From: Argopecten irradians
Taxonomy: Eukaryota > Mollusca > Bivalvia > Pectinida > Pectinidae
Length of the DNA: 64,000 bases
Direction of reading: 5' to 3'
Assembly (NCBI RefSeq): GCF_041381155.1
Contig: NC_091138.1
Coordinates: 33,659,604-33,723,603, forward strand
Shown: one piece after another, positions 1 to 64,000 of the stretch
Layout of the letters: each line of letters starts with the position of its first letter
How positions within the stretch are numbered: the stretch's first letter is position 1
Made by a program: the position numbers and the translations under genes
Notes under the pieces: generated by a model
The model's input: the letters and a program-made list of their open reading frames with translations, nothing else
Told to the model about the DNA's origin: nothing
The model's database searches: none

Positions 1-170
1 GTCTCTAAGCAAAGTTGACGACAATTTTTGTTTTATGTTACCTAGATATCCGAGTAATGATAGAATTTTTAAGAAAATAAGACAGCTATAATAAAACTTC
101 AATTATCACATTACTTGCCCATCCAGCCATGTCATATCGTAAGACACATGTGTAATAATAATAGTTGAAT
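1..170. repeat. Duplicated 3' flank, gene C copy
   Basis: Matches 11970-12130 closely ('gtctctaagcaaagtt' to 'cgtaagacacatgtgt'). It lies downstream of gene C as the other copy lies downstream of gene B, so the gene duplication may have included flanking DNA. Confidence 0.75.
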
Positions 171-204
171 CATTTTATATACCCGGATTAACCAAAACAC
201 AACA

Positions 205-406
205 TGAGGTGCAACTTTATCATAGAAAATGTAAGGACTTTGTTGGGATATTTACAGATGAAATGTCTGATATATAAAGGCAAACAATCCAGATTGGTCA
301 GTGCCTTACAACTTTATCATAGAAAATGTAAGGACTTTGTTGGGATATTTACAGATGAAATGTCTGATATATAAAGGCAAACAATCCAGATTGGTCAGTG
401 CCTTAC
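205..406. repeat. Two-copy tandem repeat, about 95 bp
   Basis: 'caactttatcatagaaaatg...gtcagtgccttaca' occurs twice in succession, almost identical, downstream of gene C. Confidence 0.9.
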
Positions 407-454
407 AGCTCAATCGTTTATTGAAAGGCAAATGCCTTGGCCATAAAAAGTAAA

Positions 455-460
455 TTTATT
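455..460 (-). promoter_or_regulatory. Candidate polyadenylation signal of gene C
   Basis: AATAAA on the minus strand, about 240 bp beyond the stop codon of gene C; a second AATAAA is at 422-417. The motif is common in AT-rich DNA, so support is weak. Confidence 0.3.
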
Positions 461-699
461 TGTTAATCGTCATTGCTAATTCTGATGAAATAATAACAAA
501 TTTATAATGGCAATGCTGAGGGAATATTTAATAGTAATACACGGGAAAATACAAATAAAACAAAAGAAAGGAAAACAACTTAGGAAAATGAATCCAAAAG
601 CACCATAAATGACTGTAGGGACGTATTCACTGTAGACATTCAGTCCAGATTTTCTAAGCAAGCTCTCCACAGTTTGCCGAATATTGTACGCGATTGGAC

Positions 700-906
700 T
701 TAAACTGATGGCACGAACTCATCCCAGATTCTCTTAGCAAGTGCCGCACCAAAATTTTGGTTAGAGTTGTCGGCTAACTGAAGAGTTGGTGATGTCTCCG
801 TATAAGATCTTTGTGTTCCTGCGATGCTATACGTAACTGTAAATGGCATTACAAAATGCATGTTGTATTGTTTAAGGTCGACTTCATCCTTTTTATTGTA
901 AGACAC
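700..906 (-). CDS. Gene C exon 6: C-terminal domain
   Basis: The acceptor is CATATTAG|GTG, phase 0, and the exon ends at TAA (702-700). It opens VSYNKKDEVD, like VAFMRKDVV (A) and LSYQRKDMI (B). It then carries FTVTYSIAGTQRSYTETSPT and an NQNFGAALAKRIWDEF helix equivalent to NQALGEELAREIWD in gene A. The pattern of a beta-rich stretch followed by a terminal helix resembles the C-terminus of vertebrate clusterin. Confidence 0.88.
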   Translation of the reverse strand: MSYNKKDEVDLKQYNMHFVMPFTVTYSIAGTQRSYTETSPTLQLADNSNQNFGAALAKRIWDEFVPSV

Positions 907-3900
907 CTAATATGAAAAAAATAATATCAAATTAAAAATAATCAACAGCTGACAATGTATATAGTTTGGCACAATCAAATCTAAAGAAACGTTAAGTTTG
1001 AACGGGTTAACAAATATTTGTATTAACGATGGTTGCTATATAAACTGACTTAGAGCAATTCGCATAATAATACACAAAATAGACAATATAAGGATTTCTA
1101 GCGGGAAAAAAATCCACCATAAAATAAGTTTTTTGCAACATATTTAATAGCATAAAAAGCGTTTAACTGTATAGTAATGGACAAAGTACAAATCAATTCA
1201 AACCTCCAATTTGCTATCTAGAAAGGGCTGAACATAAACTCCACAACGACAAAGAAAATTGCGTTACTGTAACTTTTGTAAAATATCAGTCGTTTATATT
1301 TATACAACAATAAAATATACTGTACATACATTACACTATTATTGAGTTTTGATGTTTCGCTGATCATAAGACTTTGCCAAATAAAAAGAAAGGTTTATTG
1401 CCATTTCCGTTTTTTCCCTATCTTTTTCTAACAATATTAAAGTAATTGTAAAAAATATATTTGTGAAATGGCGTTGTAATATCAAGTTATGTGATGAAAA
1501 GATATTACTTTGACATATCCCATGACAAAACGGATCATTATGAATTAAGTTTTAAAATGCAAGGTTATCATCCTAGAATTTTTTTAGAGCATTTTAAGAG
1601 AAAACAGTAGACTTATGTTACCTGGGTGACGATAGGTGTTTTTGCTTTGGCCACATTAATGACAGACGTTGTAACGGCGTATTGTGCTATGATTGCGGCT
1701 GCCTTGTCACCACAGACTGGATACAATGAAACAAAATAAGTTTATATCATTAAAATTCATAAGTGTGTACTTATTTGCGCTCAGTTTCACTTTCTCCACC
1801 AACGTGTATTTTGTATATCTTTCCGGTCTTGTTAATACAAGTTTTTTGAAAATTTCGATATAACTTATTACCGTACAGCCGATTTTTTAGCGGGTTGAGA
1901 TGTTCGCGATTTGAACTTAAGACGTGGAAATCAAATTTAATCTGTTTAAACTTTTTCGCGAATCTGGCTATCCGGGTATGTAGGATTCAACATTTTCCCG
2001 ATATTTCGCGTAATACATTTTCGCGATCGTAGCAATGCTCTGCGAAATTGCGAAATTATCATCCACGCGAGAATGATACACAGAAAAAAAGAAATAAATA
2101 CATGCATATCTTTCGAGATCTTATACTTCCAGTAGCTTGATAATTTTGATATTATGGGTAATGAAAATAAACACAAATACATTAGAATCCGTTTTTAACA
2201 ATAAATCATTATCCAGACATATAAAGATATTCACTCAAATAATTTTTCGTTTATTTGCATGCATACTTATTTAATACTGATTACACTATCGGCACTTTTC
2301 GTAAACGATAATATACCTCGGGAGTTAAAGGCGGAGTTTACGGAAAATGCCGACTGACTTAAGTCACTTCCGGCTTAAACTTACCGGCTCTCCAAATTTC
2401 AGTCGCAGAATTTTTTGTGTCATCGACTTTATCACACGAAGGACATTGTGACGCTGCTCTCCTTCGACGACCGAAAAGATCTGAAATGGTACAGTAAAAA
2501 TATAGCACAGGGGGAATACACTTCTAACATATTAACATTAAACTACAAAACCGACAAAAACACTATCGTTTGCATAGATGTATTCTATATTGATAAATTG
2601 TATGGTTCTTTTTATCATATCAATAAATCGCACTTGATTTTCTCCTTGGATGATTTTAAATATGTAATTAAAACAATGCATTTCATCAGCTCGAAATCAT
2701 ATTGCCAAATTGCAACAGTTTACAAAATCTTAATAGACATTTGAACATTTTAGCAGCCATGGTTATGTATTGACGTGGATTAAAGTCAGTGTACCCAAAG
2801 GAAAACCACCAACTGCCACACATGGAATTTGAAGCACAATGAGACTTCGAATTATACATGATGGAAAAATGGCGGACGATTACTCGACCATATCTACATA
2901 TGTGTTGTATGTCCTTTATTGTGAAATATATTATATACTAGACTGATAATTCCTAAAGTCTTTTAGATAAAAGGAACAAAAATATGAAAATAATATCAAT
3001 CTAAGTATTTGGAATGTGATTTCTTTTTTACCTTTGAATCCATTTGGTATCGTTTTGGAGAAAAAATTTCCGATGGGTTTTCCAACCTTATCTTTGAAGA
3101 ACTCGCCTACTTTCTTTCCGGCGTTAGGAATCGTATTCACGAAGAATTTCTTCACCTCTTTTACACCTTGTTTGCCAAGGTGAGGAACCTTCTTAATCAA
3201 ATTCGGAAATTTCTTCACTAGACCAGTGCGGAGTGCTATTCCAAGTGGCGGTGGCAGTAGGCCTATTACGAATTTGTCAACGGGGAACTTTCCACCACCA
3301 GATCCACCGCTTGATTGTTGGTGCCTGTAGAAAGTATAATAAAACCTATCTTAACAACCACCTGCTTAATAACGACCTCCTCTGTATAAAGACCACCAAC
3401 TCTACATATAAAATCAATTTTAAGGTCCCCATATCGCCATTTTAAAAACAATTTTACCCGTGTACAATGATGTTGGGCGGTATTTATAGTCATTTTTGAC
3501 AGTATAAAAACCAAAGCCACTGATGTCGGATATAGACTAGGAATGCTAGTGTATTCTGTAATACTTATATATAGATAAATAAAATTACAATGACTTATTG
3601 TTAAATAAGTCCCTAGATGTCACAGTGGTGGCAACTCACTGATAATGCAATATTGTTTTTTAGTATCGAATGTGTCAGGTTGCTCTTTTACTAATCAGCT
3701 GTATGACGCCTAATCGAGATCTCCGGTTCTGAGCGTAGGCGCACTACATGCACGTACGCGAACGCGTTACATTTTAAAGGTATAAACACATACTCAAATG
3801 TACCGTGGTCAATTTTCCTATGCATATTAAAGCATTCCACTAGTGATAAAAGTTGTGAGGAACTACAATAGTACAGGTTTTTACCAAAAAAAAAACACAC

Positions 3901-6236
3901 ACAAAAAAAAAAACGAGGAAAAAAAAAACCCAAGTATCTTGTAATCCAAATATTATCACAGCTCTTCGATAATTTTATCGATGGCATGTGTATTAATTCA
4001 GATACAGCTTCCGATTCCACGTCCTTATACGGTGTACGAAGTGTGTCAACACTAAGGACTGGAGATGTTGTTGATGTGTAGCGATGCGCAGTGCCAAGTG
4101 AAACAAAACAGCATTTTTCAAAGTTCTTTGAAACTGGCACTATATATAACGCACTTTAAAAATTGCGTTATTTTTACAAAGTGGATCGTAACGTTGGTAT
4201 GACTATATAACGAAATTAAATTTGCTATCTCAAAATACATGTAGATTACACAATTGCATTTATGAAAACATCTGGAGTTCGACCGACCAGAATCAACAGA
4301 CGATTTAAGTTTCAAGTATCAAATGCATGTGCGTAACGTCAAGCTTACAATGGTACAGAGAGTTCTAATCCCATACAAATCTGTCGTCATAAAGATATAT
4401 AGACATACCTGAAGAACCATAATTGTTTATCATAAATACCTTTTAGCACAAGCAACACACTGATCCAAGGTATCGTTGTACTTTTTCTGACATACAGGCT
4501 GTACTTCGGCATAGGCGGCTTCTAGGGCTTCGAATTCCGAACTGAATGCTTCGGCACTGAATTCCGTAAAGATGTATCCGTTAGTTCGTCCACTTCTGTG
4601 TATATGAAAGTGACAAAAAATATAATTGACTGATGTCACATACATCAAAAATCATTCAACTACTATCATGTTTTGGATGCATTAAATGTGTCGTTATGCT
4701 TTTTCAATAAATGAAAAACTTGATTATGTTGATGTAACAAAAAAATACAAATAAATAATGAAGTAAACTTCATTTTTCGAATGCAATTCATGTCCTTTCC
4801 CAGCCATCGTACATTATCGAGTCGACGCTTCTTAAAATCGCGTATAAATGTCAAATTAACACAAAAACAATATGAAATAATTTACTTTGTTTTTGGTGAA
4901 TGCGCAATCAGTACTTCATTCCATATAGGACATAGTGGTACGAAATGTTTTTGGGATGCAATTAATTATTTTTAATATTCTTATCTTGGAGTTAAACTAG
5001 GAGCTCAAACTTTTCAATAGTTGTTATGGTGTAAAGTAAGTAACTTTTGTAACTGAAGGAAAATTCTAAAACGTCTGCTCCTGTTTTTGATAGACAAAAA
5101 TATCATTTGTCAGCGGTGGAGCATCTTTAATATTATTAGACTTTCCACTGTCATCGTCCGATATTGGTATTAGAATTGTAACTTTTGTGATTATTAAACT
5201 TCAAAAATGTACTTATCAATGGTTTCTCCTGAAATGCATGAATAAGCATTTGATCGGTTCTACTTCTTGATTAACCATATCCGCTAAAAGAAGTGTTTTG
5301 ATTGGTTCATTATTTAAACTCGTGTTTCCTTGATTAACCATATCCGCTTAAACAAGAGTTTTGATTGGTTCATCATTTAAAAACATGTCTTCTTGATTAA
5401 CCATATCCGCTAAAACAAGTGTTTTGATTGGTTCATCATTTAAAAGCATGTCTTCTTGATTAACCATATCCGCTAAAACAAGTGTTTTGAATGGTTCATC
5501 ATTTAAACTCATTTGGGTATATAATCCGATCATGAAAGCAACTTGATTGGCTTATTGTTAACGTCTTACAGCATTGTGATTTGTTTACGGATTCAAGTTA
5601 AAAAATACAAAAAAAAATGTTATTCACGATGATATTTTAAAAAATCCACCTTGTACTTAAAGTTTAAGTTGCCATTTAGCTATTTGTCAAAATACTTTTT
5701 TTCTTGGAGAATGTTGTTATCCAGAGTATATTCGTTATATTTCCACCTTGAAATAGCGGCCGATGATATCAAAATCCTCACCGACCTATTCCGCTTTCAT
5801 ATGTGATGATCATTTATGTTTTACATACAGTTCTAGATTAATTCAAAGTTGTTTTTGCTTACTTTTTAAAAACTCATATCTATTTAACATTTTTACAGTG
5901 CTAAAGGTTAATGTAAAAATAAATACTTCTGCAGATATAATTTCATTTAAACTTACATAAAGCGTAAAGGCTTTTAAGAACTTTTACAAAGCAAAATACA
6001 TTTTTTTCTGTGCTTTTGAATGATTTTCTCACCAATCCTTATAACAAAAAATAGCATGTCAAAATTATCATTCAGTTATGGCACATATACCATTAATGCA
6101 ATATAATGAAACATGAGATTAATATGCACAATTTGACAACAACTACAATTTAAGAGCACTTACTCGCTTGGTTTGTGACCGCCGTTGATAGCCCCACGTT
6201 GAGCAGGAACAGGTAGAGAAAACCTTGTAGAATCAT
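700..6236 (-). CDS. Clusterin-like secreted protein, gene C (six exons, frame break in exon 2)
   Basis: Exons in transcript order are 6236-6164, 4595-4440, 3324-3032, 2480-2385, 1716-1622 and 906-700, each bounded by AG/GT on the minus strand. The product would be about 305 residues: a signal peptide, a C-x10-C-x2-C segment, a short Gly/Pro-rich then Lys/Phe-rich region with repeats such as FFVNTIPNAGKKVGE, a polybasic GRRRR, CPSC, VCG, and a C-terminal exon ending WDEFVPSV. Intron phases match genes A and B exactly. The oddity is exon 2, which is 156 nt against 154 in A and B: its 5' part aligns in one frame (K-V-D-E-L) and its cysteine part in another. The gene is therefore either a recent pseudogene, carries a consensus error, or uses a splice form I cannot see. 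The clusterin relation is inferred from motif layout; no search was run. Confidence 0.8.
907..1621. other. Intron 5 of gene C
   Basis: AT-rich, no repeat or coding signal recognised. Confidence 0.6.
1622..1716 (-). CDS. Gene C exon 5: V-C-G exon
   Basis: The acceptor is TATCCAG|TC and the donor ACCCAG|GTAACA, phase 1 in and 0 out. It reads CGDKAAAIIAQYAVTTSV and ends TPIVTQ, aligning with CGQAYVSNVAQYRK...PVITK in gene A and CGAKHN...MPIITK in gene B. It holds the sixth cysteine of the mature protein. Confidence 0.85.
2385..2480 (-). CDS. Gene C exon 4: polybasic site and CPSC
   Basis: The acceptor is ATTTCAG|AT and the donor GCCG|GTAAGT, phases 1 to 1. It reads LFGRRRRAASQCPSCDKVDD, aligning with exon 4 of A and B. 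RRRR fits furin-type convertases and sits just before the C-x2-C pair. The plus-strand ORF overlapping this exon (2415-2744) is a shadow. Confidence 0.88.
3032..3324 (-). CDS. Gene C exon 3: variable region, cationic repeats
   Basis: The acceptor is CTACAG|G (phase 2 in) and the donor AAAG|GTAAAA (phase 1 out). The 97 codons begin with a Ser/Gly-rich linker (QQSSGGSGGGK), then a hydrophobic Pro-rich stretch (GLLPPPLGIALRTG), then Lys/Phe-rich repeats of the form FF-x-x-T-I-P-N-x-G-K-K-V-G. It has no cysteine. It is the shortest version of the variable exon and shares the FFxKTIP motif with gene A. Confidence 0.85.
3325..4439. other. Intron 2 of gene C
   Basis: Contains a 149-codon minus-strand ORF (4140-3691) with a Ser/Thr-rich part (SLGTAHRYTSTTSPV). 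No splice sites in the right phase were found, so it is not included in the gene. Confidence 0.5.
4440..4595 (-). CDS. Gene C exon 2: C-x10-C-x2-C segment (frameshifted)
   Basis: The acceptor is CACAG at 4600-4596 and the donor AAAAG|GTATTT. The 3' part reads VCQKKYNDTLDQCVACAK, with cysteine spacing identical to genes A and B and an N-D-T glycosylation sequon. The 5' part, entered in phase 1 from exon 1, reads K-V-D-E-L, matching K-A-E-E-L (A) and K-A-R-E-L (B), but that frame hits TAG before the cysteines. The first Cys codon is 103 nt from the exon start here, 101 nt in A and B. Confidence 0.75.
4875..5137. mobile_element. MITE-2, truncated copy
   Basis: Shares 'tgcgcaatcagtacttcatt' through 'gtcagcggtggagcatcttta' with the full copies but lacks the left end. 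In intron 1 of gene C. Confidence 0.7.
5255..5520. repeat. 63-bp minisatellite in intron 1 of gene C
   Basis: About four copies of a unit containing 'cttgattaaccatatccgct'. The period is a multiple of three, so the minus strand stays open with a 21-residue unit (NDEPIKTLVLADMVNQED). No splice sites were seen, so probably not coding. Confidence 0.85.
6164..6236 (-). CDS. Gene C exon 1: signal peptide
   Basis: It starts at ATG (6236-6234) and encodes MILQGFLYLFLLNVGLSTA followed by VTNQA, a typical signal peptide with cleavage likely after LSTA. The donor is A|GTAAGTGC, phase 1. This start is favoured because a TATA box lies about 60 bp upstream and the other two paralogues also open with a signal-peptide exon ending in phase 1. 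Confidence 0.85.
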
Positions 6237-6295
6237 TTTGTCTTCTGTTTCCAGTCTGATCCGGATGTCTGTGGTGTTTGAACCATCCGACTTCA

Positions 6296-6303
6296 CTTTT
6301 ATA
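6296..6303 (-). promoter_or_regulatory. TATA box of gene C
   Basis: TATAAAAG on the minus strand, 60 bp upstream of the exon 1 ATG, a spacing that would leave a short 5' UTR. It is the clearest core promoter element among the three paralogues. Confidence 0.6.
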
Positions 6304-7284
6304 GCCTTTTGTTCAAAATAGGCTAGGTATCTAATTTTCTCAACCCACGTCAATCACGGACAGATTCATAGAACAAAACCACGTGACCAGAACAATTCTA
6401 GGAAGAAAAATGATACGCGCGTCATTCATAATTAATCTTTTACGTACCTTTTTGTTTTTCTAGTTCAAACCAGAATCGGTAACACGTGTTAATGATATAT
6501 ACGATTAATTAAATGTTATTACATTTTCGGCTTCCAAATCAACAATTCTGTGAAACATAATATTGTCAAGGCTTCAGTTCTGAGAAAATACGTGGCTTGC
6601 ATTTACATATACTTCCCATTAAACATACACACTGTCACTTGAATGCCAATTAGTCTTGTAGTTTATATTAAATTGTATGCATATGTGTTTTTAAAAATAT
6701 TTATGCACTTCTTTCCTATTTGAGGCTAGTTACGAATGTCTGTGGGTGCAGTTTCACATTTCATAGTTGTTTATACATAAATGATATATCTTTCCCAGAT
6801 TGTTGAATTCCCTATAGAAAGCGTTATATAATAATAAATATGTAATACTAGTACATATAGTAAAGTCTCAACCGGAATGATACATTTTGTGTGTAGTGTA
6901 AATATAAATCTATCCTGATGTGTGAATTCCCTTAACCACCTCATCGTTTTGGTACATTTTTTGATATATCCGAAAAAATGTCCTTTTACCAAGCCGTCGA
7001 AGTGTGATGCCTTGTATCAGATTATGTCAAAACACTCCTTGTGACAGTTTCAAAAGAATCCACGTTCTCTTGGTGCTTTGACTACCTAAAGTGACGAAGC
7101 GCCTCATCATTTGGTCGTGTATTCTCGATACGCAATGGGTTACTATCACTGACGTTATATCCATCTCTGGACTATCTCATTGTAAAACTGGAGGCAGTTC
7201 AGGAGGAAAAAAACTGACCAAATTCCTTTTCTTATGATTTAAAAAGCCCTCTGAACAGTCCATTTTCGAAAGACTTCTTTTTAG
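6304..7284. other. Upstream of gene C, no feature seen
   Basis: AT-rich; beyond the TATA box nothing recognisable. Confidence 0.5.
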
Positions 7285-7352
7285 TGTCTGTTTTTTTTAT
7301 TATTATTATTTATTAACGTCCTATTAACAGCCAAGTTCATGTAAGGCCAGAC
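7285..7352. repeat. Fragment of a bivalve-type repeat tail
   Basis: (TTA)n followed by 'cgtcctattaacagccaagttcatgtaaggcca', a motif I recall as a common 3' part of mollusc repeats. Fragment only. Confidence 0.45.
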
Positions 7353-7539
7353 ATTAATAATTACTATTAAATCAGTAATCGTTATCATGTATAAATGACA
7401 ACAGTTTTTCAATTAATTGCATGTGATCAGTACTCATTAAAATTATGTTTACATGTAATCGATTACAGATAAAAAAAGGTGTGTAATCATGATTATTTCT
7501 TTGATTACTTTATGATTATCGGATACTTTCAAATTCCGT

Positions 7540-7725
7540 CTTTGCATATTACAGAGTTAGCTCCCTTTCGGGTAGGTATCGATTGTTACGTCATTATTTT
7601 GTGAGCGCAATTCACGTCATTTTCTCCGAAAAGTATGACGTTACGGTCGAAAACACATGACGTCACAATCAATACCAACCCGCAAGGGCAGATAACTCTG
7701 TAATATGCAAATACGGAATATGTGC
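7540..7725. mobile_element. MITE-1, palindromic element
   Basis: Long imperfect palindrome: 'tttgcatattacagagttagctccctttcgggtaggtat' pairs with the inverted 'ataccaacccgcaagggcagataactctgtaatatgcaaa'. Contains several TGACGTCA-like sites. Other copies at 13760-13930, 36815-36915 (partial) and 38925-39085. Confidence 0.75.
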
Positions 7726-8040
7726 TTTCAGTGTACAACGTTTATTCGTATTAATGTTAATAAATTTGGATAAGATGTGATATGACTTCTTTTATGTTCA
7801 TTCTATATCAATACAGTAGTATTCATAAGTAATCTTCCTGTAATCATGATTATTCATAGTAAAGTAATCGAAAGTAATTACAGAAAAAACATTTTTGTAA
7901 CCATTCTGTAATCGATTGCTTAAAACTGAAGTAATCGTAATTTACTCGATTACATTTTAAAGTAATCGATTCCATGTCATGAATACGGTGTGCAGTGTGT
8001 ATGAAGTTCATGGTGCGTGTTTTGGGAGACTGCGGTACAT

Positions 8041-8395
8041 TCATGTCGTGTCATGCCGATGACACCAAGCGACACCCCTCACCCGGTCACATTATACTGA
8101 CAAAGGGCGAACCATACTCGTTCCACTCCCCGTATGCTGGGTGCTAAGCAGGAGCAGAACCACTTTTATAGACTGTGTCTCGGCCAGGGAACGGAACCCA
8201 GAGCCTTCCTCACAGGGGCGAGCGCTCAACAGAAAGCCAAAATTAAGGTGGTGTCAAGGGAGACGTTAGGAAGTAGATAGTTAGTTTGGAAGAAGAGAAT
8301 CGATACTATCCTAAATTTAGTCGTCTTTTACGACCATGCAATAGGGGCAGCGAGTACAATCCTAACGCCATACCTGAAGTCATATAGCTTTGGCG
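8041..8395 (-). mobile_element. tRNA-like SINE copy
   Basis: On the minus strand it reads 'gcccctattgcatggtcg' then GTTGAGCGCTCGCCCCTGTG and GGGTTCCGTTCCC, a tRNA B-box-like motif. Same family as 63690-64000 in opposite orientation. Confidence 0.65.
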
Positions 8396-8789
8396 TGATC
8401 TGTCTGTTGATTTTTCTAATGTCCTCATGGTGATTTCACCACTATCGTAAACTCCTTTTTACAAATTAAAAAAAAATGAATACAATCATACATGATATTG
8501 ACTCTTCGAAATACAGAAATGTTCGACTGGTGGAAAACAACACACGTTTCGCAGTTCCTACGATACGCCCAATGAAACATAAACTCATGTAGCTGCTCTT
8601 AGCTGAAAAGACATAAATTCTGAAGATATCGAAAAAAAGCGTTTCTCACCGGAACACCATTGGGAGTCGTACTTTATTTTGTTAATCTCAGTTAGTTTGT
8701 TTTTATAACAAAAGTTGTTGTACATTAAGTCAAACTAAACTTAATGAGAATTTAACGATAAATCTACGAAAATCTTATCTTGTTAACTA

Positions 8790-9050
8790 CTCTTAAGGTT
8801 TAACAACCTGTTTAAACTAGTGATTTTTGGTATGCCCATGGTGTAAGTAAAATCGAATTCGGTCAAACCAGCGATCCTACTACATACTATAAACACTAGT
8901 AAACATAATGATATGGTTATTTGGTTACAGCAATGTGTACTGAACCCTGTGGACATGCAAAACTGAAATGTACATTTTTTTGTATATTTATCCAAAATTT
9001 ACAAGCAATACATCAACATACTGATTTAAACGGGGTCTTAAACCTTAGTA
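8790..9050. repeat. Dispersed repeat R3, copy 1
   Basis: The minus strand reads GTTTGACCGAATTCGATTTTAC and shares 'gtggacatgcaaaactgaaatgtacatttt' with about 61985-62300; a diverged copy is at 24365-24650. Confidence 0.6.
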
Positions 9051-9514
9051 GATTTGTGTCAAAGGCACTATTTGCGGATCGTCATGGTAAAAGTTAGTCA
9101 TAATCAAATGTTTAAATGGAAACAAAAAGTAATCATCAAATGTCACCAAACCCGAATGAAAAAACACAATGGCAATACTAATGTTAATGCGAACAAGTCG
9201 ATTTTTCTCTAGAGTATCTGAATTTTTAATTCAATTTTTAATTAATTACACACAGCTTGCCAATTGTGATTGATGTTGCCACTGTCAGCATGTAATCACA
9301 TTAAAGTCATCAAACTCTCAGAGCTATTGTCACACTATATACACTCCTACATAATACATTTTATTAATGGTTTTTATGTAAATCAAATAACAGGTGCTAC
9401 CGACATATATGCAAATATACTTTTATCATTGCAAATGACAATATGAAAATTGAGAGAAAAATTACCTACTGATGTATTGGAGCGACAAACTGGTGCGTGA
9501 TCAAAACGTGTATG

Positions 9515-9602
9515 TCAGCATCATCATCATCATCATCATATCATCATCATCATCACCATCATCATCATCACAACCATCATCATCATCATCACCATCATCA
9601 CC

Positions 9603-9636
<34 letters not shown>

Positions 9637-9660
9637 TCATCATATCATGTCATCATAATG
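9515..9660. repeat. (CAT)n microsatellite
   Basis: Long interrupted run of 'catcatcat' with CAC variants, followed at about 9735-9785 by 'gaggaggagga'. The poly-Ser ORF here is an artefact of this repeat. Confidence 0.95.
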
Positions 9661-10279
9661 CTTATGATGAAGATATGATGGTTTTGATGATATGATGAAA
9701 ATGATTGTAATGTTTTTGAAGATCTTTCAAAAGATGATGATGAGGAGGAGGAGAGGAGGAGGAGGATGAAGAGGAGGATGATGACACTACTACACATTAT
9801 TTCATATCTGTAATTTTTTTTAAACTTAACACTGCCGACTTTACATGATAATGATAACATGGTTCATGAATAAACTATAAAGTGGTACATTCATTTCTAT
9901 CAGTTGTTCAAAATATTTTTTGTTGATTTTTATAAAAATGTTGTCGCTCATAATGTTCTGTTCAAGGGTCAACAAACTTGATATATCTGGTTTGACCGCA
10001 CTTAATCCTTGACATGGTAATATTATAAACGTGTACATCTTTGTACATGTATTTATATACTTATTAACGTCTCAAACGCTTTAACATAAATTATTAACAT
10101 TGTTATTTTTTAACATAATCCATGCATATTAATCATATTATTTGAATTATTAGAGCAATGCCATAAAAATGTACTCAATATCACATCAATTTACAGTGAC
10201 ATGGTTATAAGTACAGGGACAACAATACAACTACAGCTGTTATGTATGACGTTAACCTTGTCGATAAAGTTATCCAATA

Positions 10280-11375
10280 AGTATAATTTAAGTTCATTTA
10301 AGTAAACAATACGAATTACTCATTAAGTTCATTTAAGTAAACAATACGAATAACTCATTAAGTTCATTTAAGTAAACAATAAGAATAACTCATTTAGTTC
10401 ATTTAAGCAAACAATACGAATAACTCATTAAGTTCATTTAAGCAAACAATACGAATTACTCATTAAGTTCATTTAAGTAAACAATACGAATTACTCATTA
10501 AGTTCATTTAAGTAAACAATACGAATTACTCATTAAGTTCATTTAAGCAAACAATACGAATTACTCATTAAGTTCATTTAAGTAAACAATACGAATTAAT
10601 TATTCAGTTCATTTAAATATACTCCACCGCCGACAGAGCATAAATGACATTCATCATTTGAACAAAACATGGTGTTTAATCATGTACATATATGTCTAAT
10701 TAACACAGAAAATATTATAAAATAATTTATTTAGCCTATGGTCCATGCGCAATCAGTACTTCATTCAACATAGGATATAGTGCCACGGATTTTTTTCGGG
10801 ATACAATTAATTATTTTTTATATTTCTAACTTAAAGTAAAATTAGAAGTTCAAATTTTTCAATGTTGGTAATGGTGTAAAGTAAATAACTTTTACAATTG
10901 AAGAAAAATACTAAATCGTCTGCTCCTTTTTTTGATAGTGAAAAAATACCAATTGTCAGCGGTGGAGCATCTTTAAGTAAACAATACGAATTAATCATTA
11001 ATTTCATTTAAGTATACAATATGAATTACTCACTAAGTTCATTTAAGTAAACAATATGAATTACTCATTAATTCCATTTAAGTAAACAATACGAATTACT
11101 CATTAAGTTCATTTAAGTAAACAATACGAATTGCTCATCAATTTCATTTAAGTAAACAATACGAATTCCGCATAAAGTTCATTAAAGTAAACAATACGAA
11201 TTACTCATTAATTTCATTTAAGTAAACAATACGAATTAATCATTAAGTTCATTTAAGTAAACAATACGAATAAATCATTAAGTTCATTTAAGTAAACAAT
11301 ACGAATAAATCATTAAGTTCATTTTAGTAAACAATACGAATTAATTATTAAGTTCATTTTAGTAAATAATCAGCA
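10280..11375. repeat. 35-bp minisatellite split by a TIR element
   Basis: Many copies of 'aagttcatttaagtaaacaatacgaattactcatt' in two blocks (10280-10620 and about 10978-11375) on either side of a MITE-2 copy. Confidence 0.9.
10618..10978. mobile_element. MITE-2 copy inserted in the minisatellite
   Basis: Ends 'ctccaccgccgacaga' and 'tgtcagcggtggag' are inverted repeats; a TTTAA-like motif flanks it. About 360 bp, no coding capacity. Full copy also at 38344-38704, 5'-truncated copy at 4875-5137. Confidence 0.75.
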
Positions 11376-13759
11376 GTACGTTTTGATCCCGGATTTGTAT
11401 TCTACACTCAGAGAACTTTTGTAAGTAGATTTTAGTGTCGTTTAACTTCATTGTTCTAAGAATCGACTGAGCACCTTACATAGATGAGTTAGTGCACCCA
11501 AAGATCCTTAAGATCTTCACTATCCCTGCTGTTTGACTAAATATAATTTAAATTACACAACCGCACAGTATGCAGGTCGTTATAAATTACTCACACCAAT
11601 TGCCTAATTATCATACGTGAAATAATGCGTTGTGGAAACGAGTAATATGTGTATTGTTGAAGCAATGAATGTCTTCTGCAGGTCCACATGACATCTAAAG
11701 AAGTGTGATATTATCAAATAAACCAGAGAAAAGGAGAACACATGTAAACTGTGAAACTAGTAATCTTTTAAGGTATTTTTTTCAAAATCCTCATTAAATG
11801 CTTAGCCGACAGAAAGTTTTCTAAAAGTGATAGGTGACATTTTTCTTGGCCCATTGTACTGGCTCGTTAACTTGTCTATGATATGTACAGCTGACAATTT
11901 AAGTTAAAATAATTGGTGTCGGGTTAATCTATCAAATGGTGTGCAAATGCCCTCTGTACATCCGCCTTTGTCTCTAAGCAAAGTTTACGACGACATTTTT
12001 TGTTTTATGTTATCTAGTTGTCCGAATAATGATAAAAGTTTTTTGGAAAATAAGACAGCTAGAAAAAAACTTCAATTATCACGTTACTGGCCCATCCAGC
12101 CATGCCATATCGTAAGACACATGTGTCATAACACTATTGTGACGTCACATGTAGTTTTGACGTCATAATCTCGCATGATTGTCTCAGTAAAAGTTTATAT
12201 AGAGACGAAATCTAAAATTTTACTACATTTATCTTTTTAAAAGTTTTGTGATAAATATAATATTACACTCATAACTATGTGAAATGAAACTTATCAAACT
12301 CGTTAAATAATCTGAAATGCTATTCGCTTAAAGGCTCGTGGCATATAAAATTATTGAACTCGTATATCATATCGCCACTAATGTAAGATCTTCAATTTAT
12401 TAAATAGATATACACAGATGAAAAATACGAAACCCATCATTTTCTAACTTATTATCCTCTTCCAATCGTGTAAATACTTACACCCAATATGCTTCAAGAA
12501 ATATTACAGCAAAAAATCTTATTCTCGATTATCGATTCTCTTCTACATTATCATTTTTGCATTCTATCTTAAAAATTTAACCCTTTATATTATAATATGA
12601 AGCCCATTATGCTTCTTTTAAGTCAGCTCCTTCCCAATTAGTCCTTATTCGGCAGTAACTTTATCAGTACCCTTAAATGGCTATTAAATGGACATCGATT
12701 CATCGTGAACAAACCTTGTAAATTTGTACGCAATTTACCTCATTATGTATTTGAGTGTTCAAGTCATTTTCTTACTTATCATGGAAAGTTTTTTTCGACA
12801 AAAAATATAGAAGTTGTTTCTTTTTGTGTCAACTTTTTTTTCTTTGGAAGTGATTTGTAGAATATTTAAACATCTAGTGGTACAAGGTGAAGATATGTAT
12901 ATACTTTGAAGATATATTTACCTTTTTAAGTTCTACATTTAATATTGAGTTTGCTGTATCAATGTAAAGCTCTTTAGATTGTGTGTTTTTCATAACTGAA
13001 TTTCAATTTGTATTTCGATGATAGGATATAAAGTCTAAACCTAACTATTGCCTGATCCATTTGTTTTGATGTAGTATTAAGTTTAAAGTCGTAGAAAAAC
13101 GATTATTAGTCGATGATGTCTTATTTGAATTATAACACAGTATGACGCCATATATGCTGTGACGTCTCCTTTGGTTACTTTTTTGGGTTTTGTATTGGTA
13201 ATGATGCAAATGTTAAATACTATTTAAATTTTTAGTATCCTTTACTTGTGAAATGTTACGGGAGGCAACTCGTGCTGATCATCTAGAAAAAACAAACAAG
13301 ACTTTAAAACGCCATTGTTAGAGTGAGCAAACAGTCTTTTTTGAATAGACAATAATGTGGTATGCTTTCCTTGAAATTTTCGTAAATAAAAACTTGATAA
13401 ACCCATTTTTTAAAGAAAACACACAAAGGCCTCATTTGTTCAAACTTTATTGTCACTATGTACAAAAGGTATATAAATAAATTCTTATACATGAAATATG
13501 GACCATTGACCTACACTATTGATACACTTGCATGGATTTTATTTTAGCATTAGCTTCATTACAGTCAATATCAACAAGATTGTTCCGTACTCCTATTGGT
13601 ACGATATGAATCCTAGTCACCAAACAGCACAAAATATAGAGGAACAATCAAGGGGAATTCAAACAAGGTCTACGATATTGTTAAACGTGGAAGAAACAGG
13701 ATGATATTTTTGTTTTGAAATCAATGCGTAGGTCGATATGTTTATGTGTATTCTGTATA
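11376..13759. other. Intergenic region between genes C and B
   Basis: Apart from the duplicated flank at 11970-12130, no coding or repeat feature recognised. Confidence 0.5.
11970..12130. repeat. Duplicated 3' flank, gene B copy
   Basis: Partner of positions 1-170, about 2.2 kb beyond the gene B stop; the greater distance here is partly due to a later TIR element at 13760. Confidence 0.75.
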
Positions 13760-13930
13760 TGCATATTACAGGGTTATCTGCCTTTGCATCTAGTTAAATA
13801 CTGATTAACAATCATTTGCTATGATTGCGACATTATACATTTCACAAAAATAACGTAAATTTTTCTCACAAAGTAATGACGTCACAATCGTAACCTACTA
13901 AGAGAGATAACTCTGTAATATGCAAAGACG
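13760..13930. mobile_element. MITE-1, diverged copy
   Basis: 'gcatattacagggttatctgcc' at the left and 'gagataactctgtaatatgc' at the right form the inverted ends. Confidence 0.7.
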
Positions 13931-14353
13931 TTATGGCTTGATACAAGTACTTTGCTTGTCATGTTACCGCCAGCAGTATGAATAAAGTCAACCGAAAAAT
14001 AAAGGAATGGTTGGTTATAGCTAAACGTTTTGTTTTCGACCTTAATACTTATGCATCAAGTTGAAAGAAAATATCTCTCCTTTGACATAATTATATATGT
14101 AATCCCGAACATCTAGAATGATTCCGAAACAAAATGTTCATGAGTATTTATATGTTTGAATATTCTAATAAACTGTAAACCATCTTACTTTCGTGGACTA
14201 TTAAATTTCGCATATCTCGCATGCAATGAAAATGCGCTAAAATTACTTATCACGAAAAAAAACGACAAAATATATAATAAAGCTATTTAACTGGAAAGAA
14301 GTTGGTAGATAGGAAAACATGGTGGTTTACATTGCATTGTCTCTGACGAAAAA

Positions 14354-14560
14354 TCACAAAGTAGTTTCGAAAAACGATTGCCACAGCTCGCTAGCCAATT
14401 CCTCTCCCAGTGCCTGATTTGAGTTGACTAAGTCCAGAGTTTTATTGACCTGTAGCGTCCTTATGACTCCACCAAGGTTGTACGTTATCTGGAATGAGGA
14501 CACTTGGGCGGAGCCTCTCCTTCGTCGTTGTCCAATCATATCCTTCCTCTGGTACGACAA
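14354..14560 (-). CDS. Gene B exon 6: C-terminal domain
   Basis: The acceptor GTCACACCAG|TTG was chosen so that LSYQRKDMI aligns with VAFMRKDVV of gene A. It contains an extra GQRRRRGSAQ, then FQITYNLGGVIRTLQVNKT and LDLVNSNQALGEELASELW, nearly identical in pattern to gene A. The second polybasic site would separate the beta-rich C-terminal domain if cleaved. Confidence 0.9.
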   Translation of the reverse strand: MSYQRKDMIGQRRRRGSAQVSSFQITYNLGGVIRTLQVNKTLDLVNSNQALGEELASELWQSFFETTL

Positions 14561-16833
14561 CTGGTGTGACATAGTAAAGGTTAAAGATCAGATCAAAATC
14601 ACGGGATAATAATGCTGTGTTAGTTTCGTATAGTGCTTAAACAGAAATATTGAATTATTGTATAGGCTTAAGATAATCACACATTTAAGACATTTTTTTT
14701 ATAAATATTTAACATCATATCAATTAAGATTTAATTCTGTATATTGATTCAATCAATATTTTTAATCAAACTAACCCTTACAGAGAAGGTTAGATATAAT
14801 TTAAGACGTTTCTATGTATGATTCATAAACTAGTTAGAGTTGCAATGAATTTGTGCAAATGTACGTAAAACTGTCACTTTTGATTTATCTCTGAACAGTG
14901 CATGAATGGTTCAGCGTGATAGCACTATAAAATAGGACAATATTTTCACTATCACATTACTAAAAGGAACAATTTTTCTATTTTTTTTTACGTTGTGAAC
15001 CACACATACAAAAAGAAATAATCATTGAGATATCAATTTCATAAAGCACATAGAATTGTTGTCGAATAAGTTTGGAATGATGAAATTGCGCACTCGTAGT
15101 AGTTTTTATATAGAGTCATACAGAAAATGCAATTTCCATAGTCATATTTATTTTTAGACATGGTCATCGCCAAAATATGTACGTCCACGGTAATTACTCT
15201 ACCTGTAATCTGTGCTATATTTTGTAATAGCATGTCATTTCTGGTCATATTAGCAGATTCCTCTGAAACATTTTTTTTTCTTTTTAATTTTACTGTTATA
15301 TTTTAATACGACATTTTCATTAATTAAAACTAAACTCGACATAATTAATTATTTTAAATAATAACTTACCTTTGTGATAATGGGCATTCGATTTAAAAAT
15401 ATTGTATTGCCTAACTCTTTCATCTTTATATATTTCACGGATTGGTCATTATGTTTAGCCCCGCAAACTGAAATTCAAATCAAATAATATTTTACAATAC
15501 ATGAATTATTGGACGTTTAAATTAATTTTACTTGCATTTTAACCAATATATGTATATAAATTATACATACTGTAGGCTACATGTTAGCTAATATCAAAAT
15601 GAAGATCTTATATGCATGTATGTGTATTGTCATGGGAATAAATACTACCAACCAACTAAATTCACTTGCAATTATATTTGTTTTGCGTATTTCACAGGCA
15701 AAAGAAGTCTCAGAAATAAATTGCAGCGACGAAAATGTGTCAGGCTTCGGTACCGTATAATCTTATGATTTTTAATTGTCTAATTACATTTACGCGAAAA
15801 ACTATTTTGATGTGAAAACGCGAATTTAAATCTCGGCGAAAAAGTATTTAGATGTGAAAACGCGAAAATAAATCTCCGCAAAGAAATATTTGGACGTGAA
15901 TGCGCGAAATTAAATCACCGCGATAAAGTATTTAGATGTGAAAACGCGAAATGAATTCTCCGCGAAAAAGTCTTTAGGCATGAAAACATGAAATTGAATC
16001 TCCACAAAAAGTATTTAGATGAGAAAACGCGAAATTTATTCTTCTCAAAATAAGTATTTAGGTATAAAAACGCATAATCGAAATCCGAGAAAAAGTATTT
16101 AGATGTGAAAACCGAAATTAAATCTCCGCAAAAAGTATTTAGGCATGAAAACGCGAATTAAATCTCAGCAAAGAACTATTTAGACGTGAAAACGCGAAAT
16201 TAAATATCTGCGATAAAGTATTTAGATGTGAAACCGCGAAATTAGATTTCCACGAAAATGAGATGTCATAAATGAAAAGTGCTTATCAATCAATAATAAG
16301 GAAAAACTAGGTTAAACAACACCGTCCGCACAACAACGTAATAACATTGTGTGGGTTTGTGGTAAGTGTCATAGTGTATAGCCTACGGTTATTCCTAGAA
16401 ATGGCACGCTGAGTGAGGTGAACAACCGTTTATACTATTCAGGATTGAAATACTAAAGTCTGGTTATCTTTTTGACCGATTAAAATGAAAATAAAGTAAT
16501 TGATAGACATATATGATAAAAGAGGAAAATAAGCTTAAAAAGATAAGTTTTTGTCTCGCCGACTAAAGTGTGTGTTCTGTTGGTGTCAATCGTGTGTTGG
16601 CAAACATCCATAATCATATCTAGATTATTTTCTTCTGATTTTTATTTTTTTATTCGCATTTTGGTTTATTTCTATATTTGTCATTATCAAAAAGATGACT
16701 TAGACTTAGCATTCAATTAATCGACCGCAAAATATTTTAAAATAAGAACAGAATCGCCCGTCATACGCGAAGATGCATTGATTTTGAGTAGGCTTATCCA
16801 AATTATGATAAATTGCAATCAATTAATCAAAAT

Positions 16834-16868
<35 letters not shown>

Positions 16869-19800
16869 TAATCAATCGATATATCAATGAATCAATCAAT
16901 CAATGAATCAATCAATCAATCAATCAATTAATCAATTAATAAGAAAATAAAGGATTGGAAGAATGCAAAACAATAAAACAAACTGATATACTGTGTATTC
17001 TTTTAACAAACAGAAAAAAGAGGAGATAACCGAGACTGGTAAAACGTAAAGTCGACTTCTAAAAGCTCACAATGAAAAATCAGACAGCGAGGATTATACG
17101 TCAATAAGCCGATAAAGCATATCCTTAAGCGACATAAAGGTCATGGAGATGATCCATAATACAGTACTGAATAATTTAAGGTATAATTTAATTAATTGTA
17201 AAACAAGCCATAAAGCTATCACCCACCGACATCTTTAACCTCTGTGACATTCCTGTTGTTGAACTCGTCACATGTCAAACACGGAATGGGGTCTGTAGCT
17301 TGACGTCTTCGTCTTGATTTCCCGAACATTACTACAAACACACAAAATGTCGCCTTCCTTCACTAATACGTTTAGGCTGATATGAAGCATTTCTAAAAGT
17401 GATGTATTATCGTGTAATTTATCAATTAAATATTGCGAAATGCAGACACGTTGTATCGTCTACTTGTATATGCATCATCTGTCTGTTGGTGGCACATGTG
17501 ATTTGTGAATGGGGATTTGAATAGAATTAGTCTAGGGGTGGTCTTAAAACATTTTGCCGGAAGCAATGCTATTAACTTTAACTTAAATCATCGATATCGT
17601 CTGCTAGTAGATTGGGTCAAAACGCTGCAAAATATACAGCATTTTCTTAAGTCAATGCTAGTATCATCTTATCTAAACTACAAAAAAACAGGTTTTGAAA
17701 CTTTCTTATTATCACTTGCAGTAGATCAAGCAAGACAAGCCCACATCGTTATCACATCCAACAGTTGAAGGCGATTTCAAATGTTAATCTAATAAATGAA
17801 AAAGTCAATCTAGTTCAATGAAGGCTTAAATTTAAATGAAATATGATTCAATTAACAGTTAATATGAATGCTAAAACATTAATGTATTACTTCATGTTAT
17901 GGCCCCTTTTTTCCTGGACCTCGGTTGTCGTGCTCGAGGCAAAACGTGCGAAAATTCAGAATAAGTGAAAGGAAGATTAGAATATTAAGCAGTCAACGAC
18001 CTCACGTGTCATAACGTATTTCGCATTTTTTTTTAATATTACAAAAGTTGATCTCGATCTGGGAACGGATTGCATTAAATGTATGTTGATTTGAACACGA
18101 GAAAATTGTGCTCAAATCCAATATTTTGTTTCTGCGGTTCTTGAGATAACCGGAAACAACAACATTACTCTTCCTTAAGCATGTACACTGCATAACTTAT
18201 CTTTTTATTATTTTGATGTATGCTATACATCACCAGGTGTTTTAAGAGCCTGTACACTAAAGTAATACTGACCTTTGGAACGTCAATTTTGTATGACTGG
18301 TCAAATGACACAATTATAACTGTCGAAAAGGCAACAAATGAATGTGAATAACATCTAGGGTGAGGCTTCATAATAAACCTATTATAAATAATAAATAAAT
18401 ACTTTCAATTAATTCAGAGTATACTCCGTTTGTTCACAATTTCTATTGGAAAAAGGGCACTTAAAATTTAATACAAGTTATAAGAATATGTTAAGAATAT
18501 AAATGATTGATTGAAATAATTTTGATTATATTGATATAGTTACCTGGTATCGTCTCCAAAAAGAATTTCCCTAAATGACGCCCGATCGTCCTACCAGCCT
18601 TGGGGAGAGTCTTTACCAAAAATTCCTCCAGCTTACTCTCGGCATTTCTGGGTATCTCGATCCGCCTCGTATCGAGTACTGATTTGACGCCATCGACAAT
18701 AAACATGCCAGTTGCAGGCAGTGTTCGGGAAATGAACGTGTCGAGATGGCTTCCGAATCCAGTTACTGCTTTCGGGAAGTCCTTAGTTACTATTCTTTCA
18801 AGGGGTTTTCCTATCCGAGCTTTTGGGAGCGTTTCGGTAAATACGGTTTCTACAGTTTTCGCAACTCGTTTTCCTGTTTCTTCAATTGGTGTATTAATCA
18901 AGTTTTCAAGGGTACCTTCAACTGTGTCGACTACTTTTGGAACAGCCTTTAATGCTAATCTTTTAATTGTAACTGGGTCTGTTTCAGTAAATATCGTTTC
19001 TACAGTTTTCGCAACTTGCTTACCTGTTTCCTCAATTGGTGTATTGACCAACTTTTCAAGGGTACCTTCAACTGAGTCTATAACCTTTGGAACAGATTTT
19101 AATGTTAATCCTTTTTTTGAAGCTGGGTCCGTTTCACCTAGAGATTTTCCTATATCCATCAGACTGTCTTTTGTCAGCTGTTCAAGAGACTTTTCTGTTT
19201 CCTTGATAAGGGTATTGACAGGATGTGAAATATCACTGATGTTCATTATATCGAAGCTACTGGTATTTAGTACACGAACAATAGATATTGGCTTTTCGTC
19301 GAATTGAATAATAGTTGGAGCCTTAATAAAGCTACTTCCCTCCATCTTCACTGCACCTGGTAGTTGATTTTCACCGATACTTGGTAGCTCATTTCCGCTT
19401 ATTATCGGACGAAGGTTATCCCTCATGGGCTGTATGTCGTTATCTTCTACATTACCTGGGACAATGGGTAGATCACCAATGCTATTGTCAGATTTAAATG
19501 GTACGAAACTACCTCTGAAATTTTGCAGATGATTTTCATCCATTGTTGGATCATTGTTTTCCACATTTATCGGAAGTTGATCACCCATGGTTGATGGGTC
19601 ATTGTTGCTTTGGTATGACTGCAGCTTATCCCTTAGAGTTTTAATAAAAATTTTATCCTCATCTTGTAGATTATGTTCAATCATTGATTTAAGTTTGCTT
19701 ATACTTTCTTTTAGGTTGATGTCGCCAATTGTTGATAGGATACCATTGGTACTTTGTAGGGCGGTATCACTCACTACGGGCGAATTATCAGAAATCAGTT

Positions 19801-22800
19801 GTTTGTCATCACTGCTGAATGGTTGTTTGTTTCCACTAGTGACTGGTACGTTATCGCCACTTTCTGTGTTTGGTGTTGTCATTTTGCTGCTTTCCGATAG
19901 ATCCTTTTCTGTTGTAGATAACTCATTCTCGCTCGTGATTGGTAGCTTATTGTCATTTGTACTGGTAATTGATGGTTTCGATTCAGTAGTAGTTGGATGT
20001 GTGTTTTCATTTGTGGTCGACATGACCTTTTCAGGTGTAGTTGATTGGTCTTTATCAGTAATGATTGGTAGCTTATTTTCGGCTGTGGTCGATGATACAA
20101 TGTCAGTTTTAGTTTGCGGCTTATTTTCACTCGTAGTTGATTGTGCCTTTTCAGTTGGTTGCATTTTTTCACTTGTTGTCGACGTTGCCTTTTCAGTTGT
20201 TGTTTGTTTATTTTCTGATGTAGTTGACGGTACCTTTTCAGTGGCTGTTGTCGACGTTGCCTTTTCAGTTGTGGTTGTTGACGTTGCCTTTTCAGGTGTG
20301 GTCGTTGACGGTGCCTTTTCAGTTGTGGTTGTTGACGGTGCCTTTTCAGTTGTGGTCGTTGACGGTGCCTTTTCAGTTGTGGTTGTTGTCGTTGCCTTTT
20401 CAGTTGTGGTCGTTGACGGTGCCTTTTCTGTTGTGGTTGTTGACGTTGCCTTTTCAGTTGTGGTTGTTGATGTTGCTTTTTCAGTTGTGGTTGTTGTCGT
20501 TGACGGTTCCTTTTCAGTTGTCGTTGACGTTGCCTTTTCAGTTGAAGTTGTTGACGTTGCCTTTTCAGTTGTAGTTGTTGACGTTGCCTTTTCAGTTGTC
20601 GTTGACGGTTCCTTTTCAGTTGTCGTTGACGTTGCCTTTTCAGTTGAAGTTGTTGACGTTGCCTTTTCAGTTGTCGTTGACGGTGCCTTTTCAATTGTCG
20701 TTGTTGACGTTGCCTTTTCAGTTGTCGTTGACGGTGCCTTTTCAGTTCTGGTTGTTGACGTTGCCTTTTCAGTTGTAGTTGTTGACGTTGCCTTTTCAGT
20801 TGTCGTTGATGGTGCCTTTTCAGTTGTGGTAACTGTGCTTTTAGTTGTTGTTGTTGATTGTGTAGTGGCAGTTGTTGGTAATGTGCTGGTTGGTTGTGGT
20901 CTTATTCTATTAGTGGTTAAAATAATGCTTTCAGGGGCAGATGTTATATTTTCAGCTGTTTGTGGCGGCTCATTTACAGTGGTTGTAATAGCTGTATCCC
21001 TGTTGGTTGGTAAAATTGTACCACTTGTGAACGTTGGATTATTCCCAATTGTAGTTGGTGGTTCATTTTCAATGGTTGTGACTATGGTATCGCTTGTAGT
21101 GGTTGGTCTACGAGTGGTGCTCAGTTTTATAATGGGTAAATAAGTAGTCACTGTTGGTATGGTTGTTGGGTTGGTAGGTTCGGTTGGTGGGTTTGAAGGT
21201 GCGGTTGGTGGGTTTGTAGTTTGAGTTGGTGGGTTTGTAGGTGCGGTTGGTGGGTTTGAAGGTGCGGTTGGTGGGTTTGAAGGTGTGGTTGGTGGGTTGG
21301 TAGGTGCGGTTGATGGGTTAATAACTGTAGATGGTTGGTTATTGGGTTCAGTTTGTGGGTTGGTAGGTGCGGTTGGTGAGTTGGGTGGGTTGGTAGGTGC
21401 AGTTGGTGGGGTATTTACTCTGGACACTGTTGACGGGTTAGTAGGTTTTGTTGGTATGTTGTAAAATGTGGTTGGTTGGTTGTTATGTACTGTTGGAAGG
21501 CCATTAGAATCCCAGGGTAGGTTAGTGGGTTCTGTTTGTTGTTTATTAGGTGCGTTTGAGGGATTATAATCTTTGGTTAGTACGTGGTTTGGTTCTGTTG
21601 GTGGGTTGTAAGGTTCGTTGGAGGGTTCATAAGTTTCTGTTACTAAGTTGTGTTCGTTGATAACTATAGGGTCATTGTGAGGTTGTGGGTTATAACTACT
21701 TGTGGTTGTTACGTAGGCATCAGTAACGGTGGCTGGGTTGTTTCCAGAGATGGTCTGTAGGCCCGATCTAATATTAGGTGTATTTTCCACTTGATTTCCA
21801 TAGTTTATCTCTCTGTAAGACAAAGAAAGACAACAAATAAGCAATGCAAAGATATTTTAGTTTAGCCTGAAAGAGGATCATTAAAATGAAAGTAAAATAA
21901 TAAAAGTGTGAAATAATTTTGAGTCTTTGTGTAACAATGCATATGCTATGATAATTGGCGTGTATGTTCCGTTGTCTTGTAATTATTTCTATGGTATAAC
22001 ATTATTTGTCAATAATCAATGTATGTTTTATTTTTCATGTATCTGATGCCGAGATGTTGTTGACGTTGTATACTGTGAATTTCTCTTTCAGAGTCAGATA
22101 TAATGCATGTTATTTCCATCAAAAAGAAAAAAAACTGGCATTATTGTAACAAAAATATTAAGTTATCGTCGTTTTCAGAAATCCATGATTCTAAGATTAG
22201 TAGATTGCCTTGGCTAGTTGATGGGATAATAATTCTAAATTTGTATTATTCATTCTTCGTACCTTTCTTTACAAGTGTGACAAGAAATCTTCGCCTGGTA
22301 ATATCTAGCTTGACATCGTGTGTGTTCTGCGAGGGCGAGATCTTTCCATGTGTAGTAATCCTTCAAGATCTTAGCTTTGTAAATTTTGTCCACTATACTG
22401 TTCAGTTCCCTCGCCTCTGGAAATCACCAACATGCTTGTTTATAACGTTTGTTTATTATCCCTGAGATAATAGGTTTGGATCCCCCACCCCCACTCCAAA
22501 AATTTGGACACAACAATTTCGAGGTACGAATTCACATTTTTTATTAGTTTGATCTTTTTTTTTGTTATGAAGTGTCTTTTCTGCGTGTTATTTCGAAATT
22601 GTTATTTATGTCGTTATGTGTAAATGGTGATCTATTTTTGCTCATTGTAAAATCATGTTGAATGTTATTCATGAATGTGTACACCAGTTTGCCCTGATCT
22701 TACAACAACGTTTTGGTGTTTGGTGAGTGAAGGTTTGGATAGTTTAAAATGCTCAATTTTTGCGAGAACCCCAGAATAATAGTAAATAATTCCCGTATGG

Positions 22801-25800
22801 AGCTAATAAAGAGTGCATAATGAGGTTAGTTTAATAAGATTATTTAGGGTTCCCTTGATTATGTGAGTTTTCATAATACTCAACTTCTCGGTTATTTGGT
22901 CATATCCTTGTTTTCGTAGAACATTATCTTAAGTTATTTTTGGCGTCTTGATTTTAACGATTTAAGTCCCTCAACAGTGTCATACGAAATTCACGGAGAC
23001 GTCTTTAAGAGCTGCTTATCAATGACGGTAACTCCGACAATGTAGTTATATACTAATTGACAATGTGTGGCTTCAAGCTATTCGCGACATTTTTGACATT
23101 TGCAATGAAACGAAAATTTCATAATGACAGAATCACCATAGCAACCAAATAGATATTTAAATCCATTGTCGGACTTGGCGCAGTTTTTAAATTTTGTACG
23201 CCTATTTAATGTAATATTACATGATTATAATTCTAAAGCTAATAAACTAATAAAATTAATTATGCACGTGAATAAACGTGAATAAACGAGCGTCTTTTGG
23301 CTAAAATCTTGTTAACATTGACAGAGGCTGTGACTTTCGCGGTTTTCTTTTGTTTTAGACATGACAAATGTTTAAGACAGTGACATTCGTGCAAGTAATA
23401 ATAACACTGAATGCAGGAAAAAGATTCTCTCTGCCAAAGTTTGTTTTTGCGAAGTCATACTTAACAAGAGCATTTATAGATGTGTTACTCATTTTAATTT
23501 CCCTCGACTTCCGGAATCCAAAATGACGAATTGTGTATTTGCAAAACGTTAATGAGTAAATATGTATATTCGTTCCATTAAATACATTGCACAAGTTTTA
23601 ACGAAGCATGTTAAGTAACATAAATCATAATGTCTCACATACAGACAAGTGGCACTGGAAAGACATTCGTTTTAATGTAAAAGGCATTCAAATAAATTTA
23701 ATTGCGCTAACGATGAAAATACTTCAATGTTATCTATGTACAACTGTTTTTACCCTTTCGGCTTGTATACCAAATATAAACGACGGAAATTACATGAATC
23801 AAATCAACATTGATTCAGGAATATTGAACCCGCGCTTTATCTATTACACGGAAATAAGGTTTCCCCAAAAAAATGCACTTTGAAGCCCATATCCAGTTGG
23901 GATCCGGTTCAAGTCATTTCCTCATAGTTATAATAATGGCGATGTAAACGGAACTAAAGGCTTCAACTGTTGTGAAAGGTTATGGAAATGTATGACTATG
24001 CATAACACAAGAACGGGAGTAACAATTTTGCATTTCCATTACCATGTGTTAATATAGGCCGATTCCGGCATCAAAGAGTGACTTCCTCAAAATGTAACTT
24101 AGGTTTAATGAACGGAATCGCCGTGGCTCAAACATATGCAATACTATATGGAGACCGGAACAGAAAAAAAGATGTCAAAATTGATTCCAGATAAAGTAAT
24201 GACATTTAAGATCTATGACCTATGCCTAAAGCACAAAAACACTAACATAATACGATAAGTCAATGATGAATCAATGCATAATAATGCCTTTTGTCATGTT
24301 ACTGTTAAAATGTGATGATTTTTTGAAATATAAAGTCCTTACTTTGTCTACCTCTAAACTTTTGTTTTCTTTTCTGAAACAGAAGGTGGTAAAAAACCAT
24401 GTAAGTAACTAGAATAGATGTAACCATTTGCATGGCAAGGTAAAAAAGGATTCGATGTGTATGCTTCTGTAAAGTCGAACCTTTTCAAACAAACATTCAT
24501 TGTGTCTGTAGCAGATTCTAGTAATGGTAATGATACGTTTATTTGGTAACAAAAATATGTTCCTAACCCTGTGGACTCTTTTTCCCTGAAATGTACATTT
24601 GCATACATATTTTCAAAATTTACAAGCTACGCAACAATTTACGAGTCAACGTTAATATTTAAGGTTAACCCCGATGCATACACACTTTTAATCTACTTAG
24701 TTATCTTCAAGTACACCTATAAAGTATACAAAACATCACTAGTATAAACAGGGTCTAACTCCTTAAATCAATTTATCGTTTATACCAAGCACGAAATGAG
24801 AGTGGTAGCGATCGGTAATCGCGAAAGGTTTACAGAATCCAAAAATACATGTACGTTTTGATACTGTGTAATGTACGCATGCTGTCAGTATAAACGGTTT
24901 GTAGCTGCAGTATTAAATATGGAAAACTATCGAACGTTGATGCTTCATAAACAGATGTTTTATCATACCTGGAAAACGGTAAACGGAAAATTTGATTCCA
25001 AAAAAGATGGTAGGAAGACATCTCAGCTGTTGGGCTCAAACTGAATAATACAGTCCGTTATAGACAAAAATGAAAATAATGTTTGGCTGAACAAATTATT
25101 TTGACATGTTAGCCTGGTAAAATATGTGTTTTTGTTTAGGTTTTATTAAATGGTCATTATTTTGTCTAATGTGTCCTATATGGTAAATGTTGTCATAAAG
25201 TGAATCAAATTTGCGTTTGAAAGGAAAGAACTTACATAGGTATCGCTTGATGTTCAAACCTTTTTGAATTTATTGTTATATTTTTTTTTGTTGAAATTGA
25301 AAGTGATCGCTTATCGCGAATGAATTCCTTCATTGCAACTGGTCATTTAATACGTGAATGTAATGTACGCAATCATTTAAACAATGTTTAAGCATTCTGT
25401 AATCTTTTGTGATTGATCTATGTCACTGTAAGTGAAAGATGTAAAAATTAATTATGTGAAACTGACATTGCTATATATCGACGTGTTCTTCATGTTAATC
25501 TAATAGTGGAACAAATTAACAACATCTTTAATGTTTCACCTTTATATTTAAACATTCAAAATATCTTAAATTGATTAACAACAACGCTTTCCGTAGCGTT
25601 ATCCTTTACAGAGATAGGTTACTCTTCTGGCAAAATTGATCTTCTACAAATCAGATAACATTTTAATCACTTAACAAAATAAATTAGAACATAAAACTGG
25701 CATGCGATTAATAACATCTTGTACTTACTTTTTCGATTCTGCACAGATGCGGTTAAACTATTGAACAGCAAAACAGCAACCCAAAATGGCAGAATCATGT

Positions 25801-25807
25801 TGACCAT
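14354..25807 (-). CDS. Clusterin-like secreted protein with mucin-like insert, gene B (six exons)
   Basis: Exons in transcript order are 25807-25729, 22416-22263, 21812-18544, 17331-17227, 15467-15370 and 14560-14354, totalling 3912 nt in a single open frame (1303 residues plus stop). The layout is: signal peptide 1-24; C61, C72 and C75 in the C-x10-C-x2-C pattern; a 1089-codon variable region; RRRR at 1174-1177; CLTC at 1185-1188; C1204; C-terminal domain 1236-1303. I see no cysteine in the large exon, so the mature protein keeps six. The variable region is Thr/Pro/Ser-rich, probably heavily O-glycosylated, followed by amphipathic repeats related to those of gene A. A second tetra-arginine (QRRRRGS) occurs only here, near residue 1247. 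All splice phases match genes A and C. A secreted mucin-like role is inferred from composition. Confidence 0.87.
15370..15467 (-). CDS. Gene B exon 5: V-C-G exon
   Basis: The acceptor is AATTTCAG|TT and the donor ACAAAG|GTAAGT. It reads CGAKHNDQSVKYIKMKELG and ends MPIITK; 98 nt, the same length as in gene A. It supplies the sixth cysteine. Confidence 0.87.
15785..16260. repeat. 40-bp degenerate minisatellite in intron 4 of gene B
   Basis: About a dozen copies of a unit built on 'aaagtatttagatgtgaaaacgcgaaattaaatctccgcg' with much divergence; CpG-rich compared with its surroundings. Confidence 0.9.
16818..16940. repeat. (CAAT)n microsatellite in intron 4 of gene B
   Basis: Tetranucleotide run with AATT and CGAT interruptions. 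Confidence 0.95.
17227..17331 (-). CDS. Gene B exon 4: polybasic site and CLTC
   Basis: The acceptor is TTTGTAG|TA and the donor GTCG|GTGGGT, phases 1 to 1, 34 codons. It reads MFGKSRRRRQATDPIPCLTC and aligns with exon 4 of A and C. An N-V-T sequon follows the cysteines. Confidence 0.87.
17332..18543. other. Intron 3 of gene B
   Basis: AT-rich, no exon fits between exons 3 and 4 in phase, and none is needed. Confidence 0.6.
18544..21812 (-). CDS. Gene B exon 3: mucin-like and amphipathic repeat exon
   Basis: One 3269-nt exon (acceptor TCTTACAG|A, donor ATACCAG|GTAACT) with 1089 in-frame codons. In order: a Pro/Asn/Thr segment of TNPPTAP-type repeats (about 21160-21420), a long array of TTTEKAPSTTT/TTEKATSTT repeats of roughly nine residues (about 20130-20840), a Ser/Asp/Asn-rich linker, two longer repeats containing NTPIEETGK-VAKTVET, and a terminal set of FLVKTLPKAGRTIGRHLGK-type units. 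Composition predicts dense O-glycosylation. No cysteine was seen. Copy number of the TTEKA units is likely polymorphic. Confidence 0.92.
22263..22416 (-). CDS. Gene B exon 2: C-x10-C-x2-C segment
   Basis: The acceptor is GATTTCCAG|AG and the donor AAAGAAAG|GTACGA; 154 nt, the same length as in gene A. It reads K-A-R-E-L-N-S-I-V..., then RCQARYYQAKISCHTCKE. From the first Lys to the first Cys is 35 residues, as in gene A. The N-glycosylation sequon present here in A and C is absent. The exon is too short to appear as a long ORF and was found by matching the cysteine spacing. Confidence 0.85.
22417..25728. other. Intron 1 of gene B
   Basis: Holds repeat R3. A plus-strand ORF (23713-23883, MKILQCYLCTTVFTLSAC...) starts like a signal peptide but has no other support. 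Confidence 0.5.
24365..24650. repeat. Dispersed repeat R3, copy 2 (intron 1 of gene B)
   Basis: Shares 'ccctgtggac...ctgaaatgtacattt' and 'gtaaagtcgaa' with the other copies, more diverged. Confidence 0.5.
25729..25807 (-). CDS. Gene B exon 1: signal peptide
   Basis: ATG at 25807-25805 opens MVNMILPFWVAVLLFNSLTA followed by SVQNRK; the donor is CGAAAAA|GTAAGTAC, phase 1. A second in-frame ATG three codons on could be used instead. A TATA-like CATATATC lies about 60 bp upstream, similar to the TATA spacing in gene C. Confidence 0.85.
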
Positions 25808-28800
25808 CTCTGGACGACGTGTAGCAACGACTGATCGCTATAACGTTGTGAGGAGAAGACAAGATATATGGAGACACGAAAATTCTAATTAATGAATACA
25901 AATACATGCAGAAATGACAACTACTACTCGACAGCATAACTTGATGGCCATGATAAATGGGTTTATGTGTTTATCTCCACATTGGATAATAAATAGCATG
26001 CCTGTGTGACTGATTGATACTAAATGGTGTGTTGCAATGTCTTACAGGCATTGTTTTTTCACTTAGCGGTATTGTGGGGAAATTATCATTCATACTGATT
26101 AACATCTATGGGTTAATGAATGCAATTTTGACACGAACTGTTCAAGGTTGTAAGTAATAGCCACGATTATATGATTCTTATATTTTTTCTTTGTATTTTT
26201 CTCCATTGTGAAAAAATGTGATATAACGGAATGACATGGTAAAGCTTTGAGGTAATATATCATGCAATAACTGTCGCCTTTCTTATAGAAATTACTTCTT
26301 TAACTGGTACATTACTTGTACGTAGTGATTTCGCAATGTGTGTTAGCTTTGTATGGTGGCATTACATCATTTCAATAGCTCGCTTAGTTCGAAGGACAAA
26401 CGAAACTTAAGTCATAGCTCATATTACAACGTCTTTCTTGTCGTCCGTTTTGTCAACCATTCCTTTAAATGCGTACTTAATTAATCAATGTCTTTCGATG
26501 AATTTGAATTTAATCATTCTTGGGCAAGGAATGAGTATTTTTTCGATCGATGAATTTTACGAGGAGGGGGTATTAATCATAGGTTCTAGGTCTAGGTAGT
26601 GTAAACATGTTTTGATTGATAGATCAGTGATAACAATATTATACAAACTCTACCAATGGGTACTTTGTTACTTTATTAAATCTTGGAAACAATTGTACCC
26701 TTACCATTCAACCGTTTGTGTTTTTGAGGTAAACCGCAGAAATAAATGACTGAACTATTCTTTAAAAAAATATTTCAGAAACCTAACAAATTTTGCTTAA
26801 TAAATGAATTGAGGGATGTATTCCTTCTGTATTTTTTGCATTATTACTATGTATCCTAAAACTTATACTCGCTAATATATATTGATTTCAATATAACATA
26901 CAGGCATCTATCATTTGTAAAGGAGGAATATCAATAGGGGTCTCTTGGTCATCAACACTAAGTTTTACATAATGGTAAATCTTGGTAAGATGGATATAGT
27001 ATTCTATTCAGAACATTGATTTTCTTCTGTGCCTTTGGTAGTTTCAGTGGTCAAATGGCTAAAAATGATTTTTTCATGATTTCAATTTTCTCCAAGTTAA
27101 ATCGTTGATTGTGGTGCAGGTGGATAATATTACCGATTCTAAAAGTGTGAATTCATTAATTTCAGTTGAGAATACTGTTCAACACGATGAAGAACTAGGT
27201 CACAGTAACTTACTTTAGCATTTGCTTAATTTTCTTGTTAAAAAACTCACTTGAATAATTTTCTGAATATAACACAAATATAAAGACATAAACATCGCGT
27301 TTTTCGCATACAATATTCAGTCACAAAACCGAAAAAAACCTGCTCATTTAGTTTACACACAGGGATATACATTAAACAATATTTTAAAACTGAAATTCAC
27401 AAACCTATGTATGTAACTGCTAAATGTTCGTGTTTTATTTGACTGCACTAATCGAAAAATGATACACGCAATGTGATAACGTCTTATACATACATATATA
27501 AGGAACGAATCAATGTGGCTTATACATAGTGTTGAATAAGATATTCTGTCTCTGTTACAGGAGCATGCTTCTTTGGCTCAATCTTTTACTGTGATTTGCT
27601 TTGGTTGATAACAATGTTGCGCCATGGAACAATTTTTGACAATAAGTTATAATTTCATCATATTTTCATACGTACTGAACAGTTTGGCTTCAATACCATA
27701 TAAAAATTAAACAATGCACTCAGCTAATTATACCATGAAATGATGACATATTATATTTTAAAGTATTATACACATAATGTAGCTCATTTACCCTCGGAAG
27801 AAAGAAACATTTTTCTACGGTGAGATAAACAGCATTAGATATAAAAGTGTTTGTTTGAATATCGGAATCTGGAAATAGCATTTATCTAAACAAAAATGAA
27901 TGAATGTGGATAGAAGTACGCCAGCGCATTTTCACAATAAAACAATATTTTTGGGAATTTGGGCAATACAATCACATATCAATATCACTGTCAATTATTC
28001 TGGTAATCTTTATAGAAATAAATTACTATTGGAAACAAAGCATGCTTACGTCCAAGTTATTATTTTCCTGACGTTTCGCGGCTTTTTGAATTTCCAATAC
28101 ATTTTATTACGCTTATGGTTTGCCAAAAGGTAGAAAAACGAATTATCTATGTCTAAACGTAGGTGCATTTTTTTCATGCAGAAATCCTAGAAATGTATAT
28201 TAATTGTGTTAAGCATTGATTCCTATCAAAGACCGCTAAAAGTTAATTACTAAATCAATCTTACGTCATTTGCTTATTTCTTTACCAAGGAATAAAAGTC
28301 AAAATAAGATTGATCTTTTAATTTTGGCTACAAATGAAAAACTCCTTTCATAAGCGAAACTACATATATTGTATTCAGCTATTGGTGTCATTTGCATACC
28401 ATTTGAATAAATTAGCGATAAAAGGATTTGAAGTGCTCAGTCATTGCTGGAACTTTCTGACAGATGACACGTAAAAATATGTGAATTCAACTTAAAACGT
28501 CGTATTTATAGTTTTAAGTATTACCTTGACAAGTAACATTGATGTAACAATTTGTAAAATGACGTCATTTCCCATTGTAATTGTTCATTGTTCACGTATA
28601 TTTCTCATTCTTGTACAAAATGTTTAAGTCAAGTACATCAACCTAGATATCTTAAACCTGGTATCTTGTGCTGTTGTAGAAGTCATGAGGAAATATTTTC
28701 ACGTACTTCAATTAAATCAACATTTTCAAACACATTATTGCAAACATGAACGTTGTGTAAGTAACAAAAAGAATGCAATAAGCATTTTCTATAATCAGGC

Positions 28801-28990
28801 GACAAAAATGGAAGGAATGTTCATTGTTGGTGTATTTTTGTTTTTTGTTGTTGTTTTTTTTAACATTAAATGTCGACTCTATTTGTCGTGACGGAAAATA
28901 ACACACCTGTAGGTAAATAGAGTTCATGTTCATTAACTCGTTATGAAAATTACTGCGTAATATATTGCGAAATATTTTTGTTGTAACATA
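25808..28990. other. Upstream of gene B, no gene seen
   Basis: AT-rich; short plus-strand ORFs look like chance. A TATA-like CATATATC is at about 25863-25870. Confidence 0.5.
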
Positions 28991-29004
28991 CACAGCCAAT
29001 ATTT

Positions 29005-29560
29005 CCTAACCTGAATTTCAGGTCAAAAATCTTGACCTGAAATTCACCTGAAATTGACCAGAAATTCTGGTTAATTTCAGGTGAAATTCAGGTCAAGATT
29101 TCTTGACCTGAAATCTGGTCAATTTCTGGTCAATTTCAGGTTAAGATTTCTTGACCTGAATTTCAGGTCAAATTTCAAGAGAAATTCTGGTCAATTTCAG
29201 GTGAAGATTTCTTGACCTGAAATTCAGGTCAAATTTCATGCAAAATTCTGGTGAATTTCAGGTGAATTTCAGGTCAAGAAATCTTCACCTGAAATTCAGG
29301 TGAAGAAATCTTGACATGAAATTCAGGTCAAGAAATCTTAACCTGAATTTCAGGTCAAGATTTCTTGACCTGAAATTCTGGTCAATATCAGGTCAATTTC
29401 TGGTCAAGAAATCTTGACCTAAAATTCAGGTTAAGAAATCTTCACCTGAATTTCAGGTCAATATTTCTTGACCTGAATTTCTGGTCAATTTCAGGTCAAT
29501 TTTAGGTCAAGATTTTGAAATTCTGGTTAAGATTTCCTTGGGTGACTTTCAGGTCAAATT
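29005..29560. repeat. Left subterminal array of TTTCAGGTCAA / TTGACCTGAAA motifs
   Basis: Dense alternating direct and inverted copies of about 11-13 bp, with variants such as 'ctggtcaatttc' and 'caagaaatcttgacc'. At least ten AGGTCA cores and several TGACCT cores are visible. Strong hairpin potential. Confidence 0.85.
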
Positions 29561-30141
29561 TTCTTTGGATCATTTACTGGATACTGTTACGGCTTTCATA
29601 GATCTACTTTCTATTAAAAATAATTTGTAAAATTGTCTATTAAAATGATTCCTCCAGTATAAAAACGTCTGAAAAATGAAGAGAAGACATTGTAAGTGTT
29701 TTAAAACAGTATTTATTTTGCAGTTAAGAAAAAAAAACTGCTACATAAAACTTAAGCACATGTTTTGCTTATCATTTGTAGCAAAGAGCGATAACTCTTT
29801 ACCAATATCTTGTTTGATCATCACTTTGGACAGAGAAATATGCAAATTATGCATGATATATATACCGGTATGTACAAAAGTTCCTGCTCTGACACATAGC
29901 AATTGTACTTATAATTACACAATTCGGTAATAATTGGTATATACACTGATGAAGTTAACTTTTTACATATATGTACATGCTTTGTACAAAGGATGATGTG
30001 GGTTTTGTCAGTGTGATATACAATGTATATGGAGCTTTGTATATGGCCAGAGGTGTTGCCTTGTAGCCAATCAAATCCCTTGTTGCCTTGGTCAAGCCTG
30101 TTACTTGAGAGTAGCCGGCGCTTGTTGACCTAACCAATAAT

Positions 30142-30265
30142 TCAGACAAACAGAGTATGGACTTCTCCCTCCAATTCAGGGGTTACAGGCACTGACTGGC
30201 CCCAGATATCTGCAATCTCATACCAACAGAAGGCATCAGTCCATCCATTTAGGGAGAAAGAAAAC
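30142..30265 (-). CDS. Gene D exon 4 (C-terminal)
   Basis: Acceptor TTTTTTTAG|G after a pyrimidine tract, phase 2 in. It encodes 40 residues with a Trp/Tyr-rich core (GWTDAFCWYEIADIWGQ) and a stop, in natural codon order without low complexity, so it looks genuinely coding. Confidence 0.55.
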
Positions 30266-33008
30266 CTAAAAAAATAGAAATAAAAAACAAATGCCACAAT
30301 GAATATGATGTTGACTAAGTAAATATCATGATAGCATGTACACGTATGTATTGCTAGATGTTTCTGTGGTTTGCCGGCATGCATAAAATATGAATATTGG
30401 TCTTAATTAACCGCAAGTAAAAAAAGAAAAAACATTTTGTTTATTTGTTCGTCAAATTACCAAGTCATGTTATTCATCCCGAAAACCATTTGTATGTCTT
30501 TTACCAAGTTAATTAATTATGGACATTTGATCTATTCGAAGATATTACAACATGTATTTAAAATTCTACATGGTTAGTATAAAACCATTCTCCAACTCCA
30601 ACTAAAAAGTCCTTATTTCTTACATTAGAAATGTATGTATTTCAAACAAGGTAAATGTTAACCACATTATTTAAAATTTACAAGCAGGAACTTAATGTCA
30701 TAAAAGAAATATATTGACTAAGTAAGTTTCATAAATTTCAGAAAGACAACTCGTATTTAAGTATGAAATCATTTCAGATGTGAAAAAATACCTGATCTTC
30801 GTAGCCGAAGAGGCATGGCTAGTTTGCTGATCTTCAATTTTCAAACACTGTCACGTCTGGAGAAAAGTGCTGTTTGTGGCCATGCATTTTAATGTGGTCA
30901 GTCTGAAATATTCAACAGTTGTCATTAATAAAGTTTTATAACAAAGAGGCTACAATACTAGTGCCTTTTTGTTATGATCAATGCCTAGACATATAAATTA
31001 TAATGTTGGAATGTCACTATTAGATCATGTACATGTTTGTGAAAATGGTTACATACTTTTTATACAAGGCAAGTCTTTCACAGACCCATGTGTATCAAAA
31101 AAAAAAAAAAAAAAGAAAAGAAAAATTGTGACTAAATTAAACAATACATCTGTAGAACAAATCATATGCAGCGTAACTCAAGATTGTCTCCCCTTATTAG
31201 TAGTTATTACTACAAATAGTTCAGAAGTTAGGGTCCAGCCTGGACAATCAAATCAATGTGAACTTGGCTTTTACTTTTTACCTTTCTCTTAGAACATAGG
31301 GTCAATGACCTGAATGTAGTGTATTAAATATCAGCTTTGGGTTACAGAATTGAACTACATATGTATCCTTCAAATTTCATCACCATAAGTCATATATTTA
31401 ACACTTCAGAAATGCAGGGCTTTGCAGGATATTATTAGATAAGAAGAGGATGAAGAGCCAGTTCTTATACAATATATCTCACTTCATTCAAAGGGAAGAT
31501 ATTATGAAGTATACATGTATATTGTATAATATACCACATGAGTTATAGCAATCTGATTTTAAAGTGAATTATGGAATAAAACTTACAATGAATAAAAACT
31601 TTGCTCCCAATACACTTATCAATACAGTGACATTCATATGTACAATATCATCCAAACTTTTTTTCCACATTTTGTTTGCTTACCAAATAAAAAAGTTTGG
31701 GTAAGTTCTTCTTGCCCAGTCCTGGAATATTTTCTTGATTAAAATCAATTTTATATCTCCGGTATTTAATTTCAAAGACATCAATCTGTCAAATCTGGAA
31801 AATAAATAAAAAATAAACTAATGATGGCAATTTAGCATGTTTGTATCTCTGACATATACATGTATGTACATGTATACATTTTGTGTATATGTAACTATAT
31901 GTACCTATAGGTTAACTACCCGTATTTACTTGGGGTTATTGAATCAATATTGCAAGCAAGGTTCTTTAAAAGATTTACTTTTCCCTATTACACCATGCTG
32001 ATAACTGTTCTCTTAAAATAAACTTTTACAGAACTATCGAATCAGTTAAAGTTCTATAAATGTCCTCATCAAAGACTAGACATACGAAATGTAATTATAA
32101 GTATCCACAATTAATTTCAATATTCTATATTTTCATGATAGCAAAATATTAGAAATATATTATTAAATAATCATATAATTATATTTAGCCATTGGTTGCC
32201 AGTTATTTACTATAAATAATCTATGTATTTCAAAATTGCATATTGATAAGATTCACAAAGAAATCATCAATGTTGGATCTGAATTAATATTCAGTTAAAA
32301 CATGAAGAGATCCTTTCCTGTTAGGTATATGTACATAATTATGCACTATATTTGTTCATGTTTTATTTGATTTCTAATTTCCTGTTTTATTTGATTTCTT
32401 ATGTAACCTTTATTCTTTATATAAGCCTATTTAAGCAATGTTATGGACAATAGAGAATGATGACAGTCTTGAGTCTTATAAATATATAATTAGTTCTACA
32501 TGTACAATTATTATATGTAGATTTCTACATGTACTATGTAGTCTACATGTAGGGTACAATTAATGTACATGTATACTTCTTCATGCCAATCATGATTATA
32601 AATGTAATTTGAAGGATTCATTACAGTATGGGTTGTGACAATCTAATTCACTGAATATGGATATGCATACACTCCATACAGTACCTGATGATACACAAAC
32701 TACTAGACTCTACATAGAGTACAAACGGTAGGCCTATCGGACATAATGTATACACCTTTATTTATTGGGTCAGATGGACTGGGCTTTCTTACGGATTTAT
32801 TTTGGCTTTAATTTTAGGTACTTTGTAAATATACGGAGTCATAAAAAGACACACTAAAACTACTGTCTTAATCAGAACCTCTCCGCTTCCGGGCGGCATA
32901 GGATTTATTTTTCATCAGATGTTGGCTTCTCAAACTTACTTTGTGATTGTCGTATTTTGTTCCGATAACATAGTTAAGCTGCTTGTAATATCGCTGACAG
33001 TTAGGCAT
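30142..33008 (-). CDS. Unrecognised four-exon gene D, one frame break in exon 3
   Basis: Exons are 33008-32940, 31785-31684, 30902-30792 and 30265-30142, all with AG/GT borders. Exon 1 reads MPNCQRYYKQLNYVIGTKY..., exon 2 includes KIDFNQENIPGLGKKNLPK, exon 3 includes KMHGHKQHFSPDVTVFEN, and exon 4 includes LNGWTDAFCWYEIADIWG and ends TLFV before TGA. Exons 1-3 join in phase 0, but exon 3 reads into TGA after VFEN. The continuing frame (IEDQQTSHASSATKI) joins exon 4 correctly, so one nucleotide appears extra (111 nt instead of 110). I do not recognise the protein. It lies inside the 7.8-kb TIR unit and could be a captured host gene, an element gene, or a resident gene. The frame break may be decay or a consensus error near AAAATTG. 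Confidence 0.55.
30792..30902 (-). CDS. Gene D exon 3 (contains the frame break)
   Basis: Acceptor AATATTTCAG|ACT, donor GATCAG|GTATTT. Open to VFEN then TGA; the +1 frame is open to the donor and fits exon 4. Length is one base too long for the flanking phases. Confidence 0.5.
31684..31785 (-). CDS. Gene D exon 2
   Basis: Acceptor TTTGACAG|ATT, donor TTTATTTG|GTAAGC, exactly 34 codons in phase 0 (IDVFEIKYRRYK...). The nearer upstream CAG acceptor would bring in a TGA, so the second AG is preferred. Confidence 0.5.
32940..33008 (-). CDS. Gene D exon 1
   Basis: ATG at 33008-33006, 23 codons, donor CACAAA|GTAAGTTTG (phase 0). It faces away from a plus-strand first exon about 300 bp away. Confidence 0.5.
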
Positions 33009-33310
33009 CCTAGTCGTAGTGTACCGGCAAACATCATATATCGTAATGTATTACACTACATTCACTAATATTGGCGATATAATCAAAATATTGTCACAAT
33101 ATCATAGGCCACCGTCTTGATCTGTTGTCACAGACTCCATCCAATCTGGGTCGATGAGATGCTTGACTCCGCCGATCCGTAAATGATAAACATATCGATG
33201 ATCTAGATTTGAACTAGAGCGCCATCTATATCGAGCAGACGTAAACAACAGCACGTGCGCGTTTTGACTACAGAGGCCGGGATATCGATGTTGACAATCT
33301 TCCGTAGAAA
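33009..33310. promoter_or_regulatory. Possible bidirectional promoter between gene D and a plus-strand exon
   Basis: About 300 bp between two divergent ATGs. It contains several CpGs (CACGTGCGCG near 33255) in otherwise CpG-poor AT-rich DNA. No TATA box was noted. Inferred from layout only. Confidence 0.35.
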
Positions 33311-33339
33311 ATGAGTAGAGGCGAAAGAAGTTGTTTCAG
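33311..33339 (+). CDS. Putative plus-strand first exon (MSRGERSCF)
   Basis: ATG followed by SRGERSCF and a donor TTCAG|GTAATC, just downstream of a locally CpG-containing stretch. A possible later exon at 35371-35420 has a good acceptor (TTTACATTTCAG) and reads IAVARRSSKELLEDK before TAA, but its phase does not match this exon directly, so an intermediate exon would be needed. Evidence is thin. Confidence 0.25.
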
Positions 33340-35370
33340 GTAATCCGTCGATATGAATATGAAATTTAGACGAGTTTTTTCTCTCTCATAAAACAAACGA
33401 GGTTGTTGTTTTGTTTATCAGACAATATTTGTGAAAAGTTTCATTGGGGTCCTGACCCGGCCCTTGGGATATTTTTTCCTTGCGGTTATTTTATTAGATT
33501 TCCATAGGAATATGATTCGTTAAGCCCATAACTGCAATAATTGCCAATTAAAAAATTTAATACAATTATGACAGTAAATTGAAATTTTGTCAAAATACAG
33601 AAAAAATATGACTATGAAGTAGCCTAGCCAGTACACGTAAATCACAGGAGCTTGACGTTTTGTCAATTGTACATGTACGGTATGTAAATATACGATATAC
33701 ATATATAAACTACTCCTATTGATTTTCAGTACCATATTTAAAAGTGGTTTTAAGTATAGGGGTACCTGTACAAGAAAAAGAATTAAAAAAAAGATTAGTC
33801 AGAAGGTGATATCTTTTAGCTAAACAGTAGCTAATTTGTTGCAGCTAATGACAAGTAATGTACAATGTAGAACTACATTTGTACTTTATGCTAGGCCTAT
33901 TAAAATTAAAGTCAAGATGCGATTAATTTTACAAGTTCTTAAAAAAAACCAAGTTACAAAGTGCATTGTCTATAGGCCTATAGAATAATTATCATTGTAT
34001 GTAAAACATCACGCCTTTCATAAAACATTCTAGTGTCATAATTACACAGATTTATTGTTAATTTATTCTGATTTGTTGGTTTTCTTATTATTATGTTAAT
34101 TACATGTTGAGTAAAATATTGTAACAGGCAACTACATTTGTACATGTAGGCTTATGCTGTATATAATAAATTGACTGACTGCTGTATTGAGATTTGTGAT
34201 GAAATCCGTGATATTTGGGGATATTTAATAATTATGATTGTAGTGTAAATGCATGCCTGTTGGTATCTCTAGCTATGCAGGTTGCTTATACATGTATATA
34301 TATTTGGACATGAAGCACATCATGACATGACTGACTAATATTACCTTATTGCAGTTACAACGATACATTAAATGGTTTCTAATAAAATATCAAATATAAC
34401 ACGCACACACGGGACTGACTTTATTTCATAATAACAATTCCATATGACATCCTTAAGCTTTTGCAATAACTTATTTTATGAAAAAATTATGTCAGATGCT
34501 ACATGTATATATCTCTGGTAACTCTAGATAAAAAAAGTTGCTAAAACCTTTCTTTTATCTTTAGCAAAAAAGAAATATTTTTAGCAGAACACACCTAGTG
34601 CCCAACAAAGTCACTTATTTGTCTTTTTAACATTACGATATCTACAATAGCGCATAGGGCAAAATTTGCAATGCTTTAAATTGCTAAAAGTAAACTAAGA
34701 AAATAGTAAAAGAACATGATATTTTCATAATCTTCCACATATCCCTCCCTTTATTCCTCAAGGCCATAACCAGGCCATTATTTTTTCAGTGTAACACTTG
34801 GAATGACAAATGTTTAGGAACTTAAATTCCATCTTGAATCATATGGATTTGATAGCGCAGGTATTTAGAATGAAAAAAAAAAAAATGAAACTACAAATTT
34901 ATTCTCGTTCTTCAGCCAAAAAAATGGCTTAGTAAAAAATGCTAAAATGATTATTTTTATTTTAGCAATTAGTGTCTTCTATTAGCAAAATGCCAAAAAT
35001 TCTATCCATAGAGTGAGCACAGTATATGATTTTTCCTGAAACTTTTTAAATTTAATTTAATTAAACACTGGTAATGCTGAGTCATCTGATTTTTTGTATA
35101 TATAACCCAAAAAATGTTAAGAGAAACTCGAACATTTTTTTTATCTTACTATGACTATTTTAGAGGGAAAAAACCCAATGCATTTGATGACAAAGTGTTC
35201 TTTATTTCCAGAACAGTGTACAATATGATTCCGACTTCTAATGAAAGTGTTAACACAGTATGCCATCTCCAGTATATTACATGCAGTTTGACTTTATGTC
35301 CGTAGATTCAGCTAAATAACTTGTAGATCATGTGCAGTTGGAATGTAAATGTTTCTCTTTTACATTTCAG

Positions 35371-35420
35371 GGATTGCAGTGGCAAGAAGATCAAGTAAAG
35401 AACTTTTGGAAGATAAATAA
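35371..35420 (+). CDS. Putative terminal exon (IAVARRSSKELLEDK)
   Basis: Strong acceptor TCTCTTTTACATTTCAG. The phase-1 frame gives a short hydrophilic C-terminus before TAA. Joined directly to the exon at 33311 it would instead give a 19-residue peptide. Function unknown. Confidence 0.25.
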
Positions 35421-36249
35421 CGTAAAGCAGAAAACAGACTTTGTCATTGTTTTCCTAGGGATGGGGAGGGGGAGGGAGGGGAGGAGGGTTCTAGGCTGTG
35501 TAACAGATCCTCTACGAAAAAAATCGACCCACTAAAGTCGAAGTTCCTAGAAAAAAATAGTTGAAGAAGGTGAACCTCTTTGAATGTGAATCGTTTAAAG
35601 CTATCATGAAGTGACAAAACAATCTGTGATTATCATTAATTTCTTCTTTTAATAGATAAATGTATTTACAACATGTACGTATATCTACATGTACTATGTA
35701 TATAAAACTTAAACAATATGCTATGGTGAAGAATACTTGTTAAAATGTGACCTTTTTGTCAGACAATTGATTTATATTCTGTGATTTCTTATAATACTTC
35801 GCTAGGTTGTCTCCTGATGGTAGCATTACCCGACTGTACGTGTCGAAGGAGGTTATAAACATGTGCGGATGCTGCAACCTAGTAGCCTCGTGACCTGATC
35901 ATTTGAAATGTTTAGGGCCATAAGCTCCTTGCTATGAACTGGATGCGGTCTTTTATATCCACGAAGTTCATGGTTTAGAAGTAGTTAAGCCGCCTCTGCT
36001 ACTTTTGGGTGGTCACACTCATTCCTTATGGTCAGTAAAGTTGAAAATGTTATGAAAAATAAAAACAATTCAATGGTCACATTTTGATTAATATTCTTCA
36101 ACTGTAAAAGACTGTTTCCTTTTCCAAAATATCTTGATACAAATGACCAAAATCACCAAACATTCCTCAGCAGTGTGATTGCAACACCTGATATGCTCAG
36201 AAATGGGTACAATTCTAGAACTACAGTGACGCAAGTGAACCATTTACCA

Positions 36250-36775
36250 GGACATTGCCAGTAAAATTGACCTGAAAATGACCAGAAGAAAACTTGACCT
36301 GAAATTGACCTGAAATTCAGGTCAATTTCTGGTCAAGATTTTTTCTGGTCAAATTGACCTGAAAGGAGCAGAAAAGTCAATTTCAGGTTAAAAATCTAAC
36401 CTGAAATTGACCAGAATTTCATATGAATTTAACCAGAATTTCACCTGAAAATGACCTCAGAAAATTGAGGTCAATTTCAGGTTAAAAGTCTAACCTGAAA
36501 TTGACCAGAATTTCACATGAAATTGACCAGAATATAATTTGAGGTCAATTTCAGGTTAAAAAACTAACCTGAAATTGACCAGAATTTCACATGAATTTGA
36601 CCAGAAATTGACCAGAATTTGACCTCAGCAAATTTTAATGTGAAATTCAGGTCAATTTCAGGTGAAATTCAGGTTAGTTTTTTAACCTGAAATTGACTGT
36701 TCTGCTCCTTTCAGGTCAATTTCAGGTCAAAATTTTAACCAGAAATTCTGGTCAATTTCAGGTCAATTTCAGGTT
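36250..36775. repeat. Right subterminal array of the same motif
   Basis: Same motif as the left arm in inverted overall orientation, ending in TTTCAGGTTAGGAAATATTGGCTGTG. A short degenerate relative is at about 62660-62785. Confidence 0.85.
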
Positions 36776-36814
36776 AGGAAATATTGGCTGTGTAAACGTG
36801 ATATTACGTTTGTA

Positions 36815-36915
36815 TGTTCGACATATTACGACGTGAATTGTGTTCACAAAATAATTACGTCATATTCGATACCAACCCGCAAGGGAGCTACCTCTGTTAT
36901 ATGCAAAGTCGTAAT
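36815..36915. mobile_element. MITE-1, partial copy
   Basis: Only the right arm is clear ('ccaacccgcaagggagctacctctgttatatgcaaag'); it abuts the right end of the 7.8-kb unit. Confidence 0.6.
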
Positions 36916-37079
36916 TTCGACGATGCGAGTTAAAACAATTATCTAGTTATGTACTGTTAAATAGATCCATGGAAATTCTTTCATTTTAATTTCAAACACA
37001 GGTTGATGTTTTAAAGCTTAATTATATGTGCAGCATGTGTTCTGCTCGCGAATTAAGAAGAACTTTTGATTCGTTATTC

Positions 37080-37250
37080 ACCACCACAAGTTACCAACAT
37101 TTTGAGAATTACAGTGTTTACAATGCAGAGGTTATAATTGTACAAGTAACAATACTGCCAAAATCATTGAATTACATCTACAGTACTTTCAATGAGAACA
37201 TACGGTCAGACCATGAAGCCAAGGTATGGTCTACAATATTTTTCTTCGCA
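37080..37250. repeat. Dispersed repeat R4, inverted fragment
   Basis: Reverse complement reads GTAGACCATACCTTGGCTTCATGG and continues to GATTTTGGCAGTATTG, matching R4 across the insertion junction. Confidence 0.6.
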
Positions 37251-38343
37251 TTTTTACGATGTTCTAAGTAATTGTTGTGTGATTTCTGCAGTTATGTTTC
37301 CATCTAAACACACATTTTGCAAAAGAAACTAAGAATCTTATAGTGCGCTTTTTATGTATAGTAATTAACATTTATAAGAGGCTGTACATTAATGTCTGTC
37401 CATTTGGATGATTTTCACAGCTTAATTCATCAAACCGTATGTTTTTCAATAGATTACACGTCACAATTTTCGCCCAGTAATGGCACACATTACATTAAGT
37501 TTACACCAGTTTCAGGAGTTAACTTCAGGTGATAGATAATACATTTAGATGCAGAATGTGTGAAGAATAAAAAAAAACATGTCTGTTTTGTTAGGAAGAG
37601 AAGACTAGGTTTAGCAAGATGGTAAATCTCTACAATGTTTTTAATTCACATATTATGGAATTATGACCTTTTTTAAAATCAGCATTAAAGGACTAGATTT
37701 AAAAACACCTTTTAGTATTGACAGTGACAAACAGTGTCGTACTATGGAGAATCATTTGGTTCTGCAGTCAATAGAATATTTCACATTGACGTTAACCAAC
37801 CCACATTTATTGATTTCTTCATTACATTAACAACCGAACAGTAAAATGATTTGTGTAATTTCTAATCATTTTATAGTTTTATTGTATTTTTATAACATAA
37901 GCTATTTATGCTTTGAAGACATGTCAGATAATAATACAGCTTGACCGCATACAGAGAATTAAACTCAAACAGGGGGAATTCTTCAAATTTTTCAAATTCA
38001 AGTGCAACATCTAGTCAGCTTCTTTTTGAAAACTGTACCCAATATTTGATTATGCTTTCAAAAGCCCGCCAGATCACACATCCAGGTACGAATTCTTAAA
38101 TCATATCCAGTTTTTGCATGAAGGTAAAATTGTGACAGTTTTAGATATTTTGGCTCATTTCCTTTATGATTCACACCGTCTTTTCCACGTCCTGAGTATG
38201 AACGTTTATTTGACAATACGATTCCAAAATGACTCCAAGCATAATAAGGTAATAAAAACAACAGACGAAGGCTATTTCCTCCATTTATTTATGACTTGTA
38301 TTAAAGTATCTTCTGGACGTGTCATGCCGGAAAAAATAAGGTT

Positions 38344-38704
38344 AAAGATGCTCCACCGCCGACAGAGCATGAATGATACTCATCTTTTGAACAATAACTG
38401 GTATTTAAGCATGTATATATATGTCTAATTAACACAAAAAATAACATAAGATAATTTATTTTGCCTTTTGTGCATGCGCAATCAGTACTTAATTTCATAT
38501 AGGACATAACACCACGAAATTTTTTCGATATGCAACTAATTATTTTTAGTATTTTTATCTTGAAGTAAAATAAGCTCAAACTTTTCAATGGTGGTAATGG
38601 TGTAAATTAAGTATCTTTTGTAACTGGAGAAAATACTAATTTGTCTGCTTTTTGTTTTTTATTGAGAAAAAATTACTATTTGTCAGCGGTGGAGCATATT
38701 TAAG
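38344..38704. mobile_element. MITE-2, full copy
   Basis: Begins 'aaagatgctccaccgccgaca' and ends 'tgtcagcggtggagcatatttaa'; matches 10618-10978 over its length. Confidence 0.75.
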
Positions 38705-38924
38705 TAAACGAGGGTTGAGTATTTTCATGTGTCATGTGCATCTTCTCTGCCTAATGCAGAATAAAATACTACAAACGTTCACTTACATGAACACGCATGC
38801 CATCAAGGGACCGTTTACTGATTGTTATATATATATATATATTTCATGCCTCTTATGATCCATTTTAAAATCTTTTTCGTTCTTTTGTATGCTACTGCTT
38901 ATCAGAGGTTCTGAAATTACATAA

Positions 38925-39085
38925 TATTCCGTCTTGCGGGTAGGTATATCGATTGTTATGCCATTATTTTGTGAGCGCACTTCATGTAGTTTTTTCCGAA
39001 AAGTATGACTTTACGTTCGCAAACACATAACGTCACAACCAATACCTACCCGCAAGGGCAGATAACTCAGTAATGAGCAAGTACA
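38925..39085. mobile_element. MITE-1 copy
   Basis: 'cttgcgggtaggtatatcgattgtta' and 'ccaatacctacccgcaagggcagataactcagtaat' form the arms. Confidence 0.7.
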
Positions 39086-39189
39086 GATTTTCAAGTGATT
39101 GTCAAGCCCTCTACCAATATTAAAATTTTAGCGTTCGAAGCCATCAACGAGTTATTAATGAAATATTGAAAATTCTGTATACTGCTAAT

Positions 39190-39372
39190 AATGTAATGTA
39201 AATGTACAATATTTTTGACCAATCGCCAGACAGTATCTCGTAGCCGCGCCTCGTGCTCGCATGCGCACGTGTTTCCATTTATTGCCACAGCAATCGATCC
39301 GTCAATTGGAAAAGGATCATCTTTATTGAAGTAAATCTCGTCATAAGGAATCCATGAATTCCGGATACTCAA
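39190..39372 (-). other. Exon-like segment with CpG-rich NRF1-like site
   Basis: The minus frame reads SWIPYDEIYFNKDDPFPIDG then NGNTCACEHEARLRDTVWRL, with plausible composition, but an in-frame TGA lies just before it and no good acceptor was found. TCGCATGCGCACG (39257-39269) resembles an NRF1 site, so this could be a promoter/5' region. Confidence 0.25.
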
Positions 39373-42099
39373 ACGTCATCTAAAAGACAGTCATGAAATG
39401 GCCAATCAGGCTATAAAATCACTAACGTACATGAATAATATACAATGAAAAAAATAATGTCGATTTGACATGTAAACATAACGAATAGAGTGGTTATGGT
39501 GGTATGATTTCCCAATAGTTGAAAACAGACATAAATCAAGGAGACAAGTTAAAGGGTTTATACCCTTGCTCTATATTTAGACCGTCCAGCAGACGATAGG
39601 CTGCGATACAAATGTCAGTTTATTCATATGGCTATTCTCAAACCAAAGTCACTCAAATTATTCAACTTTTATTGTCGGTTTTGATTAATTTATCAAAGCT
39701 CTTGTTCATATTTTCATATATGCAAAAGAATAAGTGAATAAAACATAAAAGATATTTACATTGATCTAAATTTTTGATTTACCATTGTCTGAATCGTTTC
39801 GTTGTCCGTGACATTCCGGCCTTTCGTTTATGGTTTATAACTTGACACGGAGAGCTGAACAATAAACCACGAGTGATTTAATGAATGAAAACTGTCATCA
39901 TCCTGACGTGTAGTAAGTGTATTGATACTTCCTTTAGAAAATGGTATTCCCAGTGTTGAACAACAGATGTGGAAATATTCATATACACATGTATTTATAT
40001 ACGAGCAAATATATCATAGCTTACAATTTTGGGCTAAGAATAAGAACACAGAACACTGATTACACCTGCGTTACCTAATGTCGTATATTCATGCCTAACT
40101 ACTTTTTCACTTCGTTATTTACAGTTTTTCTGATAAAAAAACTTTCCACGAATTCCTTTGGTTTAAAATCTCGATTCTTTCGTGAACAGGTGCGCAACAT
40201 TCGATGGTTAATTTAAATCCGATTTGTCATAAAGTAAGTGTGGATCAGCGTCATTCTGGTCTTACAAGCACAAATGAGATATATTGGGTAGAACTTCCAG
40301 ATTCTGTTTCTTCATATACTACGAAGAAAAAATCTGAGAATGTCGCGAAAATCCGACGTTATCATGACGTCACTATAAAGACGTTGACGTTGCGTATTGA
40401 TTTAGAAAAAAAATCCATTGAAAAATCAATATTATCTAACGTTTAAACTTATTTTTTTGTTATCAAGTAGTCTGAAAATGTATGTATTAGCATTGATGGA
40501 ACTACTTTTGTGAGTATCCGCTGCACGAATTCACACAGTTTGCAAATAAAATTTCTTTCATACCCCTATGCAGTTACAATAAAGTAACATCAATGCTTAA
40601 AAGAATCATACTTCAGTAGAATTTTTGCATTTAATGTTCAAGTATCAGTTCTGAACAATTTCTCTATTTTGCTGAGATAAAAACAACGACGTTATCGCAT
40701 TCTGTCGTAATTTTCATGTATTTTTTCATTTCTCATATGATTGTTATATATTTTGTCTGAAAAAAAATATTATACTTTCACGCACATAGAAACATCTCTT
40801 TTAGAACGCACTTGTCTACTTTTTACTTTAATATGGATTAAGCATTAGTTACACATTTGAGTTGTCTTTTAATGATAGTTTGGCTGTCGATAGGCCGTTA
40901 AACACAATCAAACATACAAACAAAATACAAACGTTTGACAGTATGATGACGGGATTAAGAAAAACCCACTTCCCTCTGGTCTACAATAGAATCACTAACT
41001 GGTTATGTAATTATTCTAATGATATCCAATCACGTTTGACCCGAGACAAATAAAATGTTATCAATAATTTCACTACATCTTGAGACATCAGAAAGCATTA
41101 CATAAGTTAGGGAATGTATCGTTTGTAACGTTTTTATACAGTGGATTACACTAGGAATATTTTGAAATTGACATTTACCCACCCCCCCTTCCGATTTCAT
41201 ATTATTACCATCGCGGTAATAAGTAGTTATGAAATGTAAATCGGGTCATAAAATTAATAAAAACAACGATTGCTCTGATTAATTTATGACGATCATTAAA
41301 CACCAATTAATTGGCGTGTCATACCGTAAAAGAGACTTAAAATTAATCGGATTTTTTTAAAATAAATTTCGCAATGCATTGCAGAAACCTTGAGTCGTGA
41401 CACGTGCACATGTCATTACGTGAACATATGAATATTTGCTGTATCATTGCAACATACACGGAAGTAAAATCGAGAAGTCGTTAAGCGATGGGTTTCGTAC
41501 GTTGTAACTAAATTCAATGTGGGAGATTTTCTAAATTCCGAAGTATTGACAATGTTAGCGAAGACACATCAGTGTTTCAATTTTTTGTATATTGCACCTC
41601 CTAATCGATTATTTTGGTTTCCGAATCCATTGACGAGTCCTAGTAAATGTTTTTCAGCGTTATCACAATTCACGCTTAGAATATCCACCAGAAACTTCTT
41701 TTTCTTCAAACAGTCTTATCATTAGACTGCCGTAATATCAAACAGTTATTTCTTGTCAGTTTATTCCGGTACTTTATCGAAAATGATAACAGAAAGTGAG
41801 GTTCTATTTCCGATTTACTGTACACCGTCCGTGTGCGATAGAAACCACAAAAATAAGTTGCCACAGAAACTAGCTAAAATACAAATAAAATGGAACTCCA
41901 GAAGTATTAATTTCGAAATTAAATATCCGTGAAAACGGCATTAGTCAACACAAAATCGTATTAAAGTATACTGCCTCAAGGGTTTAAGCATAGATAAACG
42001 AAATGTAGAATATGTCTAAATCTGAGTAAAGTCGCATTTATTCAAACTTCCGAAAATGTCAAACAAACTAGCGGAAAAAAAATTATTATCTGCAAACTA
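39373..42099. other. Intergenic, weak coding-like pieces only
   Basis: An 80-codon plus ORF at 40204-40446 (MVNLNPICHKVSV...) has reasonable composition but no support; 'ggccgttaaacacaatcaaacatacaaac' near 40892 looks like a mollusc repeat tail. Confidence 0.4.
41569..41715 (-). CDS. Possible coding remnant
   Basis: The minus frame KKKFLVDILSVNCDNAEKH continues to LLGLVNGFGNQNNRLGG and ends at TGA. No convincing acceptor. It may be related to the exon-like segment 400 bp upstream. Confidence 0.2.
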   Translation of the reverse strand, partial: DCLKKKKFLVDILSVNCDNAEKHLLGLVNGFGNQNNRLGGAIYKKLKH

Positions 42100-42258
42100 C
42101 TAACACCAGTCCCGAATAAAATCCTGTAAAGTCGTCAACGATGCCTTCATCAAATGGACGATGTCATTTTGCACATTATTTGCTCTTGCGAACTGACTTC
42201 TCATGAAAGATAGGACTTTTCGTGGGTAGTTCTCAAGCAATTCGGTACTGACTGATTC
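42100..42258 (-). CDS. Possible terminal exon of an unrecognised gene
   Basis: After a pyrimidine-rich acceptor (TTTCTTTTTCTATATTTACCACCAAAAG) there are 52 codons then TAG: ESVSTELLENYPRKVLSFMR... ending LTTLQDFIRDWC. It is helical and amphipathic with balanced composition. No partner exons were identified; a dispersed repeat adjoins it at about 42300-42480. Could be a gene remnant. Confidence 0.3.
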   Translation of the reverse strand, partial: ESVSTELLENYPRKVLSFMRSQFARANNVQNDIVHLMKASLTTLQDFIRDWC

Positions 42259-43383
42259 CTTTTGGTGGTAAATATAGAAAAAGAAATATTTTAAGGGTCA
42301 TTCTTGGTGTCCGATCCAAATGATCGCTAGCTGTACATAAGGTGCTTTACGCAACTGGTAGGGTTTCGGGTTCGGCCAACAAGACATATCTACCGCTACA
42401 ACGATTTTGTAATTGCAGCGAACGAGCTGTTCTTTTCATTGCATTCACTGACCACAGTAGACATTTTTTCGCAAGTCACAGTGATACTAGCTACTCCAAG
42501 CTGTATTAGAACCGCTATATCACTGATATAAACACATTCGGACTAAATTGCTCTTTCTCTTTCATTGACCTTCAAGAACGTCCCCTAGATTATGCTATGA
42601 CTATCTAAACGTCCCAATTATAAGTATTGTGTTAATTGAAAATTAATTGAAAAACAGCTAGTAAAAATAAAGTTTATTCTCTAATTTATTTATGATTTGC
42701 ATTAAAACGCCTATCTGGTTTGTCATACCGGAAAAGCATTATAATTATTTTTAAGTAATTGGGGTTTTATAAGTTTATTTGCATTTACTCTGCTTAATAT
42801 TTGACAGAATTCTGAAGTCCATACATATGCATATCTTTAGGTATTCAAAACTTATATACAAATTTGAAAGTGTTGATATCTTAAACCGATTCCTTTTATT
42901 ATATACTTAAAGGTCTATAACATTCGCTCTTTTTGTCATAGTGAAAACAATTGAAGTGTTATACACATTTTTCTTCGTCTGTCTGAGGTTAAAACTTTCT
43001 TATTTTACCACTTTTTATAAATTTGCAGCACTAGAAGTGTTTTTAATAATAAAAGTAAAAAATCTTTTTTATCATATACACGAGAAAAAAGGCTCGAAAG
43101 ATGTCAAATCCTTCCGAACACTTCCAAATATCGTTCCGACAATCTCGAAGTAACACGAGAGTTGTGAAACCAAGAAAAAATGTCAACAGTTTTTCATAAA
43201 CAAAAATGTGGTCGACACACATTATAATATTTGATTCACACAATATTTAAATGGTGATGCGTAAATCAGATGTTTCAAATACTCAGCTTGTGGACATATA
43301 TCAACATGATTTTCTCATATTAACCAGAAGGAAAACAGATGTGCGCTTTAGGCCGACATTATACAAATATTGACTTTATAGGC

Positions 43384-43482
43384 TAATACTAGGAATTGTT
43401 AAACCTGAGAAAGGTGATATTCCCCGAGGCCGAAGGCCGATGGAAATATCACCTTTCAAAGGTTTAACAATTCCTCGTATTA
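43384..43482. repeat. 99-bp near-perfect hairpin
   Basis: 'taatactaggaattgttaaacct' pairs with 'aggtttaacaattcctcgtatta', and the stem continues through AAGGTGATATT / AATATCACCTT to a loop 'ccgaggccgaaggccga'. No obvious target duplication. Confidence 0.85.
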
Positions 43483-43959
43483 ACCTACAAAAAGTAAAAA
43501 AAAAATGTTATATGAAATGAAACAAACTTAAGTATTTGAAATAATTTTGAAGCACGGACAGCGCAATGACTAAATAAAAAGTCCAGAATTTTTTCATCCA
43601 CGTATCCTCAGTAGGTACTTTTAGTACTTCTGTTATGCTTTTTCACAATACAATATTTGAATATACAGCTAGCCTACATTCAAAGTGTGTAAAATAGCTT
43701 TCCTAATCCTACTGTTATTTTCCATGTTTGATTTGGCTATAGCCCGATGATCGGCAATACTCTATTTTGATTGGTCAAAATTGAAGAAGAGACGGGAAAT
43801 TCCCTGTGTCTATTTATAACCAGGTTAATGTCAACCTCTGAACAGGTGTTCAGCTCTGAACAGGTGTTCAGCGGTCTTAGGTTGACATTGCATTGACCTG
43901 TCTAAGCGGTTTAAGCCAATCAGATAACGGCAAAACTCACAGTCATATAACAAATGCTT

Positions 43960-44315
43960 TTGGAGAGCAAAAATCATCAAGTTACACGTACATGTTCAAA
44001 TATCAAATGTTTAAAGTTATAAGTGCCGTAACTGGGCGAACATTTTGGCATGTTAATTTTCCTTCATTCATCTATAACAAACCATAAGGTTTGTTGAATT
44101 ACGCCGTGAAAATCATTAAAATGGTATCAGGGGCCTGGTAAACGTTAATTACAACTCAGAAATACAAAGGTATTGTACTGTAAAATTGTTGCTTTTAATC
44201 TTTACGTGTGTTTAGATTGAAACTTTCCTGCAGAAAACAAATAACACTGTAAAAATGTGAAATGGAATTCTAGACCACAATTTGGCTTCATGGTCTGACG
44301 TGGGTGCTGATTTTA
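43960..44315. repeat. Dispersed repeat R4, left half (interrupted by Ngaro-like element)
   Basis: Matches about 56080-56370 ('...ttggcttcatggtctgac...'). The right half resumes at 51997. A third copy, inverted, is at about 37080-37250. Confidence 0.7.
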
Positions 44316-44641
44316 TCAAATAGAAGACAAACACAAAATTGATATTTACCAAGACTTAATTTTAATTGAAAATATCCAATCAATATTCAATCAATAACAA
44401 CCTTCATTATAATACTTAGCCTTCAATGGGAATATTAAACTATATTTGAATATATTTTTAACCTAATAGGAATGGCAGAAGTTGGCCAAAGCTTCAACAT
44501 GAGAATTAAAAACAGCTAATATTAAAAATGGAAACTGGGAACAGGAAATTCCACAAAATAGAAGCTGTTGTATATAATAGACTTACACAAATTCTATATC
44601 AGCATTTTCTGTTGCTCCAAGTGAAACACCCCGCCAAATGG
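44316..44641 (-). repeat. Split direct repeat B2 (3' end of Ngaro-like element)
   Basis: Outer copy of B1; its left edge coincides with the point where flanking dispersed repeat sequence stops. Confidence 0.8.
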
Positions 44642-44891
44642 TAATTTACACGGAACAATTAATTTCACGACAAAGTTTTAGATAATTCTTGCTACCGCAA
44701 TATGTCCGCAAACAATCTGTGATGCCCTGGAATAACTTCCACTGCACTCTGGGAAATCATGCTGAAGCCTCGACGAAGGATCTTCACACAGGAAGTGATG
44801 AGCTGAAAACATACAAAATTAAAAACCGACAGCAGAAACGCAAGATATCAATCAGCACACTAGCAATAGAAAAATGGGTGGGAAGGGTGGG

Positions 44892-45074
44892 TTTTTTGGC
44901 AAACAAATCTATGGGAGCAAATATTGTACACCTTCCCTGTACGTAAACTAGATTAAAAAGGATTTTATTCACCTCCCAACAGGAGAGTTCCACTGCTATA
45001 GAAGGACAGGGGGCGTAACTCTTTTGTCTTCATCTGATAAACTTAACTAATTGAGAGACCATTAGTTCTTATTA
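44892..45074 (-). repeat. Split direct repeat A2
   Basis: Second copy of A1, joined directly to B1 at 45074. Confidence 0.8.
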
Positions 45075-45399
45075 TCAAATAGAAGACAAACACAAAATTG
45101 ATATTTACCAAGACTTAATTTTAATTGAAAATATCCAATCAATATTCAATCAATAACAACCTTCATTATAATACTTAGCCTTCAATGGGAATATTAAACT
45201 ATATTTGAATATATTTTTAACCTAATAGGAATGGCAGAAGTTGGCCAAAGCTTCAACATGAGAATTAAAAACAGCTAATATTAAAATGGAAACTGGGAAC
45301 AGGAAATTCCACAAAATAGAAGCTGTTGTATATAATAGACTTACAAATTCTATATCAGCATTTTCTGTTGCTCCAAGTGAAACACCGCCAAATGACAAC
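45074..45399 (-). repeat. Split direct repeat B1
   Basis: Begins 'atcaaatagaagacaaac' and runs to 'ccgccaaatg'; near-identical to 44316-44641 with a few small indels. Confidence 0.8.
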
Positions 45400-46254
45400 A
45401 TTAGATGTTGTCACCGCCAACAGAAATGCGTTACAGTCAGGACAATTCCAAGAAAAAATGGCCAAATATAAATAAATTTGCTGCGTAAAGCCATATCAAA
45501 AATGGCAAATAAAATGCTAAAATAACAAGATGCACCATACAAATAAGTGCCAAGCCATATCAAAAATAGCATATAAAATGCTAAAATAACAAGATGCACC
45601 ATACAAATAAGTGCCAAAATAACAAATATGAGGAAGAGCAGATGTCAAAATGAGCCAATTGCTCTGCTGGAAGCGTAACCAAACAAATGTACGCACAAAA
45701 ATTATGCAAATCGCATAAAAGAGGACACCGACCCAACCAAAATTTGGGCGTATTAGGGCGACCACAAATAAAACCAGCAATATCAAACTCTTCCTCCAAA
45801 ATATACAAATCAATGCAGCATAGCAAAACAAAATCAATCAATAAATTTTGTATTCAATTTTTTTTTTTTTTTTTTTTTGATTTATGATTGTCCTGACTGC
45901 AAGCACCAACTTAACGAAACGTGCACCAAACAATTACCAACTACATTTGCTTAAAACTAAAGCAACCAGGCCTAAGTGCCTAATTCGCCAAAAGGAGAAG
46001 AAACTCTTTCTGTGCTAGTTACAAATGCTGCAAACCATACAAAAAACAGATTACTATCCGACTCAAGTGAACACCATCCGAAAAACAAAACTTAGTTCTT
46101 ATCAGTTATTTCTGGATGTCTCAATGTAACAACCACCTCACCTACCATTGCAAGACCCTATCTGGCTAATGATTCTCACTGGAATCAGTTTAACTGTAAA
46201 TTAACTTCACCCCCCGCCAATTAATGCGAGGTAAAATGGCTGACACACAAGTCT
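45400..46254. other. Interior of Ngaro-like element without recognisable coding
   Basis: Contains a local duplication ('caagatgcaccatacaaataagtgcca' twice at 45528-45616) and a 20-nt T tract (about 45858-45878). No intact recombinase or RT frame seen. Confidence 0.5.
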
Positions 46255-46440
46255 ATTGGTAGGGAACATATCCTGAAAATTCGTCAACAATCCTTAATAT
46301 CAGCCTATGCCTTAACTCACATGAATTAACCTGTGCTACATCATTCACCCCACAATGTATAACTAAATGGGCTGGTGGTTCAACAATTGTAAAAGGCGAG
46401 CTGAAAATAATACCGACTACAAACCACTGATAATATCTGT
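46255..46440 (-). pseudogene. SGNH-hydrolase-like fragment
   Basis: The minus frame gives TIVEPPAHLVIHCGVNDVAQ then RLILRIVDEFSGYVPYQ. The H-C-G-x-N-D block matches the conserved GxND block of SGNH esterases, a domain I recall from some Ngaro elements. Too short to be functional. Confidence 0.4.
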
Positions 46441-46497
46441 ATTAACTTAACTAACAACTCTGGTAATCATGAGATAGGAAGATGGCTATCAACTCTA

Positions 46498-46809
46498 TCA
46501 TTTAGTCTTAACATGAACTGTTTGTTTTTGACCAGACTTATTACCTACTACTCCAGAATTTCCATACATATAGAGGAGCCACAACTCCTGGTACACCTGA
46601 TACCATCGCAATGAATTGTGACGAACCTTTTTAAGGCGAAACTGTTCGTCATAAAATTTCCATGTCAGTCCCCCAGTTCTCCTGGCCCCTAACTTAACTG
46701 TATGCATATACTTTAACAACCCAGAAATATCCTCAGGATGGGCAGATATATAGACAGAAATGAAAATAGTAAAAGCATCCGTCCACATATCAATGTCATT
46801 TATCTTCAC
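46498..46809 (-). pseudogene. gag-like fragment of Ngaro-like element, copy 1
   Basis: Reads DIDMWTDAFTIFISVY, ISGLLKYMHTVKLGARRTGG and YDEQFRLKKVRHNSLRW, a segment I associate with gag-like proteins of Ngaro/DIRS elements in marine animals. A second copy lies at 48170-48408. Confidence 0.55.
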
Positions 46810-47284
46810 ACTCTTTTGTTTTTCTTACATTACCAACTGCCCGTTAACAACAGAAAAATGTTTATACTCTCAACAATTGGGCATCGTTTTGAAAAACAAA
46901 AAAGCTATTGGGGGCCCAAGGCCCACACAAATTCCCCTAATGATTATCTTTTGATATTATAGTGCATAGATACTGAAACACCCAAATCGTTACAAACGCT
47001 TTGAGACCTGATGTAAGAGATTGTGGTTTAAATGGCTTACATTTCATGCAAAGATTGTAATAGAATTCTGAATTACTTAGTACCTTCAAGGCCGGGGAGT
47101 TGTGCAATAACCATCTCAGTTGCCATGATGGAACTGCTTCCACACAAGCTGTAGGGCAACCCCTGGCAGACACCTGCCTCAAAACAGACCTTCTAGCTGG
47201 TCTGCAGATAAAGGTACCTATGGACCGGTCCCTGATTACCCTTTGACTTTTAAACATCATCTTAATGTCAAAAATGTACAAATG

Positions 47285-48166
47285 GATTAGGCAGGTTAAT
47301 TCAAGCTTAAGAAGCCTTCTTCAATCAACATAAAATATTTTTACAGGTGATGACATACATACTATAGGTATAAATAATAATTACGGGTATATTTGTCAGA
47401 GTATATAACAACAAGATATATACTATGTATTATAATATTATGTAGAATTCCAAATCTTCTGCTGGACTTTATAAATGAATGCACAAGTTCAAATACATGA
47501 CAGTTTACTTCCAAAGCCAAGTTTTCATTTCCATAAAGTAAATAAATTTAAATTTACTTGTATATCTAAATCATTTAAAACTTGGAGCATTTCTGTATGG
47601 GCAGCAGCATAATTTTAACATACAAAAAAGAAATGGTTAGCATTTTCACAAGTGTAGCCACAATTTATACAAATAGAATTTGGTGCCAAATTTACACGGA
47701 AAAGGTCATCGTTTAGAGAACTACACTGATGACTTAATTTAGTATGTATAATATTAAATTTTTCTTTCTCCATTAATTAAAATAACATGGTAGACTCATA
47801 GATATAGACTGAGAAAGAGCTAGTTTAAAGGAAGAAAAAGGTAAAGATTTAACTTTAACATCTAAGTTGTTCGAGCTTCTTTAAGTAGTGGGAAAGAAAG
47901 ATTTTGTTGTAGTGGAGTCGATAATTGGAATTTGGAAACTTTCACAATTTCTTAAAGTATAAGGATTATGATAGCCTAGTAGGAGGTAATAAGTTATTTA
48001 TCTTATAAAGTAACTGTAGTTTTCTTTTAGCTCTTCTGTCTGAAAGGGGTTCCAAATTTGTTTCAAAATATAATGATTCATTTCTAGTATAACACGGTAA
48101 TCCGCTAATAATTAGCCTGAGAACATCCGTCCCAAACTTCACATGCATATTCAAGAACAGGTAAAA
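47285..48166 (-). pseudogene. LINE ORF2 C-terminus, copy 1
   Basis: Near-identical to 48870-49733, including the YTRNESLYFE and SDRRAKRKLQLLYK segments. The LINE 3' end is probably near 47285, where gag-like sequence resumes. Confidence 0.7.
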
Positions 48167-48169
48167 TCC

Positions 48170-48408
48170 AGGAGCCACAACTCCTGGTACACCTGATACC
48201 ATCGCAATGAATTGTGACGAACCTTTTTAAGGCGAAACTGTTCGTCATAAAATTTCCATGTCAGTCCCCCAGTTCTCCTGGCCCCTAACTTAACTGTATG
48301 CATATACTTTAACAACCCAGAAATATCCTCAGGATGGGCAGATATATAGACAGAAATGAAAATAGTAAAAGCATCCGTCCACATATCAATGTCATTTATC
48401 TTCAACAC
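48170..48408 (-). pseudogene. gag-like fragment of Ngaro-like element, copy 2
   Basis: Repeats the WTDAF...LLKYMH...YDEQFR frame almost exactly, cut at its low-coordinate end where unit 1 begins. Confidence 0.5.
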
Positions 48409-48869
48409 TCTTTTGTTTTTCTTACATTACCAACTGCCCGTTAACAACAGAAAAATGTTTATCTTCAACAATTGGGGCAGGTTTTGACAAAAGCTGCCCA
48501 AGGCCAACAAATTCCCTAATGATTATCTTTTGTATTATAGTGCATGATACTGAAACACCCAAATCGTTACAAACGCTTTGAACCTGATGTAGGATTGGGT
48601 TAAAATGGCTTACATTTCATGCCAAAGATTGTAATGAATTCTGAATTACTAGTACCTTCAGGCCGGGGAGTTGTGCAAACCAGCTCAGTTGCCTGATGGA
48701 CTGCTTCCACTAGCTGTTGGGCAACCCTGGCAGACACCTGCTCAAAACAGACTCTAGCTGGTCTGCTGATAAAGGACCATGGACCGGTTCCCTGTTACCC
48801 TTTGACTTTTAAACATATCTTATTGTCATAAATGTACAAATGGATTAGGCAGTTATTTCAACTTAAGAA

Positions 48870-49733
48870 GCCTTCTTCAATCAACATAAAATATTTACAG
48901 GTGATGACATACATACTATAGGTATAAATAATAATTACGGGTATATTTGTCAGAGTATATAACAACAAGATATATACTATGTATTATAATATTATGTAGA
49001 ATTCCAAATCTTCTGCTGGACTTTATAAATGAATGCACAAGTTCAAATACATGACAGTTTACTTCCAAAGCCAAGTTTTCATTTCCATAAAGTAAATAAA
49101 TTTAAATTTACTTGTATATCTAAATCATTTAAAACTTGGAGCATTTCTGTATGGGCAGCAGCATAATTTTAACATACAAAAAAGAAATGGTTAGCATTTT
49201 CACAAGTGTAGCCACAATTTATACAAATAGAATTTGGTGAATTTGGTGCCAAATTTACACGGAAAAGGTCATCATTTAGAGAACTACACTGATGACTTAA
49301 TTTAGTATGTATAATATTAAATTTTCTTTCTCCATAATTAAAATAACATGGTAGACTCATAGATATAGACTGAGAAAGAGCTAGTTTAAAGGAAGAAAAA
49401 GGTAAAGATTTAACTTTAACATCTAAGTTGTTCGAGCTTCTTTAAGTAGTGGGAAAGAAAGATTTTGTTGTAGTGGAGTCGATAATTGGAATTTGGAAAC
49501 TTTCACAATTTCTTAAAGTATAAGGATTATGATAGCCTAGTAGGAGGTAATAAGTTATTTATCTTATAAAGTAACTGTAGTTTTCTTTTAGCTCTTCTGT
49601 CTGAAAGGGGTTCCAAATTTGTTTCAAAATATAATGATTCATTTCTAGTATAACACGGTAATCCGCTAATAATTAGCCTGAGAACATCCGTCCCAAACTT
49701 CACATGCATATTCAAGAACAGGTAAAATAAAAG
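48870..49733 (-). pseudogene. LINE ORF2 C-terminus, copy 2
   Basis: Contains SGLPCYTRNESLYFE, EPLSDRRAKRKLQLLYKI (about 49670-49550) and near the 3' end CINCGYTCENANHFFFVC (about 49220-49170), the Cys/His motif common at the end of such LINE proteins. Contiguous with the RT fragment. Confidence 0.75.
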
Positions 49734-49734
49734 A

Positions 49735-49816
49735 CTTATAAATTCTTAAAAGAGCATCATGCTTTAACATAGATTTGATTTTCCTTAGGATATTATTATT
49801 ATTATTATTATTATTT

Positions 49817-49855
<39 letters not shown>

Positions 49856-50975
49856 CTGATTTATAAATTTCATTGATGTGATCAGACCATTTAGCATTTG
49901 AATTAAAATGACCTCAAAATGTCTATGAAAACTACTAAAATCTAAAATGTTCCATCAAAAATTAAGTCCAAATATTTGTCAATGTTATCAAAATTTGATA
50001 TAAAAATTACCTCAGTTTTATTAGGATTAAAAGAAACAAGCCACGTTTTGCCCATCGATTTGATTTATCTAAATCCCTATGTAAATCTGTTTCTAATTCA
50101 CGACATGAAGATGATGACTTTATAAGGGTAGTGTCATCAGCGAATAAACGTGTTGTTGATTGAAGTTCATCAGCTAAATCATTTATATAAATAAGGAAAA
50201 GAAGTGGTCCAAGAATTGAGCCTTAAGGGACATCTTCTCATATCATACCAATATCAGAAGAAGAATTGTTTATAAATACGTTTTGATGTCTTTCTCTTAA
50301 GTAATTTTCTAACCAGGACAATAGGTTACCCAATCAAAATACCATATGATTTTAATTTAATTATAAGACATTTGTGCCAGACTCTGTCAAAGGCTTTAGA
50401 AATGCCACAGAATATCATACAAATACCGGGTATGAGATTTAGACAAATGTTATGGTATATTTATTTCAATTAATTAGTATACTATTGAATGACCAGGCAT
50501 AAATCCGGCTTGAAACTGGTAAAATAAATTATTATTATTATTATTAAATAATTATGCACGTGCTTAAACATTACCCTTTTAAACACTTTCCCAACTGTGA
50601 ACAGTAGAAAGGAGAGAAATGGGACGATAGTTTGATATAGAATGTCTATCTCCTTTTTTAAAGAGAGGCATAACTTTAGCCATTTTCCATTCATTTGGAA
50701 ATATACAGGTAGATGAAAGAACCTTAAGAGGTTTACAAACTGTATCAGCCATGTATTTAAGTCTATGGTGACTTATACCATCTTCACCTGAAGCTTTTCC
50801 AAGCTTTAAATTAATTAAAACATCACAAATTTCATTAGAAGTAACAAGTAGATTATTTAAAACACTATTAGTTTTCAACTGTAAAATAGGCACTTGCTAT
50901 CGTCAATATTAGTAAACCTACAGAAATATTCATTTAATAGATTTGCCTTGTCTTTATCATCTACAATGTTACCCC
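49735..50975 (-). pseudogene. Degenerate LINE reverse transcriptase
   Basis: Fragments in several frames: LLNEYF, KASGEDGISHHRLKYM, MAKVMPLFKKGD, ISNYRPISLLSTV (50893-50600), GKVFKRVMFKH (about 50590-50560), then GSILGPLLFLIYINDLADEL and FADDT (about 50215-50120), the RT catalytic Asp-Asp motif. In-frame stops and frame breaks show it is dead. The order fits a Jockey/CR1-type non-LTR element on the minus strand, truncated at its 5' end. Confidence 0.8.
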
Positions 50976-51123
50976 CACTAGCTACTGCTGGAGCTGTAAC
51001 ACTCGAAGTACTGGGACCATTCTCACTCCGACTGGCTGCTGCACTCAACGACATGGAACCATTCTTGTTCCTTACATAGGGGCTGGTAGAGAGCCTCGAG
51101 GGTCGCTTTCCCTTACCCCGCAC
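50976..51123 (-). pseudogene. gag-like N-terminal fragment of the Ngaro-like element
   Basis: The frame MRGKGKRPSRLSTSPY... followed by a Ser/Ala-rich stretch ends abruptly at ASGGN, where LINE-like coding (IVDDKDKANLLNEYF) begins. This marks the LINE insertion or recombination point. Confidence 0.5.
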
Positions 51124-51813
51124 GACTGAAACTCAAATAAGGACATATAGAACACATGTCGACATTATCCGACATACAAACATGCCCCTACATCCTCGGT
51201 AACTCGGCATTGGACATTTACCTATCAGCGTTAGCATATATAACGCCCGGGGCACCGAGGATGACACAACACTTACACATGATCAAAGGGCAGCAACCCT
51301 CATCAACGACAATACCAAAGTCCAAACACAACTTAAACGAATTAATTATCGCCACTTACATTAAAAATAATGACGACTTACAGTCTGAAAATATATCACG
51401 ATACGAATAAAAATAGTAATACTCAAAATCAATACCTAATTCATGTCTCCGCTAATGCTAACTCCGTTTGCTATGAACTAGAAGTGCAAGATTAATTCTA
51501 CAATAAAATAAAAATACCGAAATAAATTCCGGTATGGGATAATGCAGTAAAATTCCGGCAAAATATTAGCGACGATGCCAGGAACAAGACATTTCTTTTT
51601 AAACGGTGTTAACAACTGGAACCGGGACGAACACGTGTTCGATGGTAGGAAGGCCATGGCCGCACCATGCGGTACGGCTGACCACACGATATATCAAAAT
51701 CGAACGACATCCGTTTCAATACAAACCAATTCTGTATAACAGACACACAAAGAATGTCCGTATGAACACTAAATTACTGCTGGCACCACAAAACTTCAAC
51801 AAGCGATTTTTTT

Positions 51814-51996
51814 TTTTTTGGCAAACAAATCTATGGGAGCAAATATTGTGCACCTTCCCTGTACGTAAACTAGATTAAAAAGGATTTTATTCACCTCCCA
51901 ACAGGAGAGTTCCACTGCTATAGAAGGACAGGGGGCGTAACTCTTTTGTCTTCATCTGATAAACTTAACTAATTGAGAGACCATTAGTTCTTATTA
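51814..51996 (-). repeat. Split direct repeat A1 (5' end of Ngaro-like element)
   Basis: Begins 'tttttggcaaacaaatctatggg' and ends 'ccattagttcttatta'; near-identical to 44892-45074. Confidence 0.8.
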
Positions 51997-52200
51997 CTTC
52001 ACTATAGATGTACTTATAATGATTCTTGGCAGTACTGCTAAAATCATTTTTGCTCGTGTTTGTGTTTGTTAAATTAAAACCAATGCATTGAAAGTACTGT
52101 AATTTTCAACATTTCAAAAATTGTTGGTTATGAATAACATATTGAAAGCTTATCTTGATTCATGCGTATGAAAAATACGGCACATATAACTTTAAGTGAC
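51997..52200. repeat. Dispersed repeat R4, right half
   Basis: Continues the match to about 56390-56565 ('tttggcagtactg...gaaaaatacggcacatat'), so the two halves bracket the insertion. Confidence 0.7.
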
Positions 52201-53559
52201 AAATCGTTACAGTGAAATTCGCATGCAATGTAACCCTAATTCAATTACTAGTACACCTATATGATAAATTATTAAATCTAGTCAAAAATTTAGTCATTTG
52301 GCGAAGTTTGATGTAGTTTGCATGAAGTTATGCATGGATTTTTGTTTTTTCTATCCGTTAGTGACATCCGTAAATAAAAATCTTTACATTGTTTGAAACA
52401 AAATGTAGAATAACGAATACATTTTAAGCCAAAGTGTGGGAATACAAATATGTTAAAATCAAGAAAAGAAAAGTTAACGACACATTACATTTTTGCCAAT
52501 ATGTAGTTGTATTACAACAAAAATAGGGTAATCACCTGAATATGTTATAAAATATATATTCCCTTAAGGTTTCTCCACAATTTTTGCCACATATTCATGA
52601 AAATATTTTACAGAAAATTTATTTTTCTATCGTTCATGTCAATATGTTAAATTTGAAGATTATAGTGACGGTGTTTATCTGCAATAAAAAAAATGAATTT
52701 GTCTCTATTTCTCTTATGTCTGAGAATATCATTTAAATATGAATAATTTAAGAATATATTTATAATAAAATTTGAATAAATTATTAATGAGACATTTAAA
52801 ACATCCAATCATTGCTAAGAATTTTATCATGTGATGCTTAAAAGCATGGCTAATAAATTTAGAAGATTTCATGAATAAGATTTTGTTCACCTTGGAAATT
52901 AACATTTATGTAGTTCAGTTGTGGTGTAATTGTCAGATTTCAGGATCGCCGTATATTTTTCATTAATTTTATTCATTCTTGCATAAGTTTCTAACTCTTG
53001 GCTTTCAGCCTAGATATTTTGACTAAATTTAGTATTGCATGAAAACATCTATTGTGCTTCAAACCCATTTTAATTGGTGGACGTTATTTTGATTTGGTAT
53101 AACTTGACTTTTTTTACAGTTTAAGAATGATGGCGTAAGACCAATTTTCTCTAAGATGGATAAGTTTAAATAAGTCTGGAGAGGCAATATTGATTCTGAT
53201 AGAAAGAGATGAATTAAAAATATTATTATTGTAAATGATAACATCGATTATGATTACATAAATAAATACCTTCTATAAAGCTTACGTATATATTTCATTT
53301 CAATTTGAAATAAAATAATAACACCACAAATAGCATATTGTAAAAACTTACAGCACTTAAACGGTCATATTTTACTAACATTTGTAGACAGAAACAAGTT
53401 TGACGCTAGATGTGACAAAACAGAAAAGGAATCAGCCAGAGCGGTATTTTGAGAAATAAAAATAACCCTGTTTGTCTTGTTCATTAAAATGAATTAATAT
53501 CAACAACAAACATACATATAATGATCCAGTGCGAAGCTGCTTCCACACACGCGCCCGCA
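52201..53559. other. Downstream of gene A
   Basis: AT-rich, includes the expected 3' UTR. No clear AATAAA on the minus strand within 300 bp. Confidence 0.45.
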
Positions 53560-53748
53560 CTATATTAAGTCCCATATTTCCCTAGCTAGCTCCTCTCCCA
53601 AAGCCTGGTTTGGATCCAAGAGATCCAGTGTATTGTCCGATTTGAGGATTTCCGTTGTTCTACCATTAGTGTATGTGACTTCGAATGGCGATGCGGATGC
53701 TATGCCTTCAAGTAGTTTATTAACAACATCTTTACGCATGAAAGCCAC
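53560..53748 (-). CDS. Gene A exon 6: C-terminal domain
   Basis: The acceptor is CATTTCAG|GTG, phase 0, and the exon stops at TAG. It contains PFEVTYTNGRTTEILKSDN and LDLLDPNQALGEELAREIWD. The order (beta-rich segment, then a terminal amphipathic helix) resembles the conserved end of clusterin. Of the three paralogues, A and B are the closest pair in this exon. Confidence 0.9.
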   Translation of the reverse strand: MAFMRKDVVNKLLEGIASASPFEVTYTNGRTTEILKSDNTLDLLDPNQALGEELAREIWDLI

Positions 53749-56700
53749 CTGAAATGGAAAAATGTTCATTACAAAATCAAAACATAGCTAATGATAGGCA
53801 ATGAATGAACAAGGACGAGGTGGAGATGATGTATAGAGATTTTGCTTGCTGCCCGATCCAAATTTAATCTTTGGATGAATGACCGAGAAATGTACGTTTT
53901 TGAAGAGAACAACAAAACTTCCCAGTGAGATACTCAAGAGAGTCTATTGCTTTGGTCACAATGATCGGGCGGTATCCGGGGATAGATGGTATTCGGGGTA
54001 CACCGGTGGTTTTACCGTTTTCCCGACATCGGACAACACAGGTAAAAAATTGTCACACATCATTTACATAAAAAGGAGGCCGTGTGGTAATCAACAGGAA
54101 GTGAATATTGACCGAAAATATAATGCTAATCGGCCGATAATCATACGATGTCCAGGCGATAAGCAGCCTATTCACCGGACATCGTACGAATATCGCCCGA
54201 GTATCTTACGGACAACGAACGATAGTTTTTACCAGGCAAATACCGTTCGATTCCGGCCGAATATCGGATGATACTGAAAGATGCGTGAAAGATATGTGGC
54301 CGATTATGAACATCTACATGACATTGGAGAGATTTTAAGTTGGAGTTAAAACTCTTTGGTCACCTCCCCGATTATGCCCGAAAGCCTCGGCCACCGGCCG
54401 GCCATGTCTGGTGTCCGGCCGGGATCCAGACCAAAATAACTATAAGCCATGCCAGGAGTACATCCTAAGCCTAATCGGAAGGGGTTGTGATCAAAGCATA
54501 AGTTAGCATATATCATTTTCGAGATTTGAGTACAACTGTAAGGTAATTTGAGGTGCTTCTGCACTAAACAATACAATAGATGCAGTTTAACCTCGACCAC
54601 CTTGACCTACTTTTAAAGTGTTTCTCAATTAAAGTATGTATCATGATTCAAAATGTACGACCTATGACATGTTTTACACGTGGGCTGAAAATAAAAGTAA
54701 TAAAAGTGTCTTTTCTCACAGCTATCGTTTCCATTAATGCATTCATTTGTGATATATATGTCAGCTGTGAGTGATTGTCCTTGCACAGGAATAAAATGAC
54801 GTATAAAATAGATGAATATGCAAAACATGGGGGGTAGGTTTTAGAATGTGTCAATTATTTTCTTTTGCTAAACGCCCCTTCAGCGTTGTATTATGTGGGT
54901 TTGCACTTTGTTAAGGATATGATCCTCTGAGAAGTCAAAATTTTCTTCTATTAAACTCTTTTTCTCATATAAATTTTTGGAAATAGAAGTTCATACCATG
55001 AAAGAAAATGGAAGAAAAAACATGTGTCCGTGTGCTTGTTTTTGAGCTATTGTCACTCAAAGATACCTAGCTGACAAAATATTGGATTTTATTGCAATTT
55101 TGCCGTTTTGACCATACACACAAAAGATTAAAGTCATAATTTCCTAATGAGATGTTCGATATCTATGGATGTTTGTAGAATTTATTTTCCAGTAGTCCTA
55201 TTTAAAAATATACCAGTTTTGATTAATAAAATTAATATATTTTCTCAGAATAACAACATATGCTACCCCTACCCCTTAATTTTGAACTACAAAATGCACC
55301 ATTTTCAGCCATTTTTGCCAAATTTAAACCTTTATAGAAAAAGTTCTAGTATTAAACTTTTGTTGATATTTTGCATATCAATAGGGGGTTGTTCTCTCTA
55401 AATCAGGCAAAAAATAGGGGTCCGTGTGCTTACTTTTTTTGCCCCATTTGAATATTTGTTATTTTTCAGTATTTTAGAGTAAAAAATGAAAGTGCTCAAA
55501 TAACCATTAAATGTAAAATAAAGTGACAAAAGTGTATCATTTCACACATTCATGATCAATATTTCATTTACCGCGAACCTAGAAAAGATTTACAGCAAAA
55601 ATTAGCTCGATACAGCTAAAAATACTGGCGCAGTGATGATTTAAGTATAAACAATTTCAGTAAAATTTTGTAAAACTGTGGCTCTACTCAAAGCAAAAAA
55701 AAAGGCACGATTTCAAAATGGCCGCCAAATGGGCCATTTCTTAAAATCCCTGCATAAAAAAACTACTAAAAATAAAGATTTAATTTTTGGACAAAATTTG
55801 CAACTGTCAACTTGCTACATATATTGATAAATTGTATTTGAAAATCTCAAAGTTTCTTTGATTTTCGTCGAAACGAGACTTCAACGAGACTTAAATCTCA
55901 GAAGAATACATCATTAATATTTAAGAGAACTCATTGTGAGATTTGTACTCTTTGTCCAGTTAATATAAGCTATCTGGACATAAAAACGTTTTTGATTAAA
56001 AACTAAGAAACAATGTAACTTTCAAAATCAATATTTAAAAAAGGAAAATTCATTGCAAAAAAAAACGTTTTTTTCATTGTCGATGACATATCAACATGAT
56101 ATATGTATTAAAAGATATATATGTGCCACAACTGGATGAAAACATGTTATTTTTCGGGAATCTATTGAAAACTATAAGGTTTGATAAATTAATCCGTGAA
56201 AATAATTCAAATGGACAGACAAACATGCATGATTCCTTATAAACGTTAGTTACAACAGAGGATTTATGCACTTTAATGGAAAACAGAAAACCAAAAATCA
56301 TTTTACATTTACTGAATTGTAAAGTGTGAAATGATTATGTAGACCACACCTTGGTTTCATGGTCCACTGAACTGTATACGGAATCAAAATGATTTTTGCA
56401 GTACTGTGCAAAACAATTTTCATTTCTTATTTGTACTTGTAGAATAAAACCCTATGTATTGTAATTATCGTAATTCTCAAAATGTTGGAAACGTTTGCTG
56501 CTGAATAACATATTAAAAGTTCTTTTTGATTCGTAAATATGAAAAATACGGCACATATTAACATAGGGATATTTCATAGTATCCGCTCCGAATGACACCA
56601 CCTCATTTTATTAATACTACAGTGATACCGCTTATTATTTAGAAAAACCTGTATTATATTTATCACTGACAGTAAACTTACTTACCTTAGTAATGACAGG

Positions 56701-59700
56701 TTTTTTGTCGACGTGGATCAAGTTATTTATGGTTGCCATTTTCCTGTATTGCGCAACATTGCTGACGTAAGCTTGTCCGCAAACTTTCAATAACAATGAG
56801 CAATTGTCAGACCGAAAATACATAAACACAGACAGAAAACTTCTTTGTAAGCATAAAATAAGAATCTCGATAAATTTTGTATTAATTACTTATTTATTAT
56901 TAATATTACTATTTTTTTCATTTCAAATGTTTATGTACGGATATAAAGTTATTTTCGGTTTTAATACACATCTATAGAAAAATAAAATTATTCTATCGAG
57001 GTCATAAATGAAAAAAAATCGTATCAAATTATTGATTTAATACAATTTATTTTCTGCATTATTTGCTTCTTAATTGTCAATTGGAGTGTCGAATGGAAGT
57101 GATTCGGATCTTGAAAATGATATACTGAAGATTAAACATAAATAAAAGATGATATATAAAATATGACTACTAGAAATCATGTTTACATCTTCTTTTTTCA
57201 AACCCTGACCAAACAGTTTGTTGGTAACATACGATTTATCTACTTTACCATTACCTAATATAACTATTACCTCGGCATAACCTTATCAATCACAATAGAG
57301 GTCATTGGAATATGCATATATTTGAAATAGAAACTCTTTTATAAATTGCCACGTGAAGGCCGAAGAAGTGAATAATTAACGCGCTCCTTTTTCTGGGGCG
57401 ACAATATGTTTAAAACCTCACCTGAACGCATGATATCTACTGACGTCATCGTATCAACGTCAACCTGCTCACACGCGGGACACTGGGAAGTCTGTCGTCT
57501 GCGCCTCCCCCTAAATATACCTTTCAAAAAACAAATTCCAATAAAGTGGCATTTATGTAATCCAATGGACCATTTTTGCTTAATGTCCATTTAGAATTTT
57601 AATATAATCAATATCAGCATCAAGGAAATGAAAAATAAACGCAGGATGACAGTGTGACACACTAAAGGGCACGCCTGCAATGACATTAAAGGGTTCCTTG
57701 ACTTGTGCAATAATTTCAGATTATTTCGAAATACTACCCATAATATATACATGTATACAGATGAGTCAACAATCTCGTTTAAGTCACATACTTTTATGGT
57801 AATAAGAACCGTTTGTATAGTGTCTCAGTCCCGGTGATAAAAGTCTCATTCCTATGTGTTTGAAAAAAAACACACCAAAAGTTCCTTAAAAACAATACTA
57901 ACGTGAAGAATTGATATTGATGTTCTAAGATGAGACTACAATACCAAACAAATACATGTTTCCCTCCGTAATCTATATTAACAGAGAAGAATCCTTTCAC
58001 TGTTTTGCCGTCTGGCGCCGTGATAGTCAACTAACGCTCGATAATAAGGACGACGGCGAGAAACATAATAAAACCCGCGTTTAGAAACTAATATTTAGTA
58101 CATTTCATTTTGCGCTTTTTGTTCTCCGCAAACGTGTTCCACGTTTAAAATCTTCATGTGTTGTTTGAATAACGATATTTGCGTTAACACAGCAAAACAA
58201 TGAAATACTGAGAACGAATAATGAGCGCAAATACGAGGGGCCATCTTTGATATTGTTATATACTCAAATTAAATTTAAATGTTTTAATGTGATATTCATA
58301 AATGTACATCAATGATCTGTCTATGATTTATAGCAACAGCCAACAGATACGTAAAAAATTAAAACATCAATGATCTGTCTATGATTTATAGCAACAGATA
58401 CGTAAAAAATTAAAACATCAATGATCTGTCTATGATTTATAGCAACAGATACGTAAAAAATAAAAACATCAATGATCTGTCTATGATTTATAGCAACAGA
58501 TACGTAAAAAATAAAAACATCAATGATCTGTCTATGATTTATAGCAACAGATACGTAAAAAATAAAAACATAAGCTCATCCTCAAATTGGAGAGATTTAA
58601 AAAATGTGTTTTTTTCTTCAATATGCACTACATACTGATACTCATATAAATTAAGAAAATAGATAAAATAGTAATTTATCATAATATAATATATATCTGA
58701 TAAAGAAATTCTAAACACCAATACTTACTTGGGATCGTCTTTTTGAAGAAGGTTTCAACTTTCTTTCCAACTTTAGGAACTGTCTTCTTGAAGAAATGTT
58801 TGACCTGCTTCCCTGTTTTTGGTACGGTCTTCTTGAAAAAGGTATTAAGATTTTTTCCAACGTCTTTTCCTGCCCTTGGAAGAGTTTTTGTGAAGAATCT
58901 ATCCACATGTCCTCCAACTTTTTTTCCTGTGGTCGGAATCGTGTCTTTGAAAAATATATTCAAATGTTTTCCTACCTTTTTCCCGGTTTTTGGGACCGTC
59001 TTTTTAAAGAACGTTTCAAGGTGATTACCCACTGATTTCCCTAACTTAGGGAGCGTTCTAGTGAAAAATACCTCCATTTCCCTTTTGATGTTCTTACCAA
59101 CTTTTGGGATGGTCCCCTTGAAAAAGGTTTCCAGATTACTGCCGACATCTTTAACAACACTCGGAATAGTTTTTCCAATAACTGTTCCAATAGGTTTCCT
59201 AGTCACATCACCAAAGGTCTTTGGATCTATCAGTATCAGAAGTTCATCGATTCCGCCTTGATGAGGTTCGGGGATTTTTTGACTGAAACAGAAAGACCAG
59301 ACATCACGAGAATCGACTGCATAACAAACGCGTTATCCAAACTCTTATTCATTTACTGTTGTAAACGAAAAATACTTTCGCGTTCCACTAACGCTTGCAA
59401 ATTTCATTTCGCAATCAAATAGGCTCAACTTCGCATATAAATATATATTTAACGTATACCGAATAGTATTTTTAATTGGTTTTGTTATTCGAAGGTTAAA
59501 CTCTGCCTCTTTGTTCTTAAATTAGATTTAGATATTAAGCAAATTAACGATGGGGGAGAGATTACTGAACATGTAAAAAGGGACTATGGAACCTAGTGTT
59601 CTAAATCGGCGAGCATATATTAAAAAACTAAATTTTACGAAGTTTATGGGGTTTTTCTTGGACAACTTCCAAGAGGTTCATGTACTGCACTTACTTAGAG

Positions 59701-60817
59701 ACTTATTATTTATTATTTATATTTTGGTATATATACAAAAGGTATGACACGTTGATAAATCATTAGACTGTATTCACTAACTTACAACGAATTATCTAAG
59801 CTAGATCGTACTAAACTTTTTAATTGGATTTTTGGAGCAAAGACTACAATAATAGATAATACAAAGGACTATTTTTAAGTTCAATTGTAGTTCAACTGTC
59901 AGAATTTGTTACCGTAAAAATCACTGAAATTATACTGTAAACTGTTGTCAAAATAAAGTATGTACATTATTGACAAGTATATCGAATTATTCTCTAGTAA
60001 AAATGTGAAAATTTTGAATATGTTAAATTTCTTGCTATAGACAAAAGAAAACTCTGCTCACAAGTAACTAAATGAAAAAAATGTTCTTATCTACATAGTT
60101 ATTTGTCATCAGTATCAATGTTGCTTCTGATATGAGAACACGTCTAATATACATATGTAGCTCATCAGAATATTGACTGAAATATTGGCCTCCGCCATTT
60201 TATGCTTGTCCCTGTCATGTTACTAATGAAAACAGTTGTACTGTTCCCGAAATAACAAACAAATGGTAAACATTTGTAAAACTTGTGGATCTTTACTCAA
60301 TATTATAGCAAGAATAAATTTATGAAATTCGACCAGTCACGACACATCATAACACTATACCTATTTCTACATGTTTGACACGCTTCATAGGTTTTGTTGA
60401 GTTTGGCCTCGCATTCAATGGCTTGTCGTTCCACCAGCTCTCTTAGGGCCGGAGCCTCGCGTTCAATCTTCTCGTGAAACGCTAGCGACACTATCAAATT
60501 TAATTCCTCGGCTTCTGTTGTTTAAGAGATAACAAATCGGTCAATGCAGACATACGTGTATATTAAATTCGAGATAATTCTAAGTAAAATAAGGATAATT
60601 TTAGCTTTACATCTTTTCAAGATAAGACTAAGAATTCTTAAGTGAAATGAAGATAGATAGTTTTATCTTAAATAAATATACATGCATTATATATATGCAT
60701 GAATGGATGTCAGATTATGTACATTTCCATCTACTCACTGCGTTTGTTCTCGATTACTTCAGCTTGGCAGATTATAACCTCCAAGAAAACGAGAATTATA
60801 CTTGAATACAACAACAT
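53560..60817 (-). CDS. Clusterin-like secreted protein with cationic 19-residue repeats, gene A (six exons)
   Basis: Exons in transcript order are 60817-60739, 60514-60361, 59282-58729, 57520-57422, 56783-56686 and 53748-53560, totalling 1173 nt in one open frame (390 residues plus stop). The layout is: signal peptide; C61, C72, C75; eight tandem FFKKT-I/V-P-K-x-G-K-x-V-G-x-H-L units at about 90-262; RRRR at 268-271; CPAC at 276-279; C297; C-terminal domain 329-390. Splice phases match B and C at all five introns. The repeat region is strongly basic and each unit could form an amphipathic helix, which would suit membrane, polyanion or microbial surface binding; that role is inferred. The clusterin relation rests on cysteine spacing, the convertase-like site and the C-terminal motif. 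This is the cleanest of the three genes. Confidence 0.88.
53749..56079. other. Intron 5 of gene A (part)
   Basis: A 130-codon plus ORF (53879-54271) lies in a locally GC-richer patch with inverted repeats ('gatgtccaggcga', 'ccggacatcgtacg'), more likely repeat-derived than a gene. Confidence 0.45.
56080..56565. repeat. Dispersed repeat R4, uninterrupted copy
   Basis: Lies in intron 5 of gene A and serves as the empty-site reference for the Ngaro-like insertion. Confidence 0.7.
56686..56783 (-). CDS. Gene A exon 5: V-C-G exon
   Basis: The acceptor is ATTGAAAG|TT and the donor ACTAAG|GTAAGT, 98 nt. It reads CGQAYVSNVAQYRKMATI and ends KKPVITK, aligning with the same exon in B and C. Confidence 0.87.
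57422..57520 (-). CDS. Gene A exon 4: polybasic site and CPAC
   Basis: The acceptor is TTGAAAG|GT and the donor TTCAG|GTGAGG, phases 1 to 1. It reads IFRGRRRRQTSQCPACEQVD. Phase agreement with exon 3 shows that no exon is needed between them. Confidence 0.87.
57521..58299. other. Intron 3 of gene A (part)
   Basis: Contains a protein-like segment TITAPDGKTVKGFFSVNID (about 58025-57970) without usable splice sites; possibly an exon remnant. Confidence 0.4.
58300..58575. repeat. 51-bp minisatellite in intron 3 of gene A
   Basis: Five copies of 'aacatcaatgatctgtctatgatttatagcaacagatacgtaaaaaataaa'. The period is divisible by three, giving an open plus frame that is not a gene. It ends about 150 bp from the repeat exon. 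Confidence 0.92.
58729..59282 (-). CDS. Gene A exon 3: tandem cationic repeats
   Basis: The acceptor is TGTTTCAG|T and the donor CCCAA|GTAAGT, 184 codons. After a short acidic lead (GGIDELLILIDPKTFGDV) come eight repeats, mostly 19 residues, the last two 15, for example FFKKTVPKTGKKVGKHLNI. The conserved Phe-Phe, Thr, Pro, Gly-Lys and Val-Gly positions suggest Pro-broken amphipathic helices. There are no cysteines. Open antisense frames here come from the repetitive composition. Confidence 0.92.
59283..60360. other. Intron 2 of gene A
   Basis: AT-rich; nothing recognised. Confidence 0.55.
60361..60514 (-). CDS. Gene A exon 2: C-x10-C-x2-C segment
   Basis: The acceptor is AACAACAG|AA and the donor AAATAG|GTATAG. 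It begins AEELNLIVSLAFHEKIERE and ends ECEAKLNKTYEACQTCRN, with an N-K-T sequon beside the cysteines. Vertebrate clusterin also has C-x10-C-x2-C after an N-terminal helical stretch. Confidence 0.88.
60739..60817 (-). CDS. Gene A exon 1: signal peptide
   Basis: ATG at 60817-60815 opens MLLYSSIILVFLEVIICQA followed by EVIENKR; the donor is CGCA|GTGAGTAG, phase 1. Length (79 nt) and phase equal those of gene B exon 1. A weak TTTAAAA lies about 40 bp upstream as a possible TATA substitute. Confidence 0.85.
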
Positions 60818-61984
60818 TCTTCAAGATGTCCCGATCACTCAAGTAATGGCTGGGTTTTAAAACAAAGAAGTAGTTTAAGTCGTTACGTTTCGATGACCGT
60901 GCGTTTCGCAATCTATCAAAGTCCCCTACTTGATAAATGATTATGGCTTATACGTGCAATCCCGTATTTCCCACAACTAGTTGTGTCGAGGTTTTAATCA
61001 TTTATGAAAAACAAGTCGGAAGATGGAAAATATTTAAAAATTTGAATTTGAACTCCTTTGGCCACATCAGAGCAAACTTATGTTGAATTTTAATGTCAAA
61101 AAGCTTTACATTAAAGTATACATGTAATAATGTCGTGGTTCATATTGGACTTTCCTGAAAAATAATGATGACGTCATTTGAGGTCATGTTGCATATTATG
61201 TAGCATTCATACAAATGAAGAAATACTAGTAGGGATAAATTAGAGATAAAAGTACAGCACAGTACCAGTGCCCAGTTGTTCAAAAAATGATTAGGCTAAT
61301 AAGACTTTAACGATAATTTTCAAATTAAGATAAGATAATTTATGGTAAAGCGAATTTCCATTCTTTACCTACTTGCTGAGTTTAGTGAAGATATAATTAC
61401 AATTTTTGCAGTAAATGAGAAATGAAAAATTCACTAATCATATGATTAAGCTTATCATGCTTTTAACAACCGGGCTCAGGATGATGATAACATGGCGTCA
61501 TTTTGATGTTTTGTTAAAAATATGACGTCACTCTACTTGTATTGTTGTTGTTTAGCAAAATTGTTTACAACATAACTATGTGCACCAACTTTACCTTACA
61601 AGCTTCTTCAATTAACATAAACCTTGCATCAATCAGTAAGATGAATATGATTGCAAAAACTATACACACGGTGTATTGTTCAATAATTTGAATGCAATGT
61701 TAATTATAATAGTTTTTTTATCAACATACTTAATTTTTACTTCATTTAAAACCTTATAATTACAGATGATTAGAAGTTTTTATCGACATCACTACATCAT
61801 CGGAGATAATATACCTAACATTTTTGAGACAGTCCGTTTCCTGCTTTACAAAAAAGAAAACGTCTGCATGCATACTAGGAAGATTTTTTTCCTATACGGG
61901 TAAACCAGTGTCCCTGTCTTTATATCAGGTATACTCAGATGTCTAGTTAGTTATTACCGAATACATCAAATTATGAAATTGAGA
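60818..61984. other. Upstream of gene A
   Basis: No gene seen. A TTTTAAAAC motif about 40 bp before the ATG may act as core promoter. Confidence 0.45.
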
Positions 61985-62340
61985 TTCAAGACCCTGTTGA
62001 AACTAGTGATGTTTTATAGGACTATAAAAATCCATGACTATACAAAGTTTTGATAAAAATCTGTATGCATCAGGCCCAACCTTAGGTATTACTGTTGACT
62101 CGAAAATTTTTGTTTGTAGCTTTTGGCACAATATGCAAAAAAATGTACATTTCAGTTTTGCAAGTCCATGGGGTTTCAGTACATATTTTTTCACAACACA
62201 ACCATGCCAATTATGTTTACTAGTGTGTAAAGCGTGTACTAGGAGTGTTGGTTTGACCGGATTCGACTTTACAAAGGCATACAAGTTGAGTCGTTTTTGA
62301 CCTCATCGGGAAAATTTCATACAATTTCTTTTTTTAAACT
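61985..62340. repeat. Dispersed repeat R3, copy 3
   Basis: 'gtacatttcagttttgcaagtccatggggtttcagtaca' and 'ggtttgaccggattcgacttta' match copy 1 in opposite orientation. Confidence 0.6.
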
Positions 62341-62659
62341 TAATGAAAGCAAAATATCTTACAATCCCAACATATATTGGTTGAATCGAAGTTAAAGTAA
62401 AATTGTAGTTATCTGATAGTTTTTTTCTGTAATTTATATTGTAAATACATTGTATGATGTAAAGATGTTGCAAAAAATAGATTGTATATAATATATTAAA
62501 TAAATATTATTATGATTGGCATTTTCCACATTGCTCCATACAACGACAAATTGTCTTTATGTGGATTCAGGAAAAATTTAGGTCCGTTTCATGTGGAAAT
62601 TATCAGGTTAAATTTACACGGAAAGAGCCAATACGTCAGTCAAAGTCTAGAATTTGATC

Positions 62660-62785
62660 TTACAAACTGATCTAAATTTCAAATGAAAATAATTCATTTC
62701 CAGATAGATTTCACCTGAAAATGACGTTAAATTGACCATAATGTCAGGTGAAACTTGACTTTAATTCACATGAAAACCTTTTTTC
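62660..62785. repeat. Degenerate relative of the AGGTCA arrays
   Basis: 'tttcacctgaaaatgacg...aaattgaccataatgtcaggtgaaac' resembles the arms of the 7.8-kb unit. Confidence 0.45.
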
Positions 62786-63689
62786 TGTGTATACATACTA
62801 CTGGTATGTTAATTGTGTCCCATTAAAATACCCCGCAACACAATTGTTTCGAATTTTAGCAAAACCTTAACAAATAGGGCACAAAATCTAAAAAAATATA
62901 TACATATAATTATGAGACTTAGAATATAATATGGAGCAAGGAAGGAATTCTAAATTTCTGTCAGGCGATTGTTTAAAGGAACCTTGTTTCTATTAATTCA
63001 TAAAACAGACTCCTAATAAAGATCTGGTGTAAATGAATATTTAGCAGAATAAAGCAGTTGCTAAAATATCTGTGTAGATCTTGCTTGATGTTTTAATTTG
63101 ATTAATATTACATATGCGTGTAGTACACAGGTAAACAAAGTGTTAACAGTCAGTGATGTACATCGATTTCCTGAAGACTTCACATTTGTAAGAGCTGATA
63201 AAATTGTTGGGTCTGTGACAAGTGACATCATTAAAACGCTTGACTGTTTTACAGCCGTTGGATATAACATTTTAATAATGTACTGTTAGCTGTGGCAAAC
63301 TATATTTATTGCACTACGTTAAGTAAAGTATTTAATCTTCATAAACCGCATCTCTTTTCTTTAATTCTCGATTCAGCAAACTGACACCAGACAGCCGTAA
63401 ATGCTTGTTCCCAAAGAATGTTGATTAATCATGACCAACAAGTTACATAGCAATGACTTTACATAGTCAGTAAAATTGTGAAAACGTGAGTTAGTTACAT
63501 TCTTCTCAGATTTTTATATCATAAAAACGCAGACTCGCCTTATAACCAACACCTTATCAATCAGATTAAAAGAAAGCAAAGGTTTATGAATCTTACAACA
63601 CCTGTTAAGACTAGACATATGGTTGGATGGATGATAAGGTTAATTAACGGCGTCTTATGTATGCAATATATTGGGTGTTTGAACAATTG
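62786..63689. other. Intergenic, possible weak ORF
   Basis: 63098-63289 plus reads VLTVSDVHRFPEDFTFVRAD; the complement is also open. No flanking exons found. Confidence 0.35.
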
Positions 63690-64000
63690 TATATGATTGG
63701 CCCTGCAGATAGGGCGTTAGAATTGTACCTGCTGCCCCTATTGCATGATCGTAAAGATCGTAAAAGGCGACTAAATTAAGGATATCGTCTTTTCTCTTCT
63801 TCCTGACTGACTTTTTGTTGCCTAATGCCTCCCTTGGCCCCGCCTCACTTTTGGCCTTGAGTTGAGCGTTCGCCCCTGTGCGGAAGGCTCTGGGTTCTGT
63901 CCCATGGCCGAGACACACCAAAGTCTATAATAGTGGTAGTTTCTGCTCCGTCTTAGCGCTCGGCAAACAGGGAGTGGGACGACTGGTTCGCCCGCTGTCA
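63690..64000 (+). mobile_element. tRNA-like SINE copy, cut by window end
   Basis: 'gctgcccctattgcatgatcg' then 'gagcgttcgcccctgt', 'ctgggttctgtccc' and 'ggttcgcccgctg'. The minus-strand ORF here (63655-63921) is not a gene. Confidence 0.65.

Follow-up and report, generated by a model that had tools for sequence, protein, structure and literature searches.

A 2025 structure paper describes clusterin (apolipoprotein J, PF01093) as a conserved vertebrate glycoprotein, phylogenetically younger than the small heat-shock proteins, and ascribes its chaperone, receptor and lipid activities to two disordered tails beside the furin cut, which are rich in phenylalanine and poor in lysine (PMC12527946). 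Here, we describe a tandem gene array from the bay scallop Argopecten irradians, encountered in a window of 64,000 nucleotides (the whole stretch of contig NC_091138.1 that was analysed). Judging from their sequences, the encoded proteins belong to an undescribed secreted family of scallops that may work like clusterin. The preliminary description of this DNA had attributed a clusterin-like plan to the array, and had read its genes either as divergent clusterin relatives or as a convergent family; the order of elements and part of the cysteine spacing do agree with this, but the tests of kinship give no support for descent. If the family were nevertheless a true protostome relative, the origin of clusterin would move back to early bilaterians, and the natural tail variants on one body would allow the tail-as-chaperone model to be tested directly. 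If the likeness is convergent, the array still represents a secreted family of farmed scallops that is undescribed, is duplicating and carries unusual amphipathic repeats.

Gene models and extent of the array

The three genes in the window (G1, G2 and G3) are real, and all lie on the minus strand. G1 runs from exon 1 (60739..60817; ATG and signal peptide, ending in phase 1, identical to NCBI protein P0001) and exon 2 (60361..60514; a helical-looking segment with C-x10-C-x2-C, phase 1 to 2, matched by the NCBI protein and by exon profile) through exon 3 (58729..59282; 19-residue amphipathic repeats rich in Phe and Lys, phase 2 to 1), exon 4 (57422..57520; the RRRR convertase motif and CPAC, phase 1 to 1) and exon 5 (56686..56783; VCG and a helical-looking segment, phase 1 to 0) to exon 6 (53560..53748; the conserved C-terminal segment and stop). 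Splicing of G1 is supported by an NCBI protein model, as the spliced six-exon product is identical over 390 aa to P0001, an uncharacterized A. irradians protein.

G2 has a putative exon 1 (25729..25807, start at 25807 or 25798) with a signal-like peptide and a phase 1 donor, the sole ORF to pass a scan for both features between 22416 and 32000. It is followed by exon 2 (22263..22416; C-x10-C-x2-C), a mucin-like exon 3 of about 1.1 kaa (18544..21812; 836 aa of mucin-like sequence rich in Thr, Ser and Pro, followed by 253 aa that contain family units), exon 4 (17227..17331; SRRRR and PCLTC), exon 5 (15370..15467; VCG) and exon 6 (14354..14560; stop). G3 comprises exon 1 (6164..6236; signal peptide, identical to that of G4), exon 2 (4440..4595; C-x10-C-x2-C, with the frame broken near the exon start), a short repeat exon 3 (3032..3324), exon 4 (2385..2480; GRRRR and QCPSC), exon 5 (1622..1716; VCG) and exon 6 (700..906; stop).

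The preliminary description had given these genes identical intron phases. Phases 2, 1, 1 and 0 at introns 2 to 5, together with the splice sites, are indeed the same in all three; phase 1 at intron 1 holds for G1, extends to G2 only through its putative exon 1, and for G3 is seen in the intact copy G4. The homology of their exons was recovered partly by self-BLASTP (exon 2, G1-G2, 7e-6; exon 4, G1-G3, 4e-8; exon 5, G1-G2, 2e-5; exon 6, G1-G2, 1e-15, and G2-G3, 6e-7), with the other pairs (G3 exon 2 among them) matched by position and motif. Exon 3, absent from the original list of homologous exons (1, 2, 4, 5 and 6), is also related (G1-G2, 1e-15; G1-G3, 3e-7).

The three minus-strand genes were thus correctly recognized, but the count of three was too low, since the array holds at least five. 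G1 to G5 all lie on one strand across about 82 kb with a common intron phase plan of 1,2,1,1,0, G4 and G5 being two further members downstream, beyond the window edge. Because the exon profiles used in this search derived from sequences of G1, G2 and the G4 type, G5 alone counts as independently recovered; it matched at E values of 7e-5 (exon 2), 2e-7 (exon 4) and 3e-7 (exon 6), and its exon 5, which had no profile match, was read by eye. No sixth member was seen by exon profile within 130 kb either side. In whole-genome single-exon searches, exons 2 and 6 of G1 matched array members only, two additional weak matches (E 0.97 and 4.1) came from G5 exon 6, and exon 3 gave 42 matches, six of them inside the array. 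Three of the off-array places were fetched and proved to be tandem simple repeats: two from the exon 3 search, C13 (E = 0.008) and C6 (E from 0.04), and one from the search with G5 exon 6, on C5 near 451 kb (E about 1). Two other off-array exon 3 matches, at E about 5e-4, contain internal stops.

G3 lies within one copy of a direct tandem duplication of 11-12 kb (439..12131, minus strand); the other copy, with G4, spans -10819..158 in window coordinates and falls mostly outside the window. The copies share 98.07% identity over 7,306 bp and 92-96% in four further pieces, and by this comparison the G3 of the window is a recent tandem copy of the intact G4. The similarity between 1-170 and 11970-12130, originally described as duplicated 3' flanks, is genuine, but it is the edge of this duplication (12131..439 against 158..-10819). 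Exon 2 of G3 is one base shorter than that of G4 (156 nt vs 157 nt), so its reading frame is broken, and G3 is probably a pseudogene, an allele or an assembly error. The G3/G4 pair may also be an artefact, two haplotypes having been assembled as a false duplication.

Relatives, protein plan and a possible two-chain body

Protein searches identified G1 orthologs in Pecten, Mizuhopecten and Ylistrum, matched G4 to NCBI protein P0005, and found two close Pecten copies of the G4 type, which share a contig with the Pecten G1. Named relatives were confined to four scallop species in this search, from which G2 and G5 were absent as queries and which was word-limited, so that relatives in other molluscs could have escaped it. 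Among G1 orthologs, exons 2, 5 and 6 are 73-94% identical, and exons 3 and 4 58-78%. A tree of nine cores left five of its six forks open and had long branches, and no branching order is therefore drawn. The papers searched yielded neither the locus names of the family nor a description of it, in keeping, as judged mainly from listings, with the earlier statement that no described invertebrate family of such architecture was known. Judged from listings, such a gene was likewise not apparent in papers pairing clusterin with mollusc or scallop, or 'clusterin-like' with invertebrates. The single mention found in an oyster paper refers to clusterin-associated protein 1, and that in a shellfish-toxin review concerns human toxicology.

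The proteins follow a common plan, opening with a signal-like N-terminus and the C-x10-C-x2-C block; a middle exon that varies between members comes next, and then an R-R-R-R convertase motif, C-x2-C and one further cysteine, the sixth. Both spacings occur in all five A. irradians genes and in the seven named proteins; the six cysteines (C1-C6) and RRRR are invariant in 7/7 named proteins and present in G2, G3 and G5. Exon 3 contains no cysteine in the seven named proteins, G2 or G5, so the chain holds six once the signal peptide is removed. In G1, the first cysteine comes after about 40 mature residues, and about 30 residues separate the last one from exon 6.

The exon 3 tails have a mean helical moment above that of all 200 shuffles in each of the five sequences tested. 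A repeat period of 19 residues is found in G1 and its Mizuhopecten ortholog, and was not seen in the tails of G4, G2 or G5. Net charge ranges from +9 to +26 among G1 orthologs and from +13 to +18 for the G4 type (14-22% Lys+Arg in G1 and G4 tails); the tails of G2 (+1) and G5 (-3) are not cationic, that of G5 being amphipathic yet nearly uncharged. Phenylalanine makes up 8-11% in the G1 and G4 types, compared with 4.2% in G5 and 1.7% in G2 when counted over exon 3.

From these features, our preferred reading, about as likely as not, is that the genes form a tandem, fast-changing secreted family of scallops in which one disulfide-linked two-chain body carries different binding tails. The precursor would begin with a signal-like N-terminus, followed by a first chain that is short, looks helical and carries C-x10-C-x2-C, by a variable tail from a single exon and, after the polybasic convertase motif, by a second chain with C-x2-C, a third cysteine and the conserved C-terminal segment. 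On folding, three disulfides would most probably join the halves in an antiparallel arrangement like that of clusterin (C1-C6, C2-C5 and C3-C4), and cleavage at RRRR in the Golgi would then give a two-chain body whose first chain ends in a free exon 3 tail. This tail is the probable working surface. In G1, and in shorter form in G3/G4, it is cationic, Phe-rich and amphipathic, and would be suited to binding lipid, membranes or exposed hydrophobic protein; a mucin-like stretch lengthens it in G2, and in G5 it is amphipathic with almost no net charge. Duplication and rebuilding of the tail could in this way produce a set of proteins with the same body and different binding tails.

Likeness to clusterin and the case for convergence

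The scallop proteins resemble clusterin in being secreted and in having a central furin-type motif (cleavage being predicted for the scallop proteins). Their first chain carries C-x10-C-x2-C and their second C-x2-C, as in clusterin (spacing read from 18 clusterin sequences), and the G1 and G4 types also share with it a stretch bearing phenylalanine ahead of the cleavage motif. By eye, their C-terminal segment could also be a strand-strand-helix. In contrast, clusterin has ten cysteines and five interchain antiparallel disulfides, of which the six scallop cysteines could represent the inner three pairs, and its C5-C6 spacing is 7 residues rather than 17 (15 in G2). The clusterin coiled coil of three helices measures about 85 Angstrom, for which the scallop segments look too short by length, and its lysine-poor tails differ from the scallop ones, which are lysine-rich and repeated, or mucin-like. 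Beyond the cysteines, sequence similarity is undetectable.

It seems somewhat probable that this is a convergent, pectinid-specific family, in which a helical hairpin, stapled by disulfides and bearing a polybasic cleavage motif, has come to a clusterin-like cysteine spacing by chance. The confinement of named relatives to four scallop species agrees with this, even if the scope of that search weakens the point. C-x2-C pairs are common in helical hairpins, which also favours convergence. A six-frame translation of the 324-kb region (387,268 residues) contains C-x10-C-x2-C 21 times, 5/21 being the array genes, so the match in spacing is unusual, but not decisive. What speaks against chance is that spacing, order and cleavage motif match jointly.

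Convergence is further consistent with the failure to detect kinship by sequence. The relationship to PF01093 envisaged as one option in the preliminary description did not emerge from Pfam scans, HMMs or hhalign, none of which gave a significant match. With HMMER filters on, none of 11 scallop queries, either complete proteins or parts of them (P0007 excluded), listed PF01093 at E <= 10, and no Pfam family matched at its curated cut-off. Clusterins were sampled by taking 120 of 486 matches; the 99 of these at 430-480 aa, plus human clusterin, were thinned at 82% identity to 33, and a separate set of 18 was hand-picked from the 120. With filters off, an HMM of the 33 clusterins gave the family at most 0.1 bits, against up to 5.1 for shuffled decoys (8/10 family pieces and 315/500 decoys being reported), and family HMMs reached 1.9 bits at best against the 33 clusterins in a run without decoys. 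PDB sequence searches gave no match in two cases and four unrelated weak matches in one. A PF01093 search of the scallop genome found nothing, but is uninformative because all 14 controls were silent too; amniote clusterin P0128 had no match in the genome in a search without positive control. Kinship beyond cysteine spacing thus receives no support from Pfam, HMMER or profile-profile comparison, and homology is unproven.

Effector and homology readings

A possible but doubtful alternative is an immune or reproductive effector, whose cationic amphipathic repeats would act on microbial or gamete membranes, with duplication and fast change reflecting an arms race. Tandem duplication in A. irradians and the two Pecten copies on the contig of the Pecten G1 are in keeping with this, as is the low identity of the G4 type between A. 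irradians and Pecten (about 49%, vs 78-79% for G1). G3 and G4 also differ at 12/207 nt of exon 6 (nine codons changed, two silent), whereas across exons 1-5 they differ at 3 of about 710 aligned positions; if G3 is a pseudogene, however, these changes may be neutral. The lack of cationic charge in the G2 and G5 tails, and of RRRR-type sites between the exon 3 repeats, also argues against an effector.

Were the family truly, if distantly, homologous to clusterin, it would be a protostome lineage in which only the disulfide domain and a C-terminal alpha/beta domain survive and the tail has been remade. This would account for the shared element order, with C-x10-C-x2-C ahead of the convertase motif and C-x2-C behind it, and for the N-x-T sequon inside C-x10-C, present in clusterin and in 7/7 named proteins. 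When ungapped segments from six of nine family members were slid along the 33 clusterins, both cysteine blocks fell clearly on their clusterin counterparts (at position 102, 14.3 vs 1.8 for the next best; at position 302, 12.4 vs 4.2). This score is carried by the cysteines, as the flanking columns gave p = 0.12-0.39 once these were fixed, and the C-terminal 24 columns failed to find their clusterin counterpart.

Using hhalign (against human clusterin, then sets of 100, 33 and 18 clusterins), the second-chain C-x2-C and the C-terminal helix of the last domain were placed where expected, but the first chain landed on clusterin's second-chain C-x2-C, and the whole-family and exon 6 comparisons landed on unrelated places. 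E values were 0.04-0.22 (local) and 0.25-0.71 (global), with 3-26 of 60 column shuffles scoring as high. For the 33 clusterins in four settings, shuffles equalled or exceeded the observed score in 4, 9, 3 and 26 of 60, and reversed profiles scored 15.1, 5.6, 13.5 and 5.5 against 13.2, 6.0, 16.8 and 2.5 for the real ones, the reversed C-terminal profile outscoring its real counterpart (15.1 vs 13.2). Given these results, the HMMER scores below decoys and the silent genome searches (the latter without positive control), true homology is unlikely. Quite unlikely, too, is the fuller version of this idea, a protostome branch of the clusterin fold in which scallops would keep an ancient disulfide and alpha/beta core and repeatedly rebuild one exon as amphipathic repeats or mucin, changing what is captured.

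Amphipathic repeats occur in other proteins. Those of the apolipoprotein type are built from amphipathic units in tandem, each junction being marked by a proline, an arrangement that the scallop units share. They differ in that the scallop 19-residue unit with T-[IVL]-P is found in G1 only, and is embedded in a protein that has a cysteine plan and a cleavage motif of its own; Pfam scans gave no match to an apolipoprotein-type repeat family. A metagenome protein, P0008, which by eye looks like a phage tape-measure protein and was excluded from the family sets, does not have the cysteine plan and aligned over 20% of the query, but shares the repeated wording FF-T-K-T-[LI]-P (profile search, E = 5.7e-6).

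Extent of the array

Raw sequence was used to build six-exon models for the - strand genes in the window. G1 (60817..53560, - strand) gives a predicted spliced product of 390 aa that is 100% identical to P0001, an NCBI 'uncharacterized protein' of Argopecten irradians. A preliminary description had proposed an array of three such genes; three six-exon genes on the - strand, G1-G3, are indeed present, G1 being P0001, but the count was too low: the array holds at least five genes. Profiles of exons 2, 4, 5 and 6, run over the window and 130 kb on each side, gave strong matches confined to G1-G5. G4 (-5036..-10561; negative positions lie outside the window) and G5 (-15818..-20949), both on the - strand, are relatives of the NCBI A. 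irradians protein P0005, which corresponds to G4 and not to the window gene G3. The P0005 cluster is a single sequence, so that G3 is not represented there as a separate protein. G5 was matched by the profiles of exons 2, 4 and 6 (7e-5, 2e-7 and 3e-7) and its exon 5 was identified by eye; its splice sites are canonical, the phases are 1,2,1,1,0 and the product has 385 aa. With a putative exon 1 (25807..25729, - strand) included, the G2 protein is about 1,303 aa long.

When single exons were searched against the whole genome, exon 6 of G1 found only array members (G1 and G2), exon 2 of G1 found G1 alone, and exon 6 of G5 found G5, G1 and two matches at E 0.97 and 4.1; these counts are lower bounds, because known members were missed. 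The three off-array places examined proved to be tandem repeats. A protein search identified G1 orthologs in Pecten maximus (78% identical), Mizuhopecten yessoensis (69%) and Ylistrum balloti (64%). As this search needed exact five-residue words and its queries excluded G2 and G5, the absence of the family outside scallops is weak evidence.

The precursor and its variable tail

Behind a hydrophobic N-terminus, family members carry C-x10-C-x2-C in exon 2; exon 4 encodes R-R-R-R and C-x2-C, and exon 5 opens with V-C-G. The motif cysteines are invariant in the seven named NCBI members, and R-R-R-R splits the six into three and three, one set in each of a putative first and second chain. An N-x-T sequon within C-x10-C is likewise invariant in these seven proteins, present in G5 and absent in G2. 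Conservation among the G1 orthologs is highest in exons 5, 6 and 2 (73-94%) and lowest in exon 1 (42-65%).

Exon 3, which lacks cysteine in the members examined, is the variable part of the family. In G1 it repeats the unit T-[IVL]-P-K-x-G-K-x-V-x3-L-x2-F-F-x-K about nine times, and its autocorrelation peaks at 19, 38 and 57 residues; G4 has a short stretch worded as in these units, but without the 19-residue peak. G2 carries 836 aa at 47% Thr+Ser+Pro and then 253 aa with related units (autocorrelation peak 50), and the G5 tail is 165 aa and almost neutral. In all five sequences tested, the mean helical moment of exon 3 was higher than in any of 200 shuffles. P0008, an unnamed protein from the searches that resembles a phage tape-measure protein, has FF-T-K-T-[LI]-P wording in common with exon 3, probably through convergence on amphipathic repeats.

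At the level of sequence, the precursor begins with a signal-like N-terminus and has a single polybasic convertase motif, which separates the two cysteine blocks and directly follows the amphipathic variable tail. After cleavage the two chains would remain joined by disulfides, and the freed tail may bind lipid, membrane or unfolded protein. We consider this working model, a disulfide-joined two-chain protein with a binding tail, to have an even chance of being correct.

Likeness to clusterin

Across 18 clusterins, vertebrate two-chain secreted proteins (PF01093), the invariant cysteines show first-chain spacings of x10, x2, x4 and x7 and second-chain spacings of x9, x6, x2 and x7. In the scallop family the first chain retains x10 and x2 and the second chain x2, whereas the last spacing is 15-17 rather than 7. 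On the specific clusterin cysteine pairings, the family could retain the inner three of five pairs and lack the outer two altogether. PMC12527946 describes the clusterin disulfide order as antiparallel. This concordance of spacing is the best argument for kinship. Six-frame translation of the 324-kb region (387,268 residues) contains C-x10-C-x2-C 21 times, five of which belong to G1-G5, so that the spacing match is uncommon but could be chance.

The preliminary description had proposed the genes as relatives of clusterin or convergent look-alikes, and the profile comparison that it called for gave no support to kinship: the clusterin HMM scores the scallop family under the best decoys. With hhalign, the second chain scored 16.8, its shuffles averaging 12.6 and reaching the real score in 3 of 60 cases; the C-terminal domain scored 13.2 (shuffle average 10.0, score reached in 4 of 60 cases), less than its reversed profile at 15.1. 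In global mode the real score was reached by 26 of 60 shuffles for the second chain and by 9 of 60 for the C-terminal domain. The first chain aligned to the wrong clusterin C-x2-C, the whole-family profile gave its best alignment at unrelated places, and columns flanking the fixed cysteines gave p = 0.12-0.39. We lean slightly towards convergence of the family on the clusterin plan. Common ancestry, for which the spacing concordance speaks, seems unlikely given the divergent last spacing and the lack of significance in every hhalign, HMM and cysteine-flank comparison. Descent and convergence are mutually exclusive, and the working model is independent of either.

In the literature searched, none of the papers that mention clusterin with molluscs or scallops, or 'clusterin-like' with invertebrates (including PMC9892467 and PMC7472309), apparently concerned an invertebrate clusterin, and locus names of the scallop orthologs were not found there. 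Another search match, P0116, is 58% identical to human clusterin although its contig, of 1,570 bases, is catalogued under Salmonella enterica; this is probably animal DNA within a bacterial assembly.

The G3/G4 duplication and other repeats

Positions 12131..439 and 158..-10819 are the copies of a direct duplication, 98.07% identical over 7,306 bp, with four other pieces at 92-96%. The similarity between 1-170 and 11970-12130, earlier read as duplicated 3' flanks, is real, but marks the upstream edge of the two copies. Exons 1-5 of G3 and G4 show 3 differences in about 710 aligned positions (two exon 4 bases fall outside the local alignment). Exon 2 of G3 is one base shorter than that of G4 and, in the sequence read by eye, reading from exon 1 into exon 2 of G3 shifts the frame and meets a stop inside exon 2. 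In exon 6 (700-906 versus -10561..-10355), 12 of 207 nt differ, changing the amino acids of nine codons and leaving two silent. This divergence beside near-identical exons 1-5 may reflect selection, conversion from another copy or decay of G3. Two G4-type proteins of Pecten maximus, encoded on the same contig as its G1, share 95% identity and are about 49% identical to G4; the pairs in the two species could represent separate duplications or concerted change. Arrays of 35-bp units lie inside the duplicated block at 10149-11508.

In intron 5 of G5 (about -19310 to -20430), some 52 bp comprising the exon 5 end and splice donor are tandemly repeated many times, so that near-identical 5' splice sites follow one another along the intron. 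Between G2 and G1 (46500-49750), blocks of 200-300 bp that are 99-100% identical recur about 1,554-1,596 bp apart. An ORF at 50.6-50.9 kb resembles reverse transcriptase by eye, but seven ORFs from this stretch and elsewhere had no Pfam match at E <= 0.01. Two arrays of the word CCTGAAATT.ACC and its complement occupy 28950-29570 and 36250-36770.
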